A DNA stretch of 64,000 bases, taken from positions 800,765 to 864,764 of the forward strand of contig CAUYUJ010017815.1 in assembly GCA_963575745.1 (NCBI GenBank). Direction: 5' to 3'. A program made the translations under genes and the position numbers. Below, piece after piece: positions 1-64,000 of this stretch. The notes beneath the pieces were generated by a model. It was given only the letters and a program-made list of their open reading frames with translations. It was not told where the DNA came from and ran no database searches. How positions within the stretch are numbered: position 1 is the stretch's first letter; each line of letters begins with the position of its first letter. Origin of the DNA: Prorocentrum cordatum (Eukaryota; Sar; Dinophyceae; Prorocentrales; Prorocentraceae).

Positions 1-1519
1 TGTCGCTGGCTGGGCAGCGCCCTGAGCCGCCGCGCGCGCGAGCCAGCGCGGGGGGGCAGGAAGCCGACACCAGTGCCAATAATGCATTTGTTACATAAAA
101 CTTTAACTTCTGTTGCAGGCCACCCCGACCGCCCTGGCCATCGGAATCGCAGAGGAGGCCTGGGAGGGGGGGGGGGGGGGGGGGGGCGTCGCGCAGCGCG
201 CAGAAGTGGGTGCAGGAAACGACATGTTCAGGCGAGGATTGAAACTGGCGGGCGTTCCCAAGAAAAACGGATGGGGCGGGGGGCGACGCGGCTTCCTCCG
301 TGACCGAAGCCACCCCCGCTCCGTCGCCGCCCTCCTCCGACCCCCCCCCGCCAATCTGCGCTCCTTCCGCCCCCTTCCCCCTCCCCCCGCCCGCCCCCTG
401 CGAACCCCCGTCGCATCCCCGACGCTCCGCGAGCCCGAGGCCGGCGCCTGGCGATTCTAAATCCACCGCCTGCTCCCCGCGCCGGGGGCCGCGGCCGCGC
501 CGCGCGGCCGGGGCCCGATGGCGCGGCGCCCTCCTCGCCCAGGCCCGCAAGCCCCGGCCAACTTCCGGAGTCGTCGAAGGGCTCTGCTCCCGCGGGAGCC
601 TCGCGCCAGCGTCGGCTTTCCGAAAATGCCGGGGGGCAGAAACCGACGCGCCGACGCCGAGACCCCATCGGACAAATTGAAGACCCTGTCCCCGCGGGGG
701 CAGAGCGGCCCAGCGGAGAGCCTGAGGCGGCTCGCGTTGCTCAAAGTTGGGGGCCGCGTTGCACAGCGACGCCCCGCGGGGCCCGCGGGGCTCGCGGCGC
801 CCCCTGGCCCCGCGGGGCTGCCGCGGCCCGCGGGGCACGCATGGCCCAGAAACCTGGCGCGGCCCCGACGACTCAGGGGGCCCATGGGGCTCGCGCGGCT
901 CGCCAGGCTCGCGCGGCGCATTGGGCCCGCGCGCTTTGCGGCGCCCATGTTGCCCAAGAACCCCCCCTGGGACTTGCGGGGTCGCGGGGCTGGCGCTGTT
1001 CGCGCGGCCCGCAGGCCTCGCGCGGCCCGGGGTAATCCTAGAGTTCATTGGAGAAGATATAGATGGCCCGCGCCGCTTCCGCGCGCGCAGAGCCGGCGCC
1101 CATTGGCGCGGGGCGCACGCGCCCGAATGCACTGGCGACGGCGTTCAACGGAGGCTTCGAATTTCTTCAAGTGGAATATTGGCGCCGGGGCCCCGCGCGC
1201 CGACGGCGCGCCCCGCCAGACTGGAATTGCGCTGGCATCTGCGAGTTGCCGCCCGCGCGAGCAAGCGCCCTGCGCTTGACTGGAAGCGCGCCGTTGACTG
1301 CGCGCGAGAGTTGCGGCCAGCTGCCGTCGCCAGCCGCGAGTTCGCACCTGGCCAGCAGCCGCCGCGGCGGGGGGGGGCCAGGATGGAGGGGATGAATGCG
1401 TGGGGAGTGCGAGGGGGAGAAGGCTTAGCAGTGGCAGGGTGAAGCGGATCTGGGAGAAGCGGGCCGCCTGGCGGCGCTGCCTCGCTCCTCTTTTGTGCTT
1501 GGCCCCCTTCGCTGCAACC
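1..1519. other. GC-rich spacer, no gene recognised
   Basis: Very GC-rich sequence with many CGCG and GGCC runs and a poly-G tract of about 20 at 166-186. Open frames exist on both strands but they are Arg/Pro/Ala-rich, overlap one another, and show no domain or motif. Such frames are expected by chance in sequence of this composition. I see no convincing gene. Confidence 0.6.
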
Positions 1520-1526
1520 CCCCTTA

Positions 1527-1583
1527 TTTGTCCTCCTCCTCCCCCTCCTCCTCCTCCTCCTCCTCCTCCTCCCCCTCCTCCTC

Positions 1584-1616
<33 letters not shown>

Positions 1617-1618
1617 TT
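1527..1618. repeat. (CCT)n microsatellite
   Basis: Near-perfect run of CCT triplets with occasional extra C. It produces artificial poly-Pro and poly-Glu/poly-Gly reading frames. Confidence 0.95.
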
Positions 1619-1847
1619 TCTGACTGCGCCGCGCGCGCGCGCGCCCGCTCGGCCTCGGGCGGGGCGCCGAGGCGCGCTCTACGCCCCCGCTCACTGGCCC
1701 GAGGTCCAGCGGCAAGACTGCCGCGCGCGCCCGTGGCCACAGACAGCGGGCGGGGGAATCGGGGGCGGCAGGGCGCGACGCAGCGCGCGTCGACGGAAGG
1801 ACATCAGAAACGGAGATGCACGAACAGAAAGAAAAGCGCAGGCGAAT

Positions 1848-2002
1848 GCGTATATACATATATACATATATGTCTATCTATCTATCTACATATATATATA
1901 TATATATATATATCTATATATCTATATACCTATATATATATGTATATGTATACATATATATATGTATATCTATCTATCTGTCTATATATATATATATAGA
2001 TA
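1848..2002. repeat. TA/TATC-rich microsatellite
   Basis: Alternating TA with TATC and TATG variants, an AT-rich island in a GC-rich setting. The Tyr/Ile-rich frames over it are compositional artefacts. Confidence 0.95.
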
Positions 2003-2005
2003 TAG

Positions 2006-2379
2006 CATCTCGCTCTCGCTGCTGGGCAAAACGATCTCTTTCTTCTGACTGGGGGTGCGTCGATCTGGGCACGAGCGAGAGCCAGAGGTGGCTCCACCTC
2101 TGAAAACTGAACTGTGGCCACGCCGTTCCTGCCCCTGAAACCAGGGACTTGGCAAGGAGGGCAGGGAGGGGCCGAGGCTGGTTGGCAGGAAACGGCCATG
2201 GCGCAACACGTGCTTAGATGATTCACGTGCAAGCGCAAACATCATCTCGCTCTCGCTGCTGGGCCAGACGATCTCTTCCTTCGGACTGGGAGTGCATCGA
2301 TCTGGGCACGAGCGAGAGCGAGAGGTGGCTTCGCCACCTCTGAACACTGAACTGTGGCCACACCGTTCCTGCCCGAAAC
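2006..2379. repeat. Direct repeat, two ~135 bp copies
   Basis: Copy 1 is at about 2006-2141 and copy 2 at about 2243-2379. Both begin CATCTCGCTCTCGCTGCTGG and end with GCCGTTCCTGCCC-like sequence, differing by scattered substitutions and small indels. The ~100 bp between them contains the dispersed repeat described at 2170. No coding sense is evident. Confidence 0.85.
2170..2242. repeat. Dispersed repeat copy A
   Basis: About 73 bp matching 8318-8392 with only a few differences. Both contain GGCAGGAAACGGCCATGGCG followed by an AACACG(T/C)GCTTA(G/A)ATGATTCACG segment. The two copies lie outside and on opposite sides of the DIRS-like element, so they could be unrelated dispersed copies or traces of its flanks. 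Confidence 0.8.
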
Positions 2380-2671
2380 AACGATCCAAAGAGTTCTACT
2401 GGCCATGGGCATATTCTTAGCTTGGCTCACCAGCTGATCTGCACAAACTTTGGCATGAGGGTTTGACTGGTTTTGAAACTCAGAGCCTGTCGGAAACATG
2501 TACATGGGGGCTCGGCGCAGGGGTCTGGAGTACGGCTCCGCAATCTTAGTCCGGAGCTCTTCTGCTTGGCCAAGGGCTGGGGGTGCTTTGCCACTCAGTT
2601 CGACATGAAAGACGCCGGACCTAGAGCAGACACCATTACACGGCCTACAGAGGGCCTCAACAGCTGAGAGA
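2380..2671. other. Spacer, nothing recognised
   Basis: About 290 bp between the direct repeat and the 3' end of the DIRS-like element. No ORF with recognisable content and no repeat that I can identify. Confidence 0.5.
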
Positions 2672-3130
2672 TCAATCCAAAAAGAGAGGAACCTGGTACG
2701 CTTTCGCCAGGAAGCCCCCTACTGACAGAAATCGACGACGGCCTGCCGGGCCGGAACATGATTCAGGAAGCGCGCAGTGGGGGGGGGCCTTCCAGACGCG
2801 GGAGGAGCGGGGTTTCTCGAGCACCACTGGGACCCGCATCTGGAGGCAGAGCTGCAAGACACTAGCACTAAACTGCATTAGCTTGTTTCCTACGAGGACC
2901 TTGAAGGCATCTCCGGGGCTCAGGTTCGGGAGCCCCATGATGCGCTCTCGACTGCGGAGCGGCGGCGGTCCTGATCCTCCGCCTCGCCGCGCCGTGGACC
3001 ACGAGGAACGCAGCAGCCCGACCCACGCGGCGCAGACGAGCCCCGCACGGATCCTGCTCCTGATGAGCCTCTGATTGGACCTGAGCGCGAGGTCGTACTC
3101 CTCACCATGGCACAGGCCCCACTCGAACAC
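2672..3130 (-). pseudogene. Cytosine-methyltransferase-like domain, degraded, DIRS tail
   Basis: The 152-residue frame matches the pattern of the C5-methyltransferase-like tail that I associate with dinoflagellate tyrosine-recombinase retroelements. Early in the frame, GEEYDLAL looks like the motif II/III region. SSWSTARRGGG followed by GPPPLRSRERIMGLPNL occupies the motif IV region, and VLEKPRSSRVWKAPP corresponds to the ENP-type motif VI region. The catalytic Pro-Cys expected just before SSWS is replaced (VGLLRSSWS), so this copy should be catalytically dead. Motif I would lie just upstream (3140-3200) but is not readable in this frame. It sits immediately downstream of the recombinase on the same strand, which supports membership of the same element. 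The identification rests on pattern memory, not a search. Confidence 0.55.
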
Positions 3131-3141
3131 TGGGGCGCAGC

Positions 3142-6100
3142 TCAGCCCGTCCGCGCGCCGCCACGCCCGCGCCCGGCGCCCCGCCCCGCTGAAGAGCTCG
3201 AGGGCGACTTGCCCCAGTGGGGCACGGGCGGCAGCGGCCGGCAGGCCCCTCTAGTCTGGCTCCGGCACGCCGTCGCGTGCTCGAAGGCGCCCCCGGATAG
3301 GCGGGCCAGGGCCTGGTTGAGCCGCCCGCCCTTCTCGTGCCGACGGAGGGACTTAACGTTCACCCAGCGCCCTCGTCGCTGCGCCCCTTGGAGACTTCGC
3401 TTCTTGCTGGCGATCTCGGGGGACGCGCCGCCGTGCCTGCGCTGGAGCAGGTGTCTGATGCCGATCGCCTCCAGGTTAACCAGCCTCCGCGCAACGTTCC
3501 CGGGAACAGCGGGCCCACGGACTCCCTCTTGAGTCGCGCCAGCGTCGGCAGCAGGTCGTCGTGCTCGTCGTTGCCCATGACCAGCGACTCGTCGAACAGA
3601 CCCGCCTTCGACGGCTGCATGGGGCCCCTCGGCCGGGCGCAGCACCACGCTCCACAGGGGGTACCCCGAGCCGGCCCCCGCCAGCGGCACCACGAGCTCC
3701 TCCGGCTTCATCGGCGCGATGTCCACCGGCCGAAGGCACAGCGCGCACATCGGCGCCGCGCGCGCCGCCATCTGCCAGGGGCTCCCCAAGAACATCATGC
3801 AATTCACGATCATCGACATCACCGCCAGCGGCATGGGCAGCCGCGTGGCCGGGGGCGCGAGCGTGGCGAACCCCCTGGGCCCGGCGCGCCCGCTCCAGGT
3901 CCAGCCTGGCGCGGCCCAGCTTCCAGTGGAACGCCGCCGCCGCCCTCAGCTTGCTGAAGTCACCGGCGGTGGCCCCCTCGAAGTACATCGCGTCGCCCCG
4001 CAGCACCGCGGCCTCGTCCTGCTGCTCCTCCGTGCCCAGCGGGAGGCGCCTCTCCGACGCCCATCGCAGGAAGTCCGCCATCAGCGACGCGTACAGCTGC
4101 TCCTGGCCCGTCGACACCGACCGCAACTCGAGGAAGGTCCGACCCTGGTGCCAGCTCTCCTCGGCCTCCAGCAGGCGCCGCTTGCGGGCCGTGCGGCGGT
4201 CCTCCCGCTTCGGCCCCTCGGGGGCCGCGACCGCCGCGGCGATCTGGCTCTGCGCCGCCCCAGCAGCCGGCCGCCGGCGCACCGGCGCGCCCGCCGCCGG
4301 CAGCGCTGCCTCGCCCCCCTGGAGCGCCCGCGGCGCCCGGCGGGCCAGCGCCCCGAGCAGCGCGCCCCGCAGGTCGCTCCGGCTCGCCGCGCTCGGGACC
4401 CGTAGGGCTCGCGCCGAGGAAGGCCTGGTAGAGCTCGGGCCCAAGCGGCTGACGCAGACGGGAGGGTTCATCAGCAGGGCTATCTTCCGACATCACCCAT
4501 CTGACCGCTGGGCTCACCCCCGTTGCGAGACAAAGGGCCCCCCTCTTCCTGTAGATGCGGTTCATCCCCTTGACTGACGATCGGCCCTTGCTCAGCATCA
4601 GCGCCACCGCCATCGCATCGACGACAAAGAGGAGACGACGACCATGATTGTGAAGACGGCGGAGCTGGCGCTTCAGGGCCCAGAGGGCCGCACGTGCTTG
4701 AAGCATAGGCATAAACTCGCGCTGCCGCCACCGGGCAGCACTCACCGTCCGCCACGGCCCAGACATCAGCGCAGGCAGCACCTCGTCAAAGTCGCGGGGC
4801 GCGTCGCCGACGTCCAGGCTGGTGCCCTCATAGTCGTCCTTCTCACGACAGCGAGCATGAAGCCTAGCCTTGGCACTCAGCTCGCCGTCCCCGCTGTGTC
4901 GCCACCTCTCGTTCACGCGGCCCGCCCGCTGCACCAGGGCTGGGTCGCGCTCGCCCTCGACGACCCCGCGCCCCCACGGCGAGGCGTCGGAGGCCATCAC
5001 GACCGCCCCCCAGCCAGCGGCTAGGTCATGGCGGACCAGGGGCAGCAGGCTCACGGCCCACCGCAGCTCTCGCCGCGCGGCGGGCCACCGCGCCGCGAGC
5101 TCGCCCCGGCGCGCGCGGATGAACCCGTACACCGCCCCGAAGCACGACATCACCTCTCGCCTCAGCACCGCCGCGAAGGTTAGGTGGCCGACGATGACCC
5201 CCACCTGCCAGCCGTAGACCCGCGGCCTCGACAGCAGCTCGCGCACGCCGAAGCGAAGCCGCCAAAGCATCGCTGGGCTTAGTGCCACCGCCGCCTCGTC
5301 GGGGTCGAAGCTCCAGCCCAGGCAGTTGCCGCCGACGCTGGCCTCCACGCCGTGCGTCGGCAGCCCCAGCTCCAGCATCTTCTCGTTCACGAGCTCCGCG
5401 GCCCCCTCGGCGGCCCCGAAGTCCTGCGAGAAAGCCGCGAAGTTGTCCACGTACTGCGCGTGCACCAGCGGGTCCAACGGCGGCGGCACTCGCCCGTCAA
5501 CCAGTCGCCGTCTGTCCGGCAATGAGGGGACGAGCCGCACCACCTCCTCGTGCACGGCCTGGCACACGCCCAGCGCCAGCGACCACCCCATGGGGGCGGC
5601 GGCGAAGCACGGCACCGCCATCTCGTCAGGGCCCACGGGGACCCCCTCGCACGCGCCCACGCCGACGTCGCCGGCCGCCAGCCTCCGCATGCCCAAAAAT
5701 TTGACGAGCTCCGACGGCAGGGCCAGCGCGTAGAAGGCGTCTGCGATGTCCACCTGCCCCAAGGAGACCGGCATCCCCGCATCCACCTCGATGGACCCCA
5801 TGGAGGCCCCGCTCGCCAAGTGCACGTCGTCCGGCCCCCCGAAGTGGGTGTTCGACAGACTGCAGTCCACGATGAGCCCCACCTTGCCGCTCGTCTTCCA
5901 GACCCCCGACCTGCTCCACACAGGTCCTCCGAAACTCGATGAGCCCTCTGCTCGCGAGATGTCTCACCAGGCGGGCGTAGTACCGCCGATCTCGCAGCAG
6001 AGGGTCGCTGCATGCTCGCCTCAGTCCACTCTCCTCTCGCTTCCTCCCCGCCTCACCTTTAAGCAGGATCTGACTCTTCAGCCCCTCGGCTATCCGCGCA

Positions 6101-6252
6101 CCTGCGTCTCCTGCCACCTCCGCGAGGCCGCGTGGCCGATGCCCTTCTGGAGGTACGGATAGCAAGTCAATCTCGAGGGGCGCGAGGGTGGCGGGCTCCC
6201 AGCCGTGCCCTCGTTTGGCGAGGAGCTCGCTCAGGGCTCCCTCGCCGCTCAT
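3142..6252 (-). pseudogene. RT-RNase H-tyrosine recombinase polyprotein, frameshifted
   Basis: The longest frame (5921-3960) carries an RT with VDIADAFYALALP (motif A region), AAPMGWSLALGVCQ, and HAQYVDNFAAF, where YVDN stands in place of YVDD. This is followed by an RNase H-like section: MASDASPWGRGVV, an ARAALWALK helix, FVVDAMAVALML and SEDSPADEPSRL. N-terminal RT residues (RRYYARLVRHLASRGLIEF) continue upstream in another frame to about 6250. Downstream, after the frame changes near 3840 and 3600, recombinase-like pieces appear: LCLRPVDIAPMKPEELVVPL, SKAGLFDESLVMGND and IRHLLQRRHGGASPEIASKK, then QRRGRWVNVKSLRRHEK. The order RT, RNase H, tyrosine recombinase is that of DIRS-type elements, which integrate through a circular or recombinase-resolved cDNA. 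At least three frame breaks make this copy non-functional. C-terminal residues after 4480 in the main frame are a shadow. Confidence 0.75.
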
Positions 6253-6665
6253 GCCATCAGGAGGCGGACCCGCTGCACGCGCGGTGGCCTTCAGGCGCCG
6301 AGGCGCCGTGTCTGGCCAGCCGTGGGTCTGCCCGCTCCAGCGCTCACTGGCGCTGGCCCACCCACCATCTCGTTCAGCGCGTCAATCATGAAGTTGGCCC
6401 AGTCCACGTCGTGACCTCGCCCCTCAGCACGACGACGCACGGCGCGAGACGGGCGAGCTCCAGCATGTGAAACAAAACTCACACCGTCGGTGCTCCCCTC
6501 GGGCAAATGCGGGAGCGGCGGCAGATCGCGCTGCCGGCCATCACGTGGCACGCGCCAATCCGCCTCGGGCTGTCCTCCAGAACTGCCGGCGCCCCAGCCC
6601 TCGCAGACGCTGCCTCCCTCCTCGCATCGGCGACGGCCCTGGGAACAGGCCGCCGCCGCGCCGAT

Positions 6666-7995
6666 TCAACCATCGGCCTTGCGCGCGAGGATCCGCTCCT
6701 CGCGCGCCTTACTGACCTGCTTCATCACTTGCGCGTCGCGATCCACCTCCTTCGCAACGTAGTTGTCAAGGAGCTGCGGATGGAGGAGGATGTCCCCGAA
6801 CTCTTTGTGAGCCCCCATGAAGATCTGACTCTCGTCGCACGCGCCAGCCCGGCCGCTGCCCTTGCCCGCGCCGCCCTTCTTCTTGTTCCCGCTGTCGTTG
6901 GACGACGCCGCAGAGCCTGATCCAGCCGGGCCCGCGTCCGAGTACGAGTGCTCGATCAGATGGACCTTGCGGAGGGGGAGCTCCGCGCCCGCGACGTTGG
7001 CGGCGCCCAGGCCGTCGTGGCCTGCAGCTCCAGGGCCTGCATGGGCCCCCCATGTCCGGAAAGGGGCCACCACTTGTGGTGCTCGCGAGGCCCTCCAGCC
7101 TTCCGGTTGAGGAACTCGCAGCGCCGCCTCGTCGCCCGCGGCCCCGGCACGGGGAAGTCGGGGAACGCCTCCTCCTGCAGCGACGCGACGCCCCCGCGCC
7201 ACAGCCGGCGGAACCAGCCTTGGCCCGCCGCCCCGACTGACAGCAGCCTGGCGTCGCCGTCCGCCTCCGCGCCCTTGAACTCCTGCACCTCGCCCTCTGG
7301 CACGAGCGCGACGCCGATCCACGACCCGCCGCCGGGCACCAGCTCCACGAGACCACGCTCGCCTCGCAGCAGCTCGGCGCCGTTGAGCGGCACCGGGTCG
7401 CCCCGACGGACGACGCCTGGGCGGGTCTCCATGCTGACCCACGCGCTGCCAGCCCCGCCGGCCGCCGCGGCGGCCGCGGCGGCGGGCGCCGCGGCCGCGA
7501 TGGCCCCAGCGGCCGCGCCAGCCACTGCTGCCACTGGCGCCGCCGCCACGATCGGCCCCGCCGCCGCAGGCCCGCCTGCCGCGACCGCCCCGCCCCCAGC
7601 CACCGGCATCGGCAGGAGCGCTGGCTGCCCGAGCGGCAGGACCGGCACGCCACGCGCCGCCGCCGCCGCCGCCTGGCAGGCCCGAGCCGCGGCCTCCGCC
7701 TCGCCGGCCCACGCCACCCGCCGGGCCTGCGTCGGCCCCGCCCGGAAGCAGTAGCAGACGGCCCGCGGGGTGCCACGGCGGGCGGCGGCCAGCGTCCAGG
7801 CGCCCGCCTGAACAGCAGCACGTCGCCCGACTCCGCGCAGCAGTCCTCGATGTACGTGTCGCCGTCGGGCGTCGTGACCGCCGCCTCCTCAGTCGCTAAA
7901 GACGCCACCGCCCCGCGGCAAAGCAATTGGTGGTAGAGCAGCGGCGCGGCCGGGTCGCTGAACGCTGTCCATGCCCACTCCGCCGGCGCCGCCAT
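6666..7995 (-). pseudogene. Gag-like ORF1 of the DIRS-like element, frameshifted
   Basis: Three successive minus frames together resemble the first ORF of dinoflagellate DIRS-like elements. The start near 7995 reads MAAPAEWAWTAFSDPAAPLL and then VTTPDGDTYIEDC. A middle part rich in Ala (7717-7100) has SAWVSMETRPGVVRRGDPVP and VPEGEVQEFKG. The C-terminal part, ending at a TGA at 6666, reads QIFMGAHKEFGDILLHPQLL and continues to a charged helix with KAREERILARK. No zinc knuckle is visible. Two frame changes (about 7780 and 7100) break the gene. Its function in the family is presumably cDNA/RNA packaging; that is inference. The link to the pol frames at 6250 is same strand, correct order and about 400 bp spacing. 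Confidence 0.55.
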
Positions 7996-8317
7996 CCCCT
8001 GCTGTCGGCGCGCCTCGTGGGCTCGCGGCAAACCGTCCGTCGGGCCAGCCGCCAGCCCGCGGCCGCGCCTGCGGCTGCCGTCTGGAGCGCCCCGCCCCAC
8101 CCCGGCCCGCCGACCTCTGGCTCCCCGCCCAGCCGCCAGTCAGGCGCTGGGTCGGGGGCGCCCGGGCAGGGCGGGCGCGCGGGGCACCCTGGGCGCGGAG
8201 GGCACGGCGGCGACCGGCTCGCCCACAGCACCACTGCCACCCCAGCCTGGTGAGCAAGATCCCCCACCACCCCGAGCGCGAATGGCAGGGCCGCAGCCAT
8301 CGCGCGCGGCGACTTGG

Positions 8318-8392
8318 CCGAGGCCGGCTGGCAGGAAACGGCCATGGCGCAACACGCGCTTAAATGATTCACGCGCATGCACAAACATACAC
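8318..8392. repeat. Dispersed repeat copy B
   Basis: Second copy of the ~73 bp element at 2170-2242, same orientation, with a few substitutions (for example GGCCGGCTGGCAGG against GGCTGGTTGGCAGG). Confidence 0.8.
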
Positions 8393-10507
8393 ACACATCG
8401 ATAATGGAGTCGTCGGAACAGCGAGCACGCGCGCTGCGCATTGAAACAACTTCGGCAAAAGAAGATAAGCGCGACGCGCATCTCCACGCGGTGCCCAATA
8501 TAACTGGGCGCGCACGTTGAGAGGGCCCCCGCGTGGACCGTGGGCGCGTCGTGCAATTTCAAGCCCGCGCGCGCGCAGGGCGAGCGCGTCGCGCTCGGCG
8601 CTGCGCGGGCCCGGCAGTCCGTTGGACAAGGAACTTCGAGCGCTGACGGAGCTCGGTCTCTGGGATCGTGGCGCGCCGGTCAAACTGCAGACGCTGACCG
8701 CGAACGCGCGCTAAGATACGCGGCGCGAGCCGACAGGGGGCGCCCCGTTTGGGGGGGCGCCGCGTCGGCGAGCCCGTCGACGAGACCTCGGCGGAGGCGC
8801 TCCTTCCACCGGGCGGCGTCCCAGCACGCGGCAACGCGCTGGGCGAGTCACGCGCCGGGCCCGCGGCAAGTTGCAAACTGCAGGCAGATCGTGCCAGCTA
8901 GAAGGTGCGCGACTGATCCACGGCGCGCCATGAGGTGGCACTGCCCACGTCGGCTGGCACGTGCCCCAATCGTTCCAAATCATGAATAGGGCGATGTGGT
9001 GGGGCACGTGGGCGAGGCTGAGGGTGTAAAGAAAGGCGTGCGACATGGCCCATGTGCGCGCGTGCTGCGCGCCGGCTGGCCCGGCCCGCACATGCGTTCT
9101 CCGTGAGCTGCGTCCCGTGTGACAGGGCAGGCTGTAGCCTAAGCGCGGTTAGGAGGGGCCAACATCGGCGCCAGCAGGCACTCGGCAAAGCGGTTAGAGC
9201 CGAGCGGTGCCAGGCGTAGCTGCGCTATCGAGCGCGCCAGGCTGCGCGCGCGACGGCGCGCAGCCTGGCGCGACAGCGCGCCGGCATTCATGGTGCAGCG
9301 CATGCCTGCGCACAGGCGTTGCATGCCTTCGCCTCTGCGCGGGCCTTGTAGCGCTTCGCCAGATAGGCGCGGGGCGGCGCGTGGACGGGGCCACTTCCCT
9401 GCCCCAAACCAGGGCGCCCGGGCAGAGCGCGGCGCGACAGCCGCGGGTGCCCGCGGCAGGCCTAAACGCCCCATCGTAGCAAAGGGGCGGCGTGCACGAC
9501 GGTGGAGTCGCCAAAATCGCCAGCGGAGCTGACCTCGGCGAAAAACTTCAAGAGGCACGGCGCGCCGACGTGGCCGAAAAAATTGGCGTAGAAGATGGGG
9601 CCAACAACGAATGAGCAGCGAGCGTTGCTTAGGCAGCAGGAGGCGATGGCTGCGGCACTCGTCTGACGCGCATCTTGCCAGCTGCGGTCCGCAGCCGGGG
9701 CATCAACATGCATTGGCGAACTCCGTTCGGCAACGAAGTGCTACCAATGGCGCCCAGATGGTGGGTCTCCTCGAAAAGACTCCAACACGAACAGACCTGT
9801 GCGGGCGCCGTGGGACTCGCGCCTGCACTGCAGAGGGGCTCAGGTTTCCTCTTAGGATTCAATTGTGGGTCTTGTGGCGGTGAACACCACGCACGCGCGC
9901 ATCGCGCACCCACGCGCGCAAAGACACACACGGACACGCACGGAGTTAAAATTCTAAAGGACCGAACGGTGGTAAAATTCTAGAGACGCCACTCCTGTTC
10001 CGATCGCCGAGGGGCGCGGGTGGCCGCGAAAAGAGCTTGTTTCCCCTTCTAATATTTGAAAGGTGTCACTGGGGACGTTTGAACCATCTTCGCCCAAACA
10101 GAAACCACGTGTTTGTGAGGTTCCCAAACCCCGAATCACTCCAAAACAATCCGAACCATCATTGAATCACCACGGAATCACACCTGAATCACTCCTGAAT
10201 CATCCGCTCCGGTAGCCAAAAAAAGACCACGCGCGGGCAGCCCTTGGGAGGCTTCCGCTTGTTTTCACGGTTCCAAAAGCCTGCATCACTCTCACATCGT
10301 CCAGATCATCGCGGGCTCACTGCTGCATCACACCTCCATCATTCCTGCATCATCCGTTCTGGGAGTCCACCACCGCCAGGCGCGGGAAGACCTTGGAGGG
10401 CTCTCTGTCTTACCAAGGGAAACCTTTTCAAGGGCGTCGCACTCGGTTGGCTCGACAACTACATGGCGACAGCTTCTAATGAGACATAGCGACTGGCTCC
10501 TGCGGCA
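8393..10507. other. Spacer, no gene recognised
   Basis: About 2.1 kb, GC-rich, with short overlapping frames on both strands and no recognisable domain. From about 10,130 to 10,205 and again at 10,285-10,350 the motif (G)AATCAC or CATCAC recurs every 8-20 bp, a loose AT-containing repeat. Nothing else is evident. Confidence 0.5.
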
Positions 10508-11879
10508 ATGATGGGGTATATAGCCCCCGCATCGGGGCCGCGCCTGCTCGCGCGCGCATGCGCTCGGTGGCTGATCCGATCGCCGTCGAGATCCACGAGT
10601 TTCTGCACCTGCTGTTTAAGAACGGCACAGGCCGTCAACGTTCAAGGTGTCGTTGATCTCCTGGGCCACGCCCTTCAGGCGCGTCGCAAATTCCTCTGGC
10701 GTCTCTTCCCAGGGCTTCGTCATCCCATTCATGGCCTCTCTTCGACGGATCCACGACACTGCAGTCTCGTGAAGCAACGCCTCCTGCGGGTTCCCAGGCT
10801 GCTTCCAGGCGTCGCCCTTGTAATAGGTCTTCAAGTTGTGCTCCTCCAGCGCTGCTTTGAATCCGTCCGCGACCCTGCCTGAGTTTGTCGCGCAGAAGCC
10901 AAAGCCTCTGTCCACGAAGGGCACGTTCGGCGCGGGCGTCTGCTGGAAGCGGATGTCCAGAGATTGCCGCGCGGCGCCGGCGAGGAGCCGCGCGCCTTCA
11001 GCAGGCTCGCCCGGGAAATCTGCCCCCAGGATCTCCACGCGCAGCTTGTCTTGAATCAATCTCGGAGCCAACCAAACACGAATTGCGTCCCGCGAATTCT
11101 GCTTCAGCGCAGTTTTCTTACCGGGCAAACTCATCGATTCCGCCTTGCTGCGCGCGCTCATCCAGCCTTTGCGACCTTCGCGCGCCAGAATCATCATTTG
11201 CTGTCTTTGCTCCGTGCGCGCCGAGATATTGTTGCAGATGTCCGTCCACGCTAGATTCTTGAAGTGCCACTCTTCCCGGTGTCCCGCGGCGAGCTCCTGC
11301 TCGCCCCACCGTCGACGCTTCGCCATGTTGTCTGCGGTCCGAGCAGTCTTCGAGAAATCATTGCGATGCGACCGTGCGTCCCAGAGGTTGCCAGGGTCGC
11401 CGTAGCAGCGTTCTCTCAGAATGGCGTGCACTCTCTTCTTGCCGACTGGCTTGCCTGTCGCTGGGTTCAGCTGGGTTGGTGGGCCCCTCCCCACGTCTCT
11501 TCATGGACATGGCACTTTGCGCAGCCACATTCTGGCTCCTTGGAGCGATGGCACTTTTGGGACCTCGAGCGATGGGCCCTGCTTTTCCAGGGCACCACTC
11601 AATATCTGCATCCACCTTCTCCGAAAACTGTTGCGCGGACGGCGTCGGGCGCCCGCCGCCGACTTTCGTCGCATGAGCAGCCGCAAAAGACCACATCCCG
11701 TAAGTTGTAGCGCGCGTCGCTTTCCAAGCCTCTCGTGAAGCCCAGGCGCGAGCCTCTCCGGGCGCGGACAGCCCCCCCTGCTGACCTTCCAGCCAAGCTG
11801 CGCGCAGAACCTCCGGCCGGCCCGACATGGCCAGCGACAAAGAAGGCGGCGCTCGACACAGGGGCAACTCGTAGAGCAC
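10508..11879 (-). pseudogene. DDE transposase-like gene, frameshifted
   Basis: The main frame (11494-10616, 292 residues) has VHAILRERCYGDPGNLWDAR near its start, then LAWTDICNNI and, near residue 190, PFVDRGFGFCATNSGRVADG. After this comes NLKTYYKGDAWKQPGNPQEA and a C-terminal HETAVSWIRRREAM. The WTD and VDRG aspartates and a downstream acidic/His residue have the spacing of an IS630/Tc1/mariner-like DDE transposase. I recognise this family as common in dinoflagellate genomes, but that is from memory. An N-terminal stretch (GGGRPTPSAQQFSEKVDADI) continues upstream in a second frame to about 11,740. After GLCRS the frame breaks at a TAA and apparent coding (KQQVQKLVDLDGDRI) resumes in another frame to about 10,510. 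With two breaks it is likely inactive. Terminal inverted repeats were not found. Confidence 0.6.
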
Positions 11880-12314
11880 TGGGGCCAGAATTGCTACGGA
11901 GAAATTATCGTTAGTCGCGCGGCTCCCTTCTCACGCGCGGTGAAAGCGCCAGCACTTATGCGTGTGTTCGTTCCCCCTTCGTTCCCCCGTCATCTGGCGC
12001 GTTTGTTCGTTCGCTCGTGGGCGTGGTCGTTCGGTGGCTCGGTCTTTCGGAAGTTCGCTCGCGAGTGCGCGACTCTGTTGGGGCTGGGAGATAGAGAGGG
12101 TCAGAGAGTGAGAGAGAGAGAGAGAAAGATATAGAAAGAGGAAGGAGAGAACGGTAGCGAGGGATATCGAATCGAATCGATACACACAGAGGGAGCGGTA
12201 GAGAGAAAGAGGGAGTGATGGGGCGCGTCGCAGCGCCACGCGTGACAGAGATAGGACATGCTTCGTTGGGACATCAGCGCACCTGCGCAAAGGAGTGCTC
12301 ACATCACGCGCAAG
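11880..12314. other. Spacer with GA-rich microsatellite
   Basis: No gene is visible. A GA-rich tract (GAGAGAGAGAGAAAGATATAG-like) lies at about 12,090-12,150, followed by (A/G)TCGAATCGATACACACAGAG. Its Ser/Leu-rich reverse frames are artefacts. Confidence 0.6.
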
Positions 12315-12770
12315 CCCAACAGGCTGCGGCGTCTGCTGAAGCGAGAGAACTGGTGCTGCGGCGCCCGCCAAGAAGTCGCCTTTAGATTTGGGACCTGCCT
12401 GGCGGCAAAGGGTGACATTCCCGGGTCGTCCACTGCGGCGTCTGCTGAAGCGAGAGAACTGGTGCTGCGGCGCCCGCCAAGAAGTCGCCCTCAGCTTTGA
12501 AGACCTTCCTGGCGGCGAAGGACGACCAATCCAGGTCGTCCGCTGCGGCGTGTGTTGAAACGAGAAAACTGGGGCTCAGGCGCCCGCCAAGAAGTCGCCC
12601 TTAGCTCTGAGGACCTGCCTGGCGGCGATGGACGACGTTCCCAGGTCGTCCACTGCGGCGTCTGTTGAAGCGAGAAGCTGGGGCTCAGGCGCCTGCCAAG
12701 AAGTCGCCCCTAGCTCTGAGGACCTTCCTGGCAGCGAAAGACGACATTCACAGGTCGTCCACTAACGCCC
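12315..12770. repeat. 110 bp tandem repeat, four copies plus a partial
   Basis: The segment TGCGGCGTCTGCTGAAGCGA recurs with starts near 12,325, 12,435, 12,545 and 12,655, exactly 110 bp apart, followed by a truncated fifth unit near 12,765. Each unit also contains CGCCAAGAAGTCGCC and CCTGGCGGC(A/G)A. Copies differ by about 10%. The array abuts the 3' end of the Rep-like helicase frame, so it may be part of, or have expanded from, that element's flank. Confidence 0.9.
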
Positions 12771-13440
12771 GGTCACATGGCGCAGTCAGATCAGCGCCAT
12801 TGACGCCGTTCTGGAAGAGAAACTTAGCCGGCCCACTCAAATCTGCTTGCTCAGAGGAGCCCGTAACCGTCTTGACGCCCCACGCCTTCATCTCAGCGTG
12901 TCTGCTCGGCGCCTGCCGCGCAGCTGCCGCGTCGTCATCGCCGTTCTGCCAGCTCGGGCCAGTGTGCCTGAGCACCTTGACATTGCGCGGATCAGAAAGC
13001 CAATGGTCCGCGTGGAGCAGGCGCAGGTCGTCGGCAGAGAGGTCCATGGTGGCCACAATAGCTCGGCGAGCAAACGTGCAGGCGTAAGCGTGCTTCATGG
13101 TGGCGGAGCGCGCACCCTTCAAAACTTTCGGCCTTCCCTGGGGGCTTTCCCGGAAGTTGTTTGACAGAAGTGCGTCGGCGACGCCGTCGAGCAAGACGCC
13201 GCCGCGCGCCTGCAGGTCGAACTCGGCCAGGTCGAAGTGCCCATCTTCCTCCACCGTGACTTCCAAGAACTCCTCCTTCGGGAGCTCGAGGACCCCCTCC
13301 ACCTCCTGCAAGACGGAGCCACCGAGCATGCTTTTGCCAAGCCTTGTGCCCCCGACGATCAAGGGCAGCGGGCGCCCCCACTTTGGCCTTCCAGCAAACT
13401 CCCTGACAAAGTCAGTCACGACAGGGTACTCAGTGGCTCG
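12748..13440 (-). pseudogene. Rep-like SF3 helicase domain
   Basis: This frame (best part from about 13,440) contains PLPLIVGGTRLGKSML, a Walker A of the superfamily 3 type (GxTxxGKS). It is followed by acidic GHFDLAEFDL and GGVLLDGVADALLSNN in the Walker B/B' region, then FARRAIVATMDLSADDLRLL near the motif C position. This layout is that of the helicase half of Rep proteins encoded by circular single-stranded DNA viruses and Rep-bearing transposons. It lies directly downstream of the HUH-nuclease frame on the same strand, with one frame change at about 13,420 separating them. The N-terminal 70 residues of the nominal frame (13,656 inward) are a shadow of the upstream frame. Broken copy; annotation only. 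Confidence 0.6.
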
Positions 13441-14396
13441 GCGTACGCGCCTGCGTCTTTCAGGCCCTTCAGCTCCTGCCACACATGGTTCTGCGCACTG
13501 CTCAGCCGTGCATCTCGGAATGCCTCCTCCGCGCCCCTCTTTCGAATCGAATGGCCCACAGGGAAGTTGGTCGCAAACGTGTGGATGTACTCGTCGAGCT
13601 CGATCTTGCCATCGTCGAGCTAGCTTTCCAACCATCGGACTTTTGGCTTGTGCCACTGGCCCGCAGGATAGTTCGTCTACGCGCGCAGCGTTCCAGCTTT
13701 TTTAACAGGAACATACCAGGGCCCGTGGCACGCAGCTGCGTTCGTAAACGCGGTGGCAAGCTTGGCAGTAGTGCACGCATCCACACGGGGCCGCATTCCC
13801 TCTGAGTAGAGTGGGTCCAACGAGCGCACCTCAAGGCCAATTCCGTCAGTCCACAAGAGGTACCCGTGCAAATGGTGTCGCCCTGCGTCCTGCGTGCGCA
13901 ACGACTCCTCTAGACGCGCAGCCCACGCCCGCGCTCCAAAGCGCGTCTCCAAGGCCATCGGGAACGTCTGGAACGCGCCGAAGGACGTAGCCGTGATGGA
14001 CTGCTCATTGTACGTCAACATGAAGGCTTTCGACTTGAGCTTGAAAGTCGGCGGCAGGACGCGGTGGCGGCCCACGGGAGACGGCGCAGAATAATCTTCT
14101 TCCAGCACCAGTTCCGAGAACGCGCCTCCATTCTCCGCCCACTGCAGCGCAGCGGCGCGAGGGCCTTCCATGGCCTGTGTTGTGGCGAGCCGAACTTCCA
14201 GAGGTCGCGCGAGACGCTCCACGCCCTCGCCACGAGCAGCCAGGGCTGGCACCCTGTCGCCTGGCAAGTGGATATCCCCAGCGATCGTGTTGAGCGTCCT
14301 CGCGGCAACGAACCTGGCGTTGCGTCGTGCGTTGCTTCGCTTCACTTGCGCCGCCCGATTTGCCTTGGCCTTCGCCTTAGCACCCGCACGGGGCAT
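13424..14396 (-). pseudogene. Rep-like HUH endonuclease domain, two in-frame TAG codons
   Basis: The frame starts at an ATG at 14,396 with a Lys/Arg/Ala-rich, NLS-like N-terminus. Around residue 125 it has KAFMLTYN (motif I type), then HHLHGYLLW (the HxH metal-binding motif II), and near the end YVPVKK (motif III, a Tyr-containing YxxxK-like site). Together these indicate rolling-circle replication initiators of the HUH class. Two TAG codons, at 13,679-13,677 and 13,622-13,620, interrupt a frame that otherwise stays plausible to about 13,424. The SF3 helicase follows in the next frame. No stem-loop nonanucleotide origin was noticed nearby, though I could not search exhaustively. Likely an endogenised or transposon-borne Rep, inactive as it stands. 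Confidence 0.6.
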
Positions 14397-17300
14397 CTCA
14401 GTAGCACGACGCAGACAACCGTGGAAGGCAAACGATCCAGATCTTGGGGCCCGTATGGCTACGGTGCGACGACGGTGGCGATGACAGCCACGATGGCAAC
14501 GATGACGATGATGAGCCCCGGAACGAGAATCACATCAGACCAAGAGGAGCGCGTCAGTAATGCTTCAGGGCGACCGCCTCCCTTCTGCCAGGGGGCGGTT
14601 ATGCCGTCGCATATGTTATGTGCGTGTCGTGGAATGTATGGTTGCCGTATCGTGGCTTCCCAAACTGCGGGCCTGGTGGTTCTCAGACTGGCCCGCGCAA
14701 AATCTCACGCGTTCCCAGACTCGCTCGCTCTCAGGCCCTGTTCAACTGAGCCGTCCACACTCACGCTCACTCGTACCCATGCATACACACAATCGCGGAG
14801 CTGGTGCATGTTCAGAACCCGCGGAGACATAGACGCACCCATGCTCGGGCTCGCTTGCGTTCAGACACACGCCCACCCATAATCACCCGCCCAAGATCAC
14901 TCTCGCCCACATCCGCACACGCCCGAGCCCAGTCATACCCCGAGCCCATTCGCGCCCAGACCCACCCGGTCTCGCCCTGCGCAGGGGCTCGCTCGCACGG
15001 AGCCGCTCACCCCCCCCCGCCCCGCGCAAGGGCTCACTCGCACCGAGTCACTCGGACTCCCCCTCCGGTGACGCCCGCCGAGGGCACGCGACAACCGCCC
15101 CCCGAGTACCTTCAACAAGTCGGGAGGCTGCGGCCTCCACTGGGACCCCGACCGCCTGTCTTGCCGCTAGGGCCGCGGCGTCGGCGATCCCGAGTTGCCG
15201 AAGGCCCCGGGAGGGGTCTTCGCGCGCCATCGGCAGATGTCTACTGGAAAAAAAAAAAAACGCAACATAGCAAATTCGAACAGGCGAGAAAGCGCGCGGG
15301 CGCGCTTTCTTTGGGGCAGCGACGCCAGGAAGAGCGAGGAGGCAAGGATTTCGCGAGTGCGGCGGCAACTCGAATCCCAAGAGGAACCTGAGCCTGCCTG
15401 CAGGGCGAACACCAAATTGGCGCCTCGCGCAGCCGCGCGGACGCCGAAGCCCTTGGAAGGAACCAAGGGCGGTGAAACAGTTGCGTTAGCAATGTGCACG
15501 TCGTCCAGCGCGCGCAGAGTGCTCGCCAAGATGTGGGCCAGAATCAGCGCGCACCGGCCGAGCCCAAGTGCTGGCCCAGTCGCGCGGCCCAGCGCGAGAA
15601 CCTCCCGCGGCCAATGCTGGAGTGGCGGCGCGGGGTCCGGGGCGCCCCCGTGGGATGGGTGCCTCCACGAACGTTTTCTATTGCCCACGCGACTGGGGGT
15701 CGCATTGAGTACTTCGCGGTTTGGCTTGCACCTCATCGTGCCAATGCACTCCCACTGCGAGTTATCCTAGACATCCTTGAACGCTGGGCGCCCAGGGAGT
15801 GAAGGATGGCGCCGTTGAAGAAATGAGGGGGAAAGGCCAATGCGCGCCCGCGTCGCACTCTGCGCTGAGTCCGTGGATCGGTGCTAGAACTGGCTAACGC
15901 CAGCTCCGATTCCATCTGGAATTTCCGGGGGCGTCAACATGGCGGCAACGGTGCCATCACCTCGCGTGTCGGGGCGCGCGCGCGATGGAGCCAACGGCGG
16001 CGGGGGCGCGCGCGGCCCTGTTCGAGCGAGGAGGGCGAGGAGGAGGATCTGATCTGATCTCGCACCTAGTGCCATCTTACTCGCGACGACTGCTCTTCAA
16101 AAGCGCTAACATGTGAGGCTTTAAGGGCCGTGAGGTTGGCTCTGGCACGGTGAACCTCGTTCTCCGGGAGGAAGGCGCGCGTGCCATGCTCTACGCGCGC
16201 CAAGGCCGCGGCCGCGGCCTCGAGATATGGCCAGCCCGGCCCCTGCGGCCACCGACGCATGAAGTAGCCACAGGGGACAAGAGCAATTAAGGACGAGTGG
16301 CCTTCTCCTGCGCAAGTCGAAGAACATTTTTACTGCTGAAAAGCTTTTCAAACTGGTGAGACCCAAGGAAAAATAGAAGGGCACCAACAACTCGGCAACC
16401 ATGCGAGCATGCGAAAACAGTTTCGGAGGCCTCAAAAGGGGGGGGGGAACGAAACAGGCGGCTTCTCGCTGGTTCAGGTCATTCGGAAAGGGGGTAGGAC
16501 TTAGAGGGGGGGGGTCGAGGGCAGAACAGACCAAGCGGCTTCGCGCGGGCTCGACTCGCTGGGAAGGGTGAGTCGGGGGCTTCGGAGGAGGAGGGAGAGG
16601 CTGAACGGAAATAGAGGCGGCTTCGCTCGGGCTAAGGCCACGAGAAGTTGGCGGCAGCCTGTTCTGCACATCCTTCCTCTGGACCGGCGAAAGAAAGCTT
16701 TCCCGCTCAGCTGAAGTCCAAGGGGCGGTTGCGCCTAGAATCTCTGGTTCAGAACTGCCGTCAACAATCGCAATCACAGAGTCGTTCACATTCACATTCA
16801 CGGTGTCATCGTCCGCAACACTCACCCGAGTAAAGTCAAGAGGAGCTGTTGAATGTCGCGCTCCATGCACGCAGCAGGGGCCCTGTCGAACTTGCGCTTC
16901 ACGCTGGGAATCTGGCAGATAGCCCCCACGACCATCTTCCTGAAAAGTGGGTCTCGAAACGGTGTCAGGCGGCGCGACTCTTTCTGAAACGTACTGTCAT
17001 GTCTGCAGAATAGAACGAGCTCGCACTTCTGATCTGTGGTCTATTCTCCGTAGTCCGCGAACGCCGTGCTCAGCTCCTTGGTATTCTTGGCCCCGACCGC
17101 TTCGCCTAGGGTCGTCAGTTCTCTCGGTGGACCTCCCAGTGCCAAGAAGAACGATGGGCCCAGCGCATGATCTTTGCCCTGCTCTTTGACTTGTGCTGCG
17201 TCGGCGACGGTCTGCGCTCGTCTGCGCGGCGATCGCGCGGCCCGCTGACGCGATGAAGGTATCGAGCACCACGCCTGCTATGCCCCGCTGTTGCTGAGAT

Positions 17301-17777
17301 AACTTCAAGATCTGTTTCATCAGCTGGCGGAGTAGCTTCTTCGTCGGGTCGCCATAGCGCGTCTGAGTGCGGCCGAGACCTCGGTTGCGCTATCCTTGTC
17401 GTCCTGTTTGGCCTTCTTGGCCTTGTGCCCCTCCCCGCGGTCGCCAGAGTCCCCCCTCGCGCCTCCTTCCAGGAGCGCGGGCACGGTGGCGCCCCTGGAG
17501 AGGTCGGGGGCAATGAAGCTCGCGAAGACCCCGATAAATTTACAGACACGATTCAAAGACTACGGAATCGCTCCCCGGGCACATCGGGCACATCCATTCG
17601 GGCGAGACCCAGCTCCCAAGACATCTGAGCCCTTCCCTCAAAACACCTGCCATAGCCGCGCGGATTCATTGAATGCCCGCGGGCGCTGTGAACGTCTCGA
17701 AATACACTAGGACAACTAGGGCATTGATTAGTTACCACCCCACTATGCAGAATGTATGTCACATTGCGCCCTTTCGG
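14397..17777. other. Long spacer, no confident gene
   Basis: About 3.4 kb with no supported gene. Frames on both strands are short or low-complexity (Ser/Pro/Arg-rich). A possible fragment of a retroelement ORF1 lies at about 17,000-17,420 on the minus strand (MKQILKLSQQQRGIAGVVLD and, in another frame, HKAKKAKQDDKDSATEVSAA), but it is too broken to call. 14,720-15,060 is rich in CACTCGC-type short motifs. A 12-A run is at 15,248-15,259. Confidence 0.5.
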
Positions 17778-18748
17778 TTAGTGTCCCGCTAGAGCCCTGT
17801 AGGCGGCGAATTTGAAGCCGCCGAGGGTCCCGTCTGAATTCTCTATTATACATATAGAGATGCGTTCGCCTTGCTCTTCTCGGCGGTGGAGTTCGGGAAA
17901 TAGAGCGCGCCATTTCGCATAGCCAGTGAAGGCCGACGCGCGGAGAAGAGAGGGGTCGAACTTCAGAAACTCGTGGGGGGACTCGGAGTTGGGGTCAAAG
18001 ATTCCACGCCAAGAACATCCCGCGTCGTCCCAGATCTCAGGGAAACTCGCGGTCCCACTGATCCCTCTGTAAAGCTGCAGATGTTCATCGAACAGCTTCG
18101 CCCGCGGTTTCGAGTTGCTGTCAATATTCCCACAGGGCTGTAGCGCGGGGGCCTCGCCCGCCAGATGGCCAACAATTGCAGCTGTCGTCTGGCAGTGAGT
18201 GCGTCGATGCTGAGGCATACTCTGCAGCCACTTGATGCGTCGCGCGGCGAGCGCGCCACGCGCCGGCAAGATCCGCCATCTGTAAAAAGGATCTCAGAAT
18301 GAAGAAGAGAGCGAGCGCGAGGGTCGCAGCAGGAAGCGACGCCACCTTTCATCAACACCTCGAGACACTTCACGACACACGAATCAATTCGACTGTATTC
18401 AGAGAGAGTCAAGGAGAAGGCTTCTAGCCCCGTGACGCCACTCTCCACAACCTTGCCCAAGAACAATTCTCGTTTGAGACGGTGCAGTCCTCGCCCGCCC
18501 CCCAACACAAATCCCATCGCTGACCGGCCTGCGTGCGTCGCGCGGATGCGGAAATCGAGCTCCACCGAGCTGGGGCCCTTCATGTGGTGCCCAGCTCCTA
18601 AATGACGGGCGCCCCTTCGAACGGCGCCGCAGTCCTTGGGGCTGCGTTCCTGGAAGCGCCTGTTCGATCGATCGGGCCCGAGACCAAGTATAATGCATGT
18701 TGCTTTGCAAGTTCTGGCGGCAGTGCCACTTCTCCAGGATGTCATCAT
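17778..18748 (-). pseudogene. LINE C-terminal region, frameshifted
   Basis: Two minus frames contain fragments that follow the RT domain of the LINE upstream. From about 18,560, FRIRATHAGRSAMGFVLGGG and SGVTGLEAFSLTLSEYSRID are present; the latter resembles the post-RT 'thumb/linker' of APE-type LINEs as I remember them from dinoflagellates. From 18,269, RIKWLQSMPQHRRTHCQTTA and SFPEIWDDAGCSW follow. A frame change separates the two. The stop is at 17,778. No RNase H is visible. Orientation, order and spacing tie it to 18,745-21,183. Confidence 0.45.
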
Positions 18749-19780
18749 TTTTTATCGCCTAATTCGATGGCCTCAAGAGCGCCCGAGACAGCATACCCTT
18801 CCAAAACTCGACGTCGAAACAAGTCGTCCGCAAAACCGACCATGGAACAATCCATGGTCGGGGCCCCGAAGGCGCTGTAAACGTAGATGGGGGCCCCGCC
18901 TACCTCGCAGATCTCGCTGCAGCGCCGATTGAAGACACCCGCAACCAGGCGCGGTATTTCACAGGAACCTTGCAGTCCCCCGTTTTGTGTCAGGAAGGCC
19001 TCAGACTTGTTGTCCACGGGTATTTGGACCACGCTGTTGATCAGTCGCTGTTGTGCAAAATCTGACATGTCCTCTCGAACCATCTCCGCAGACTGGGCCA
19101 TCAGGTCCAGTATAAAGGGGCAATTAAATGCATGTGTCCTATCATGTAATTCACAATCAAATGCGGGGGACCCGCAGCCGTCTCATCGACCGGCCAATTC
19201 GCAACTGTGCAAGAATCGCGCCATCGCGGCGCCTGTATCTAAGAAAACCATGCAAGCGTCCTGGAATAGTTCGCCGCACTGCCCGCCCTTGTCGCCATGG
19301 GCGCACAGAACTGCATCGAAGTATTTCCAGAAAACAGAGAGATGAACAACGCGTTGGCTCCACATCTTCCGTTCGCCGTTCGCCTTATCTAATAGCACCC
19401 TTCCGCAGTCGAAGACTTCGATGGAAGCTGGCCGCGTTGAACCGGCCAAATCACTATGTTATCAAAATCTTGTCTCGCCAGAATCAAGTTTTTGGAAGAT
19501 CGCAAAACATTGCCCCTACTGTCGGGGGATCGCCCATTCACATCGTCATGTTCTGCTTCGACTGGTAGCCTGGCTCGAGGATCATCGAGGCGAGCGCCAG
19601 AGGCACACTCCATGACGGACCCACTCGTCGTCGGCGTGCCTTTCGAAGTCGCCATACCACGTCCTGAAGCATAACGGCGGCAATCCATTTCATTTTGAAA
19701 TTCCCCACGCGAGCAATCGCCTCTTCACGTAAGAAGTCATTCAGCATAGACTGCGAATCGGGAACGCGTTCCGCCTCCAT
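18745..19780 (-). pseudogene. LINE reverse transcriptase, degraded
   Basis: The frame 19,101-18,745 includes LTQNGGLQGSCEIPRLVAGV (motif B region, substrate-loop like) and MDCSMVGFADDLFRRRV, where FADD is the catalytic motif C. Upstream pieces in other frames supply what looks like motif A (FDCGRVLLDKANG, with weak conservation) and connecting helices (FKMKWIAAVMLQDVVWRLRK) near 19,700. At least three frame changes occur within about 1 kb, so it cannot be translated as one protein. It lies between the endonuclease (upstream) and the C-terminal fragment (downstream). Confidence 0.55.
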
Positions 19781-19815
19781 CCCGCCTTCAGCTCCTGGTT
19801 TGGAGATGTGGCCTG

Positions 19816-21183
19816 TCAGCTAGCGAAAGCCGGGCGGTGGGAGGCGATGGCGTTGTTCTTTACACCAGCGGAGCGGCCCGAGAGAAGACGAGCCAGCTTG
19901 TGAACTTTAGCTTCTTGGCCTGCAGCACGTGCCTCTCGAAGTTCCTGGCGATGCCGATTCCGATGGATGGCGCGGCACCGCCTAGCCCACTGGCGTAATT
20001 GGTAATTCACCCTCTTGATGCTAGTGAGTACCTCTAGGTGGATGTCGTCGCAATCGGCTGTCTGACCATAAAGAGGAAAGACAGCAGCAGCCCCCTCGCG
20101 ATGTGTCCGCCGTTGCCGAACCAGCTCGAGTCGATGTTGCCGGAGGCGTCGCTCTGCTGTGTCGGCCTTGCGCGGAGTAGCGCGAAAGTGCTTCAAACCG
20201 ATCCGTTGCACCTCCTCGGCCCAAGAATCATAGTAGTGATCAGTGTGCTGGTGGGATTCCCTGCACTCGGTAAAGTACGAGCCTCGGCCCTGCATGGCTT
20301 GCTCGAAGTCCCTACGGAGTGCTTCCCTACCCGGTCCTGTTTGGAGAACTTCCGCAGGCTTCGCGAGGACCCAGCGCGGCTTGTCATCACGGGGAATGAG
20401 CACGGGGCTCGAACGCAGGAGCTCCAGAATCACTGGGAGGCGGTCCCGAGGGGTGCTTTTCGGGATCAGCTGTAGAAGGCGGCCAGCTCTCCAAGCAACT
20501 CGGCACTGCCTGACTCCAGGCCCCAGGTTCTTCGGGATCGCGAAGATGTCTAAAGTCGACTTCTCGCCCTGGACACCAAAATATGTCGGCCCTGCTCGCA
20601 TCGTGTAGGTCCCAGGGGCCGTGGGGTCCAGATCATGAAGCATTTCCGTGAAGATCGCGCCCGCGGGGCCACTCTTCTTGAGGTGGTAGGGGCCTAGGTG
20701 GTTCTCGTCGGGGTCCACTGGGGAGCCGTCCTCCAGGAGTCCGAAGCCCGAGCTGATGTCTAACCTCAAGATTGGAGTACTCCTAGCTCGACATTGTTCG
20801 ACTCGACTACGAACGTGTTTCGTCACATCGACTGCAGCGTCTTTCTGGGTTCGTCGTTTGCGTTCTGCTCCGCGCAGTGGGGGAAGGTAGTCACCGATAG
20901 CCGTGACGTCCCAAAGTCCTGGTGTCAGTCGGATTTCCCCATAGCGTCCAGTGAAACTGCGCTGCCCAGGAGCAACCGAATAAACGTGTCCCGCCCGGAA
21001 TCGACGGCCAAATATAATACAGATGCCTGCGCTGCTGTTGCTGTAGGGTGCTCGCTCCCATCCAAAATATATTGCTGTGAAGTGCGTGCCCACATCCTCA
21101 GTATGATCGTCCCGCCCCTCCCACTCCCCAATACACGTTTTTTGCATCATCATCATCATCAGAAAATCACAGATCCAATTCAA
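19816..21183 (-). pseudogene. LINE APE-type endonuclease, N-terminal part
   Basis: A 455-residue open frame. Its middle part reads as an endonuclease/exonuclease/phosphatase domain: AGICIIFGRRFRAG, EIRLTPGLWDVTAIGDYLPP, and GPTYFGVQGEKSTLDIFAIP, the last being the PTxxG...S.LD segment before the catalytic His. A charged, Arg/Glu-rich linker (RRLRQHRLELVRQRRTHREG) follows and leads to the RT region in other frames. The first about 30 residues, including the poly-Met from a CAT repeat, are not part of the domain. The catalytic N-terminal GxWN..G segment is absent, so the domain is 5'-truncated. 5' truncation is usual for LINE copies. Confidence 0.6.
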
Positions 21184-21656
21184 TACAAATCTCTGCAGCG
21201 CGACCAGTGGAGCATAGAGAGAGAAGGTTGTACACTGCAGCTCGAAGAAGGTTGCTCATCGGCACCAGTCCCCCGCATAGGCTCGCGACGTGCATCAGCT
21301 GCCGAACATGGCAAGCCTGAGGTGCCGACCGCTGGGGGATCGTCAGTCTTGAAATCGCCTCAACGTCCATTATGGTGTGTGTGTTTGAGGCTAGGAGCAG
21401 GAAGGGAAGGAGGAGAAGGAGGAGGAGGAGGAGGAACCCGAGCAGGAACGCTTGCGGCCGGCTCCGAAGGGAGGCTTGGGTGCTCGAGGCCGGCTCCGAA
21501 AAGAGGCCCGGCGTGGCTGCGAGCACCGGGACCCGAACCCCAAAGCCCGGGGGTCCCCCTGTGCGACCGGGGTGGGGACCCACTCGGGTGCCCCCGGGCC
21601 GAAGAGGATGAGGAGGGGGAGGATCAGGAGGAAGAGGAGGAGGAGGAGGAGAGGAA
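21184..21656. other. GGA-rich spacer
   Basis: No gene. Contains (GGA)n at about 21,405-21,440 and a run of GAAGAGGAGG-type repeats further on to 21,655. Acidic or Leu/Pro-rich frames over it are artefacts. Confidence 0.6.
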
Positions 21657-22240
21657 GGCCAGTGCTCCTGGCGGCCATTCCTGGGTCGCCACGGACCTGG
21701 CCAGGCCGGCCTGCAGCTCCATGAGGCACCCCACATGAGGCATATGTTGCCAGCACAGGAGACACCGCCATGGACTTGGAGGCAAAACAGTTCCTTCCCG
21801 ATTCCTTCCCCCAGTCACGGGGCAGCGAACAGGCAGAAGGCGTCCTTTCGTAGGGGGCTGTGCACTCGGGAAAGGGGCTTCTGCGGGTTCGCGGGGTTCG
21901 GTTCGTCTTCCTTTCGGGCTCCTCGTGCGTTTTGCTGGATTCGGCTCGCGCGCAGGCGCCCTGTTCCAAGGGTCGGGGTCTAGCGCTCCCACCCCCCGCA
22001 CCCTTATTTTTTCCGTGCCTGCTGCAATCCGCTTCCCTTCGGGGGGGTTGCGCCTGGCCAGTGCTCCTGGCGGCCATTCCTGGGTCGCCACGGTCCTGGC
22101 CAGGCCGGCCTGCAGCTCCATGAGGCACCCCACACGAGGCATATGTTGCCAGCACAGGAGACACCGCCTTGGACTTGGAGGCAAAACAATTCCTTCCCGA
22201 TTCCTTCCCCCCGTCACGGGGCAGCGAACAGGCAGAAGGC
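21657..22240. repeat. Direct repeat, two ~185 bp copies 399 bp apart
   Basis: Copy 1 is at about 21,657-21,841 and copy 2 at about 22,056-22,240. Each runs from GGCCAGTGCTCCTGGCGGCC to GCGAACAGGCAGAAGGC with fewer than 10 differences. The high identity implies a recent duplication. The intervening 214 bp differ. GGA-rich tracts flank both sides. Confidence 0.9.
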
Positions 22241-22453
22241 AGGAAAAGGAGGACGAGGATAGAGGGCACAGAAGCGTAGGAAGCGGGATGGAAGAGGGGG
22301 GAGAAGGGGGGAAGGACAAACTAGGCGCTCTCGCGCTAAATCTGACATCCTATGATTCCCTCCCCTCCCTTCCCGTTGCGCTGATAGTTCCTCCCGCGTG
22401 GAACTCCACAAACAAAAACAATCTTGGCATGCGCAATAAGAAAAACTGTTAGA

Positions 22454-22745
22454 ACATGTGCGACCTGGGGGACCTTTGTGGTCTGTCGGTCCTGTGGGAC
22501 CTGTGGGACCCAGGGGAACCTCTGTGGGATCTGTAAGGCATGCGACACCTCTGGGACCTGTGGTAGCTGCAGGACCTGTCGGATCCATGGGACCTGTGAG
22601 GCATGCGAGAACTGCGACACTTGTGGTACTTGTGGAGCCTGTCAGACCTGTGGTACATGTGGGGCGACCTGAGATACCTGTGGGTCCTGTGGGTCCTGTG
22701 GGGCCTGCGAGACCTGCTAGACTTGTGTGATCTGCGAGACCTGCG
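22454..22745. repeat. Degenerate 9-15 bp minisatellite (TGTGGGACC-type)
   Basis: About 290 bp of imperfect repeats built on CTGTGGGACCTGTGGGACC with variants such as TGCGAGACC and TGTGGTAC. Because the period is mostly a multiple of three it yields a long Cys/Gly/Thr-rich frame on one strand and a Ser/His/Arg-rich one on the other. I read these as by-products of the repeat, not genes. Confidence 0.85.
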
Positions 22746-23770
22746 GAGTTTAGAAAGGTGCCACGCACTGGGGCGGGAGCACTCGTCTGAACGCGGGGAG
22801 TCCAAGGCCGATCCGAAAATGAGGCCCGCGCTGCAGCGGGAACAACATTTGAACACCGAACCAATCGGACCGTAAAGCAACCGTATGACATATAGACTTT
22901 GAAATCCAATGTGCGAAACAAATGCAGAGGGGTGATATCTTCCGCGCATCTTCAGGGAAGAGAGGAGAGTAGAACTCATGTTGTGTAGTTGCCGAGGAAG
23001 AGTACGAACAGGGGATGAGTGAGAAACAGGAGGAGGGGAGGAGGAGGGAGTTGGATGTGGGGATGGATGAGGAGGGGGAGGATGAGGAGGATGAGGAGGA
23101 AGGGGGATGAGGAGAAGAGGGGTGAGGAGGGTTGGAAGGAGTAAGAAGATGAGTGAAAGAGGATGGGGAGACAAAAAAAGTGGATGGGGGTTACGGGGAA
23201 GGAGGAGGAGGAGGAGGAGGAGGAGAGACAAGCAAGAGTGATAGCGGATGACCAACAAACAAAACGTGGGCTGAAACAGGATGATCAGTACAGGTCAATC
23301 ACATTCTAAAAAGGGTTCGAAATGCTGTTTCAGCGTGCTTTCAGGCGGCGGGCGGGCGGGGGCGCGTTTGGGTACGAAAGAGCTGACGGGCGGGCGGGCG
23401 ACCGGGCGGGCACAATCCGCCACCGTGCCTGTACAAAGTGGGCGTGTTAGGATGCTCGTATGTTGCCTGGCAAAGTTTCTGCAATGTTTTCTGGGGCCGC
23501 CCACCCCCCCTGCTCCTCGCACAATGCACCCGTTTAACATCGCGCCCCCCGTGGATTTGTTCTCGGGCGCTCTGTTTCGCTTCACGACGGCCAACAGGGC
23601 TCTCAAGACGGCCTCCAAGACAGCCAAGATGACACCAAGACGGCCTAAAATTGCCCAAGCGTGAGTCATCAAACAACCTGTCGGCTTGAGGGTGCGACCG
23701 AGCCACCCGTTTTCGCAGTCGTTCGCGTGGTAGCTGAGCTTGGGCCGAGAGCGTGTTGGGAAGCACGCAC
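22746..23770. other. Spacer with GGA/GAG microsatellites
   Basis: No gene recognised. A GAGGAGG-rich tract spans about 23,025-23,230. At 23,600-23,660 there is a short run of the AAGACGGCC-type motif that recurs at 27.6-29.6 kb. Confidence 0.55.
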
Positions 23771-23775
23771 ACAAA

Positions 23776-23794
23776 AGCACGCACACACACACAC

Positions 23795-23861
<67 letters not shown>

Positions 23862-23945
23862 CAAACACACTCTTCCTCCTCCTCCTCCTCCTCCTCCACC
23901 TCCTCCTCCTGCCTCCTCCTTCTCCTCCTCCTCCTCATTCCTTCC
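23776..23945. repeat. (CA)n followed by (CTC)n microsatellites
   Basis: CA dinucleotide array from about 23,776 to 23,872, followed directly by CTCCTC-type repeats to about 23,940. The poly-His/Thr frames are artefacts. Confidence 0.95.
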
Positions 23946-24054
23946 CTTTCCGCCACTTTTTCCTATTGATAGATACTCCCTGTCGTCCCCCCCAGACGTG
24001 TCCGTAGGGCAGGCCGGGCGTTTCGCCTGAACTTCCTCGCCATGCATGATCGTG

Positions 24055-24470
24055 TCATGAAGCTTGAACGTTGCACCAATTTTGCTGATGGAGGGCGGGT
24101 CCTTCCCAAAATGTGTCTCTCGCCTGAACGCCGCGCACATTCGTCTAAATCGCTTGCAGCAGCTTCACGGATGGAGGGCGGGTGGTTTTCAAAGTGTGGC
24201 TCTCGCCTCAGCGCCGCGCAAATTGGGTGGTTTTCAAAGTGTGGCTCTCTCGCCTCAGCGCCGCGCAAATTCGTCCTACTAGTTTGCGGCAATATCACGG
24301 GCAGATGGCGGGTCGTTTTCAAAATGTGGCAATCGGTTCAGCATCGCGCGCATTCGCTGTAAATGTTCGCAACAGCTTCAAAGATGGAGGGCGAATGGTT
24401 GTTCCAAATTGTGGCTCGCGCCTGAGCGCCGCGCACATTCGTCTTAACATGTTGCAGCATCAACAAGGAT
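24055..24470. repeat. ~80 bp degenerate tandem repeat
   Basis: ATGGAGGGCG-like anchors occur at 24,088, 24,171, 24,304 and 24,383. The units also share TTTTCAAA(G/A)TGTGGC, CGCC(T/C)GA/CAGCGCCGCGC and ACATTCGTCT. Unit spacing is about 80 bp except for one 133 bp step, explained by a local ~45-50 bp internal duplication (GGTGGTTTTCAAAGTGTGGC at 24,181 and 24,226). Confidence 0.8.
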
Positions 24471-24484
24471 TCGCATAGACTTGT

Positions 24485-24640
24485 ATTCTGGCACGACTTA
24501 CGGTTGTCGGGACGCAACAGTCAATGTGATTCGCGGTGTTGAAGTCCCAGTGATGTATACTGGCACGATTTCGGAATGCCAGGGCGCAACGATCAGGTTG
24601 ATCCGCGGCGTTGAAGTCCCAGAAACGCTGATGCGGCAAG
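24485..24640. repeat. Two-copy ~70 bp direct repeat
   Basis: Each copy contains CTGGCACGA(C/T)TT, then CG(G/C)AACG/CAACGATC-like sequence, then GCGG(T/C)GTTGAAGTCCCAG, ending near 24,551 and 24,621. Confidence 0.7.
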
Positions 24641-26455
24641 ATTGAACATTCTCACACGCTTGTCTTCTAATGGGCCACTTCCCGCAATTGAAACCAACTC
24701 TCTTGGTGGTCCATCGACAGGCAATACCTGGTGTGTCTTGGGTTTGCGGGTCCTCCTCCTGACCCTGCACCCTTGCTCATCCCCAGGGCGACGAACCCTA
24801 TGCACGGACACCGCCTCTGGCCAGGTCCACCCTTCCTGAGGTATGCGTCACCCTGGCACGGCCAAGGATGCATATACAAAGATCTTTGGCCAAAGACGGG
24901 TGGGCCTAGCCATGGGCGGTGGATACAGTGGAGGCCAGTCCACAAGACCCCTTCCACAACAAACCCAACCCTGAGACCCCAGGACGTCCACTGACTTTTG
25001 ATGTGGGAACGTCACGCATTCCATCGCAAAACCATCGAAAACCAAGAAACCCAGGGCACCCTGGAGGCAAACAGGGAGTTTCTCGGCATGGGCCCCCACT
25101 GTATGGCAACTCTCGTCGCCAGGCTTCTCCGCCTCTTCTTCCTCCCTGGGCGGGCGATGCTGGCAATCCCTGGGCTCCACGGGTCGAGGCAGAAGACTCA
25201 AAACCTGCAGTCTGCTGCATTGGCTGAGCCGGGAAGCTTGGCGCTGTCCTCACAAGCACGTGCTCTCCGGGCACCGACCGATATGGCTGGCATGCAGGCG
25301 CCATTCGCCCTCGACTCCCGCAAGTCTCCCAAAATTGTGTGGGGCCGTACGTTCGAGCAGTGATCACGAACAGGTTGACCGGGCAATGATCACAAACATA
25401 TTGGCTGCTGCTTCCCCCCAGCGGATGTTATGAGCAAACCTTGCTCAAACACCCAGTTCAAACAATGTGGACGTGGGTGTCCACCACGAGATCTGAGTCG
25501 TTTGATAAGAAAGCGCAATGGTAAACGTCTGCGCAAAAAAACGGCTTGGCTGCGATCGAACGTTTAAACAATGAAATCCAGCCTCCTGAAGAGAGCGATC
25601 GACTGCATTAAGTATCCCACATCATGTATCGGTCGAAGCCAAGCATTAGGGACTAGGACCCTCTTGGAAGCAAGCCATGCGCTGGCACCAGGACTAGGAT
25701 CATTCTGAACAAACCAGTCGTTGCTGGACCTTAACGATTTGCAGCAGACAAAATCATGGCCTTGCCGCGCGAAGTATGAGCTGTAAAAACTCAGCACGTG
25801 CCACGAATAAGACATCGCACTACCACAAAGCCACATTCGAGTTATCGCTGATGATGTCTTCGGTTCTCCTTGACGTGTGCGCGGGAGCAGATGCCTGAAC
25901 TCTGCGCCGTTCGGGGGGTGGGGGGCGACGGCGTGCAACGCGAGGTTTCGCCAACTTCGTCGCTGCCGCCGACGACGACGATGGCGACACTACGACGATA
26001 CCGACGAGGAGGACGACGACAAGGATGAGGAGGAGGAGAAGGACGACGACGCCGTTCGGGGGGGTGCGACGGCTCCTCTGAGCCCCCAGTTCTGGCCGAA
26101 ACCGGCGCCGTCCCCCACAACGCCGACGACGGCATCCCCGATACTGAGATCGGCCCGTGTTCTGGCCATCGCACGCGTGCAAGTATCGCTCTTTGAAGGG
26201 GCACCTGCGTGGAGCGAGGTGTCTTATTCGCGGCATGAACTGTCGCGAAAGAAATTGTGCAGTCGCGCCCTCCGCTGGAATGGGCGAGAAGACCAACAGT
26301 GCCATGGAGATACTAACTATGTGCTATCCACTTGCATGAGACTCGTCTATCCGCTTGCCTGGGACTGGTCGCCAGCTACGTCGATGATTCGCACAGGAAA
26401 ACATAGGACAACAAATTAGTAATCGCACACGCTGGCGATCGAGTGCACACGGACG
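24641..26455. other. Spacer, no confident gene
   Basis: Frames of up to about 160 residues exist on both strands but none shows a domain. A GAC/GAGGAG-rich stretch at 25,970-26,060 makes an Asp/Glu-rich frame on the plus strand. It lies just downstream of the GAF-domain gene on the minus strand, so the first few hundred bases below 26,456 are probably its 3' UTR. Confidence 0.5.
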
Positions 26456-27193
26456 CTATGACACGAACTTGTCATCGGATGAAGAGCCACTGCTTTGTAC
26501 GATCGCATCTGTTGGAAGAGACGACATGTCAGCGCCAGACATCTTGCTGATCAGGCCAACGCCAGGATCGCCCGATGACGGTGCAGATGAATTGTGCTCT
26601 TCCGCGGCTGTCACGAGCTCTCTTGCCTTTTCCTGAAGGATCCGCACATCTCGCAAAGAGAACTCGGCACGCGGACGGGAGCAATCCACAACACACAGCG
26701 TACCAATGTACGTTGATGCATGAGTAATGAGGGGACAGCCAACATAGAAGCGTATGTTTCTGGCGAAATCTGGCAGCGAAATCCTGCCATATGTTTCGTG
26801 CCCTCTGACATCATAGACGATAATCGGCAAGTCACGATCGATGATGTGGTTGAACAACTGGTAGCAAGTATGTCCGGGCGACTGTGGAACAGTGACGACC
26901 TCCGACAAGTGGCTAGCTTTGAGGTGCAACTCACCGTTGGCCCTCCATGTGAGCACGGAGAAAGTGGCGCCATAGTGGACCATCACCTCTTCCATGATTT
27001 TGCGAACACGGTCGCACTGTTGAACTGTCTTCTCTAGCATCGGACACTCCAAGAAACGTGTCTTTTTGCAACCTTCGGCGGATTCCTCCGTGTTATGCTT
27101 CGTCTGATCCAAGCTCGCACCGAGTTCGTAGGTTGGTGCAGCACTGCGACCTTTGCAGCCTTTGCCCTTCATGCCAGGACCGATGGCAACCAT
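26456..27193 (-). CDS. GAF-domain protein
   Basis: A 245-residue uninterrupted frame from ATG at 27,193 to a TAG at 26,458-26,456. Residues of about 75-195 form a GAF-type sensor domain. FSVLTWRANGELHLKASHLS opens the sheet and ISLPDFARNIRFYVGCPLIT is followed by YIGTLCVVDCSRPRAEFSLR and a terminal helix (DVRILQEKARELVTAAEE). The order F-Y-x-G-x-P-L, G-T-L-C-V-x-D, x-P-R-x-F-S is typical of GAF domains in cyclic-nucleotide or redox/light sensors. No kinase, PDE or HTH partner domain is visible. The N-terminus is basic, with Lys/Gly, and the C-terminus is Ser-rich and presumably disordered. The ligand is unknown. It could be an exon of a larger gene, as the N-terminal 40 residues have no recognisable content. 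Non-mobile and intact, unlike its surroundings. Confidence 0.7.
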   Translation of the reverse strand: MVAIGPGMKGKGCKGRSAAPTYELGASLDQTKHNTEESAEGCKKTRFLECPMLEKTVQQCDRVRKIMEEVMVHYGATFSVLTWRANGELHLKASHLSEVVTVPQSPGHTCYQLFNHIIDRDLPIIVYDVRGHETYGRISLPDFARNIRFYVGCPLITHASTYIGTLCVVDCSRPRAEFSLRDVRILQEKARELVTAAEEHNSSAPSSGDPGVGLISKMSGADMSSLPTDAIVQSSGSSSDDKFVS

Positions 27194-27569
27194 GTGCCCT
27201 CCGAGCTACGGCCATGCGCGGCCGAATCCAGCTCGACTGAAAATGTCTGCGGAGCACGGGCAGGAATAGAAGCAAGAGCAGGAACTCTATGTCAAACTTG
27301 ACCGCGGATGAGGACTGCCTGCTTCTGTCGGGACAGAGAGCAATACAATATGTGGCGGTGCTTGGCAATAAGAATCCGCCGACCCTGTCGGCGTGTGTGG
27401 GAGGCTTTTCCGTTTGAGTCGTCGCCGTCATCGTCGCAGTCGTCGCCGCTCCCTCCCTTGACGCTTTTCCGGTTGAGTAGTCGTCGTCGTCGCTGTCGCC
27501 GCGCCCGCCCCCCTTTCCCTGGGCCCTACGCCCCGAGCTCAATTGTACCGCGGCTTGCTCCAAGAGGGC

Positions 27570-29640
27570 CCTGAAACAATCCAAGACCGCTCCAAGACGG
27601 CCCAAGATACTCTGAAGACGGCCTCAGAAACCCCCAAGACGCCCCAAGAGGGCCCCAGGAGGTGAAACGCAATGCATTTCCTTGAACTGTTCTATCTTTA
27701 TCACGTCCTCATCTTTCCGAGCTTCCGATGCTCCAAGACGGCCTAGGAAGCCACCAGAACCGACCCAAGACGGTCCAAGAGGCTGCTGAAAGCGCCCGAA
27801 GATGGCCCAAGACGGCCCAAAGACCGCCCAAGAGGCCCCCAAGACGGCCGAATAGGGCCCCAGAGGGCTATGAGAGGCTCCCGAGCGGGGGAACACCAGC
27901 CGACATGTCGAACCTCCCACCCCAACAGGCCAGATGCCCCCAGCCCAAGAGGCCCCCCAAGAGGCCCGAGAGAGCCCCCAGGAGCACTCCCAAGTGAACC
28001 CCAAGAGGGTGAAATCAATGATTTACCTCAAGCTGTTGAATGTGTTTTGTCGTCGCCGTTGTCGTCGTCGACCCCCTTCAGGGTCGGCGGCACCGGCCGT
28101 GAGGCCTTCGCAAATGAGGCGAACTGAGCTTAAAAATAGAGAACATTCTCAATCACCTACAAAGCGATTTTCCTTTGACGCATCTCTGCGGTCTTGAACG
28201 AGATCATGCTTGATTTTCGGTCGCTGAACAAACAGTTGGCTATTATTATCTTGAGGCTTGACTCGTCGAGAGCCCGCAGATCTGTAGAAGAGAACAACTT
28301 CGACCGCGCCTCTGGAAAGACCAAGCGGCTGGCTTCTGCAGTCTGGAGCCCCAAACTCCCAGCACCCTGGATCACAGCACTGTGCGCATCGTCCGGACTG
28401 CCGGCGAGATGAGCGCTGCCTCGAATCCCGCACTCGCCCGAGGAACTTCTGGCACCAATGAGCTGAGGCGCTCGCTCGCGAGCAGCAGCCTCGCTCCACG
28501 AATCTCACCAGCCCTCTGGGCGTAGATGGTCTAGGGAGGCTCTTCTTCCAATCCGCTTCTCCATCTTCGGGGAGGTGTTTACCCCTCCCCCGACCCCCTG
28601 CCCTGAACCTGGACGGGGGGGGTCGCGGGCAATTGGAGCGGCCAAGATGGCCCAAGACGGCTCCAACAGCGCCTCAGAGAGCCCAGGATGACCTCCAAGA
28701 TGGCTCAATATAGCCGAAGATTGCTCGAGATGGCTTCCAAGATGGTCCAAGAGGCCCCGAGAACGCTCGAAGACGGCTCCAAGAGGCCTCCGAAACTTCC
28801 AAGGAGACCCCCAAGAAACCAACATCCTTCAACAACCTGAGGAAATTCAATATTTGTTGCATCGTCGCCCGTTCGTTTTCGATGGCCTTCCGAGGCTTCA
28901 AGATGGCTCCAAAATGACCCCATAAGGCCCCAAGAGAGGCCCGAAAGAGCCCCAAGACGGCCCCAAGGGGGCCCAAAGGCGCTCCCAGACCGCAGCAGGA
29001 GCGCCTCAAGAGGCGATTTGGGGAGCTCCAGAGGGGGGCCACTAATTGGAGCCCCCCATTTTTGATCGATCTCCTCCAAGATCGCCTTTAATGCTCCCAA
29101 GAGCGCCCAAGAGGCGCCCAAGATACCCCCAAGAAGCTCCCAAAAGACCCCCAAGAAGCCTCAAGAGGATCCTCGAGGCACCCAAGACGCTCAAAGACGG
29201 CCCTGGGCCCGCCAAGAGGCCCCCCAGACGCTCCCCACACGCTTAGAATGTCACGACCTGTGACACGCGACATGTGGTACGCGACCTTCTGTCTCATGGT
29301 GCGCGACCTGTGATACGCGACCTCTCGGTGCTGGTACGCGACCTGTGGTACGCGACCTTGCCGGCTTGCACTTTGGCCGTCCAGGTCGAAGAAGGAAATG
29401 AGAGGAGGGGGTAGGACGAGGCGCCCAAGAGACCCCAACGAGCCCCCAACAGACCCCAAATAAATCTCAAATATGTTTACAAGAGGCCCCAAAAAAACTG
29501 CTCCAATAAGCATCCACAATGCATCCAAGACGCCCCCAGAGTTCCTCGGAACCGCCGCAACGTTCCCAAGACGATCCAGAGAGCATGCACTCAAGAGATA
29601 TCCTGGGAGACGCCGAAGGGCATCCAAGAAGCATCCAAGA
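27570..29640. repeat. Degenerate CCAAGACGGCC-type repeat clusters
   Basis: Variants of (C)CCAAGA(C/G)G(G/C)CC recur every 9-15 bp in clusters at about 27,570-27,660, 27,725-28,010, 28,640-28,815, 28,895-29,225 and 29,420-29,645, separated by unique sequence with GTCGTCGTC tracts. They yield Pro/Lys/Arg-rich frames on the plus strand and Leu/Gly/Trp-rich frames on the minus strand. I treat these frames as artefacts. No gene is recognised between 27,194 and 30,700. Confidence 0.75.
29255..29365. repeat. Short tandem repeat GTGGTACGCGACCT
   Basis: Seven or so imperfect copies of a 14-20 bp unit around (T/G)GTACGCGACCT (variants GATACGCGACCT, GTGCGCGACCT). It lies within the CCAAGACGG cluster region. 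Confidence 0.85.
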
Positions 29641-30005
29641 AGCGTCAAATCATTCTGTTCGCCCTGATCCTCCACCTCTTCCTCCTCCTCCTCCTCCTCC
29701 TCCTGCGCCTCCTCAAGTAAACTGATCATCGTTATCCCTCCTCCCTCATCCATCCTCTTCCTCCTTCGAGCGATGACGGCTGTCCCCCTCTTTGCTCCTA
29801 CACTTCCCTGATCGTCTCAACTCGCCTGTGCGTCGGTTTGGGATGGGCTGGCGGGGATACGTTTTTGTTCGCGAGCGCAAGCGGGAGAGCCCCGCGCCGT
29901 CGCAAGGGTCACGCAAGCCTAAAGGCCGCGGCCATGGACAGAAGCGGCGAGCAAGCAGCACGCCCAGAAATCAAAGACAACCGTGCCCGCGTGCCGAAGA
30001 ATGGC

Positions 30006-30080
30006 CCTCAGCGAACTTGTCCTCAGCGAACTTGTCCTCAGCGAACTTGTCCTCAACGATCTTGTCCTCAGCGAACTTGT
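30006..30080. repeat. 15 bp tandem repeat, five exact-length copies
   Basis: CCTCAGCGAACTTGT repeats five times at 15 bp spacing (30,006, 30,021, 30,036, 30,051, 30,066), with two substitutions in copy 4. In one plus frame (29,792-30,322) it encodes SANLS-type pentapeptides; in another it encodes QRTCP. Confidence 0.95.
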
Positions 30081-30329
30081 TCTCGGCTGCTAGACAACAT
30101 GTGCCGAATCTGGGGCACGGGCATCACCGCCGTCGTCAAGAACAAAGTCCCGTGACCACACCACGTAGGCCAGCCTCAAATAAGTGCCCCCAGAAGTCTT
30201 ACATCAGGGGGAACCCCAGTCGGCGATGCATGCCGTCCGATCAGTCGACGCACCACGGACCATGGCCACCGAACGGAACCAGCGAAGAGCGACGGGTGCA
30301 GGCCAAGGTTGCGCTGTGCTGACCAGAGC

Positions 30330-30640
30330 ACCTCCCGCGGGGGGGCAGCCGCAGGGAGAGGGCCCTGGTGTCTGCTGGCACTGGCCCCAGCGTCACGGGG
30401 GGAGCGCCGGGGGTCACGTGCGCGCTGTGGGTGGCGGTCGCAGCTAACAGCCGCAGGAGCTAACAGTGGGCAAGCCCGTGCACCTCCTGCGGGGGGACAG
30501 CCGCAGGAGGATAGACGGGCCAGACAGCCCGGAGAGGCCATCGATTTTCCTCCTGGCACCAGCGCCCTTGGAGGGAGCGCCGGGGGCCAAGGCCGTGCTG
30601 TGGGTGGCGGTCGCAGCTAACAGCCGCAGAGATAGTGAAG
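30330..30640. repeat. Duplicated block (AGCCGCAGG / GGAGCGCCGGGGG)
   Basis: GGGAGCGCCGGGGG and, after a short variable stretch, GCTGTGGGTGGCGGTCGCAG-CTAACAGCCGCAG occur at about 30,398-30,462 and 30,572-30,636. Shorter CACCTCC(C/T)GCGGGGGG-CAGCCGCAGG motifs precede each. No gene is recognised here. Confidence 0.75.
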
Positions 30641-30719
30641 TCAGTGCTTTTTGCCCGCTTCGGTTCACCATATATGTCGTTGCCTCCCTCTCTCCGCGCC
30701 CGCTTGAGTCACAGCCTCC

Positions 30720-32111
30720 TTAATCCACGTCCCTGACTCCTGCGCCGTTCTCGCACGTGCACCGCCGCAGCAGGTCCACAACCCACGTCTCGCTGATCAG
30801 CGAAAGGGCAGGGTTCCACTGCTCGCACTTCTCGCACGCGCTGAGGACAGCGCTGTAGTTCAGGATGTCGGGCTCCAACTTCGGCAACGACATCTCGCTC
30901 GGTAGCAGTGGGGCCGGCTGCCACTGCCAGCACTTCTCGCAATCGCTGATCGGGGCGCTGTGGCTCACCACCACCCACATCTCTCTGTGCAGCAGAAGGG
31001 CCGGCTGCCCCGTGTTGTGGCTCATGATGTCGGGTTCCAGCTTCACAACCCACCTCTCGCTGAGCAGCGATAGGGCCTGCTGCCAGTGCTCGCCCTTCTC
31101 GCACGCTCTGATCGGAGTGCCAGAGCTCTTGACGGCGGGCTCCAGCTTCACCACCCACATCTCGCTGAGCAGCGATAGGGCCCGCTGCCCCTGCCAACGC
31201 TTCTCGCACGCGCTGTTCTGGGGGCTGTAGATCATGATGATGTCGGGCTCCTGCCTCACCACCCACACCTCGCTGAGCAGCAACAGGGCTGGCTGCCACC
31301 CCTCGCACTTCTCGCCCGCGCTCGTCGAGGTGCTGTAGCTCGTGATGTCGGGCTCCGGCTTCGCCACACACATCTCGCTGTGCAGCTATAGGGCTGGACG
31401 CCACTGCCCGCGCTTCTCGCGCGCGCCGACAGGGGCGCTGCAGCTCATGATGGCGGGCTCTGGCTTCAGCTACCACATCTCGCTGAGCAGCAATGAGGCC
31501 TGCTGCCACTGCTCGCACTTCCCGCGCGCGCTGATCGGGATCCTGTAGCTCACGACGTCGGGCTCCAGCTTCGAAGCCCACATCTTGCTGAGCAGCGGCA
31601 GGGCTGGATGCCGTGGCTCGCACTTATCGCAATCGCTGATCGGGATTCTATAGCATAAGGTGGCGGGCTCCAGCTTCACCACCCTCATCTCGCTGAGCAG
31701 CGGTAGTGCCCACTGCCCCTGCCAGCACTTCTCGCACGCGCTGTTCTGGGCGCTGTAGATCATGATGATGTCGGGCTCCTGCCTCACCACCCACACCTCG
31801 CTGAGCAACGATAAGGCTGGCTGCCACCGCTCGCACTTCTCGCCCGCGCTCGTCGAGGTGCTGTAGCTCGTGATGTCGGGCTCCGGCTTCGCCACACACA
31901 TCTCGCTGAGCAGCGATAGGGCTGGATGCCACTGCCCGCGCTTCTCGCGCGCGCCGGCCAGGGCGCTGTAGCTCATGGAGGTCGGGATCATCTTCGCCAC
32001 CCGCGTCCTCCAGAGCAGCGCTTGAGCCTCCGGCCACCGCTGGACCTTGGTGTCGGTCAAGTGTTGCTGGGCTGGTGGGGATACTTTTGGATCGCGACCG
32101 CGAGCGGGCAT
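30720..32111 (-). pseudogene. PPR-repeat protein with two in-frame TAG codons
   Basis: The frame from ATG at 32,111 to a TAA at 30,720 encodes about 12 consecutive ~35-residue pentatricopeptide repeats, each like YSALAGAREKRGQWHPALSL followed by LSEM-x-(V/A)KxEPD. PPR proteins bind organelle RNA one base per repeat and act in its processing. TAG codons at 31,472-31,470 and 31,388-31,386 split it into three pieces that stay in one frame. Relative to neighbouring repeats these stops sit at a Val position and a Ser position, so they look like simple nonsense changes. Many repeats have lost the Asn/Ser specificity residues, and one repeat is shortened (IMSHNTGQPALLLHREM). No organelle targeting peptide is obvious. 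The ~105 bp DNA period makes it also a coding tandem repeat (see findings). Probably a decaying member of the large dinoflagellate PPR family. Confidence 0.8.
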
Positions 32112-33716
32112 CCACGCGGCGTCGGAAAGGTCGTGCTACGAGCGGAGGCCGCGCTGGTGGGGATACGTTTTTTTTGATTATATATAAAAAAAAGCCGCAG
32201 GCGGAAGCGCCAGCGGCGGAAGGTCGCGAACGGGCCGCGGACGCGACTAAATTACCAACGCGCGCAGGGCCGCGGATCGGGCGGCTCACGACAGCGCCCA
32301 GGGAAGACAATGCAATCCAGGTGCCATGACAGCCCCTGAACGGACATGCAGGTGCGTCCAACAGGCCTGAGGTAGGCACTGAGACCACCAAGCGCAGCCA
32401 AAATGGCGCGAAAACGTTCCAACGTCCAAGAGCGGACAAGGGAACGGCCGTGAACGCCAAGCCCCAGCCTGTCGGGTAACACAGAGGTCGGGGTGGTAAG
32501 TCCAACGAGGATCCCGACGGCGGCAGCGAGCCGCGGCGTCAGCGACATCAAGGTGTATCCATGTTCCGAAAAGACAACCGCACCAAGACGTATCGGCCCA
32601 ACCCAACGGGTGGAAGGGCACCGGATGCACGCTCCCGTCGAAACGCGGCGTGTGCACGGCACAGTGTCACAGTGCAGTCCAATATGGCGGAGAGCACAGG
32701 CGGAACGAAACTGTGTATACCCAGGCAAGTCCCACAAAGCCACTGATCCAAGGTCGCGGTAGGAAGCCGTCCAGCAATGACGTCCAGGGGGCACCGATCC
32801 ATGGAGCCTGCAGGGTACCACAGGCTGACTGGGGACAAGTACCAACTGAAGAGCAGGCGGCGAGCCAGTCGCAACGTAAGAAGCGCATCCAGGGTGTGGA
32901 GAGCGATGACTAGACAGAACATCCACACCTGAGATGCGACAGCCCAGATCCGACGAGTGGGAGGTAAGGAAGGGCACGATGCACGGCAGACCCATAGGAG
33001 TGTGTACATCAAAAGTGGCCCAGTGATACCCATCCGAGTCGTCTAGCACAGAGGGACGAGGACGTCTTGTACCCGAGACGTTGCCCACAGAGCCAACGGA
33101 TCCAGGGTGACGGCGGAAGGCCGTCCTTCTTGTTTGAAAGGTCCAGGGTGACGGCGGAAGGCCGATCGTTCGGTTAGAAAGTCCAGGGGGGAAGCCAGCG
33201 GTCAAGCGGCAATGGCCCACTGACAGGCCAGGAAGGCCTGGCGGTGAGACAGCTACAGTAGGGCCTGGGGCCGCGAGTCCACTGCGGAGGGGCGGTGGAC
33301 GGTATTGCCGAAGCGCACACCTGGATCCAAAGGCAGGAGGTGCGCGCGTCGGGCGGAGGGCGGCAGAGCGCCGCGATTAGGGGCCAGCGGCGCGGCCTGG
33401 GCAGCGCCCGCTGGGATTCAGGAAGTGAAACATGGCGGGGGGAGAGGAGCCGAGTGACAAGAGGGCGTCGGCCACCGGTGGAGAAGGCAGTGATGCCAGT
33501 GGCAAGTGGTTTGCAGGATGCGTGGCGTCACGCGCGGAGCAGCAGGCATTACCGAACGGCACCCCAAGGCCACGGGTGAGAGAGGGTGCCGCTCAGGGGA
33601 GGGGGCGGCAGGGCCGCCCCAGGTTGAGGGAAAGGGCGGCACAGGGCCGCGGTGGTGTGTTGTGAAGCGCATTCGGTGGGGCGGGCACTGGGTGGTGGTG
33701 AGGGCAGAGAGGTAGT
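32112..33716. other. Spacer; possible 3' region of the giant element
   Basis: Contains a 322-residue minus frame (33,220-32,252) and overlapping alternatives, one of which (33,033-32,548) is hydrophobic with several membrane-like stretches. None has a recognisable domain. A ~41 bp direct repeat with GTCCAGGGTGACGGCGGAAG lies at 33,105-33,190, and a related sequence (GTCCAGGATGGCAGCGGAAG) occurs inside the giant element at 48,979. That similarity makes it likely that this spacer belongs to the same element, perhaps as its 3' UTR. AT-rich A-runs at 32,165-32,195 might mark the element's end. Confidence 0.4.
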
Positions 33717-34961
33717 TCAGTCTTTCCAGCGGAGTCTCTTTTCATCTCGACCATCCCGATCATCAGGGTAACCTCCGCCGCGCTTGCCACCCGCCTGCCA
33801 GTGATCCTCACGCCATCCGTCGCGCCACTCGCCCTGCCAACTGCTCCAGGTGTCCCAGGAACTTGTCGCACGGTCGCGCCAGCCCGTGTGGCGATAGCCG
33901 CCTTTGCTCCAGTCGTCTGTTTGGGAGTGCCGCAGGTAGTTGGCTCGTATCTTGATCCAGTCGATATCATGGCCCAGTCTCCTGTCCATCTCGTAGGCGT
34001 CGCACCCGCAGCCCTTCCAGGCCTCTAGGAAGTGGATGATATCCGCGGGCGTGTGTAGTTTCGGGTCGGACTTGGGCGCCCTCCATCCAGGGGGCAGAGT
34101 ACGCTGCGTGTTCGCTGTCCACAGTGCGCAAAAAACTGCTCCCAGCTGCGACTGAAGCCTGGACATGCAACTGGCTGGTGTCTCGTCGGGACGCTCGAGT
34201 TCGACGGTGCCCAGCCTGACTTTGTACATTGGGCCGCCTCCATCAGGGCAGGACAGCGTGTTGAGTGCGTCCTACTCCGAAGAGCCAGTGTGGCGAGATT
34301 AGTGGGGCCTCCGCTCAGGGGGCGTCGGGGTGGGCGCGGGAAGGCGCTCGTACCGCGAGGTGCCACCGTCGCTGGTCCTCTCGTGCCTCGCGGGGTTTCG
34401 AGCTGGAGCCCTCCCGCGATCGGCGTAGGGCGTGCCCTCTGTGACTGAAGTCGCAGTATCCTCGCGGCTGGTGTCGGAGCTGCCCACCGGCGGGCTACGC
34501 TGCGGGCCGTCTCCGCCTGAGCGATTCTCATCACCCTCCTGGGCCGACTCAGAAGGCGTGGGAGGACGGGCGGGCCCATCCTCTTCGTAGTCGGGCTCCA
34601 TCTTGTGAAGGGGGAGCCCGTCTTCCGCGCCTTCACCGCTGTCGTCGTCGGGCGGGTCCTGGTGGCCCATGCGTGAGTCGTCCGCTGAACCCTGAGACCT
34701 GTCTGTGTCGGCCGCCATGGGAGTATCTGGCCTGTCGTCACCACCAGAACACGCACCAGATGGAAGGGACCCTGCCAGGGAGGTGATCTCTGGCGCCGCG
34801 CCAGAGCTGCCTGCGGGGCTGGGTCCAGGGGGATTGCTTGCCCCGACCTTGGTGAATTGGTCCTGGGCTTTGGCGTCCTCGCCAAGCCACGGGAGGGAAT
34901 CCACGATGTCCACAGGTGCCTCGAACCCAATCTGGCTGCTGAGCGGGGGAAGGGCCGGAGG
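33717..34961 (-). pseudogene. Giant element 3'-terminal ORF, disordered then Arg/Trp/Gly-rich tail
   Basis: Continues in the same frame directly after the TAA at 34,964-34,962. The first part (to the TAA at 34,301-34,299) is rich in Pro, Ser, Asp and Glu (for example DDSRMGHQDPPDDDSGEGAE) and is probably disordered. After that TAA and a TAG at 34,274-34,272, the frame resumes with MYKVRLGTVELERPDETPAS, a short folded-looking region (DIIHFLEAWKGCGCDAYEMD), and ends in a tail of Trp/Arg/Gly/Asp repeats (WRDRATSSWDTWSSWQGEWR, then GGKRGGGYPDDRDGRDE) resembling RGG-type RNA-binding tails. Stop at 33,717. No enzyme motif. The unbroken frame across three stop codons suggests these stops were acquired recently. 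Confidence 0.5.
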
Positions 34962-35204
34962 TTAATCTGGATACAGCTGCCTGAAGTCGCGATCCAGGAT
35001 GCGGTCCAGGGTGGCCGGGCCAATGTTCCAAATCGGGACCAGACAGCGCCGGCAGCACCAAGTAGGGTTCCATTGGCGCCCCCACCAGGCCAGGGCACGC
35101 TTATCGATGGGGGGCAGTCCATGTTGCTCGGGAACTCCTATGTCTTCAGCCGGCTTCCATATGAAGCACCCCAGCGGCGGAGAGCCGGGGTCCCAGACCA
35201 GGAG
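34962..35204 (-). pseudogene. C-terminal piece of the interrupted CxxC ORF
   Basis: When the copia element and one copy of its target duplication are set aside, the minus frame arriving at 43,601 continues here without a shift. It reads through LLVWDPGSPPLGCFIWKPAE and a tryptophan/cysteine cluster (WNPTWCCRRCLVPIWN, a CxxC) to the TAA at 34,964-34,962. It shows that the copia insertion disrupted an open frame. Function unknown; the CCxxC pair could complete a zinc site begun upstream. Confidence 0.65.
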
Positions 35205-35209
35205 CGGGG
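35205..35209 (+). repeat. Copia target-site duplication, left copy
   Basis: CGGGG immediately before the 5' LTR, repeated at 43,601-43,605 after the 3' LTR. Five bases is the usual Ty1/copia duplication length. It could be scored as six (GCGGGG) if the LTR is taken to end at TTA. Confidence 0.8.
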
Positions 35210-35494
35210 TGTGTTTTGTATAGTGCAGTTGGCCTTCCGATCCGAGACGCCCCGAGACCGAGCGACTGCTGCTGCTGTTTCGGTCCGAGGGCGCCCTTGA
35301 GTCCCGGTAAGGCTACCGGGCGCGGCCGACTGGCCACACACTTACCAAGTGAGTGACTGTTTCAGCCCACCAGGGGCTAGCGAGATATCTTACAGATTGT
35401 TGTGTCGCTGGCGCGAGCTGTGGAGGAAAAGATTATCAAGATAATCATCTACGAGAAGATCATCAGCAGGCTTACGCCAGTGCCGACGATTTAG
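35210..35494 (+). repeat. Copia 5' LTR
   Basis: 285 bp beginning TGTGTTTTGTATAG and ending GCCGACGATTTAG. Identical to 43,316-43,600 except one base (CACACACTTACC here, CACACACATACC there). Starts TG but ends TTAG rather than CA. ATTATCAAGATAATC at about 35,432-35,446 is a short palindrome. It should contain the promoter and polyadenylation signal, but I cannot place them. Confidence 0.95.
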
Positions 35495-35495
35495 T

Positions 35496-35510
35496 TGGTA
35501 GCGGAGCCGG
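35496..35510 (+). other. Primer-binding site, initiator-Met tRNA type
   Basis: TGGTAGCGGAGCCGG begins one base after the 5' LTR. It resembles the TGGTATCAGAGC-type site complementary to the 3' end of initiator-Met tRNA used by many plant copia elements. Exact host tRNA not verified. Confidence 0.75.
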
Positions 35511-35534
35511 TCTGGCTCCACGGACCGGCTCGTC

Positions 35535-38500
35535 ATGACGACCGAAGCTGAGAAGCACGAGACCGTACCTTCTTGGGACGGAGATGTTGCCAGTTTCGAC
35601 TCCTACGTGATGCGAGTGAAGCTGTATGTGCGCGGGACCAAGAAGGACGAGAAGGGCCTCTGTGGGCCCAGACTGATGGCGAAGCTCCAGGGACGCGCTT
35701 GGCAGGGAGTACAGAAGTACGACAAGCTGGACAGCCTGGACGACCTAGAGGAAGATGCGACGACCAAGTTGCCGAAAGGAGTTAGCCAGTTGATCCAGTA
35801 TCTCAGGGAGAAGAGCGGCATCCTGGAGGTAGAGGACGCTGGCAAGTACATGCGGACCTTCATGAAGGAGACCTACCGGAAGAACCGGACCAGCATGAGA
35901 GACTACCTGACGCAGTTCGAGGTCGAAGAGGACCGGATGCAGAAAGCGATAAAGGCCATCGACAAGGATTTCGACGAGAAGAAGCCGATATTTCCGGAGC
36001 CGCTCCGAGCATGGTTTCTACTCGAGAACGCTGGCCTCGACGACCACGAGCGCTCGCAGGTGCTGGCCTCTGTGCAGAACAAATACGGGTACCAGACCAT
36101 CCAGCAAGCCCTCGGCATGCAGTTCGACAAGAAGCACGAACGCGACCACAACAACATGCGTGGCGGCAGGCCACCGTGGCAGGGGCGAAGCAAGAACTAC
36201 GCGGCCGAGGGCGACGAGGACTACTCGGAAGAGGACGACGAGGATGAAGAGGGCGACCAGCACAGCGAGAACGCGACAGCGCTGGCGGCAGAGGAGGACG
36301 AGTTCGCCAGCCAGATCCGGGAGATCTACGACCAAGCAGGTGACGACCAAGAGCTACGAGATGAGCTACTCGAGGGTGCTGTTTTTGCTGCTGCTCAACA
36401 AGGGCAGCGGTCCTTCAAGCAGGCCCGCGAGCTGCTGCGCCAGAAGAAGACCGGGCGGAAGTTCTTCGGAGGCCAGTTCGGGCAGAAGAAAGGCGGACAG
36501 CCGGCCAAGGGGGCAGGCAAGACGTCGACTTCGGCCAAGAGCTCGCCCGGAGGCGGAGGCCACCACCAGAAGAGGGACGACTCGTGGAAGACGGACCCCA
36601 ACACCATATGCCTGAGGTGCGGCGGCCGCGGCCACATAGCTAAGAACTGCAAGGCTCCAGCCAAGCTGCAGGCTGGACGTAGCTACAAGCATCTATCGTC
36701 ATCAGCATCACGACCGCGATCGACAGCAGCACGACCGAGACCGACGAGAATCCGAATACAAACACCCAAGAGTTCCAGAAGATTCTTGAGGTTTCGGAAG
36801 CTTTTGTCAAGGATTAGGCGTCCAAGTTCCAGGAGGGCCCCGAAGATCCAGAAAAGAAGGTTCAAGATTATCAAGCCAAGGGTTTCCAGAAGAGAGTCTC
36901 ATCGAGTATATGTGGTTTTCGAGCAGTGCATATTTATGGCCTCACAGCTCTCGGGGACTTTCAAGGGCATCTTGGACTCTGGGGCTACCTTATCCATGAT
37001 AGGTTTAGATACGGCGGAGATCTGGCAAGCCACGATGATGAAGATTGTAGGCCAGAACCGTATGAAGATAGTTCCTGGACCCCGAATCGAGTTTACTTTC
37101 GGGAATAACCAGAAGGCGAAGTCTCTGAATCACGCAAGTATTCCAGGATATGTCGACGGCCAAGAGTGTGACTTTCCAGTTTCAGTTGTGGAAGTGGAGG
37201 CCCCGCTTTTGATAGGTATGGATTTCCTGAAGCATTTCGGAGTGATCGTTGACTTCGAGCTCGGCACTATCAGGTTTAAGGCTTTGGGCAGTAAGACCTA
37301 CCTTCTAGAAAGATCCAGGTGCGGGCATCTTCTTATAGATTTCGGGCCACACGCTGAATGGAGAGAAGTTGTCACACACGATGCTCTGATTTCCGATGCT
37401 TCCGAAGTTTCTTGGGCTCAAGACGGTGATCGAGCTAAGGCTCTCGACTCAGACCAGCTTTCTATTCCATATCAGCCAGTGGATGCGATCATCATGCGGT
37501 GGCAGAAGCTCACGTGGCTCATCGCCACCCTCGGAGGTCTTCGCTACTTCGACGGCCTTGACGAGTACAAGGTGCGGCTGCTGCGGAGTTCCGGGGACCA
37601 CGACGGCCGGATGCTCATGCATGGGCGGCCGCAGCCACCAGTGTCAGGGACGACTTCCGTGCGGCCAGCCGCCGCTGATCAAGCCCTACAACCCCAAGAA
37701 GGAAGAGGAGACCGACGCTGGCGACATCAAGAGGCAGTACGACAGCATCAAGTGCGCGTGCTGCGGAGCGCCTGGGAGGCGCAGAGCGGGCTGCAGCTGT
37801 GTGGGCGGGCGCAGCCATGTGTGTCTGAGGATCCGCGCGGAGACGTCGAGTTCTGGGCCAGCGTCTTCGGGCTCAGCGGCCAAGAAGGAGGATCCGACGA
37901 CAGCGAGTCCGAGACCACCACCACCTCCGAGAGCAACTTTGAGCTCACCTTCGCCGCCGAGAGCGGTCTACCACGCGCCGAGGCCGAAGGCGTGCCCGGC
38001 AGCATGCAAGGCACCACCTCCGAAGAAGGCGACGGTGAAGGAGGAAGAGGTGGAGACAGTCCACGAGACGATCGACCTGGACACGGTGATGCAGACCAAC
38101 ATGCAGTTTCCGACCTGGGATCCGGCGAAGGAGACCCTGACCGAGCACATGGAGAGGATGAAGCAGGAGACCGAGGACACACCAGTGCCGGAGGACCACT
38201 GGGCGCTCCTCGACGAGATCAACAGCGTAGACAACTGGCTGAAGCTGACCAACCTGACGCTGGACAGGGAGGTCCGGACGCTACAGCGGAGGACGATCCG
38301 GGCTGCGCTGCGGCTGGTCAGGTGAAGACGCTCAACGCCACGCAGATCTACTTGCTCAACCAGAAGATCGCGGAGTTCGAGACGGCAGCGGCCAAGGACG
38401 CTCAAGATCTACTTCGACTTGGGCAGCTGGACCTGCTGGAGGTATGTGCTCCTCCAAACTCCCCGCTCGGAGTTGAGGTCGAGAAGCTCGGCGGCACCGT

Positions 38501-39215
38501 CCTCAGGCTCGGGAAGCACAACGAGTACGACCTAACGACCAACACTGGCTACAGAAGGGCTTCGGAGACGCTGAAGCTAGAGAATCCGAGAAGGGTCGTA
38601 TTTTCGCCACCGTGCACGGCCAGATCGATCATCCAGAACGCTAACCAGAGGACCGAAGATCAACGAGAGCGTCTGGAGCACAAGCGCCGAAAGAATGACA
38701 AGGTCACCCGGGCTTGTGTGCTACTTGCCTTCCAAGCACTACATCAAGGAGCCGAAGTTGACTTCGAGCAGCCGCTGAAGTGTGGGACCTGGTCCTTGCC
38801 ATACCTCAAGCGTCTTAGGGAGCAGCTGTTCACTGTACGAGTGGATGGGTGTGCTTATGGGTTGAAATATCCGAAGACAGGCGAGCTGATCAAGAAAGAA
38901 TGGCTGATAGCGACGTCCGACCCGCACCTCAACGCGACCATCGGCAGGACGTGCTCAAATCAGCGAGGCAGCCCGCACAACCACAAGCACGAGGAGATAC
39001 AGGGCAAGGTTACCGAGTTCACCGCAGCCTACCCGGCCGCGATGTGCAAGAAGTGGGCCAAGTCTATCATGAGGTGTGTGGAGTGGTCTACTTGGTGCGC
39101 GTGGGCTGGAGGCGACAATGAGACGGAATTCAGCGAGGCAGTGTACGTCACCAAGCGGCGCCTGGTCGGGAAGCAGCCGCTACCCAAGGCGCAGAGGCTG
39201 GAGATGGAGAAGTAG
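35535..39215 (+). CDS. Copia Gag-protease-MTase-like polyprotein, ends at TAG
   Basis: 1226 codons from ATG at 35,535. Residues 1-210 are the Gag helical region (SWDGDVASFDSYVMRVKLYV). An acidic linker follows, then a CCHC zinc knuckle at about 358-371 (CLRCGGRGHIAKNC). An aspartic protease with GILDSGATLSMIG (active-site DSG) is at about 480, and IGMDFLKHFGVIVDFELG follows. From about residue 966, LLEVCAPPNSPLGVEVEKLG, VVFSPPCTARSIIQ (motif IV-like PPC), VDFEQPLKCGTWSLP and CAYGLKYPKTGELIKKEWLI form a methyltransferase-like fold. After it comes a CxnHxH pattern (CSNQRGSPHNHKHEEIQ). Two stretches (36,690-36,905 and 37,570-38,320) read more naturally in other frames, so compensated indels are likely. 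The TAG at 39,213 is followed in frame by the pol half. Confidence 0.85.
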   Translation: MTTEAEKHETVPSWDGDVASFDSYVMRVKLYVRGTKKDEKGLCGPRLMAKLQGRAWQGVQKYDKLDSLDDLEEDATTKLPKGVSQLIQYLREKSGILEVEDAGKYMRTFMKETYRKNRTSMRDYLTQFEVEEDRMQKAIKAIDKDFDEKKPIFPEPLRAWFLLENAGLDDHERSQVLASVQNKYGYQTIQQALGMQFDKKHERDHNNMRGGRPPWQGRSKNYAAEGDEDYSEEDDEDEEGDQHSENATALAAEEDEFASQIREIYDQAGDDQELRDELLEGAVFAAAQQGQRSFKQARELLRQKKTGRKFFGGQFGQKKGGQPAKGAGKTSTSAKSSPGGGGHHQKRDDSWKTDPNTICLRCGGRGHIAKNCKAPAKLQAGRSYKHLSSSASRPRSTAARPRPTRIRIQTPKSSRRFLRFRKLLSRIRRPSSRRAPKIQKRRFKIIKPRVSRRESHRVYVVFEQCIFMASQLSGTFKGILDSGATLSMIGLDTAEIWQATMMKIVGQNRMKIVPGPRIEFTFGNNQKAKSLNHASIPGYVDGQECDFPVSVVEVEAPLLIGMDFLKHFGVIVDFELGTIRFKALGSKTYLLERSRCGHLLIDFGPHAEWREVVTHDALISDASEVSWAQDGDRAKALDSDQLSIPYQPVDAIIMRWQKLTWLIATLGGLRYFDGLDEYKVRLLRSSGDHDGRMLMHGRPQPPVSGTTSVRPAAADQALQPQEGRGDRRWRHQEAVRQHQVRVLRSAWEAQSGLQLCGRAQPCVSEDPRGDVEFWASVFGLSGQEGGSDDSESETTTTSESNFELTFAAESGLPRAEAEGVPGSMQGTTSEEGDGEGGRGGDSPRDDRPGHGDADQHAVSDLGSGEGDPDRAHGEDEAGDRGHTSAGGPLGAPRRDQQRRQLAEADQPDAGQGGPDATAEDDPGCAAAGQVKTLNATQIYLLNQKIAEFETAAAKDAQDLLRLGQLDLLEVCAPPNSPLGVEVEKLGGTVLRLGKHNEYDLTTNTGYRRASETLKLENPRRVVFSPPCTARSIIQNANQRTEDQRERLEHKRRKNDKVTRACVLLAFQALHQGAEVDFEQPLKCGTWSLPYLKRLREQLFTVRVDGCAYGLKYPKTGELIKKEWLIATSDPHLNATIGRTCSNQRGSPHNHKHEEIQGKVTEFTAAYPAAMCKKWAKSIMRCVEWSTWCAWAGGDNETEFSEAVYVTKRRLVGKQPLPKAQRLEMEK

Positions 39216-42200
39216 GCTGAGCTCGACATCGACCCCAAGGGCGAGCTCGAGTGCTGGGAGCGCGAGGACGAGAACGTCAAGACCTACATGGGAACGGACA
39301 TCGAGGGACCGGAGTGGCTTTCTGTGGTGCGGAGGCTTACCTGGGACCTCGACACCAACATCCTCATTGGCGACGAGCTGGGCGAGAGCATCCTGACCGA
39401 CGAAGAGATATACGCCCCGCTGCCGGAAGGCACGAGCCATACGAGGACACGCCTATACTTCAAGCGACCTGGGGTTCAACAAGAACAGCATGCAGCACCA
39501 CAACAGCAGGAAGCACCTCAGGAAGGTCAACCTGATCCAGTACCAGGCCCAGCTGAAGATCAGGTACCACCACCACCTCCACACTACGAGCCGCAGGAAG
39601 GTGAAGTGGACGTCGGTAAAGTTAACGGATATCTGCGAAGGCTGCATGTCAGGCTAGGGCATCGCAGCAACAAGACCCTCATCGACGTGCTCAAGCGGGC
39701 TGGCGCTCAAGGCCCTATCTTGAAATTAGCAGCTGAGTTCAGGTGCGAGGCGTGCGAGCGGCACAAGAACAAGCCGTTGGAGTCCGTGGTTGCGCCATAC
39801 AGCCCGGCCACACCAGGGAAGGCTATCGAGACGGACGGCTTCTACTGGACGGACCCTCGCGACAAGCAGACCTGGACCGGGACCTACATCGTCGATACAA
39901 GCACTCGGCTCAGCGGCGGGAAGCTCAACCTCAAGGGCCGACTCATGAGGTCAGGCGAGGAGTTCCGCAAGACGCTGCAGCAGACGTGGATGCAGTACTA
40001 CGGTCGACCTGCTCTACTACGCCTGGACGGTGAAGGCTGCCATGTCGAGAAGAGAGTCAAGGAGTGGCTATCGTCGCGCGGCATCATGGTGGACGTCACC
40101 GCCCGGCAGGCTCACAACCAGCTGGCGCTATGCGAGAGGAATATCGGCATCTTAAAGGATACCATGACCAAGATCGCAGAGGAGTCCGACGCCAAGGTTA
40201 CCGCGGATGAGATTTTCTGGGAGGCGATCGCCGCCATGAACGATCTCGGCAGGTACAAAGGCCACAGTCCCTACGAGATGATGCTGGGCAGGACCCCTGA
40301 GCCGATCGTGGGCGACGTGTTCGGAGAAGATCACAACCTGCCGATCCTCAGCAAGACCTACGAGGCCGACGACGACGAGTACATCAAGAACCAAAAGGTG
40401 CGACTCGAGGCGAGGAAGGCTTTCCTCGAGGTTACTTCTAGACGACGTCTTGCCCTACTGGAGCTACGCAAGACCAGAGAGAAGACACACTGGACTACAG
40501 GGCAGCTCTGCTACTGGTGGTCCGAGAAGGCGAAGGGCAACGTCAAGATGCCTGGTGGAGTTTGGGCTGGCCCGGCGACCGTCATCGCCCAGGAGCCCGG
40601 CTCGGACGGCAATCCAGGGTCAGTCGTCTGGATAGAGCACCACGGCCGACTTCTACGAGCAGGACGTGGCCACCTTCGACCAGCTACCGAGACGGAGATC
40701 GAGATCCACAAACTTCTTCATGGAGAGGCTGTTCCTCTTAACATCACCGCTGCCATGCTGAAGGTCAAGGCTAGCGAGTTCGAGGACCTGATCGGACAAC
40801 GCCTTCCAGATCTCGACGATGAAGATGACGCTTGGGTGATGGAGCCAGAGGATCCCTTTCCGCAGAAGGCGGGAGGTGGGCAGCCAGCCGCTGCCGAGAC
40901 TCAGGCGACCGAGGCGCCTACGACATCGGAGCCTGCAGGGGCAGCCGAGACCAAGGAGGAGGATACGAAGTCCGAGGATAAAAAGTCAGAGAAGGAGGAG
41001 AAGGAGGACGACCTTTCATCGGAAGATCTCGAAGCGCCAGAACCACCAGGCCAACTACCTGAAGACCTACCTGTACCTGGAGTTCGGCGACGCCAAGAAG
41101 CTGAAGAAGACGCCGCAGCCAAGAAGTCGCGCCAGACTACGAGAACCGGAGCTAAGCGCGGGAGAGACCTGGATGAGTTCGGCAAGCGGATGACCAACGA
41201 CCCCAACTCAGTTCAGAAGACCAGCGAGGACCAGGACGTCACCACCGAGCGCCAGGATGCCGTCTACCTGTCTATCGCGGTCCCCTCCCGGGATGCCCTC
41301 AACCGCTTCGTGAAGGACCCCAGGCTATACGTGGCTACACAGGCCAGGAGGCAGCGCATCGAGGTCAGCTACAAGAAGCTGGACGACAAGGACAAGGCGA
41401 AGTTCGACGTGGCTATGAAGAAAGAAGTTGATCAATTTCTACTCGCGCAGGCGTGCCGAGGTGTACTTCGGAGCAAGCTACCGGACGTCGACCTGATGAA
41501 GATGCGCTGGGTACTTACTTGGAAGGAGGACCCAGAAGCGGAAGGCGGCAAGAAGGCCAAGGCCAGACTGGTACTCATCGGCTACACCGACAAGGACCTC
41601 GAGACGCTCAAGACCGAATCGCCAACACCCTCGAGGCGAGCGCGCCAGATGCTATACCAGAAGGCGGCCAACGAGAAATGGAAGACGTGGCTTGCGGATG
41701 CTTCGTCAGCTTTTCTGCAAGGGGAAGCTACAGAGGAAGAGCGAGAGCTTTATGCACTACCAGTACCACAACTACGAGAAGCACTACAGCTCAACGACGA
41801 CGACGTTGTGCAGATTCTCAAGGCCTGTTATGGACTTACGAATGCACCCAGGCGGTGGTACGAGAAGGTCAAGAAGGATCTAGAGAGCAGAGGCTGGTAT
41901 GCATGCAAGCTCGAGCCGTGTCTCTTCACCAAGCTGAACTCAGACAACAAGGTGATCGGGCTCATCCTGGTGCACGTGGATGACTTCCAAATTGCGGGTG
42001 ACCTCACCAACGTGGAGTTCAACGTGGAGTACGAGCATCTCAAGACGCTATACCGATGGGGCATGTGGAAGTCAGACGAGGATGGCTATTCAGTTTGTGG
42101 AGTTGAAGTTTCCAGAAATCCAGATGGAGGCTTTAGGCTAAGTCAAGAAAAGTATGCCAAGACCATCCAGCCGATCAACGTCAAGAGAGGCCGAAAGGCT

Positions 42201-43094
42201 AGTCCGGACGACAAGCTGACAGCCAGAGAAGTGACTGCATGCCGTGCCATCCTTGGTCAAGCTCAATGGCTTTCAACACAGACGATGCCTCAAATTGCTG
42301 TGCACGTTTCTATGCTACAAGCGGTGGTCAACAGCGCGACGGTCAAGGACCTCGGCAGGATCAACCAGCTGGTCAAGACTATTCACGAGTTTGCGAGCAC
42401 AGGAGTTACCATACATCCTTATAAGCAGATGGCGTGGGTATGCTGGTTCGATGCATCGTGGTGTTCAAGAGCAGATGGGAGCAGTCAAGGAGGCTATGTT
42501 GTGTGCACTACCGAGGTGGAGGCGCTCAGCGGCAAGAAGCAGAAGTTCACGGTATTCACGGGAGCTTCCAAGAAGCTGACACGAAAGTGCCGTTCATCAT
42601 TGGGTGCAGAAATCCAAGCAGCTAGCGAGGCCGCGGAGGAGCTGGAGTATACACAGCTAGCTTGGATGGAAATGCTGAGCGCAGATGTGCAGCTCAAGGG
42701 CGACAAGCGCTACGACATGATCAAGAAGGGACCGCAGAGCGTTCTAGTCACGGACTGCAAGAGCCTCGACGATGCAGTTACTGGTTCGGAGAGTTCAGCA
42801 CTGGGTCTCAGCGACAAGCGCGCCGCTATCGAGTGCATGGCGTTCAAGCAAGGAGTTCAAGAGTGCGGTGCCGAGCTTCGTTGGGTTCATTCTCATGCGC
42901 AGGTAGCAGACGGTTGCACGAAGATAAAGTACGAGGCGCAGAAGCTATTAGACGTTTTCATGCGCAGGAGCTACTGGACGCTAGTTCACGACCCGGAGTT
43001 CGAGTCTGCGAGGAAGCGAGGTCTGAAGGGGCTCGATATTCTCGCCGAGAAGCCGACACTCGCCGAGGAACCACAAGATCATGCTGAAGGGTGA
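39216..43094 (+). CDS. Copia integrase-RT-RNase H polyprotein
   Basis: Continues in the same frame as the preceding ORF; the first internal ATG is at 39,288. GAG-pre-integrase zinc finger: RLHVRLGHRSNKTLIDVLKR, then CEACERHK (HHCC). Integrase core D, D, E: ETDGFYWTDPRD, LRLDGEGCH and LALCERNIG, then GHSPYEMMLGR. An acidic linker rich in Glu/Lys follows. RT: KAKARLVLIGYTDKD, LADASSAFLQGEA (motif A), CYGLTNAPRRWYEKV (motif B) and LILVHVDDFQIAGD (VDD, motif C). RNase H: WVCWFDASWC, SSLGAEIQAASEAAEE, LVTDCKSLDD and LRWVHSHAQVADGCTK. Ends at TGA 43,092-43,094. All catalytic residues I can check are present. As it lacks its own strong start, it would need read-through of the TAG or internal initiation. 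Confidence 0.92.
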   Translation, partial: AELDIDPKGELECWEREDENVKTYMGTDIEGPEWLSVVRRLTWDLDTNILIGDELGESILTDEEIYAPLPEGTSHTRTRLYFKRPGVQQEQHAAPQQQEAPQEGQPDPVPGPAEDQVPPPPPHYEPQEGEVDVGKVNGYLRRLHVRLGHRSNKTLIDVLKRAGAQGPILKLAAEFRCEACERHKNKPLESVVAPYSPATPGKAIETDGFYWTDPRDKQTWTGTYIVDTSTRLSGGKLNLKGRLMRSGEEFRKTLQQTWMQYYGRPALLRLDGEGCHVEKRVKEWLSSRGIMVDVTARQAHNQLALCERNIGILKDTMTKIAEESDAKVTADEIFWEAIAAMNDLGRYKGHSPYEMMLGRTPEPIVGDVFGEDHNLPILSKTYEADDDEYIKNQKVRLEARKAFLEVTSRRRLALLELRKTREKTHWTTGQLCYWWSEKAKGNVKMPGGVWAGPATVIAQEPGSDGNPGSVVWIEHHGRLLRAGRGHLRPATETEIEIHKLLHGEAVPLNITAAMLKVKASEFEDLIGQRLPDLDDEDDAWVMEPEDPFPQKAGGGQPAAAETQATEAPTTSEPAGAAETKEEDTKSEDKKSEKEEKEDDLSSEDLEAPEPPGQLPEDLPVPGVRRRQEAEEDAAAKKSRQTTRTGAKRGRDLDEFGKRMTNDPNSVQKTSEDQDVTTERQDAVYLSIAVPSRDALNRFVKDPRLYVATQARRQRIEVSYKKLDDKDKAKFDVAMKKEVDQFLLAQACRGVLRSKLPDVDLMKMRWVLTWKEDPEAEGGKKAKARLVLIGYTDKDLETLKTESPTPSRRARQMLYQKAANEKWKTWLADASSAFLQGEATEEERELYALPVPQLREALQLNDDDVVQILKACYGLTNAPRRWYEKVKKDLESRGWYACKLEPCLFTKLNSDNKVIGLILVHVDDFQIAGDLTNVEFNVEYEHLKTLYRWGMWKSDEDGYSVCGVEVSRNPDGGFRLSQEKYAKTIQPINVKRGRKASPDDKLTAREVTACRAILGQAQWLSTQTMPQIAVHVSMLQAVVNSATVKDLGRINQLVKTIHEFASTGVTIHPYKQMAWVCWFDASWCSRADGSSQGGYVVCTTEVEALSGKKQKFTVFTGASKKLTRKCRSSLGAEIQAASEAAEELEYTQLAWMEMLSADVQLKGDKRYDMIKKGPQSVLVTDCKSLDDAVTGSESSALGLSDKRAAIECMAFKQGVQECGAELRWVHSHAQVADGCTKIKYEAQKLLDVFMRRSYWTLVHDPEFESARKRGLKGLDILAEKPTLAEEPQDHAEG

Positions 43095-43315
43095 GTTCGG
43101 CCAGGTGGTTTCTTATCCATATCGCTCGCTTTCGCGAGGTTCCTGATTTCATTCAGCTGAGTTTCTGCGACAATGTAGCTTTACATATCTGCCCGCTCCG
43201 CGGGGGTTTTATTTCATATATCATATCTGCTCGCTTCGCGAGATGCATGCGAGAGTAGCGCCGCTACCAGAGATGATTTTCATGCAGGATCGAAGGCCAA
43301 AAGGATTTTCCCCTG
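43095..43315 (+). other. Copia 3' untranslated region and weak polypurine tract
   Basis: 220 bp between the pol stop and the 3' LTR. GCTTCGCGAG and CCGCTCCGCGGGGG hairpin-like stretches are present. A purine-rich GGATCGAAGGCCAAAAGGA near 43,287-43,305 is the best candidate for plus-strand priming, but it is not a clean polypurine tract. Confidence 0.5.
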
Positions 43316-43600
43316 TGTGTTTTGTATAGTGCAGTTGGCCTTCCGATCCGAGACGCCCCGAGACCGAGCGACTGCTGCTGCTGTTTCGGTCCGAGGGCGC
43401 CCTTGAGTCCCGGTAAGGCTACCGGGCGCGGCCGACTGGCCACACACATACCAAGTGAGTGACTGTTTCAGCCCACCAGGGGCTAGCGAGATATCTTACA
43501 GATTGTTGTGTCGCTGGCGCGAGCTGTGGAGGAAAAGATTATCAAGATAATCATCTACGAGAAGATCATCAGCAGGCTTACGCCAGTGCCGACGATTTAG
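43316..43600 (+). repeat. Copia 3' LTR
   Basis: 285 bp copy of the 5' LTR with one substitution. Followed immediately by CGGGG (43,601-43,605), the right target-site copy. Confidence 0.95.
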
Positions 43601-45255
43601 CGGGGCCCCCTGGGAGCAGGTGTCGCACCGCGCGGAGTAGGTCCGCGTTTGAGCGGCTTTGATGCCGAAGCGGTCGTCCCGATTCCGGAGGACCGGAATG
43701 GTGGTATTGGCATACTCGGGGATCTTCATGCCCGTCGGTTCCATGAGGAGGTCATCTAACTGACTCGTGTCCGCCAGGGGGCTGCAGCCGTAGCCGAGCG
43801 GAAGGAGTCCCAGGGAAGGGAGGACACTCGCTCTGTCGTTGCAGGTCCCCGATATCTGCTGCTCATGTTCCCTGATTTTGTCGGTGAGCTTCGTTCTGGC
43901 AGGCGTAGGGAAGCCATTGCCCTCGAGGTGCCGTATCCAGCAGCCAGCGCAGTACCAGCCCATGTTGGCGCCTTTGCTGTACTCCTGAGGTCTATTCTGA
44001 GCGACCATCTGGCGCGTGCTGTCGGAGATCCAGGTACCATCAGCCGCAGTCAGGTAGTCCTTCCCGCAACTGTCGCACGCGTATCTGTTGTTTTTCTTTT
44101 CGAGCGCGAGCCCTTCGTCGGGGATGAACGGAGGGTCCAGTCTGGTGCCCGGGGCCGGTGCCGGTGGTGGAGGGGCATTGAGGTCGGTCTGGGACAAGGC
44201 AAGTCCGCCGCCGATGTAGGAAAGGCCCGCAACCCTGTCGTCGGGACCGAGGGAAGCGTCGGAACCAGCCGGCGCGACGTGTAGTGCACACACTGAGCAG
44301 TCGCCTGTGTCCAGGCAGGTCAGGGTTGCTGCCGGGACGATCCGCTCGAGAACGATCATCGGGGCTTGCAGCTGGAAGTCCTGTCTGTCCATCTCGCTCC
44401 AGGTCTGCGGGCAGCCGGCTTCCTGCGCAGCCGGGTGGTGATGGGCCAAAGCCACGAGCTTGGAGATGTGTGGTAGGACTGCCTCGATGCGACTGTGCAG
44501 GTCGGCCAAGTCTTCCAGGGTGAGGCTCCAGGTGCTGGCGAGCCTTTTTCGGAAGTCCTGGTGGACCTCTTGCCAGGGTACGCAGAACCCCAGAATGGCT
44601 TCGATGACGTCCCCGGCCTGCTCCGCGTGAGAGAATGGCTATATAAACACTCGAGGCTCACGGAGCATCAGCATCATGACCACCAGAAGCGAGCGAGCCT
44701 TGCAGGAATCCATGGGCTGGCCGTCAGTGTCTACGAGTCCCTGGCGGAAATCGTCCATCGAGGAGCCGCACCCCCTGATGATGTCTCCCAACCCGGTCAT
44801 TCCAGGGTGCTTCCGGTGTCTGCAGCAGCCCTTGGTAGCGGAGCTCCAAGCCTTGGGGACCTGACGGAAGAGTCCTTTGGGAGTACACTGGCGGCGCTTC
44901 CACAGCGTTGCACGCCTGCCGCTGGCGTGAGGCAGCGGGGGAAGGGAGTCGTCGGGAATGGCGTAGTCCGCATCCCTCCAAGGGGTGCCTAGGCCGAGCG
45001 ACCAGACCATTGCTACCCATAGCGTGTTGTAGACTAGATTGGTCGCGTCGAGCCCAAGAGACATGTCAAACAAGAACCCCAGGTGCGACCAAGCCTTGCG
45101 GTCGAGCATGCCCGGCTGCCGCGGTGCGTTGGCCAACGTGAATTCGTGAGGATGCAGCCCGGACATGAGGTAGATGAGCACGTGGAAGGCGGGCGTCGAG
45201 AGGATATCGTGGAGCCCTCCCGAGATTAGCTTGCCCAGGGTATCCCAGTCTCTCT
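43601..45255 (-). pseudogene. Giant element CxxC-rich ORF, 5' part, split by copia
   Basis: Joined to the helicase by a frame change near 45,255. The first half (RDWDTLGKLISGGLHDILST, FTLANAPRQPGMLDRKAWSH, NTLWVAMVWSLGLGTPW) is a helical, partly hydrophobic region of unknown function. A TAG at 44,641-44,639 interrupts it and the frame continues to a treble-clef-like cysteine set: YACDSCGKDYLTAADGTW and GWYCAGCWIRHLEGNG, then TYSARCDTCSQG. Three CxxC pairs suggest one or two zinc sites, possibly nucleic-acid binding. The frame runs straight into the copia LTR at 43,600; the residues LNRRHWRKPADD that appear to end it are LTR sequence. Its true continuation is at 35,204-34,962. Confidence 0.6.
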
Positions 45256-48200
45256 TCCAGGGGTGCATTGAACCGCTCGGCGAAGCAGGTGGCCTGGGCA
45301 TCGCGCGCTTTCTTCTTGGCGACGTCCAGCTCGTTCTGTCCTTTCTCCCCATTTGCGACACTGCCCCATGCAGGGGGCGAGGGAATCCATGCGGCAAGGT
45401 CCCGGAGTGGGCCGAAGCTGTCGTCAATGTCCAGGGAGAGCCTGCGGCCCACGGGGGTGCTGCCACGAAAGTGGACCCAGAGGCGAGTCAGTCTCCCGCA
45501 CTCTGAGAGCACGCGAAGCTGCGACCATGTGGCGTTGGCGAACATGCGACCGTCTCCCAGGATCATGATATTCCGCTTGGCCCTGGTGATTGCCACGTTC
45601 AGGCGCTTGGCGTCGTCGACGAAACCCCAGTTGTAGCTGCCGTTCCTCCGGATAGTTAACACTATTACGATGTCCGCCTCGCCTCCCTGGCTGGAGTCGA
45701 TTGTCGTGAGTTTGAGAGCCCCAGTGCTCATGTGCTCGCCCGCCACCTGACGTAGTCCAGGGAAGTTAGAGCTGATGGTAGTGAAAGCATTATCGTCTTC
45801 CCGGAACACCTGTTGCCAGCGGTGAGTGTCCACCCTGTGGCCTTGGGGGAGATGTCCAGGGCCAGGAGTATCGTGACCACCGCGTCCAGGACCGTCTTTC
45901 CCCTTGCCGGGCTGCCCTTTGGCGCCACCTCTGGCGTTGCGCAGAACGCCAGTGAGGTGACGAGGACCCTGCGGCCATCCGTCCATGAGAATGGCCGTCT
46001 GGAGCTGGTAGCCGACCACGATTCTGACAGCGGTGCCCTTACGGAGCTCCGGTAGCAGGGCGCGCACAATATCCACGGCTTGGGCCGCCTCCGGAAGATT
46101 GGCAAAGCCTGGTTGTAGGTCGGGGGTGACCTCCCAGGAGGGTGTGTGCACCATTAGGAAACGGTGCTTGTCTGGGCCCAGCGGCGGGTCTAGGGGCTCA
46201 AGGGTGGCGCGGAGGTCACTTTCGTCGGAGCCGGTGAGAGTAGCCAGCTTTGCCAGTCGTCCAGGTTCCCACGCGCGAATGTCTCTCCAGGGGATGCCCT
46301 CAATTATTGGCCGCTCTCTGAGCGGATCCAGGATGCCAGACTTCACGCCTTTCCCGTAGTAGGCTGCGTTCGGGAACGCAAGTAGCTGCGGATGCATCCG
46401 ATAGCAGATTGAAAGGTGGACTACTGAAGACTCCTGGCCGCGGAGTGCGTGGAACATCCTGTCGAAGATGCCGACGCAGAGCCCTAGTTCGTTCGCCTGT
46501 TTGGAGAGCACTGTGGGGGGCAGCTGGTTGGGGTCTCCGACGAGGACCACGGCCCCTCCGCTGTTAATCAGATTAACCATGGACATGAGCGCGTGCAGCT
46601 CAGTGGCTTGTCTGGCCTCGTCGATGGCTAGGAGGACGATTTGTGGGCTGTCCTTTTGACCAAGTGCCTCTGACGCCTCGTGCGTGGACATGATTACCCT
46701 GGCCTGACGTAGCAAGCTCGCCTAGTACGGCTTGAAGCCCTGGCTCTTGTCCCCGTCCTGGAAGGGGAAGTCGCCGTGGGCGTTTTTGTAGTGACCCTCG
46801 GGAGTAAGGTCAACAAGTGCCTCGTTGACTCGGTCCTTCCTTGCCAGGCGCGCGAACTTGTCGGGGAAGCCCGTGTCATGGTCGAGGCGCCGCTGACGTT
46901 GTGCCTCGATCATTGCCAGAGCTGGTTGGTCGACCGCCGTGTTGGACCCTGCTGCCAAAGCGACAGCGTGTCCAGGGCGTAGGCAGGAACCCCACATGTC
47001 CAGGCAGGCTGCTGAGAAGGTGGTCTTGCCAGTTCCAGGGGGTCCGTGCACAAGAACAGCATGGTGGTTCAGGGTTGCACGCAGGGCACTGGTCGCATCG
47101 CCGTTCGGCCTGTGCTTGTCGATAATCCTGTGGAGCGTGTCCACGCTGGGAGTAGGGCGCACTCTCTGAAAGACGGAGCCAGTTGTATCTGAGATTTCGT
47201 CGTCAGAGAACGCCTTTAAGCCTTGGGGGGGAGGCGGCGCCTGCAGCAGCGTGCCGTCTTCGACTGCTTGCAAGTGGTCGGCGTCTGGGACGTTCCGCTC
47301 AAGGGTGGCCTCCGCCCTGGCTCTAAGGCTCTGCCCCAGGGAACGCACGTGTCCCAAGTCGTTGGCCAAGGTTCGATCCGATCGAGGGGCGTGAACAAAG
47401 GCAAGAAGGTACGTCAGAGGTGAAAGCTGGTGGCCGAACAGATCCGCTGGGTTTTGGCGCAGGCGGTAGATCTGTTGCAGTGCCGAGCATTGCCGCCAAT
47501 ACTGGATGTCAGAAGGGGCTTCATCTACACGATACCAGGGGAGATCGTCGCTAGGGGGGCGTCTCGCCTTGGTTTTGTCTTCGTGAAACTGCCCGTTCTT
47601 CGCGCGGTTGTAGACGACGATGCACCAGTTTGAAGGGTACCTGTCGGAAGGGCTGAGACCTAGCGCTTGAGCATCCCTGGGATGGATCTGACCGCCCAGC
47701 GCGGGAGGCCACCAAACTGAGACGTCAGCGATCTTGTCTACCGTCGGGCCCGTGACTGACATGTAAAGCCACCTGCTCTCTTTGTCACGTTCCAAGGGTC
47801 TGGTCGCGACCTTGTACATTTTGGGCCACTCCAACAACAGAAAGTCCTTACCGATGGATAGGTGCATGGCGTTCCGCAGCCGAAAGGTGTCCAGGTCCTC
47901 CAGGCGCGTATTGGCATCGATCCTGGTGACGCGAACTCCGATGGCACAGTTACCCCTTCTGGCTAAATCCTCTCGCGTGGAGTCTCTGCCGTCGTCTACC
48001 GTCTCGACCGAGGCTTGGCTTTCGACCCAGGCGATCCTCCTTAACGTTTGCCCTCGGTCCTGAAGGGAGTAGGGCCATTGTGAAGGGAGTCGGACGGCAT
48101 TGATTAGTTCCCCGAGCGCTGCGTTGGGGTGGACTCTAGAGTGCGGGGAGTCCAGCGGAACCGAGTAGAGGTTGGCGACATCTGAGGCTGCCTGCGTGGC

Positions 48201-48340
48201 CAGTGAATCTTCCAGGGCAGCTGGACTTGTCGGAGAGAGAGGTTCAATCTTCGTCTCACTGCCCTCGGCCAGCTGGACTGTTCGCTGCTGGCAGGGTGGG
48301 CTCCAGGCAGGAGGAGGGTGAGACGGCGGGGGCGGAAGGG
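45256..48340 (-). pseudogene. SF1 (UPF1-like) helicase, one in-frame TAG
   Basis: Open in one frame from the poly-C tract at 48,340. After about 150 N-terminal residues (including VRVTRIDANTRLEDLDTF and MHLSIGKDFLLLEWPKMYKV, outside the helicase core), the motor domains are clear. Walker A is VHGPPGTGKTTF (near 47,035) and motif II is LLAIDEARQATE (DEAR, near 46,625). Motif III is VGDPNQLPP, then YRMHPQLLAFPNAAYY, motif V TTIDSSQGGEADIVIV, and motif VI RLNVAITRAKRNIMILGD. This is the order of UPF1/SMG-2-type superfamily 1B helicases, 5'-3' RNA/DNA translocases. A TAG at 46,724-46,722 falls between Walker A and motif II without altering the frame; all core motifs are otherwise intact. After motif VI about 100 residues follow to the frame change. 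It lies directly downstream of the RNase H in the same orientation. Confidence 0.85.
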
Positions 48341-49137
48341 GGGGGTAACCCGGAGGAGCCTGCGGCCTGTCCAGGTGAGGGGGGTAGCCAGATGGACGAC
48401 TTCGCCCGCATCCTGTTCCCGTCGCCGTCCTCGGGCTGTCTAAGGCCCTCCCTTGCGGCGCCCAGCCTGTCCATCATGTGCGAACGAACCTTCTCCGGAT
48501 CCACCCTGGTGCCTCCTGGGCAGTTGTATGTCGACGGATCGTCCCAGAGGGGGTAGGTAATGGGCACGCGCAGCGCGTCCTCGGGGATTGCGATGCCAGG
48601 TAGCCGGCGCACCCCGTCGCGGGCAACCGAGGGCTGGACTGGTTTCCAGCCGCGCCAGGCCAACCGCGTGACAGACACCCGATTCCCAGGAGTGGTGAAG
48701 GTGTTCGGGTCTGGCCACCCGTCCTTGTACCGTGCCACCGACATGTCGTAGTGCTTCGCACTTAGGATGTGTTCAGTGTCGTCGACGGGCTCCTGGCAGA
48801 TCTCGCGCCAGTGTCGCCAACCGCCGTGAAAGTAGACCCAACGCATCCAGGGACAGAAGCGGGCCAGGAAGACGCGCGTGCCCGCGCGCATTGGCGGCCC
48901 TTCGTCACTGTACGGTAGGCAGGAGGGCCAGCGGCGGAGGGGCCCTGGTTGTTTCTGGTCATTGTCCAGGGTGGGAACCTGTCCAGGATGGCAGCGGAAG
49001 GCTGCTCTTCTTGTGTTGGCAGTGACGCTGCGACCCGTCAAGACCTTAGTGTGTCGCGGCGGGGGGCGATCAGAGAGGGAGGCGGGGAGGAGGATTTTCG
49101 AGGGCATCAACGAACAGCGCAACTTGGTCCAAGTCAC
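48341..49137 (-). pseudogene. Giant element linker ORF between RNase H and helicase
   Basis: Frame from about 49,137 to 48,340. The recognisable protein-like part reads HPGQVPTLDNDQKQPGPLRR, then GTRVFLARFCPWMRWVYFHG, HILSAKHYDMSVARYKDGWP, RVSVTRLAWRGWKPVQP and ITYPLWDDPSTYNCPGGTRV. Rich in Trp, Tyr and Pro, without a family I recognise. A run of nine or so G on the plus strand (C on the coding strand) at 48,339-48,347 marks the point where this frame hands over to the helicase frame, so a one-base indel in the homopolymer (mutation or sequencing) probably separates what was one ORF. The N-terminal few dozen residues overlap the end of the RNase H frame. Confidence 0.5.
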
Positions 49138-52096
49138 AGAGATCGATGTCCGCGGCAGGAAACAGGGGGGGGGGGGGCAGCTGAGAGCCCTCCCAGAAAA
49201 CCCAGGAAGTGACGGCTAGATCGCCGGCGCGACGGAGGGCATCGGCCCAGAAGACACCTAGTGTGGCAAGACGGTCAGCTGCTTTGTTGAGGCGACGACG
49301 CACGGCCTGCCATGTAAGTGTCCATCCGGCTTCGCTGGCTTGCCGAAGGGCGAAGTCCATCTGCTGTGCCAGGTGGAGCCGGCGATAGCGGCCCGTGCCG
49401 GCTCCGCACCGAATGGCGGCAAGGTTGTCGCCGACCACCCGGGCACCTCGGAGGGTGGTGTCAAGGTGGGGGAGCAGGGCGAGTCCCGCTCTGCACCCAG
49501 CCGCCTCCGCCGTCTGCGCATTGTCGCAGCCCGGGAGGGCAACAACGGTAACCGCGACAACGCGCGGGTAGCCGCGATGCGGGTCGTGTTTCCAGAGGAC
49601 AGCTGCCGCCCCGGAGACCTTGTCGTCTCCCCCAATCCGGCGAGCCCCCCCGTCGAAGGTGAGCTCGAAGGGCCATTGAGCCGCATCGGCAGCGGGGAGC
49701 GGGGAGCCTCTGACGGTGATCTCCTCGCCAGCTTCCATGTCCCTGCTGGCCCTGAGCACCAGGGTATGCAGGTCGCAGAGTCGGCAGTAGCTCTTGGTCC
49801 AGAGGGCACTGGGGGACCTGTCTGTCCTGGGGCAGGGGAACCAGCCCAACCCAGGCGGCATCCAACTCGCTCTGGTGTCGCCCGTTTGGAGAACGGCGAG
49901 CCGATCCCCACTCCGCACGATCCCGGTCGTGACAGGGAGGCGCCGGATTTCCCCTCCAGCGCGTGGAGCTTGTCTGCCGAGATGCGGACCAGCTGCCCCC
50001 TGAATGCGCAGCAGGTGCGGGCCTTGAGGATTGCAAAGTTGACAGGGGAGCAGCATGGGGGCCCAGACTGCAGCTTCATCAGCCGCTGCGGCAGGGGCCT
50101 GCCCTTCTTGCACGCCTTCTTCCTCATCATTATCTTCCTGGAGGTCGGTGTCTGGTACGGAGATCCCCTGGACAATGATTCTGGCGGCTTCGACGGCTCC
50201 GAGGGGGGCACAGTCCAGGTTCACACAGTATCTGAAGGAGATCTGATGTAGAAGGCGGCAGACCAGTCTCTGGTGCTGCCCCCTGGAGCATATCGCAGAG
50301 GGAAGGTCTCTGGGGTGGTCAGGGCCTTTGGTCTTTTCCCAGGCGAGGGCGGCGGCGGGGCACCAGCCCCACACGTGCTGAGTAGTGGCTTCTCCCAGGC
50401 CGCAGAGAGGGCAGGCTCCGTAGAGTCCTTGCCGTATGGGAACGGTAATGTGCCCAAGTTGCCCTCTTCTCTCCGCGGCAAGTGGACGCAAGTCCTCAGG
50501 CAAAGCGTCGTCGCCCAGGAGGGGCCAGAGGGAGGCCTCTCCGGTCCAGGGCCCGAGGCAAGGGTCGCACCAGGCCTGGCCGCGATCCCGTTGTCCAGCG
50601 GTGAGCCAGACTCTGTTGGCCATCCTGCCGCAGCCGCACTGGTGGGGGATCCTGTCAGCGATGCTTCGTCTACGCGCGGATCCGGGTAGTCCGTTGGCCA
50701 GAACGCGAAGGACGTGGTGCGCCTCGGTGAAGGAGGCGCAGTGCCCGAGAAGGGACCATTCCGCACCGTCTGTTTGTGCCCACCTACGCTCGTGGCTGGT
50801 TGTGGAGAACCAGGAGCTCACCACGTGCCCGTGGAGCTGCGTCCAGGCCGCAACGTAAACTACGCGCCCGAAGTAGCGGGCCCGTCGCCTAGGGGGCTCT
50901 CTCAAGACGCGATTGAAGAGGTCAGCGGCCCTGGCGTCGGTCAGCACCTTGGAGCCGGGCCTACGTGGCTCATCCCGAGGGGCGAAGTCTCGCGCCCATT
51001 TCAAGAGTTTGTTCCACCTTCTCCCCGCCTGATGTCTCGCCTGTAGGGGACCCCGCAGGTCGTCGAGGGCGTGCGCCCTGGCCGCGATCGCACGCGAGGT
51101 AGCAACCGGGCATTTGGGGCAGCCAGGGACTTGGAAGCGGATGCCCAGACCAGTGAGGATGTTGTCTGGGATCCAGGAGACAGAGGCAAGACCAAGGGCT
51201 ACCCGTAGGTGTGCTCTGAGTGCCCTTTCTTGCACGGTGTCAGGGAGGGAGTAGTGGGATGGGTACGGGATGAGCGCGATGAGGTAGGTGTTCCAGGCGA
51301 GGGCGGTTTTAGTGGGAGACATACTTGCAAGGTGGAGGGGCATGGCCCGGTCCCGAAGCTTTGGGAGGGGTTTGCCCCAGGTGCCGGAGACGAGGGCGTC
51401 GAGTTGTCCCTTTGTCATTCTCCCCCTGGGCGGTTGACTTTCCCCTTCGGCAGCCCTAGATACGATGCAGGCGCCGAGATAGGGCCACTGGGGACGGACG
51501 GCGGATGAGCCGAAGGGGGTGAAGTCCATGGTGCGTCTCCACCAATCGTGGTTGCTGGCGGGGACCAGAGCCGTTTTAAATTTGCACCTGCATGGGCTGG
51601 TCCAGGGAGAACACTGAGCCGCAATACTGGAGCCGGCAGCGCGACTGATCATCTCCAGGAGGAGGCCGGCAGGCAGGCCTGTAACAGTTGTGGTGGTGCC
51701 ATCATCGCTGAAGTCCACTGGGGCGTTGTCCAGGTACTGCCTGATGTTGATACCGGATGGGGCTGCAATGCCCCTGCACTGGTGGGCTTCGACGAGGAGC
51801 CCCGCCGCTCTTGCAGGCCAAGGCAAGGCGATGCCGGCACGAAGTGATTGGGCGGTGGCGCCCAGCAGGGCAGCGAGGTCATCCACGTAAGTCGGATCGT
51901 CCGCCCCGGTGATGTCGGCCAGGGCGCTGATGAGAGGGTCGTACCCTAGGCGCCAGAGGAGCGGGGAGGCGGTGCCCCCAATTCCGATAGACCGTAAGAG
52001 CTTCCTTATTCTGCTTTTGCACCTACCTTTGCAGGTGCGTACGCTCCTGCTACCGACGAGGCAGTCCACGGAGTGCAGGAGCCAGGTCGGGAGCTG
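49070..52096 (-). pseudogene. LINE RT (3' half), Cys/His finger and RNase H
   Basis: Continues in frame after the TAG at 52,099-52,097. The RT second half has SIGIGGTASPLLWRLGYDPL (motif B region) and DDPTYVDDLAALLG, with YVDD as catalytic motif C. Thumb and linker follow with RVALGLASVSWIPDN and PGCPKCPVATSRAIAARAH. A finger of zf-RVT type is YGACPLCGLGEATTQHVWGW plus Cys, preceded by HQCGCGRMANRVWL. RNase H near the end: FELTFDGGARRIG (D), DNAQTAEAAGCRAGLAL (E), ARVVGDNLAAIRC (D) and RRLNKAADRLATLG (N/D). Stop TGA at 49,070. The RNase H active-site set appears complete, so only the TAG interrupts an otherwise good gene. A C-terminal region of about 60 residues after RNase H is unassigned. 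Confidence 0.85.
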
Positions 52097-54480
52097 CTAA
52101 CGCCTCGCCAGCTGCCCCATCCACTGCAGGGATATGCGCTCGAAAGCTTTGTTTTGATCGCAAAAGAGGACAGCCGTGCTCGGGGCAGGGCCTAGTTGCC
52201 GAGCGGCGTCCAGTATATAGCGGTCAACAGCTTCTTGGTGCGCGCCAAGCAGGGCGGTCCAGGAGGGCCCGGGTTCGGTGTCGGGGACGGGATCCAGGGC
52301 AAGATGGTTGGTGGCAGCGGCGATGTTGGGGCCGCATTGTCCCCCGCGCTTGGCAGCTTGATTGGGGCTAAGCCTGGGTTCAATCACAGGGCCAAGGCAA
52401 TCGGCAATGGTTGCTCCATGCAGTCTCCGTAGGCAAGTGGGGAGCTGCAAGGGACGCATGTCGTCAGGGCGCTCTGCGGCCGGTTTCTTGCCGATCCAGA
52501 CCAGAAGGTCGACGGAGGGGCCAAGGACCAGGTCCAGGAGTCCTGGGTTCAGTGCCGCGGCGTACCAGGCTTGGGCGAGGAGTCCAGCAACAAAGCGCGC
52601 CCCGGGATGATACAGCTCGCACGGTTCACCGTCAACACCGGGGGCGCTGCCGCTAGGCCCCAGCACGAGGGAGGCAATCCTGCCCCACTGCGGGCTGGGA
52701 GAGTGTAGGAAGTGCCCCGTGTCCTTTTGTCTGAAGTACTCGTTGAGGATGCCATCCGCTGTAGGGGGGAGGGGAGGGGCGGTTTGCCAGATCGGACTCC
52801 GGCTCCGCCAAAGGACGTCTTCAACTTCCTTGGTGCGCTCCTTCCAGCTACCATCTTCGTCGCGCACTCCAAGGATGGCGTGCGTCCTGACGAAGATTTC
52901 TCGCCCCGTCCGGTAGTGAGAAGCAAGCGCGGGGCGCTCCACTCCGGGGCCCCTTTGAGCGGGCGTAAGGCGGGTGGCGCGTCTCTGCGCTGCGTCATGG
53001 TCCCACCTTCGCAGCCAGAGGGCAGCTTGCTGAGGTGTTAAGTCGTTGCCGTCCCACTCGTATTCCGCGAGCCAGGCAGCGAGTGCCCCCACCGGGCGCG
53101 TAGTGGAATCCGATCTTATCGCAGCCGCGAGCAGGGTCCCTGGCGAACGGTTGGTTTTGCTTCTGCGCCACTTCCTCCACCAGTCCTGCATTGCGGCTGA
53201 CAGGGCGTGTCGACCAAGCGTCAGGAGGGCGGGCAGAAGCGGGACGGTGTGGTCATCACCCGGATTAGGGGCCGGGGGAGGAGTGGAGGGTTCCTGCTCT
53301 CTTTCCCCTTCGCCGTCGTCGTTGTCGCAGTGACTGGCTGGGAATTGACCAGGGGTGGCCGGGCGAACCCAGTCGGCGGGTTGAAGGAGGCCGGTCAGGT
53401 CGATGTCCGGCAACTCGAAGGCGCGCTCAAGAAAGGAGTACAGAGTCCTTTTTTCAGCGTGCGCCTCGCTTGGGAGTAAGCGGAAGTCGCCCGCACGAAT
53501 GGTGTTGTCCCGGCGAGTTCTGGGGGCGCCCTGCGGCTCCATGTAAAGGATGGCGTGGTCGGAGACTGAGGGTTTCCAGGCCTTTCTGACCCCGTAGGCA
53601 CCGAGCTGACGAAAGGGGCAGGCAACGATGTCGATCTGTGATTCATTGTCCGCGTCCACTCTTGTGGGGCCATCGCAATGGCAGACGCTTGAACCAGTCA
53701 GTGAGAGCAGGTCAGCCAGGGCCGCTGCCTCATCTGTTTCACCGTCCCTGGGATTGTCCAACTGGATGTTGACGTCCCCTCCCCAGTATGTAGGGGTGTC
53801 GTCCCACATTTCGATGGCTTGCCTGATGGCATCAATGGTTTCGGCTTTCCTGGAGGGGGGGAGGTAAACCGAGACCAGGCGGTAGGTGCTGTCACCTCGG
53901 CTAATGGTGGCTGCAACGGCACATCTGGGGACGAGGTCTTCCGCCCGGAGGAGTGTGGTGCCGTGGGGAATGATGATCGCCACTCCGCCAGCGCAACCCC
54001 CGGCTGGTCCAATGTAGGCGGGAGAGGCGACAAGTGCACGCGCGTGAAACACGGTGGACCAGACGGCCGCCTCGTGTTTTGTCCAGTGGGTCTCCTGAAT
54101 GAGTCCGATCCTACCGTTGGTAGTCATCTGCGTCAAGAAGGCATGCTTGATCATGTTCTTGTGAGCAGTCGTGCTTTTGAGGTGCCTAACGTTCCAACAG
54201 CCCACCTTGAGTGAACCGGCCTGCGTGGCTTCGGAGATGGCATCGATAAGTGAAAGAAGGGAAAGGGCCCCGCAGAGGTCCGCCCAGGTGGGGTTGCTCC
54301 AGGGGGTAGAGCGTAAGAAAGCCCAAAGGGCACGCGGTCGCCGGACGGTGCGGTTACTGTGCAGGGCGAGGGCACGGCTCAGGGAGGAGCAGGCTAGTTG
54401 CCAAGCTCTGGTTCTCGCCCCCGGAACGAGAGTTGCGAGCGGGGGAGACCCAAGGGCGAGATGAAGCGCCCCTGGGTCTT
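52097..54480 (-). pseudogene. LINE APE-type endonuclease and RT (5' half), ends at TAG
   Basis: Open to about 54,622; coding sense is convincing from about 54,480 (TRAWQLACSSLSRALALHSN). Endonuclease: LKVGCWNVRHLKS near 54,205, GLIQETHWTKHEA (catalytic Glu), GPAGGCAGGVAIIIPHG, YRLVSVYLPPS, TYWGGDVNIQLDNP (Asp/Asn), SQIDIVACPF and SDHAILYME (catalytic Asp-His). RT: SLVLGPSGSAPGVDGEPCEL, DDMRPLQLPTCLRRLHGATI, PVIEPRLSPNQAAKRGGQCG, and STAVLFCDQNKAFERISLQW (motif A, with D). The TAG at 52,099-52,097 falls between motifs A and B and the frame continues unchanged, so this is one EN-RT-RH protein of about 1,800 residues with a single nonsense codon. APE-type EN plus RNase H is typical of I/Tad-like LINE clades. 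Confidence 0.88.
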
Positions 54481-54908
54481 CAGGCGAGTCTAGGGGAACG
54501 GCAACCCTTGATCTAGGAGCTGCTGCTGCAGCCTGACTCGGACTATGTCGTCTGGACAGGGGTTCCCGGCGAGCGGCGCCCAAGGGCAGTTCCTGTCGGC
54601 AAAGCTGCGTGCCTGTCTCCACGCGGCCCAGATCTGGCCCTCAGTCGGAGCTAAGTGCTGGCACCCGGAGATGTTCTCGTTCCTACTCCAATCCAGTATG
54701 GCGGTCGCAAGTCTGCGCTGTAGGCATCTCGGGTCCAGGTGGGCTCCCACGGCGTCGTAGAGTTTCTTTCCACTGACGCCCAGAGACCGATAGTAAGAGC
54801 CCAGCCCCACTGCCCGGGCCCGCTCCTCAGGAGATGGGATCATGAGTCCGTGTTCCCTGCCGTGGGCCAGGAGCCATCCCGCCCAGGCCCTCGCTTTTCC
54901 TTCGCTGG
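54481..54908 (-). pseudogene. Segment linking the DNMT to the LINE endonuclease
   Basis: After the CT repeat the coding sense is in a third frame: SEGKARAWAGWLLAHGREHG, then SYYRSLGVSGKKLYDAVGAH, RCLQRRLATAILDWSRNENI and RQARSFADRNCPWAPLAGNP, to a TAG at 54,492-54,490. The endonuclease frame begins within a few bases. It has no recognised domain. 'Target-recognition' or linker function for the methyltransferase is possible but unsupported. Confidence 0.5.

Positions 54909-54970
<62 letters not shown>
54909..54970. repeat. (CT)n microsatellite inside coding sequence
   Basis: About 60 bp of CT (one TT interruption) within the giant element. On the coding strand it reads GAGAGA..., giving Arg-Glu repeats in one frame. 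The coding sense changes frame exactly across it, so repeat-length change is the likely cause. Confidence 0.95.
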
Positions 54971-54971
<1 letters not shown>

Positions 54972-56186
54972 GTGGCAGACGAGCGTCAGTCCTTCCGTGC
55001 AGCCCGGGAAGTTGCGCTCGGCTCCGGTCTCTTGAAGAATGTTTCTGATGCAATTCCTGGTGTCGACGAGGGCGCGGAGGAGCCATATGTGGCTGCTGTC
55101 CCCATCGTATAGCAAGCAGAGGGGATGCGTCTGGTAACTGCAAGGGGCTATTGCCTCAGGGGGGTTGGCAGGAGCCTTGGACTGGGTCCAGGGAGGGACG
55201 TGCCCGTCTGGTCTGTAAGTCCATCGCCTTTCCCAGGGACTGGGGAGCCGAGGGTGCGTAACTGGGTTCTCCGCGGGAGGGCAATCGCTGAACCACAATC
55301 GGTCCCTCGGGCTGGCGACTGTGGCCGCAGAGTCCACGCGACCCGCCCAGTCTGGGGGAAGTTCCCCCAGTGCAGTGCACATTGCCTGCTTGTGTGCCTG
55401 TAGGATGGTGGCTGGACCTTCGCAGCATATTATGACGTGGACGTCCGGGCGGAGTCTGCGGGCGGCGTTCCACAGGAGAGGCACGGCGAAGAACTGCGCT
55501 GTCCGGGAACCCGCGAGTCCATCTAGCCCTCCGTACTGGCTGGCTGCAGAGAGGCTGGCACATGGGAGCCCCGCTGTGATGACGAGTAAGCTTCCAGGGT
55601 CCAGGGTTCTGAGGTGGTCGGTCCAGGGACGCCTACCGTCGTCCTCCCTCAGGAGGTCCCACACGTTAGCTCCCAACCTGATGTGCGGGGGTCCTCTATC
55701 AAAGCGCGTGGCAGCGTCCCTGTCCCAACGCCTCTCCACCAGAGCAGTAGCTTCGTCGCTGAACTCGACGAACGCGGAAGATCTGAACCGAGAAGTCGCG
55801 GTAACTTTGGTTAGGAGGTCGCCTACCGCAAGTCTCGCCAGGCCCCATTCATCGAAGAGTGATACAAGGTGAAGACTAGCTCCCGCAGTGGTGCTCGGGC
55901 CAGGTCGAGGGTTGACTATGCGTGCCCTCGTCTGCTGGGTGAAGTCGTAAGTCCAGTCCTCCCCATGTCTGGGGTCACTGATGGGGTGGAGTCTGAGGTG
56001 TCCCGCGATGTCCCAAGTGCCGTCGGGGGAAACGCTGGAAACGAGGCCATCCTGCTGGAGGGTCCTTAGTGTGTTGATGATCTGTGCGTTGTCCAGGCCC
56101 GCGGCCTGGTACGCCGCAAGCGTCGTGTCAGCAGGTGTGACTGGGGAGAGGCCAGTTCGCCCGTCCCTATGTCGCTCCCAAACCTG
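54971..56186 (-). pseudogene. Winged-helix-like segment plus C5 cytosine methyltransferase
   Basis: Open from just after the TAG at 56,189-56,187. The first part, QIINTLRTLQQDGLVSSVSP followed by DGTWDIAGHLRL, resembles a winged helix. The methyltransferase follows from about 55,900. Motif I is HLVSLFDEWGLARLAVGDLL, motif II is SSAFVEFSDEATALVERRW, motif III is HIRLGANVWDLL, and motif IV is VITAGLPCASLSAASQYGG with the catalytic Cys in Pro-Cys. Then come VHVIICCEGPATI in the ENV-motif VI position and SPRDRLWFSDCP as motif VIII (RxR). The motif I 'SLFDxxGxAR' style is closest to DNMT3-like enzymes. The C-terminal part (motifs IX/X) is interrupted by the CT repeat, where the frame is lost. Expected role: CpG or other cytosine methylation of element or host DNA. 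Presence of the catalytic Cys suggests the ancestor was active. Confidence 0.72.
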
Positions 56187-58260
56187 CTAGAGCACGTCGG
56201 CAGGCTGGGGGGCGGCCGTGGGCTCTTCTGGTAGGAAGACGGTGGGTCGGGGCCGCGGCCTGCGGATCCGTGCGCCCTCCGCGCTCGCCGGTCTGGAAGC
56301 TCGCCTTGTGGTACCTCTTCCTGCGGCCCCAGTGGGAGGGCCCTCCCCTGGGCGGGAGCGTTCCCAAAGGTCGACCAGAGTTCTTGGGTGGGGAGATCTG
56401 CTGTCTGGTCGGGTGGACCTTTCCCTGTCTGTGTTGCCCGTAGCCCTGCGTCGTGTCACACCGCGTAGTGCGGTCCTGCGCGCGCCGTCATTTCTGCCTC
56501 TGGGTGGCCGGTGGGTCTGACTCCCACGGGTCCTGTCAGCGGCGGTAGGCTGGGGCTGGGTGCTGGGCGCTACCGATCGCGGTCCAGTTGAACCTCGATG
56601 ACGGGCACGTCTGGATTGCCCGCCGTCGGCTGCGCTCACTGCAATGCTGGCCGGGGCACGTGCCGGTCTGGGAGTGCCAGCGCGTCGGGCGGTGCTACCG
56701 GTACTGCGAAGGTTCCTTGGCGAGGCCTGCACCGTCTCGCTCAGGACCTGGCCCCTATCATCCGAGAAAGGGGGGCCCGCACCCGCGCGCAGGATGGCGC
56801 AGAGCATGGCTGGCGCCAGGCTCTGAAAGGGGGCGTCTGGTGTCGACACACTGTCCGAGCGCGAGGCCGGACCACTTGCGAGCTGCCTCAACTGAGCGCA
56901 GGCCGCGTCTGCAGTCAGAGCTGCTTGGCGTGAGTTTATCCTCCTGCCGGCGGGGTTGCGCGTAGGAGGGTGGGTAGTCCAGTAAGCGCCGAAGGCGTCT
57001 GGGATTCGCGTAGCGAGTCCTAGCTCTTGGTGAAGGTTTCTGACAGTTTTGTCCAGCTGGGGTATTGCTGCGGCCCATGCGATCACACTGAGCACTCGGT
57101 TCCAATCGGCTTCGGAGGGGGGGGGTGCCTGTGCCGTCTGAGGCGTGTGTCCGCGCCAGTCTGAGCGTGCGCGCCATGGCTTCAAATTCCCGTCTCCAGT
57201 CCGCGCCCATGCATGGGGGGAGCTCAGGCCCAGCTCGCAGTGTGTCTCCTCGCCCCAGGGGGTCGTTGCAAGTGCTGGGCGCCGTGCCCGGCGGCGGTCT
57301 CCTGCTCTGGACTGTCGCCGGATCCGTCGGGACCCGTGGAGGTGCGTCTTCGTTGCGCGCCGCGCCCCCCGCGTCTGGGGCGCTGGCAGCCGGGGCCGCA
57401 CCCCGAACCTCCTCTGTACTGTCGAGCGTCGCGGCTCCGCACCCTCTGGTCGATCGCAGCTCAGCGTTGGTGTTTGTTTCGTCCTGAGAGCCTGAGAGAT
57501 CCGTGGGCTCCCAAGGGTATTCACGCCGATGTGTCTCTCGGGAGGTGCCGCGGGGTCAGGACTATCTCGTCTCACAGCTTCAGCACCGCTGCAGGCTGCG
57601 GAGGAGACTTCGCCTGCGCCCGGGCTCGGCGTGGCAGCGCAGACCGGGGCGTGTGAACGTGCTGGTCCCTCTCTGGGTGTCGCGGGGATCGCAGAGGTCG
57701 TCCGGGGTGGGAGTTGGGCGGTACTGCCGGCCCGGGTAGCGGCCTCGTCCGATACCCCTTCGCCGACCGGTCTGGCCACGGAGGGTGGTGCCGTACTTTG
57801 CTCTTGTGGTGCCGTCTGCCGTCGAGGTTGTGCTCCCAGTGTGGTGAGCGTCGGATTGTCGTTGGCCTCTCTGCTGGGGTTGGCGCAAGTCTGTGGTGTC
57901 ACCGACGTGGGGAGCCCGGGGCTTGCATGTGCGGCTGGCGGTCTCGGGCCTGCCGCCGTCGGTGGTCTGGCGTCACTTGCCTGCATACCTGCCACGTCCG
58001 CCTCATTGTTCGCCCGACTGCGGCTTCTGCGCTGGCTCGTACCTGGGTTGTCCGTGGGTCTGTCCCCCGCTCCGGCGGTTCTGGGGGTCTGCGAGGTGCC
58101 TCTCCTTCCCCGGGTGACTCTCCCGGGGTCATGGCGCTGTCGCTCCTCCGAGTGTAGGTTGGACAGCCTGTTGATCAGGGCGTCCAGGGCATTCGAGACA
58201 CCTTCCGGGACTGGGAGCGCCGTGGTGGCATATCTACGTCTGCACCTCTGGATCCGGGGA
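56187..58260 (-). pseudogene. Giant element Pro/Arg-rich ORF, ends at TAG
   Basis: Continues after a frame change within an overlap with the upstream ORF (about 58,175-58,260; the frame reads TTALPVPEGVSNALDALINR and on). Mostly low-complexity Pro, Arg, Ala, Thr and Ser, probably disordered. One segment near 57,120-56,870 looks folded and helical: DWNRVLSVIAWAAAIPQLDK, then QELGLATRIPDAFGAYWTTH and LTADAACAQLRQLASG. It ends ..PADVL at the TAG (56,189-56,187), after which the same frame continues into the winged-helix and methyltransferase. It may be the analogue of a retroelement ORF1/linker; no nucleic-acid-binding motif is seen. The nominal start at 57,995 is not an ATG. Confidence 0.45.
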
Positions 58261-60330
58261 CCTCGAGCCAGGGCTGGTGGGCTGAGTAGGTGCCGTCCGG
58301 CTCAGGCGCGAGCCATTGGATGAAAGGGAGCTGTCTCGTGATTTCTTCTCGGATCCCGAGCTCTCGCATGAGTTGCCAAACGTGGTCTCGGTCCAGGCTC
58401 CCCGGGCTTGCTAGTTGCAGGATCCAGATGGCGGCGAACATGTCCCAGTTGTATCTCTGGATGGGCCGACCCTCGAGTTGTCTGCGGATTTCGAAGGCAT
58501 TCCGGCGTTGGACGCCGCGCGCCATGTCGTGCACTGCTTGCTCCGGGACCACGGCAGCGTATCTACCCAGCATCCCCCGCGCGATGCGCACCGCGTCTTC
58601 ATCGGCTCTTACCAGTTCGGCTGGGGGCGGTCTGCACGCACGCACTAGTACCTCAGCGAGCTCTGGAAAGCGAGTGGGTCTGGCGGGTCCAGGGAGTGGG
58701 TTGAGTGAAGCCGAGGTACGTCTAGGAAGTGGCTGCTGGGAGGGGGCGTGGACCCTCAGCCCCACTGATGCGGGAGTTGGTGTGGCTGCGGGAGCAGAGT
58801 CCAGGCGTGCAACGTGGATGGGGCCCGCGGCAAGCTGTAGTTTGAGTCTCGCTTGTGGTCTGCCAGCACCCCTCGTGGCTGCCCTAATGTCCGCGTCCGC
58901 AGGGAGGAGCACCGTCACCCAGGTGGGGGCCGAAGTGAAAAGGAAACCTGTCTCTCCGCTGGTGGTGACCTCGACGGCCCCTCCAGCCGCTATTGCGGCG
59001 AGTAAGTATTCTCCGGGCTGTAGGACAGTCTCGTAGTCCCGTAGGCCGCTTCCCTGCGACATGCTAGGTACGGTATTGGGCGCGCTCCTGCTCATCGCCC
59101 TGGCGTTATCTCGGAGCCAGTCGCCCGTGATGATAGGTGGGGCAGCTCTGGTGTTGGCTGGTTGTGAGGCACCGTCCGGGCCCTCCGGGAGTGGCCAGAG
59201 TCGAGTTAGTAGCTGGGCGTTCGCTAAGCCGACCGATGCACAGAAGAGCCGTAGCGTACTGTGTCCAGGGAGCCAAGCGTCAGGGCGCATGCTGCGTGGG
59301 CGAATTTCTCCCAGCTGCGTCCCGTGCCTGTCGAGAGTGGTGATCTCGAGGACTTGGGGCTGAATGGCGCGTCTGGGGGCCTGTCTTACAGCGGTGCTGG
59401 CCAGCGCGTCCACATGCTCTTGCAGTGCCCTGGATGTCGCAGCCGCTCTGTGCATGGGGTCCCTGCTAGGTGTGGCGGGGAAAATCCTGACCGTCTGCGC
59501 TCCGATCACAATACAACTGGTGCCCACGAAGGCTGCTGCCATGGCATCGGCCGCAGCTAAGCGTATGCGAACTTGCGTCATGTATCTGTAGTCAGAGACG
59601 TCTGGGAACCAGGCGTATACGGTGGAAACCTGTTCGACTGTGCCAGGACCAGTCGTGGCCTCTACGGCTTGCAGGACGTCCTCTGGCCGTGTTTGTCCCA
59701 TGTCAGCGAGATTCCATCTTAGGTGGAAGCCGTCCTCGGGGTCAGAGAGGCGCACAAAGGAGGGTCCTCCATCCCACGGTCCTTCCAGGAGGACGCGGCG
59801 GGGTCCTAGTGCCATGGAGGAGGAGGCGTCCCCAAAGACCCACGGGAGCTCGTCTCGGAGGTGCCTCAAGACGGGGGCGGCAATCCGTTCTGGAGTGGCG
59901 ATCAGGAGAAGCCCCGCCCCGCAAATTCCGACTCTGTGTCCCATAGCTCCAGCTGTTGTGGAAGCTACGGAGTGGGCTATGCAGATCGCTCTGGGGGGAA
60001 CTGGGATGTGTACAGAGTCACTTGTCTCGTGTGTTCTCCAGACGCATGCCGTCTGGTAGGCCAGCATGGTGGTTTGAGCTGCCGCCTGCAGATTATCCAG
60101 GGGGGCACGTATGCCGTCCTCACAGCTCGTTGGTCTCGATGCTCTACAGCGGAGGACGTGGTGGAAGAGCATCTCGAGTCCCTGGCATATCAGGAGCTCG
60201 TCCCGGGGGAGCTGCACTCTCGTGGTGACCCAGTCGGCTGCGATCATCCCGTTGTGAGATCGCCCTAGTTCATCCCTCCACCTCATGATCTGCGCAACGA
60301 CGCCGTCATTGCCGCTCTCAGGGGTAGGAT
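58175..60330 (-). CDS. Giant element large protein of unknown function
   Basis: Open frame of about 715 codons; the first ATG (60,286) overlaps the stop of the RING ORF as ATGA, but coding sense in this frame already begins near 60,330 (PTPESGNDGVVAQIMRWRDE). Folded-looking blocks: AGLLLIATPERIAAPVLRHL, PSFVRLSDPEDGFHLRWNLA, EQVSTVYAWFPDVSDYRYMT, ETVLQPGEYLLAAIAAGGAV, and an N-terminal-to-central cysteine-poor composition. A C-terminal region (VHDMARGVQRRNAFEIRRQL and DHVWQLMRELGIREEITRQL) is helical. I do not recognise a family. It lacks zinc fingers and enzymatic motifs visible to me. Position between RING and DNMT suggests it is a structural or accessory product of the element, for instance a capsid or RNA-binding protein, but that is speculation. 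Confidence 0.5.
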
Positions 60331-61638
60331 GTGTAGCGCATCAGAGGTGTCCCCATTCCTTCCACCCCAGTGCACAACTATTGACGGGGGTAGGATCGTG
60401 CGCAGTGTCCTGCCCTCTAGGTCGAACTGCGCGGCGAAGAGTTGCTGCATTGGTGGGCTGGGCTTGCCTGTTCGGTAGGGGAGTCCAATCGGCACGAGAT
60501 GGGTAATCTTGCTGGCGGCTCGGTATCCCCACTGCGCGTTTGCCAGGGCTGCGAGCTCGACCGGATCCGGTCCTCCGGGTGACGGCACTCCCTCAGTGGC
60601 CAGGGCGACGAGGCAGCATGGGCTGCCCGCGGCGGTAGCTGCCGTCAAGGCGGCGTCCATGTGCTGAGCTAGGGCATCTACCACGAAGATTGTTGGGGCG
60701 GCGCTCCCCTGAGGCTGGTTCCTGCGCTCCGAGACTACCGCCTTGATCTGCTCCCAGGCGTCTGGGCCTGCGAGGGCAAAGGTGACTCCAGTCTCGTCCG
60801 CTACACGTTCGCCGAGGTAGGTGCTTCTGGAGATTACCAGATCGGCTGCAATGTCTCGGACGGCCGTTGTGAGCAGCCCTACCGGGAACCGGCCAGGTCC
60901 CCTCCTCATGGGTTCATCCTCTGGGGGGTTCCGTCCCAGTAGCAGTGCCCATCTTCCGAAGGTGATTCGCGGGGCTTGCCGTATCCTATCTGTCCTGTTG
61001 GTGGGACCAGGGGGTCGCTGCGGAGGCGAGGTCCCAGGTCCCTGCGTGCTGTTGCAGGTGTCGTCGGCGCCCCTGCCGCTTCCACCGTTCCCGCCGTCTG
61101 GTGGGGCCCCGTCCACTTCCATCGGGGCATGATGTGCCTCCTGCGCGGTTCTCCTTTTCGTAACGTGCGCGTGGATCCTGCGCATGTCTGAAAGTGTGAC
61201 GTATGTGTGGGGACGTCGGATGGAGAGCGTTTGTGCTCTGAGGCAGTCCATATCTGGGGCCAGGTGCCTGAAGGCATCGGCTAGCTCTTGCAGGCTCAGG
61301 AATGGCTGCAGTGGGAGAAGGGTCCCGTCGCGGAGCTGTAGGAGGTCTGGTGGTACCGCAATGTCCGCGGCGTCGGCATCTCGTGGTCGGTCTGGAATTC
61401 TTACGGAGACGCTACCCCTATCTACGGAGCGGCATATGGGACAGTTCACAGGGAAACATCTTCCGTGGGACAGGGCCTGCGCTGGCTGGCTAATCCTCCA
61501 CTGTCTCAGGCATTCGGCGTGATACAGGTGGCCGCATGGTACCAGGGCTTCCGCGAAACCTAGGGTGTCCTCGCTGCAGATCATGCATCGAGGGGTTCCT
61601 ACCTCCCGGTCCCAGGGGGGAACTTCCACGGCGTCCAT
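60283..61638 (-). CDS. RING-H2 protein at the 5' end of the giant element
   Basis: 451 codons from ATG at 61,638 to TGA at 60,283. Residues 18-70 form a RING-H2 finger: C18, C21, C35, H37, H40, C43, C66 and C69 (CMICSEDTLGF, then VPCGHLYHAECLRQW and NCPICR), a C3H2C3 pattern. RING-H2 fingers recruit E2 enzymes in ubiquitin ligases. A disordered Gly/Pro/Asp-rich middle (about 175-230) is followed by a domain of about 200 residues containing WEQIKAVVSERRNQPQGSAA, TIFVVDALAQHMDAALTAAT and CCLVALATEGVPSPGGPDPV, an alpha/beta-like layout I cannot name. The last about 15 residues are read in a frame likely displaced near 60,330, as the next ORF's frame looks coding from there. A ubiquitin ligase in a retroelement array is unusual. 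Confidence 0.75.
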   Translation of the reverse strand: MDAVEVPPWDREVGTPRCMICSEDTLGFAEALVPCGHLYHAECLRQWRISQPAQALSHGRCFPVNCPICRSVDRGSVSVRIPDRPRDADAADIAVPPDLLQLRDGTLLPLQPFLSLQELADAFRHLAPDMDCLRAQTLSIRRPHTYVTLSDMRRIHAHVTKRRTAQEAHHAPMEVDGAPPDGGNGGSGRGADDTCNSTQGPGTSPPQRPPGPTNRTDRIRQAPRITFGRWALLLGRNPPEDEPMRRGPGRFPVGLLTTAVRDIAADLVISRSTYLGERVADETGVTFALAGPDAWEQIKAVVSERRNQPQGSAAPTIFVVDALAQHMDAALTAATAAGSPCCLVALATEGVPSPGGPDPVELAALANAQWGYRAASKITHLVPIGLPYRTGKPSPPMQQLFAAQFDLEGRTLRTILPPSIVVHWGGRNGDTSDALHILPLRAAMTASLRRS

Positions 61639-61733
61639 GTTTTCCGGAGGGAGCCTGACACTGTCCCGGGAGGGTGGCTGAGTTGGGATAAGCCGTCCCC
61701 CAGGCTCTCGATGAGGGCTCTGGCGGACTCGGG
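61639..61733. other. Possible 5' UTR of the giant element
   Basis: About 95 bp between the RING ORF start and the first satellite. No motif recognised. The element's true 5' boundary is not defined. Confidence 0.3.
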
Positions 61734-61960
61734 CGCCCGAGTTATCCGGGGTAACTCGGGCCTGGGGTAACTCGGGTTTGGGTTCCCGAAAAAGGAACCC
61801 GAGTTAGCCCTGACCCGAGATACCCCTGATGATTTGGGGCTCCGGACGCCCGAATTATCCGGGGTAACTCGGGCCCGGGGTAACTCGGGTTCAGAATCCC
61901 GAAAAACGAACCCGAGTTAGCCCTGACCCGAGTTACCCCTGATGATTCGGGGCTCTGACG
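61734..61960. repeat. ~113 bp tandem repeat with palindromic AACTCGGG / CCCGAGTT
   Basis: Two copies, starting GGCGCCCGAGTTATCCGGGG (about 61,732) and GACGCCCGAATTATCCGGGG (about 61,846). Each contains GGGGTAACTCGGG twice in one orientation and AACCCGAGTTAGCCCTGACC in the other, ending CCCCTGATGATT(T/C)GGGGCTC. It can therefore fold into strong hairpins. Not coding. Confidence 0.85.
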
Positions 61961-62015
61961 GACATGCTGGCGTCGAGGTGTGTCAGGCTGGCTCCTTCAC
62001 TGAGGTGGGATAGTA
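61961..62015. other. Junction between two satellite types
   Basis: Short unique stretch; nothing recognised. Confidence 0.3.
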
Positions 62016-64000
62016 CGCCGTTACAAAAGTTCGTCACGTTTCATGAGAGCTTGAAGGTGGCATGGGTTTCGTGTCTTCCTTCCGCGTGAGCAAGCGGGCA
62101 GAGGCAGACCACTGCCCTGGCCGCGCCGAGCTGGCCCCCCCTTCCCCCCTAGAGTCCTAGCGGACTGAATCAAGAGCGGTCGGATCAAAGATCCGGGATC
62201 TCTAAAAGTGGGATTTCATCCCTTACTATAATAATATAGATTTAAAACGGGACATTTTGGAATCCCGACGTAAATTCGCACGGTTCTAAAAATCCCACTG
62301 GGGCGGGATTTGTCTTTGCTTATGCAAGATGATCGACTTTTATTTTATGACGAAGCTTTTGTAACGCCGATGAGGGATCCACGATGGACAAACAAAGGCT
62401 TCGCCTGCCGCGCCGGATAAGGAAGGCTACGCCTGCCACGCCAGATTTCCAGGGGATCGACGCTCGCCGCGCGGTGTCTGAAATACCGGGATCCACGATG
62501 GACAAACAAAGGCTTCGCCTGCCGCGCCGGATAAGGAAGGCGACGCCTGCCACGCCAGATTTCCAGGGGATCGACGCTCGCCGCGCGGTGTCTGAAATAC
62601 CGCTACGCCGTTGCAAAAGTTCGTCACGTTTCATGAGAGCTTGAAGGTGGCATGGGTTTCGTGTCTTCCTTCCGCGTGAGCAAGCGGGCAGAGGCTGACC
62701 ACTGCCCTGGCCGCGCCGAGCTGGCCCCCCCTTCCCCCCTAGAATCCTAGCGGACTGAGTCAAGAGCGGTCGGATCAAAGATCCGGGATTCTAAAAGTGG
62801 GATTTCATCCCTGACTATAATAGTATAGATTTAAAACGGGACATTTTGGAATCCCGACGTAAATTCACACGGCTCTAGAAATCCCACCGGGCCGGGATTT
62901 GTCTTTGCTTATGCAAGATGATCGACTTTTATTTTATGACGAAGCTTTTGTAACGCCGATGAGGGATCCACGATGGACAAACAAAGGCTTCGCCTGCCGC
63001 GCCGGATAAGGAAGGCTACGCCTGCCACGCCAGATTTCCAGGGGATCGACGCTCGCCGCGCGGTGTCTGAAATACCGGGATCCACGATGGACAAACAAAG
63101 GCTTCGCCTGCCGCGCCGGATAAGGAAGGCTACGCCTGCCACGCCAGATTTCCAGGGGATCGACGCTCGCCGCGCGGTGTCTGAAATACCGCGGAGGGAT
63201 CCACGATGGACAAACAAAGGCTTCGCCTGCCGCGCCGGATAAGGAAGGCTACGCCTGCCACGCCAGATTTCCAGGGGATCGACGCTCGCCGCGCGGTGTC
63301 TGAAATACCGGGATCCACGATGGACAAACACTGGCTTTCGCCTGCCGCGCCGGATAAGGAAGGCGGACGCCTGCCACGCCAGACTTCCAAGGGGATCATA
63401 CGCTCGCCGCGCGGAGTCTGAAAATACCGCTACGCCGTTACAAAATTCGCCACGTTTCACATAGCTTGAAGGAGGCAATGGGTTTCGTGTCTTCCTTCCG
63501 CGTGAGCAAGCGGGCAGAGGCAGACCACTGCCCTGGCCGCGCCGAGCTGGCCCCCCCTTCCCCCCTAGAGTCCTAGCAGACTGAATCAAGAGCGGTCGGA
63601 TCAAAGATCCGGGATCTCTAAAAGTGGGATTTCATCCCTTACTATAATAGTATAGATTTAAAACGGGACATTTTGGAATCCCGACGTAAATTCACACGGC
63701 TCTAGAAATCCCACCGGGCCGGGATTTGTCTTTGCTTATGCAAGATGATCGACTTTTATTTTATGACGAAACTTTTGTAACGCCGATGAGGGATCCACGA
63801 TGGACAAACAAAGGCTTCGCCTGCCGCGCCGGATAAGGAAGGCTACGCCTGCCACGCCAGATTTCCAGGGGATCGACGCTCGCCGCGCGGTGTCTGAAAT
63901 ACCGGGGTCCACGATGGACAAACAAAGGCTTCGCCTGCCGCGCCGGATAAGGAAGGCTACGCCTGCCACGCCAGATTTCCAGGGGATTGACGCTCGCCGC
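62016..64000. repeat. Higher-order satellite, 593 bp basic unit
   Basis: Units start at GTTACAAAAGTTCGTCACG-like sequence at 62,016, 62,609 and 63,435 (spacings 593 and 826). The 826 bp unit is the 593 bp unit with two extra 114/119 bp sub-repeats. Each unit has a conserved ~300 bp part (including TTTAAAACGGGACATTTTGG and GGGATTTGTCTTTGCTTATG) followed by the tandem sub-repeats. Identity between units is high. It runs to the end of the window, so the array is longer. Confidence 0.95.
62379..63980. repeat. 114 bp sub-repeats, frame-preserving
   Basis: GATCCACGATGGACAAACAA occurs with the ATG at 62,384, 62,498, 62,973, 63,087, 63,206, 63,320, 63,800 and 63,914; spacing inside clusters is 114 bp (once 119). 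Since 114 is 38 codons, one plus frame (MDKQRLRLPRRIRKATPATP, then DFQGIDARRAVSEIPGS) and one minus frame (ISDTARRASIPWKSGVAGVA) run through adjacent repeats. No evidence that either is translated. Confidence 0.9.

Follow-up and report, generated by a model that had tools for sequence, protein, structure and literature searches.

The window, a 64,000-nucleotide stretch of the 4.13-Gb genome of the dinoflagellate Prorocentrum cordatum, carries on its minus strand a decayed, 5'-incomplete copy of what is very probably a giant, mostly sequence-specific, AP-endonuclease-type non-LTR retrotransposon (LINE). The copy spans 32167..62015, including a copia element and a 113-bp repeat inserted into it; these limits rest on blastn colinearity with copies C15140, C18960 and (with a gap) C13886, and on a 3' end common to six fetched copies. 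As originally observed, the large frames all lie on the minus strand in one orientation, from about 61.8 to 33.7 kb. The predicted extent of 33,717-61,638, about 19.5 kb with copia removed, was too small: the array ends near 32,167, upstream homology continues to about 62,015, and the element itself measures 27.3 kb. The window copy is broken and has lost its own 5' end; homology to other copies stops at about 62,015, and roughly 6.1 kb of the 5' sequence of C15140 is missing.

The complete anatomy is seen in C15140, which is 27,289 bp end to end. It comprises, in order, a spliced-leader-like start, a leader, ORF1 with a RING-H2 finger, ORF2, ORF3, a 3' UTR and a short A tail, and is flanked on both sides by the 13-bp target duplication GTATCCCCACCAG. 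ORF2 encodes an AP endonuclease, a reverse transcriptase (RT) and an RNase H, and ORF3 a zinc finger and a UPF1/Sen1-type helicase; all three ORFs are very long, and broken in this copy. An element of about 27,000 bases exceeds the usual LINE size several-fold. The first 22 nucleotides of C15140 differ at 4 of 22 positions from what we take to be the spliced leader.

ORF1 is represented in the window by its C-terminal part (54490..62015, minus strand), traced by third-position phase through indels, some of them specific to the window (for example near 60325 and 58232). It contains a RING-H2 finger of the C3H2C3 type (61429..61590, minus strand; PF13639 E 1.7e-6, above cut-off). The same Cys/His pattern, read by eye, is present in all four copies that reach the RING (the window, C15140, C18960 and C13886), and PF13639 scores above cut-off in the first three. 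A conserved region (58175..60340, minus strand; dN/dS 0.09) has no Pfam match, and its AlphaFold model was unusable (mean pLDDT 30.6), while a Pro/Arg/Thr-rich linker region (54840..58301, minus strand) is in part poorly conserved. Among 16 further copies sampled by place, ORF1 was detected in nine and not at the expected distance in six; the remaining one was all N.

ORF2 (49070..54490, minus strand) lies in the -1 frame relative to ORF1 and overlaps it, and the ORF1 stop is conserved at this overlap, falling within TTCCCCTAG in all four sequences compared. The ORF2 stop at 49070 is common to five of six sequences compared, C13808 having an indel there. Within this one ORF, an AP-endonuclease-like domain (approximately 53531..54214; PF14529 E 2.2e-4, below cut-off, with active-site motifs read by eye) lies upstream of the RT (approximately 51600..52750; motif A FCDQNKAF near 52150, YVDD at 51878-51889) and an RNase H (RVT_3, 49262..49624; E 0.0039 in the window and 0.001 in C15140, below cut-off in both), all on the minus strand. 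Pfam missed the RT of the window, which an in-frame stop at 52097-52099 divides between motif A and motifs B/C; in C15140 and C18960, RVT_1 just reaches its cut-off of 29.6 bits (29.7 and 29.6 bits; E 6e-7 to 7e-7). The RT carries the catalytic D and YxDD and is very divergent, its best PDB match being R2 at E 0.17. One query with the RNase H-containing frame of C15140 returned no protein relatives outside this genome.

Considering this layout, we propose that ribosomes may enter ORF2 by slipping into the -1 frame at the conserved TTCCCCTAG, and may re-initiate to translate ORF3. Alternatively, ORF1, ORF2 and ORF3 might be translated from separate spliced-leader mRNAs, made by trans-splicing within one 27-kb precursor, with frameshifting and re-initiation unused. 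Dinoflagellate mRNAs are described as receiving a spliced leader (PMC6050394), and we saw no ATG in the ORF2 frame ahead of the endonuclease, both of which fit trans-splicing. However, the ORF1 stop lies inside the open -1 frame of ORF2 in four sequences, an arrangement that frameshifting explains equally well or better, and we hold trans-splicing to be a possible but rather unlikely route.

ORF3 (33717..48962, minus strand) runs from a putative start codon to a final stop common to six sequences compared, and encodes a zinc finger, an SF1 helicase and a long C-terminal region; the copia insertion interrupts the ORF. The helicase core (45552..47099, minus strand) is of UPF1/Sen1 type (AAA_12 E 1.2e-27 and AAA_11, both above cut-off), and carries GPPGTGKT, DEAG, VGDPNQLPP, YRMHP, QGGE and AITRAK, which we take to be the SF1 core of UPF1-like helicases. 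Changes confined to single copies include DEAR in the window, where motif II reads DEARQ in place of the DEAGQ of other copies where aligned, and GPHGTGKT in C13830. The C15140 helicase finds Sen1 as its best PDB match (E 3.5e-31). We considered a viral-type helicase and rejected it, the best matches being Sen1, UPF1, SMUBP-2 and IGHMBP2, with coronavirus and other helicases matching only weakly. Judged by its sequence, the helicase is of cellular, not viral, type. The earlier suggestion of an RNA-virus-like polyprotein element fails on this UPF1/Sen1/IGHMBP2-like character and on the presence of three ORFs with conserved stops. A giant single ORF was also discarded as a candidate, the 4,427-aa frame at C16502 being an artefact of an N run.

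In the scheme we favor, the ORF3 helicase would strip RNA structure or bound proteins from the 27-kb template and thereby permit full-length copies, and the ORF1 RING may bring ubiquitin conjugation to the ribonucleoprotein or to a host restriction factor. These are the most likely roles that domain content suggests. The helicase could instead help the element to evade defence or to control the host, for example by countering RNA decay or silencing, rather than process the template. SF1 helicases of insect LINEs have been argued to be silencing suppressors or antiviral (PMC5563155, PMC6338049), which gives this idea some footing; those helicases, however, are viral in type and lie within ORF2, whereas the present one is UPF1/Sen1-like and occupies its own ORF, and a defensive role seems to us conceivable, if doubtful.

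Not every domain named in the original prediction was recovered. The RING and SF1 helicase stood with Pfam scores above cut-off, and the AP-endonuclease-like and RNase H domains with scores below it, but a predicted DNA methyltransferase was found neither in the window frames nor in the copies. DNMT (PF00145) was absent from 20 frames of the window, 19 of them on the minus strand and one from copia, at Pfam E up to 0.01, from ten minus-strand frames rescanned at E up to 10 and from 19 frames of copies, in a scan that covered frames under about 150 aa only in part.

The idea of one oversized non-LTR element with RING and helicase is borne out by the rest of the genome, where the same parts recur in the same RING-APE-RT-RNase H-helicase order in other copies. 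The RT frame has matches at 78-95% protein identity at 44 or more other scored places (at least 44). C15140 (95% nucleotide identity) and C18960 (81-83%) contain the entire window array. C13886 (77%) retains both termini but is missing about 5 kb that takes in the endonuclease and a portion of the RT. C13808 and C18576 are 5'-truncated, and C13830 is interrupted by a gap of Ns; frames are broken in every copy read in detail. In six of six fetched copies the helicase occurs together with all or some of the RT/RNase H frame, and the RING is present in the three that reach it, linking both to this RT beyond the window. Among matches listed for both, the distance from RT frame to helicase start is 5,362-5,432 bp on nine of ten contigs, window included, a comparison resting on contigs common to lists of 45 and 79 scored matches; C20275 is the contig out of register.

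It is very improbable that this order arises from a nested or tandem stack in which separate RING-bearing, APE-RT LINE and helicase-bearing retroelements, inserted in the same target repeat, mimic one element. The target does gather elements head to tail: in C15140, C13830 and L056, further leader-headed sequence directly follows a target copy. Yet a search for internal boundaries by means of the 12-base target core gave no occurrence inside the array pieces of fetched copies, and colinearity holds at 77-95% identity. The constant RT-helicase spacing, the single outer duplication pair in C15140 and the ORF1/ORF2 overlap with its conserved stop likewise speak against a stack. An assembly artefact joining unrelated scaffolds has a negligible probability: the assembly does contain N runs, as the C16502 frame attests, but the order is identical across contigs with differing flanks, the spacing is constant, and the C15140 and C18960 pieces are free of N.

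The main domains are under purifying selection relative to diverged copies (dN/dS 0.07-0.21), and the 3' UTR is not (0.61-0.95 in the four copies computed); all values are pairwise, between partly decayed copies, with the coding frame taken as the lowest-value frame, in agreement with the phase track. Against C18960 and C13886, respectively, dN/dS was 0.20 and 0.17 for the RING region, 0.09 and 0.09 for the middle of ORF1, 0.11 and 0.10 for RT/RNase H, and 0.21 and 0.14-0.21 for the helicase. The endonuclease gave 0.07 (C18960, C18576) and the 5' part of ORF1 0.16-0.21. Constraint is weak at 56.2-58.3 kb (0.36-0.49) and 48.3-49.2 kb (0.47-0.57). RT dS and helicase dS climb together from copy to copy. 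Combining these observations, the unity of the element is supported by the colinearity of its copies, some of them 5'-truncated, by target duplications and a short A tail, by the constant RT-helicase spacing and by shared purifying selection. Its LINE nature is marked by target duplications, an A-rich 3' end, 5' truncation and a lack of LTRs: C15140 begins with the leader-like sequence and ends with the A tail, and the sole LTR pair seen in the window belongs to the inserted copia.

Insertion occurs mostly at a fixed sequence, as in R1/TRAS-like LINEs. In the window, the 3' UTR and short A-rich tail (32167..33716, minus strand; dN/dS 0.61-0.95 in all frames, shared terminus) adjoin the target sequence GTATCCCCACCAG at 32154..32166, minus strand, as read from the junction. 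Aligning copies for termini and duplications, a check proposed at the outset, recovered both the shared 3' end and the 13-bp duplications. Eleven of 13 3' junctions adjoin the target, their 13-mers (picked visually, allowing a gap of at most four bases behind the tail) matching it at 10 or more places, as do 0.02% of 20,000 random window 13-mers. The exceptions are L055, which ends in a long A tail but lacks the target, and C13886, where 8 of 13 positions match; no terminus was found in four of ten sampled 3' stretches. The predicted 35-mer empty site gave printed counts of 2,978 forward and 2,978 reverse, against 0 and 0 for the control. The 5'-truncated C18576 is bordered on both sides by GATGTATCCCCA. 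Rfam returned no ribozyme, with one match each at the target region and 5' leader (E 0.36 and 0.35), far below gathering scores. As a separate observation, the 5' leader of C15140 holds four CTTCC-loop hairpins (mean 0.13 and at most 2 in 200 shuffles), and 3' UTRs hold 0 to 3, mostly within the shuffle maximum, with none in C18960.

These features suggest a cycle in which the element RNA, to judge from the anatomy, would bear a spliced-leader-type 5' end. The endonuclease would cut the bottom strand of the repeat at ...CTTCGC/GTATCCCCACCAG..., and the released 3' end would prime reverse transcription from the A tail, a target-primed mode consistent with the junction structure. A second-strand cut 13 nt away would then produce the target duplication. 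Because both duplications retain the target, further copies could insert beside the first.

Several known elements share parts of this design. SymbioLINE-Dnmt of Symbiodinium (PMC5890265) is also a dinoflagellate LINE with an enzyme ORF upstream of an endonuclease-RT ORF and with target duplications; it carries a cytosine methyltransferase, whereas none was found in the giant LINE, and is reported to be without poly-A tails, whereas the giant LINE has short A tails. The main text of that paper uses neither the word helicase nor the word RING. Lepidopteran TRAS/R1-clade LINEs, among which TRAS elements target telomeric repeats, have likewise added an SF1 helicase and an upstream zinc-binding motif, but their helicase is described as of RNA-virus origin and sits at the ORF2 C terminus (PMC5563155, PMC6338049), unlike the UPF1/Sen1-like enzyme in a third ORF. 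Among giant elements (PMC6431247), the planarian Gypsy-like Burro has extra ubiquitination-linked domains but is an LTR retrotransposon, whereas the giant LINE has no LTRs. The Penelope-like Terminons of bdelloid rotifers have extra ORFs and form head-to-tail, mostly 5'-truncated arrays, but differ in their Penelope-type RT and telomeric location, the giant LINE having an AP endonuclease, an RNase H and a target that is dispersed. In DinoSL-tagged retrogenes (PMC6050394, PMC12014239), reverse-transcribed copies likewise keep a relic of the spliced leader at their 5' end; those are host genes, whereas the leader-like sequence of C15140 stands at the head of a retrotransposon.

No such LINE emerged from a literature search that included a 2019 review of giant transposons, a weak test drawing on sources other than preprints, most subscription journals and Repbase. 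We think it probable that the copies represent a new group of giant sequence-specific LINEs, 27 kb long with about 7,700 codons in three ORFs. On this probable reading, the group captured a helicase of cellular Sen1/UPF1 type and a RING domain as aids to copying very long RNAs, took over the dinoflagellate spliced leader for its 5' end, and forms head-to-tail arrays at a dispersed repeat that offers thousands of empty sites. Typical LINEs are compact, and their 5' ends are often lost when copying stops short. End-to-end copies of a 27-kb LINE raise the question of whether a dedicated helicase extends the reach of reverse transcription. The giant LINE also provides insertion machinery specific for a defined 13-bp site. 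It may have supplied the reverse transcription that gave rise to spliced-leader-tagged dinoflagellate retrogenes, and it is a candidate contributor to the huge genomes of dinoflagellates.

The copia element that interrupts ORF3 in the window (35209..43600, plus strand) is younger and not part of the LINE, being absent from six other aligned copies. Its LTRs (35209-35494 and 43315-43600) differ by one mismatch in 286 positions, and its target duplication is GCGGG(G). C15140 holds the empty site of this insertion, and the ORF3 frame runs unbroken across the same site in C13808 and C13830.

The minus-strand frames of the array span 61.8 to 33.7 kb in the frame listing of the window, which sits at the extreme end of its contig (G000:C16966:800765-864764). 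The original prediction had read them as one oversized non-LTR element, or an RNA-virus-like polyprotein element, in which a RING, a methyltransferase and a helicase accompany a LINE core. All but one of these parts were recovered. Pfam scored two domains in the window frames above its cut-off, RING and SF1 helicase; its matches to RNase H and to a domain resembling AP endonuclease were below. The reverse transcriptase (RT) of the window is recognised by its motifs FCDQNKAF and YVDD, one on each side of an in-frame stop (52097-52099); the RT of the copies on contigs C15140 and C18960 reaches the RVT_1 cut-off. The methyltransferase fell away, as Pfam found none in the scanned frames of the window and copies. 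A copia element, with one mismatch in 286 between its LTRs and a GCGGG(G) duplication, is inserted within the array.

Searching the genome (4.128 Gb, 21,875 contigs) placed the RT frame at no fewer than 44 further scored places with 78–95% protein identity, from 45 of 3,058 first-look candidates scored. We fetched six copies whole and compared them with the window by blastn. The window's order of parts does recur: colinearity with C15140 and C18960 extends from ~61,727 to 32,193, minus the copia, and in all six copies the helicase follows the whole or part of the RT/RNase H frame. In C13886 both ends are there, but ~5 kb (near 57.1–52.0 kb) is missing, with the endonuclease and some of the RT. 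C13808 and C18576 start within the element, and C13830 has an N gap upstream. Among the matches listed (RT on 45 contigs, helicase on 78), RT and helicase lie on the same strand 5,362–5,432 bp apart on nine of the ten contigs common to both, the window's contig included; C20275 is the exception. ORF1 was at its expected position in 9 of 16 further sampled copies, absent from six and all N in one.

A third-position divergence track is coding-like across most of the array, and most of its phase changes fall at indels between the window and other copies. Shared stops delimit three ORFs, at ~71.9–82.8 kb (ORF1, approximate start), 82.8–88.2 kb (ORF2) and 88.3–95.2 kb (ORF3) of C15140. Counting the window, the ORF1 stop within TTCCCCTAG is common to four of four sequences, the ORF2 stop at 49070 to five of six (C13808 has an indel there) and the ORF3 stop at 33717 to all six, with an extra stop two codons earlier in C13808. 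We saw no ATG in the frame of ORF2 ahead of the endonuclease, and this frame is open in -1 over the ORF1 stop, which makes CCCC a candidate site of -1 frameshifting into ORF2. ORF3 begins ~100 nt past ORF2 with MPKNNQGP-like residues and a CxxC-H-H motif whose first Cys is missing from the window.

Selection has kept the accessory domains together with the RT, as the distribution of constraint over the domains indicates. Pairwise dN/dS in the coding frame, for the window against C18960, C13886, C18576 and C13830 where alignable, was 0.07 for the endonuclease, 0.09 for the middle of ORF1, 0.10–0.12 for RT/RNase H, 0.14–0.21 for the helicase, 0.17–0.20 for the RING region and 0.18–0.38 for the ORF3 tail; in the strongly constrained stretches the remaining frames were near or above 1. 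Constraint is weaker in a linker (56.2–58.3 kb; 0.36–0.49) and at the ORF2/ORF3 junction (48.3–49.2 kb; 0.47–0.57), and the 3' UTR gave 0.61–0.95 in every frame for the four copies where it was computable. The 5' part of ORF1, which the window copy lacks, gave 0.16–0.21 for C15140 against C18960 and C13886, and 0.39–0.52 over a stretch with a frame change. When the window is paired with the closely similar C15140 and C13808, its values are higher (helicase 0.58–0.74), the outcome expected if the two members of a pair each decay once inserted.

For the helicase of C15140 the best matches were Sen1 (E 3.5e-31), UPF1 and SMUBP-2, and also IGHMBP2, all far better than viral-type SF1 helicases. Its core motifs were found across copies, with single changes such as DEAR for DEAG in the window and GPHGTGKT in C13830. 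The RING zinc ligands are kept in all four copies extending that far, and the C13886 RING contains a stop. The element belongs to the LINE kind, with an RT too diverged for placement here. Dinoflagellate LINEs with a DNMT (PMC5890265) and insect LINEs with viral SF1 helicases (PMC5563155, PMC6338049) are already known; unlike them, the giant element has no DNMT that we found and a helicase closest to Sen1/UPF1. The available part of a 2019 giant-transposon review covers giant LTR and Penelope-like elements and describes no giant LINE (PMC6431247).

On its 5' side the C15140 copy runs 6.1 kb beyond the point where that of the window stops, and it supplies both ends. Flanked by the 13-mer target GTATCCCCACCAG at 69464-69476 and 96766-96778, its element is 27,289 bp long and ends in A8. 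It starts with TCCGTAACCCCCTTGGCTCAAG, which shares 18 of 22 positions with the 22-mer taken as the dinoflagellate spliced leader; published papers give the 21-base core of that leader. C13886 has the same left target, then a looser leader-like start. Element ends of this leader-like type suggest a dinoflagellate genome. In C15140, C13830 and the fetched stretch L056, additional leader-headed sequences follow a target copy, so the site gathers elements head to tail. One such junction, at ~855 of L056, joins an A tail, the target and the start of another leader-headed sequence in direct series.

We examined 13 3' junctions (7 + 6, the second set being 10 stretches with the terminus not found in 4), with strings chosen by eye and a few bases of slack. 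Eleven match the target at 10 or more positions, versus 0.02% of 20,000 random window 13-mers. C13886 has only 8 of 13 matches. Stretch L055 carries a long A tail at ~649 and no target at its junction (6 of 13), so insertion is not strictly site-specific. The empty site predicted from filled-site flanks, CTTGACGCTTCGCGTATCCCCACCAGCCCATCCAG, occurs ~3,000 times in the genome at up to two mismatches (control 0 and 0); we claim only this number because the equal forward and reverse counts (2,978 each) may be one count repeated.

Alongside the observed structure, ends, target, linkage and constraint, we propose that the element would move by target-primed reverse transcription, with the spliced leader as the probable 5' end of its RNA. 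Downstream ORFs may be reached by -1 frameshifting and re-initiation; the helicase could aid processivity on the 27-kb template, and the RING could connect to ubiquitin conjugation.

Four GCGACCTTCCGTCGC hairpins, then CCTGGA, occupy ~4770–6460 of L031, the 5' leader of C15140; the window, C15140 and C13808 have similar hairpins in their 3' UTR, and C18960 has none. Just upstream of the RING, the window has a 113-bp unit inserted in the element as two tandem copies (61730-61955, 91% alike) that C15140 lacks, and at 62062-63931 repeats of 97–300 nt (CACGATGGACAAACAAAGGCTTCGCC...) occupy the place expected for the element's 5' part, reaching near the contig end. At 32072-32166, two copies of GTATCCCCACCAG lie 82 bp apart around a short insert ending CAAAA, as if a different family had left a strongly 5'-truncated copy at the same target. 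Another target-like copy (GTATCCCCGCCAG + CCCATCC...) lies at ~29853, with an A-tailed fragment before it. Between the two, at 30771-32056, a 105-nt unit is repeated in an array; read on the minus strand, its 35-residue units may be pentatricopeptide repeats.
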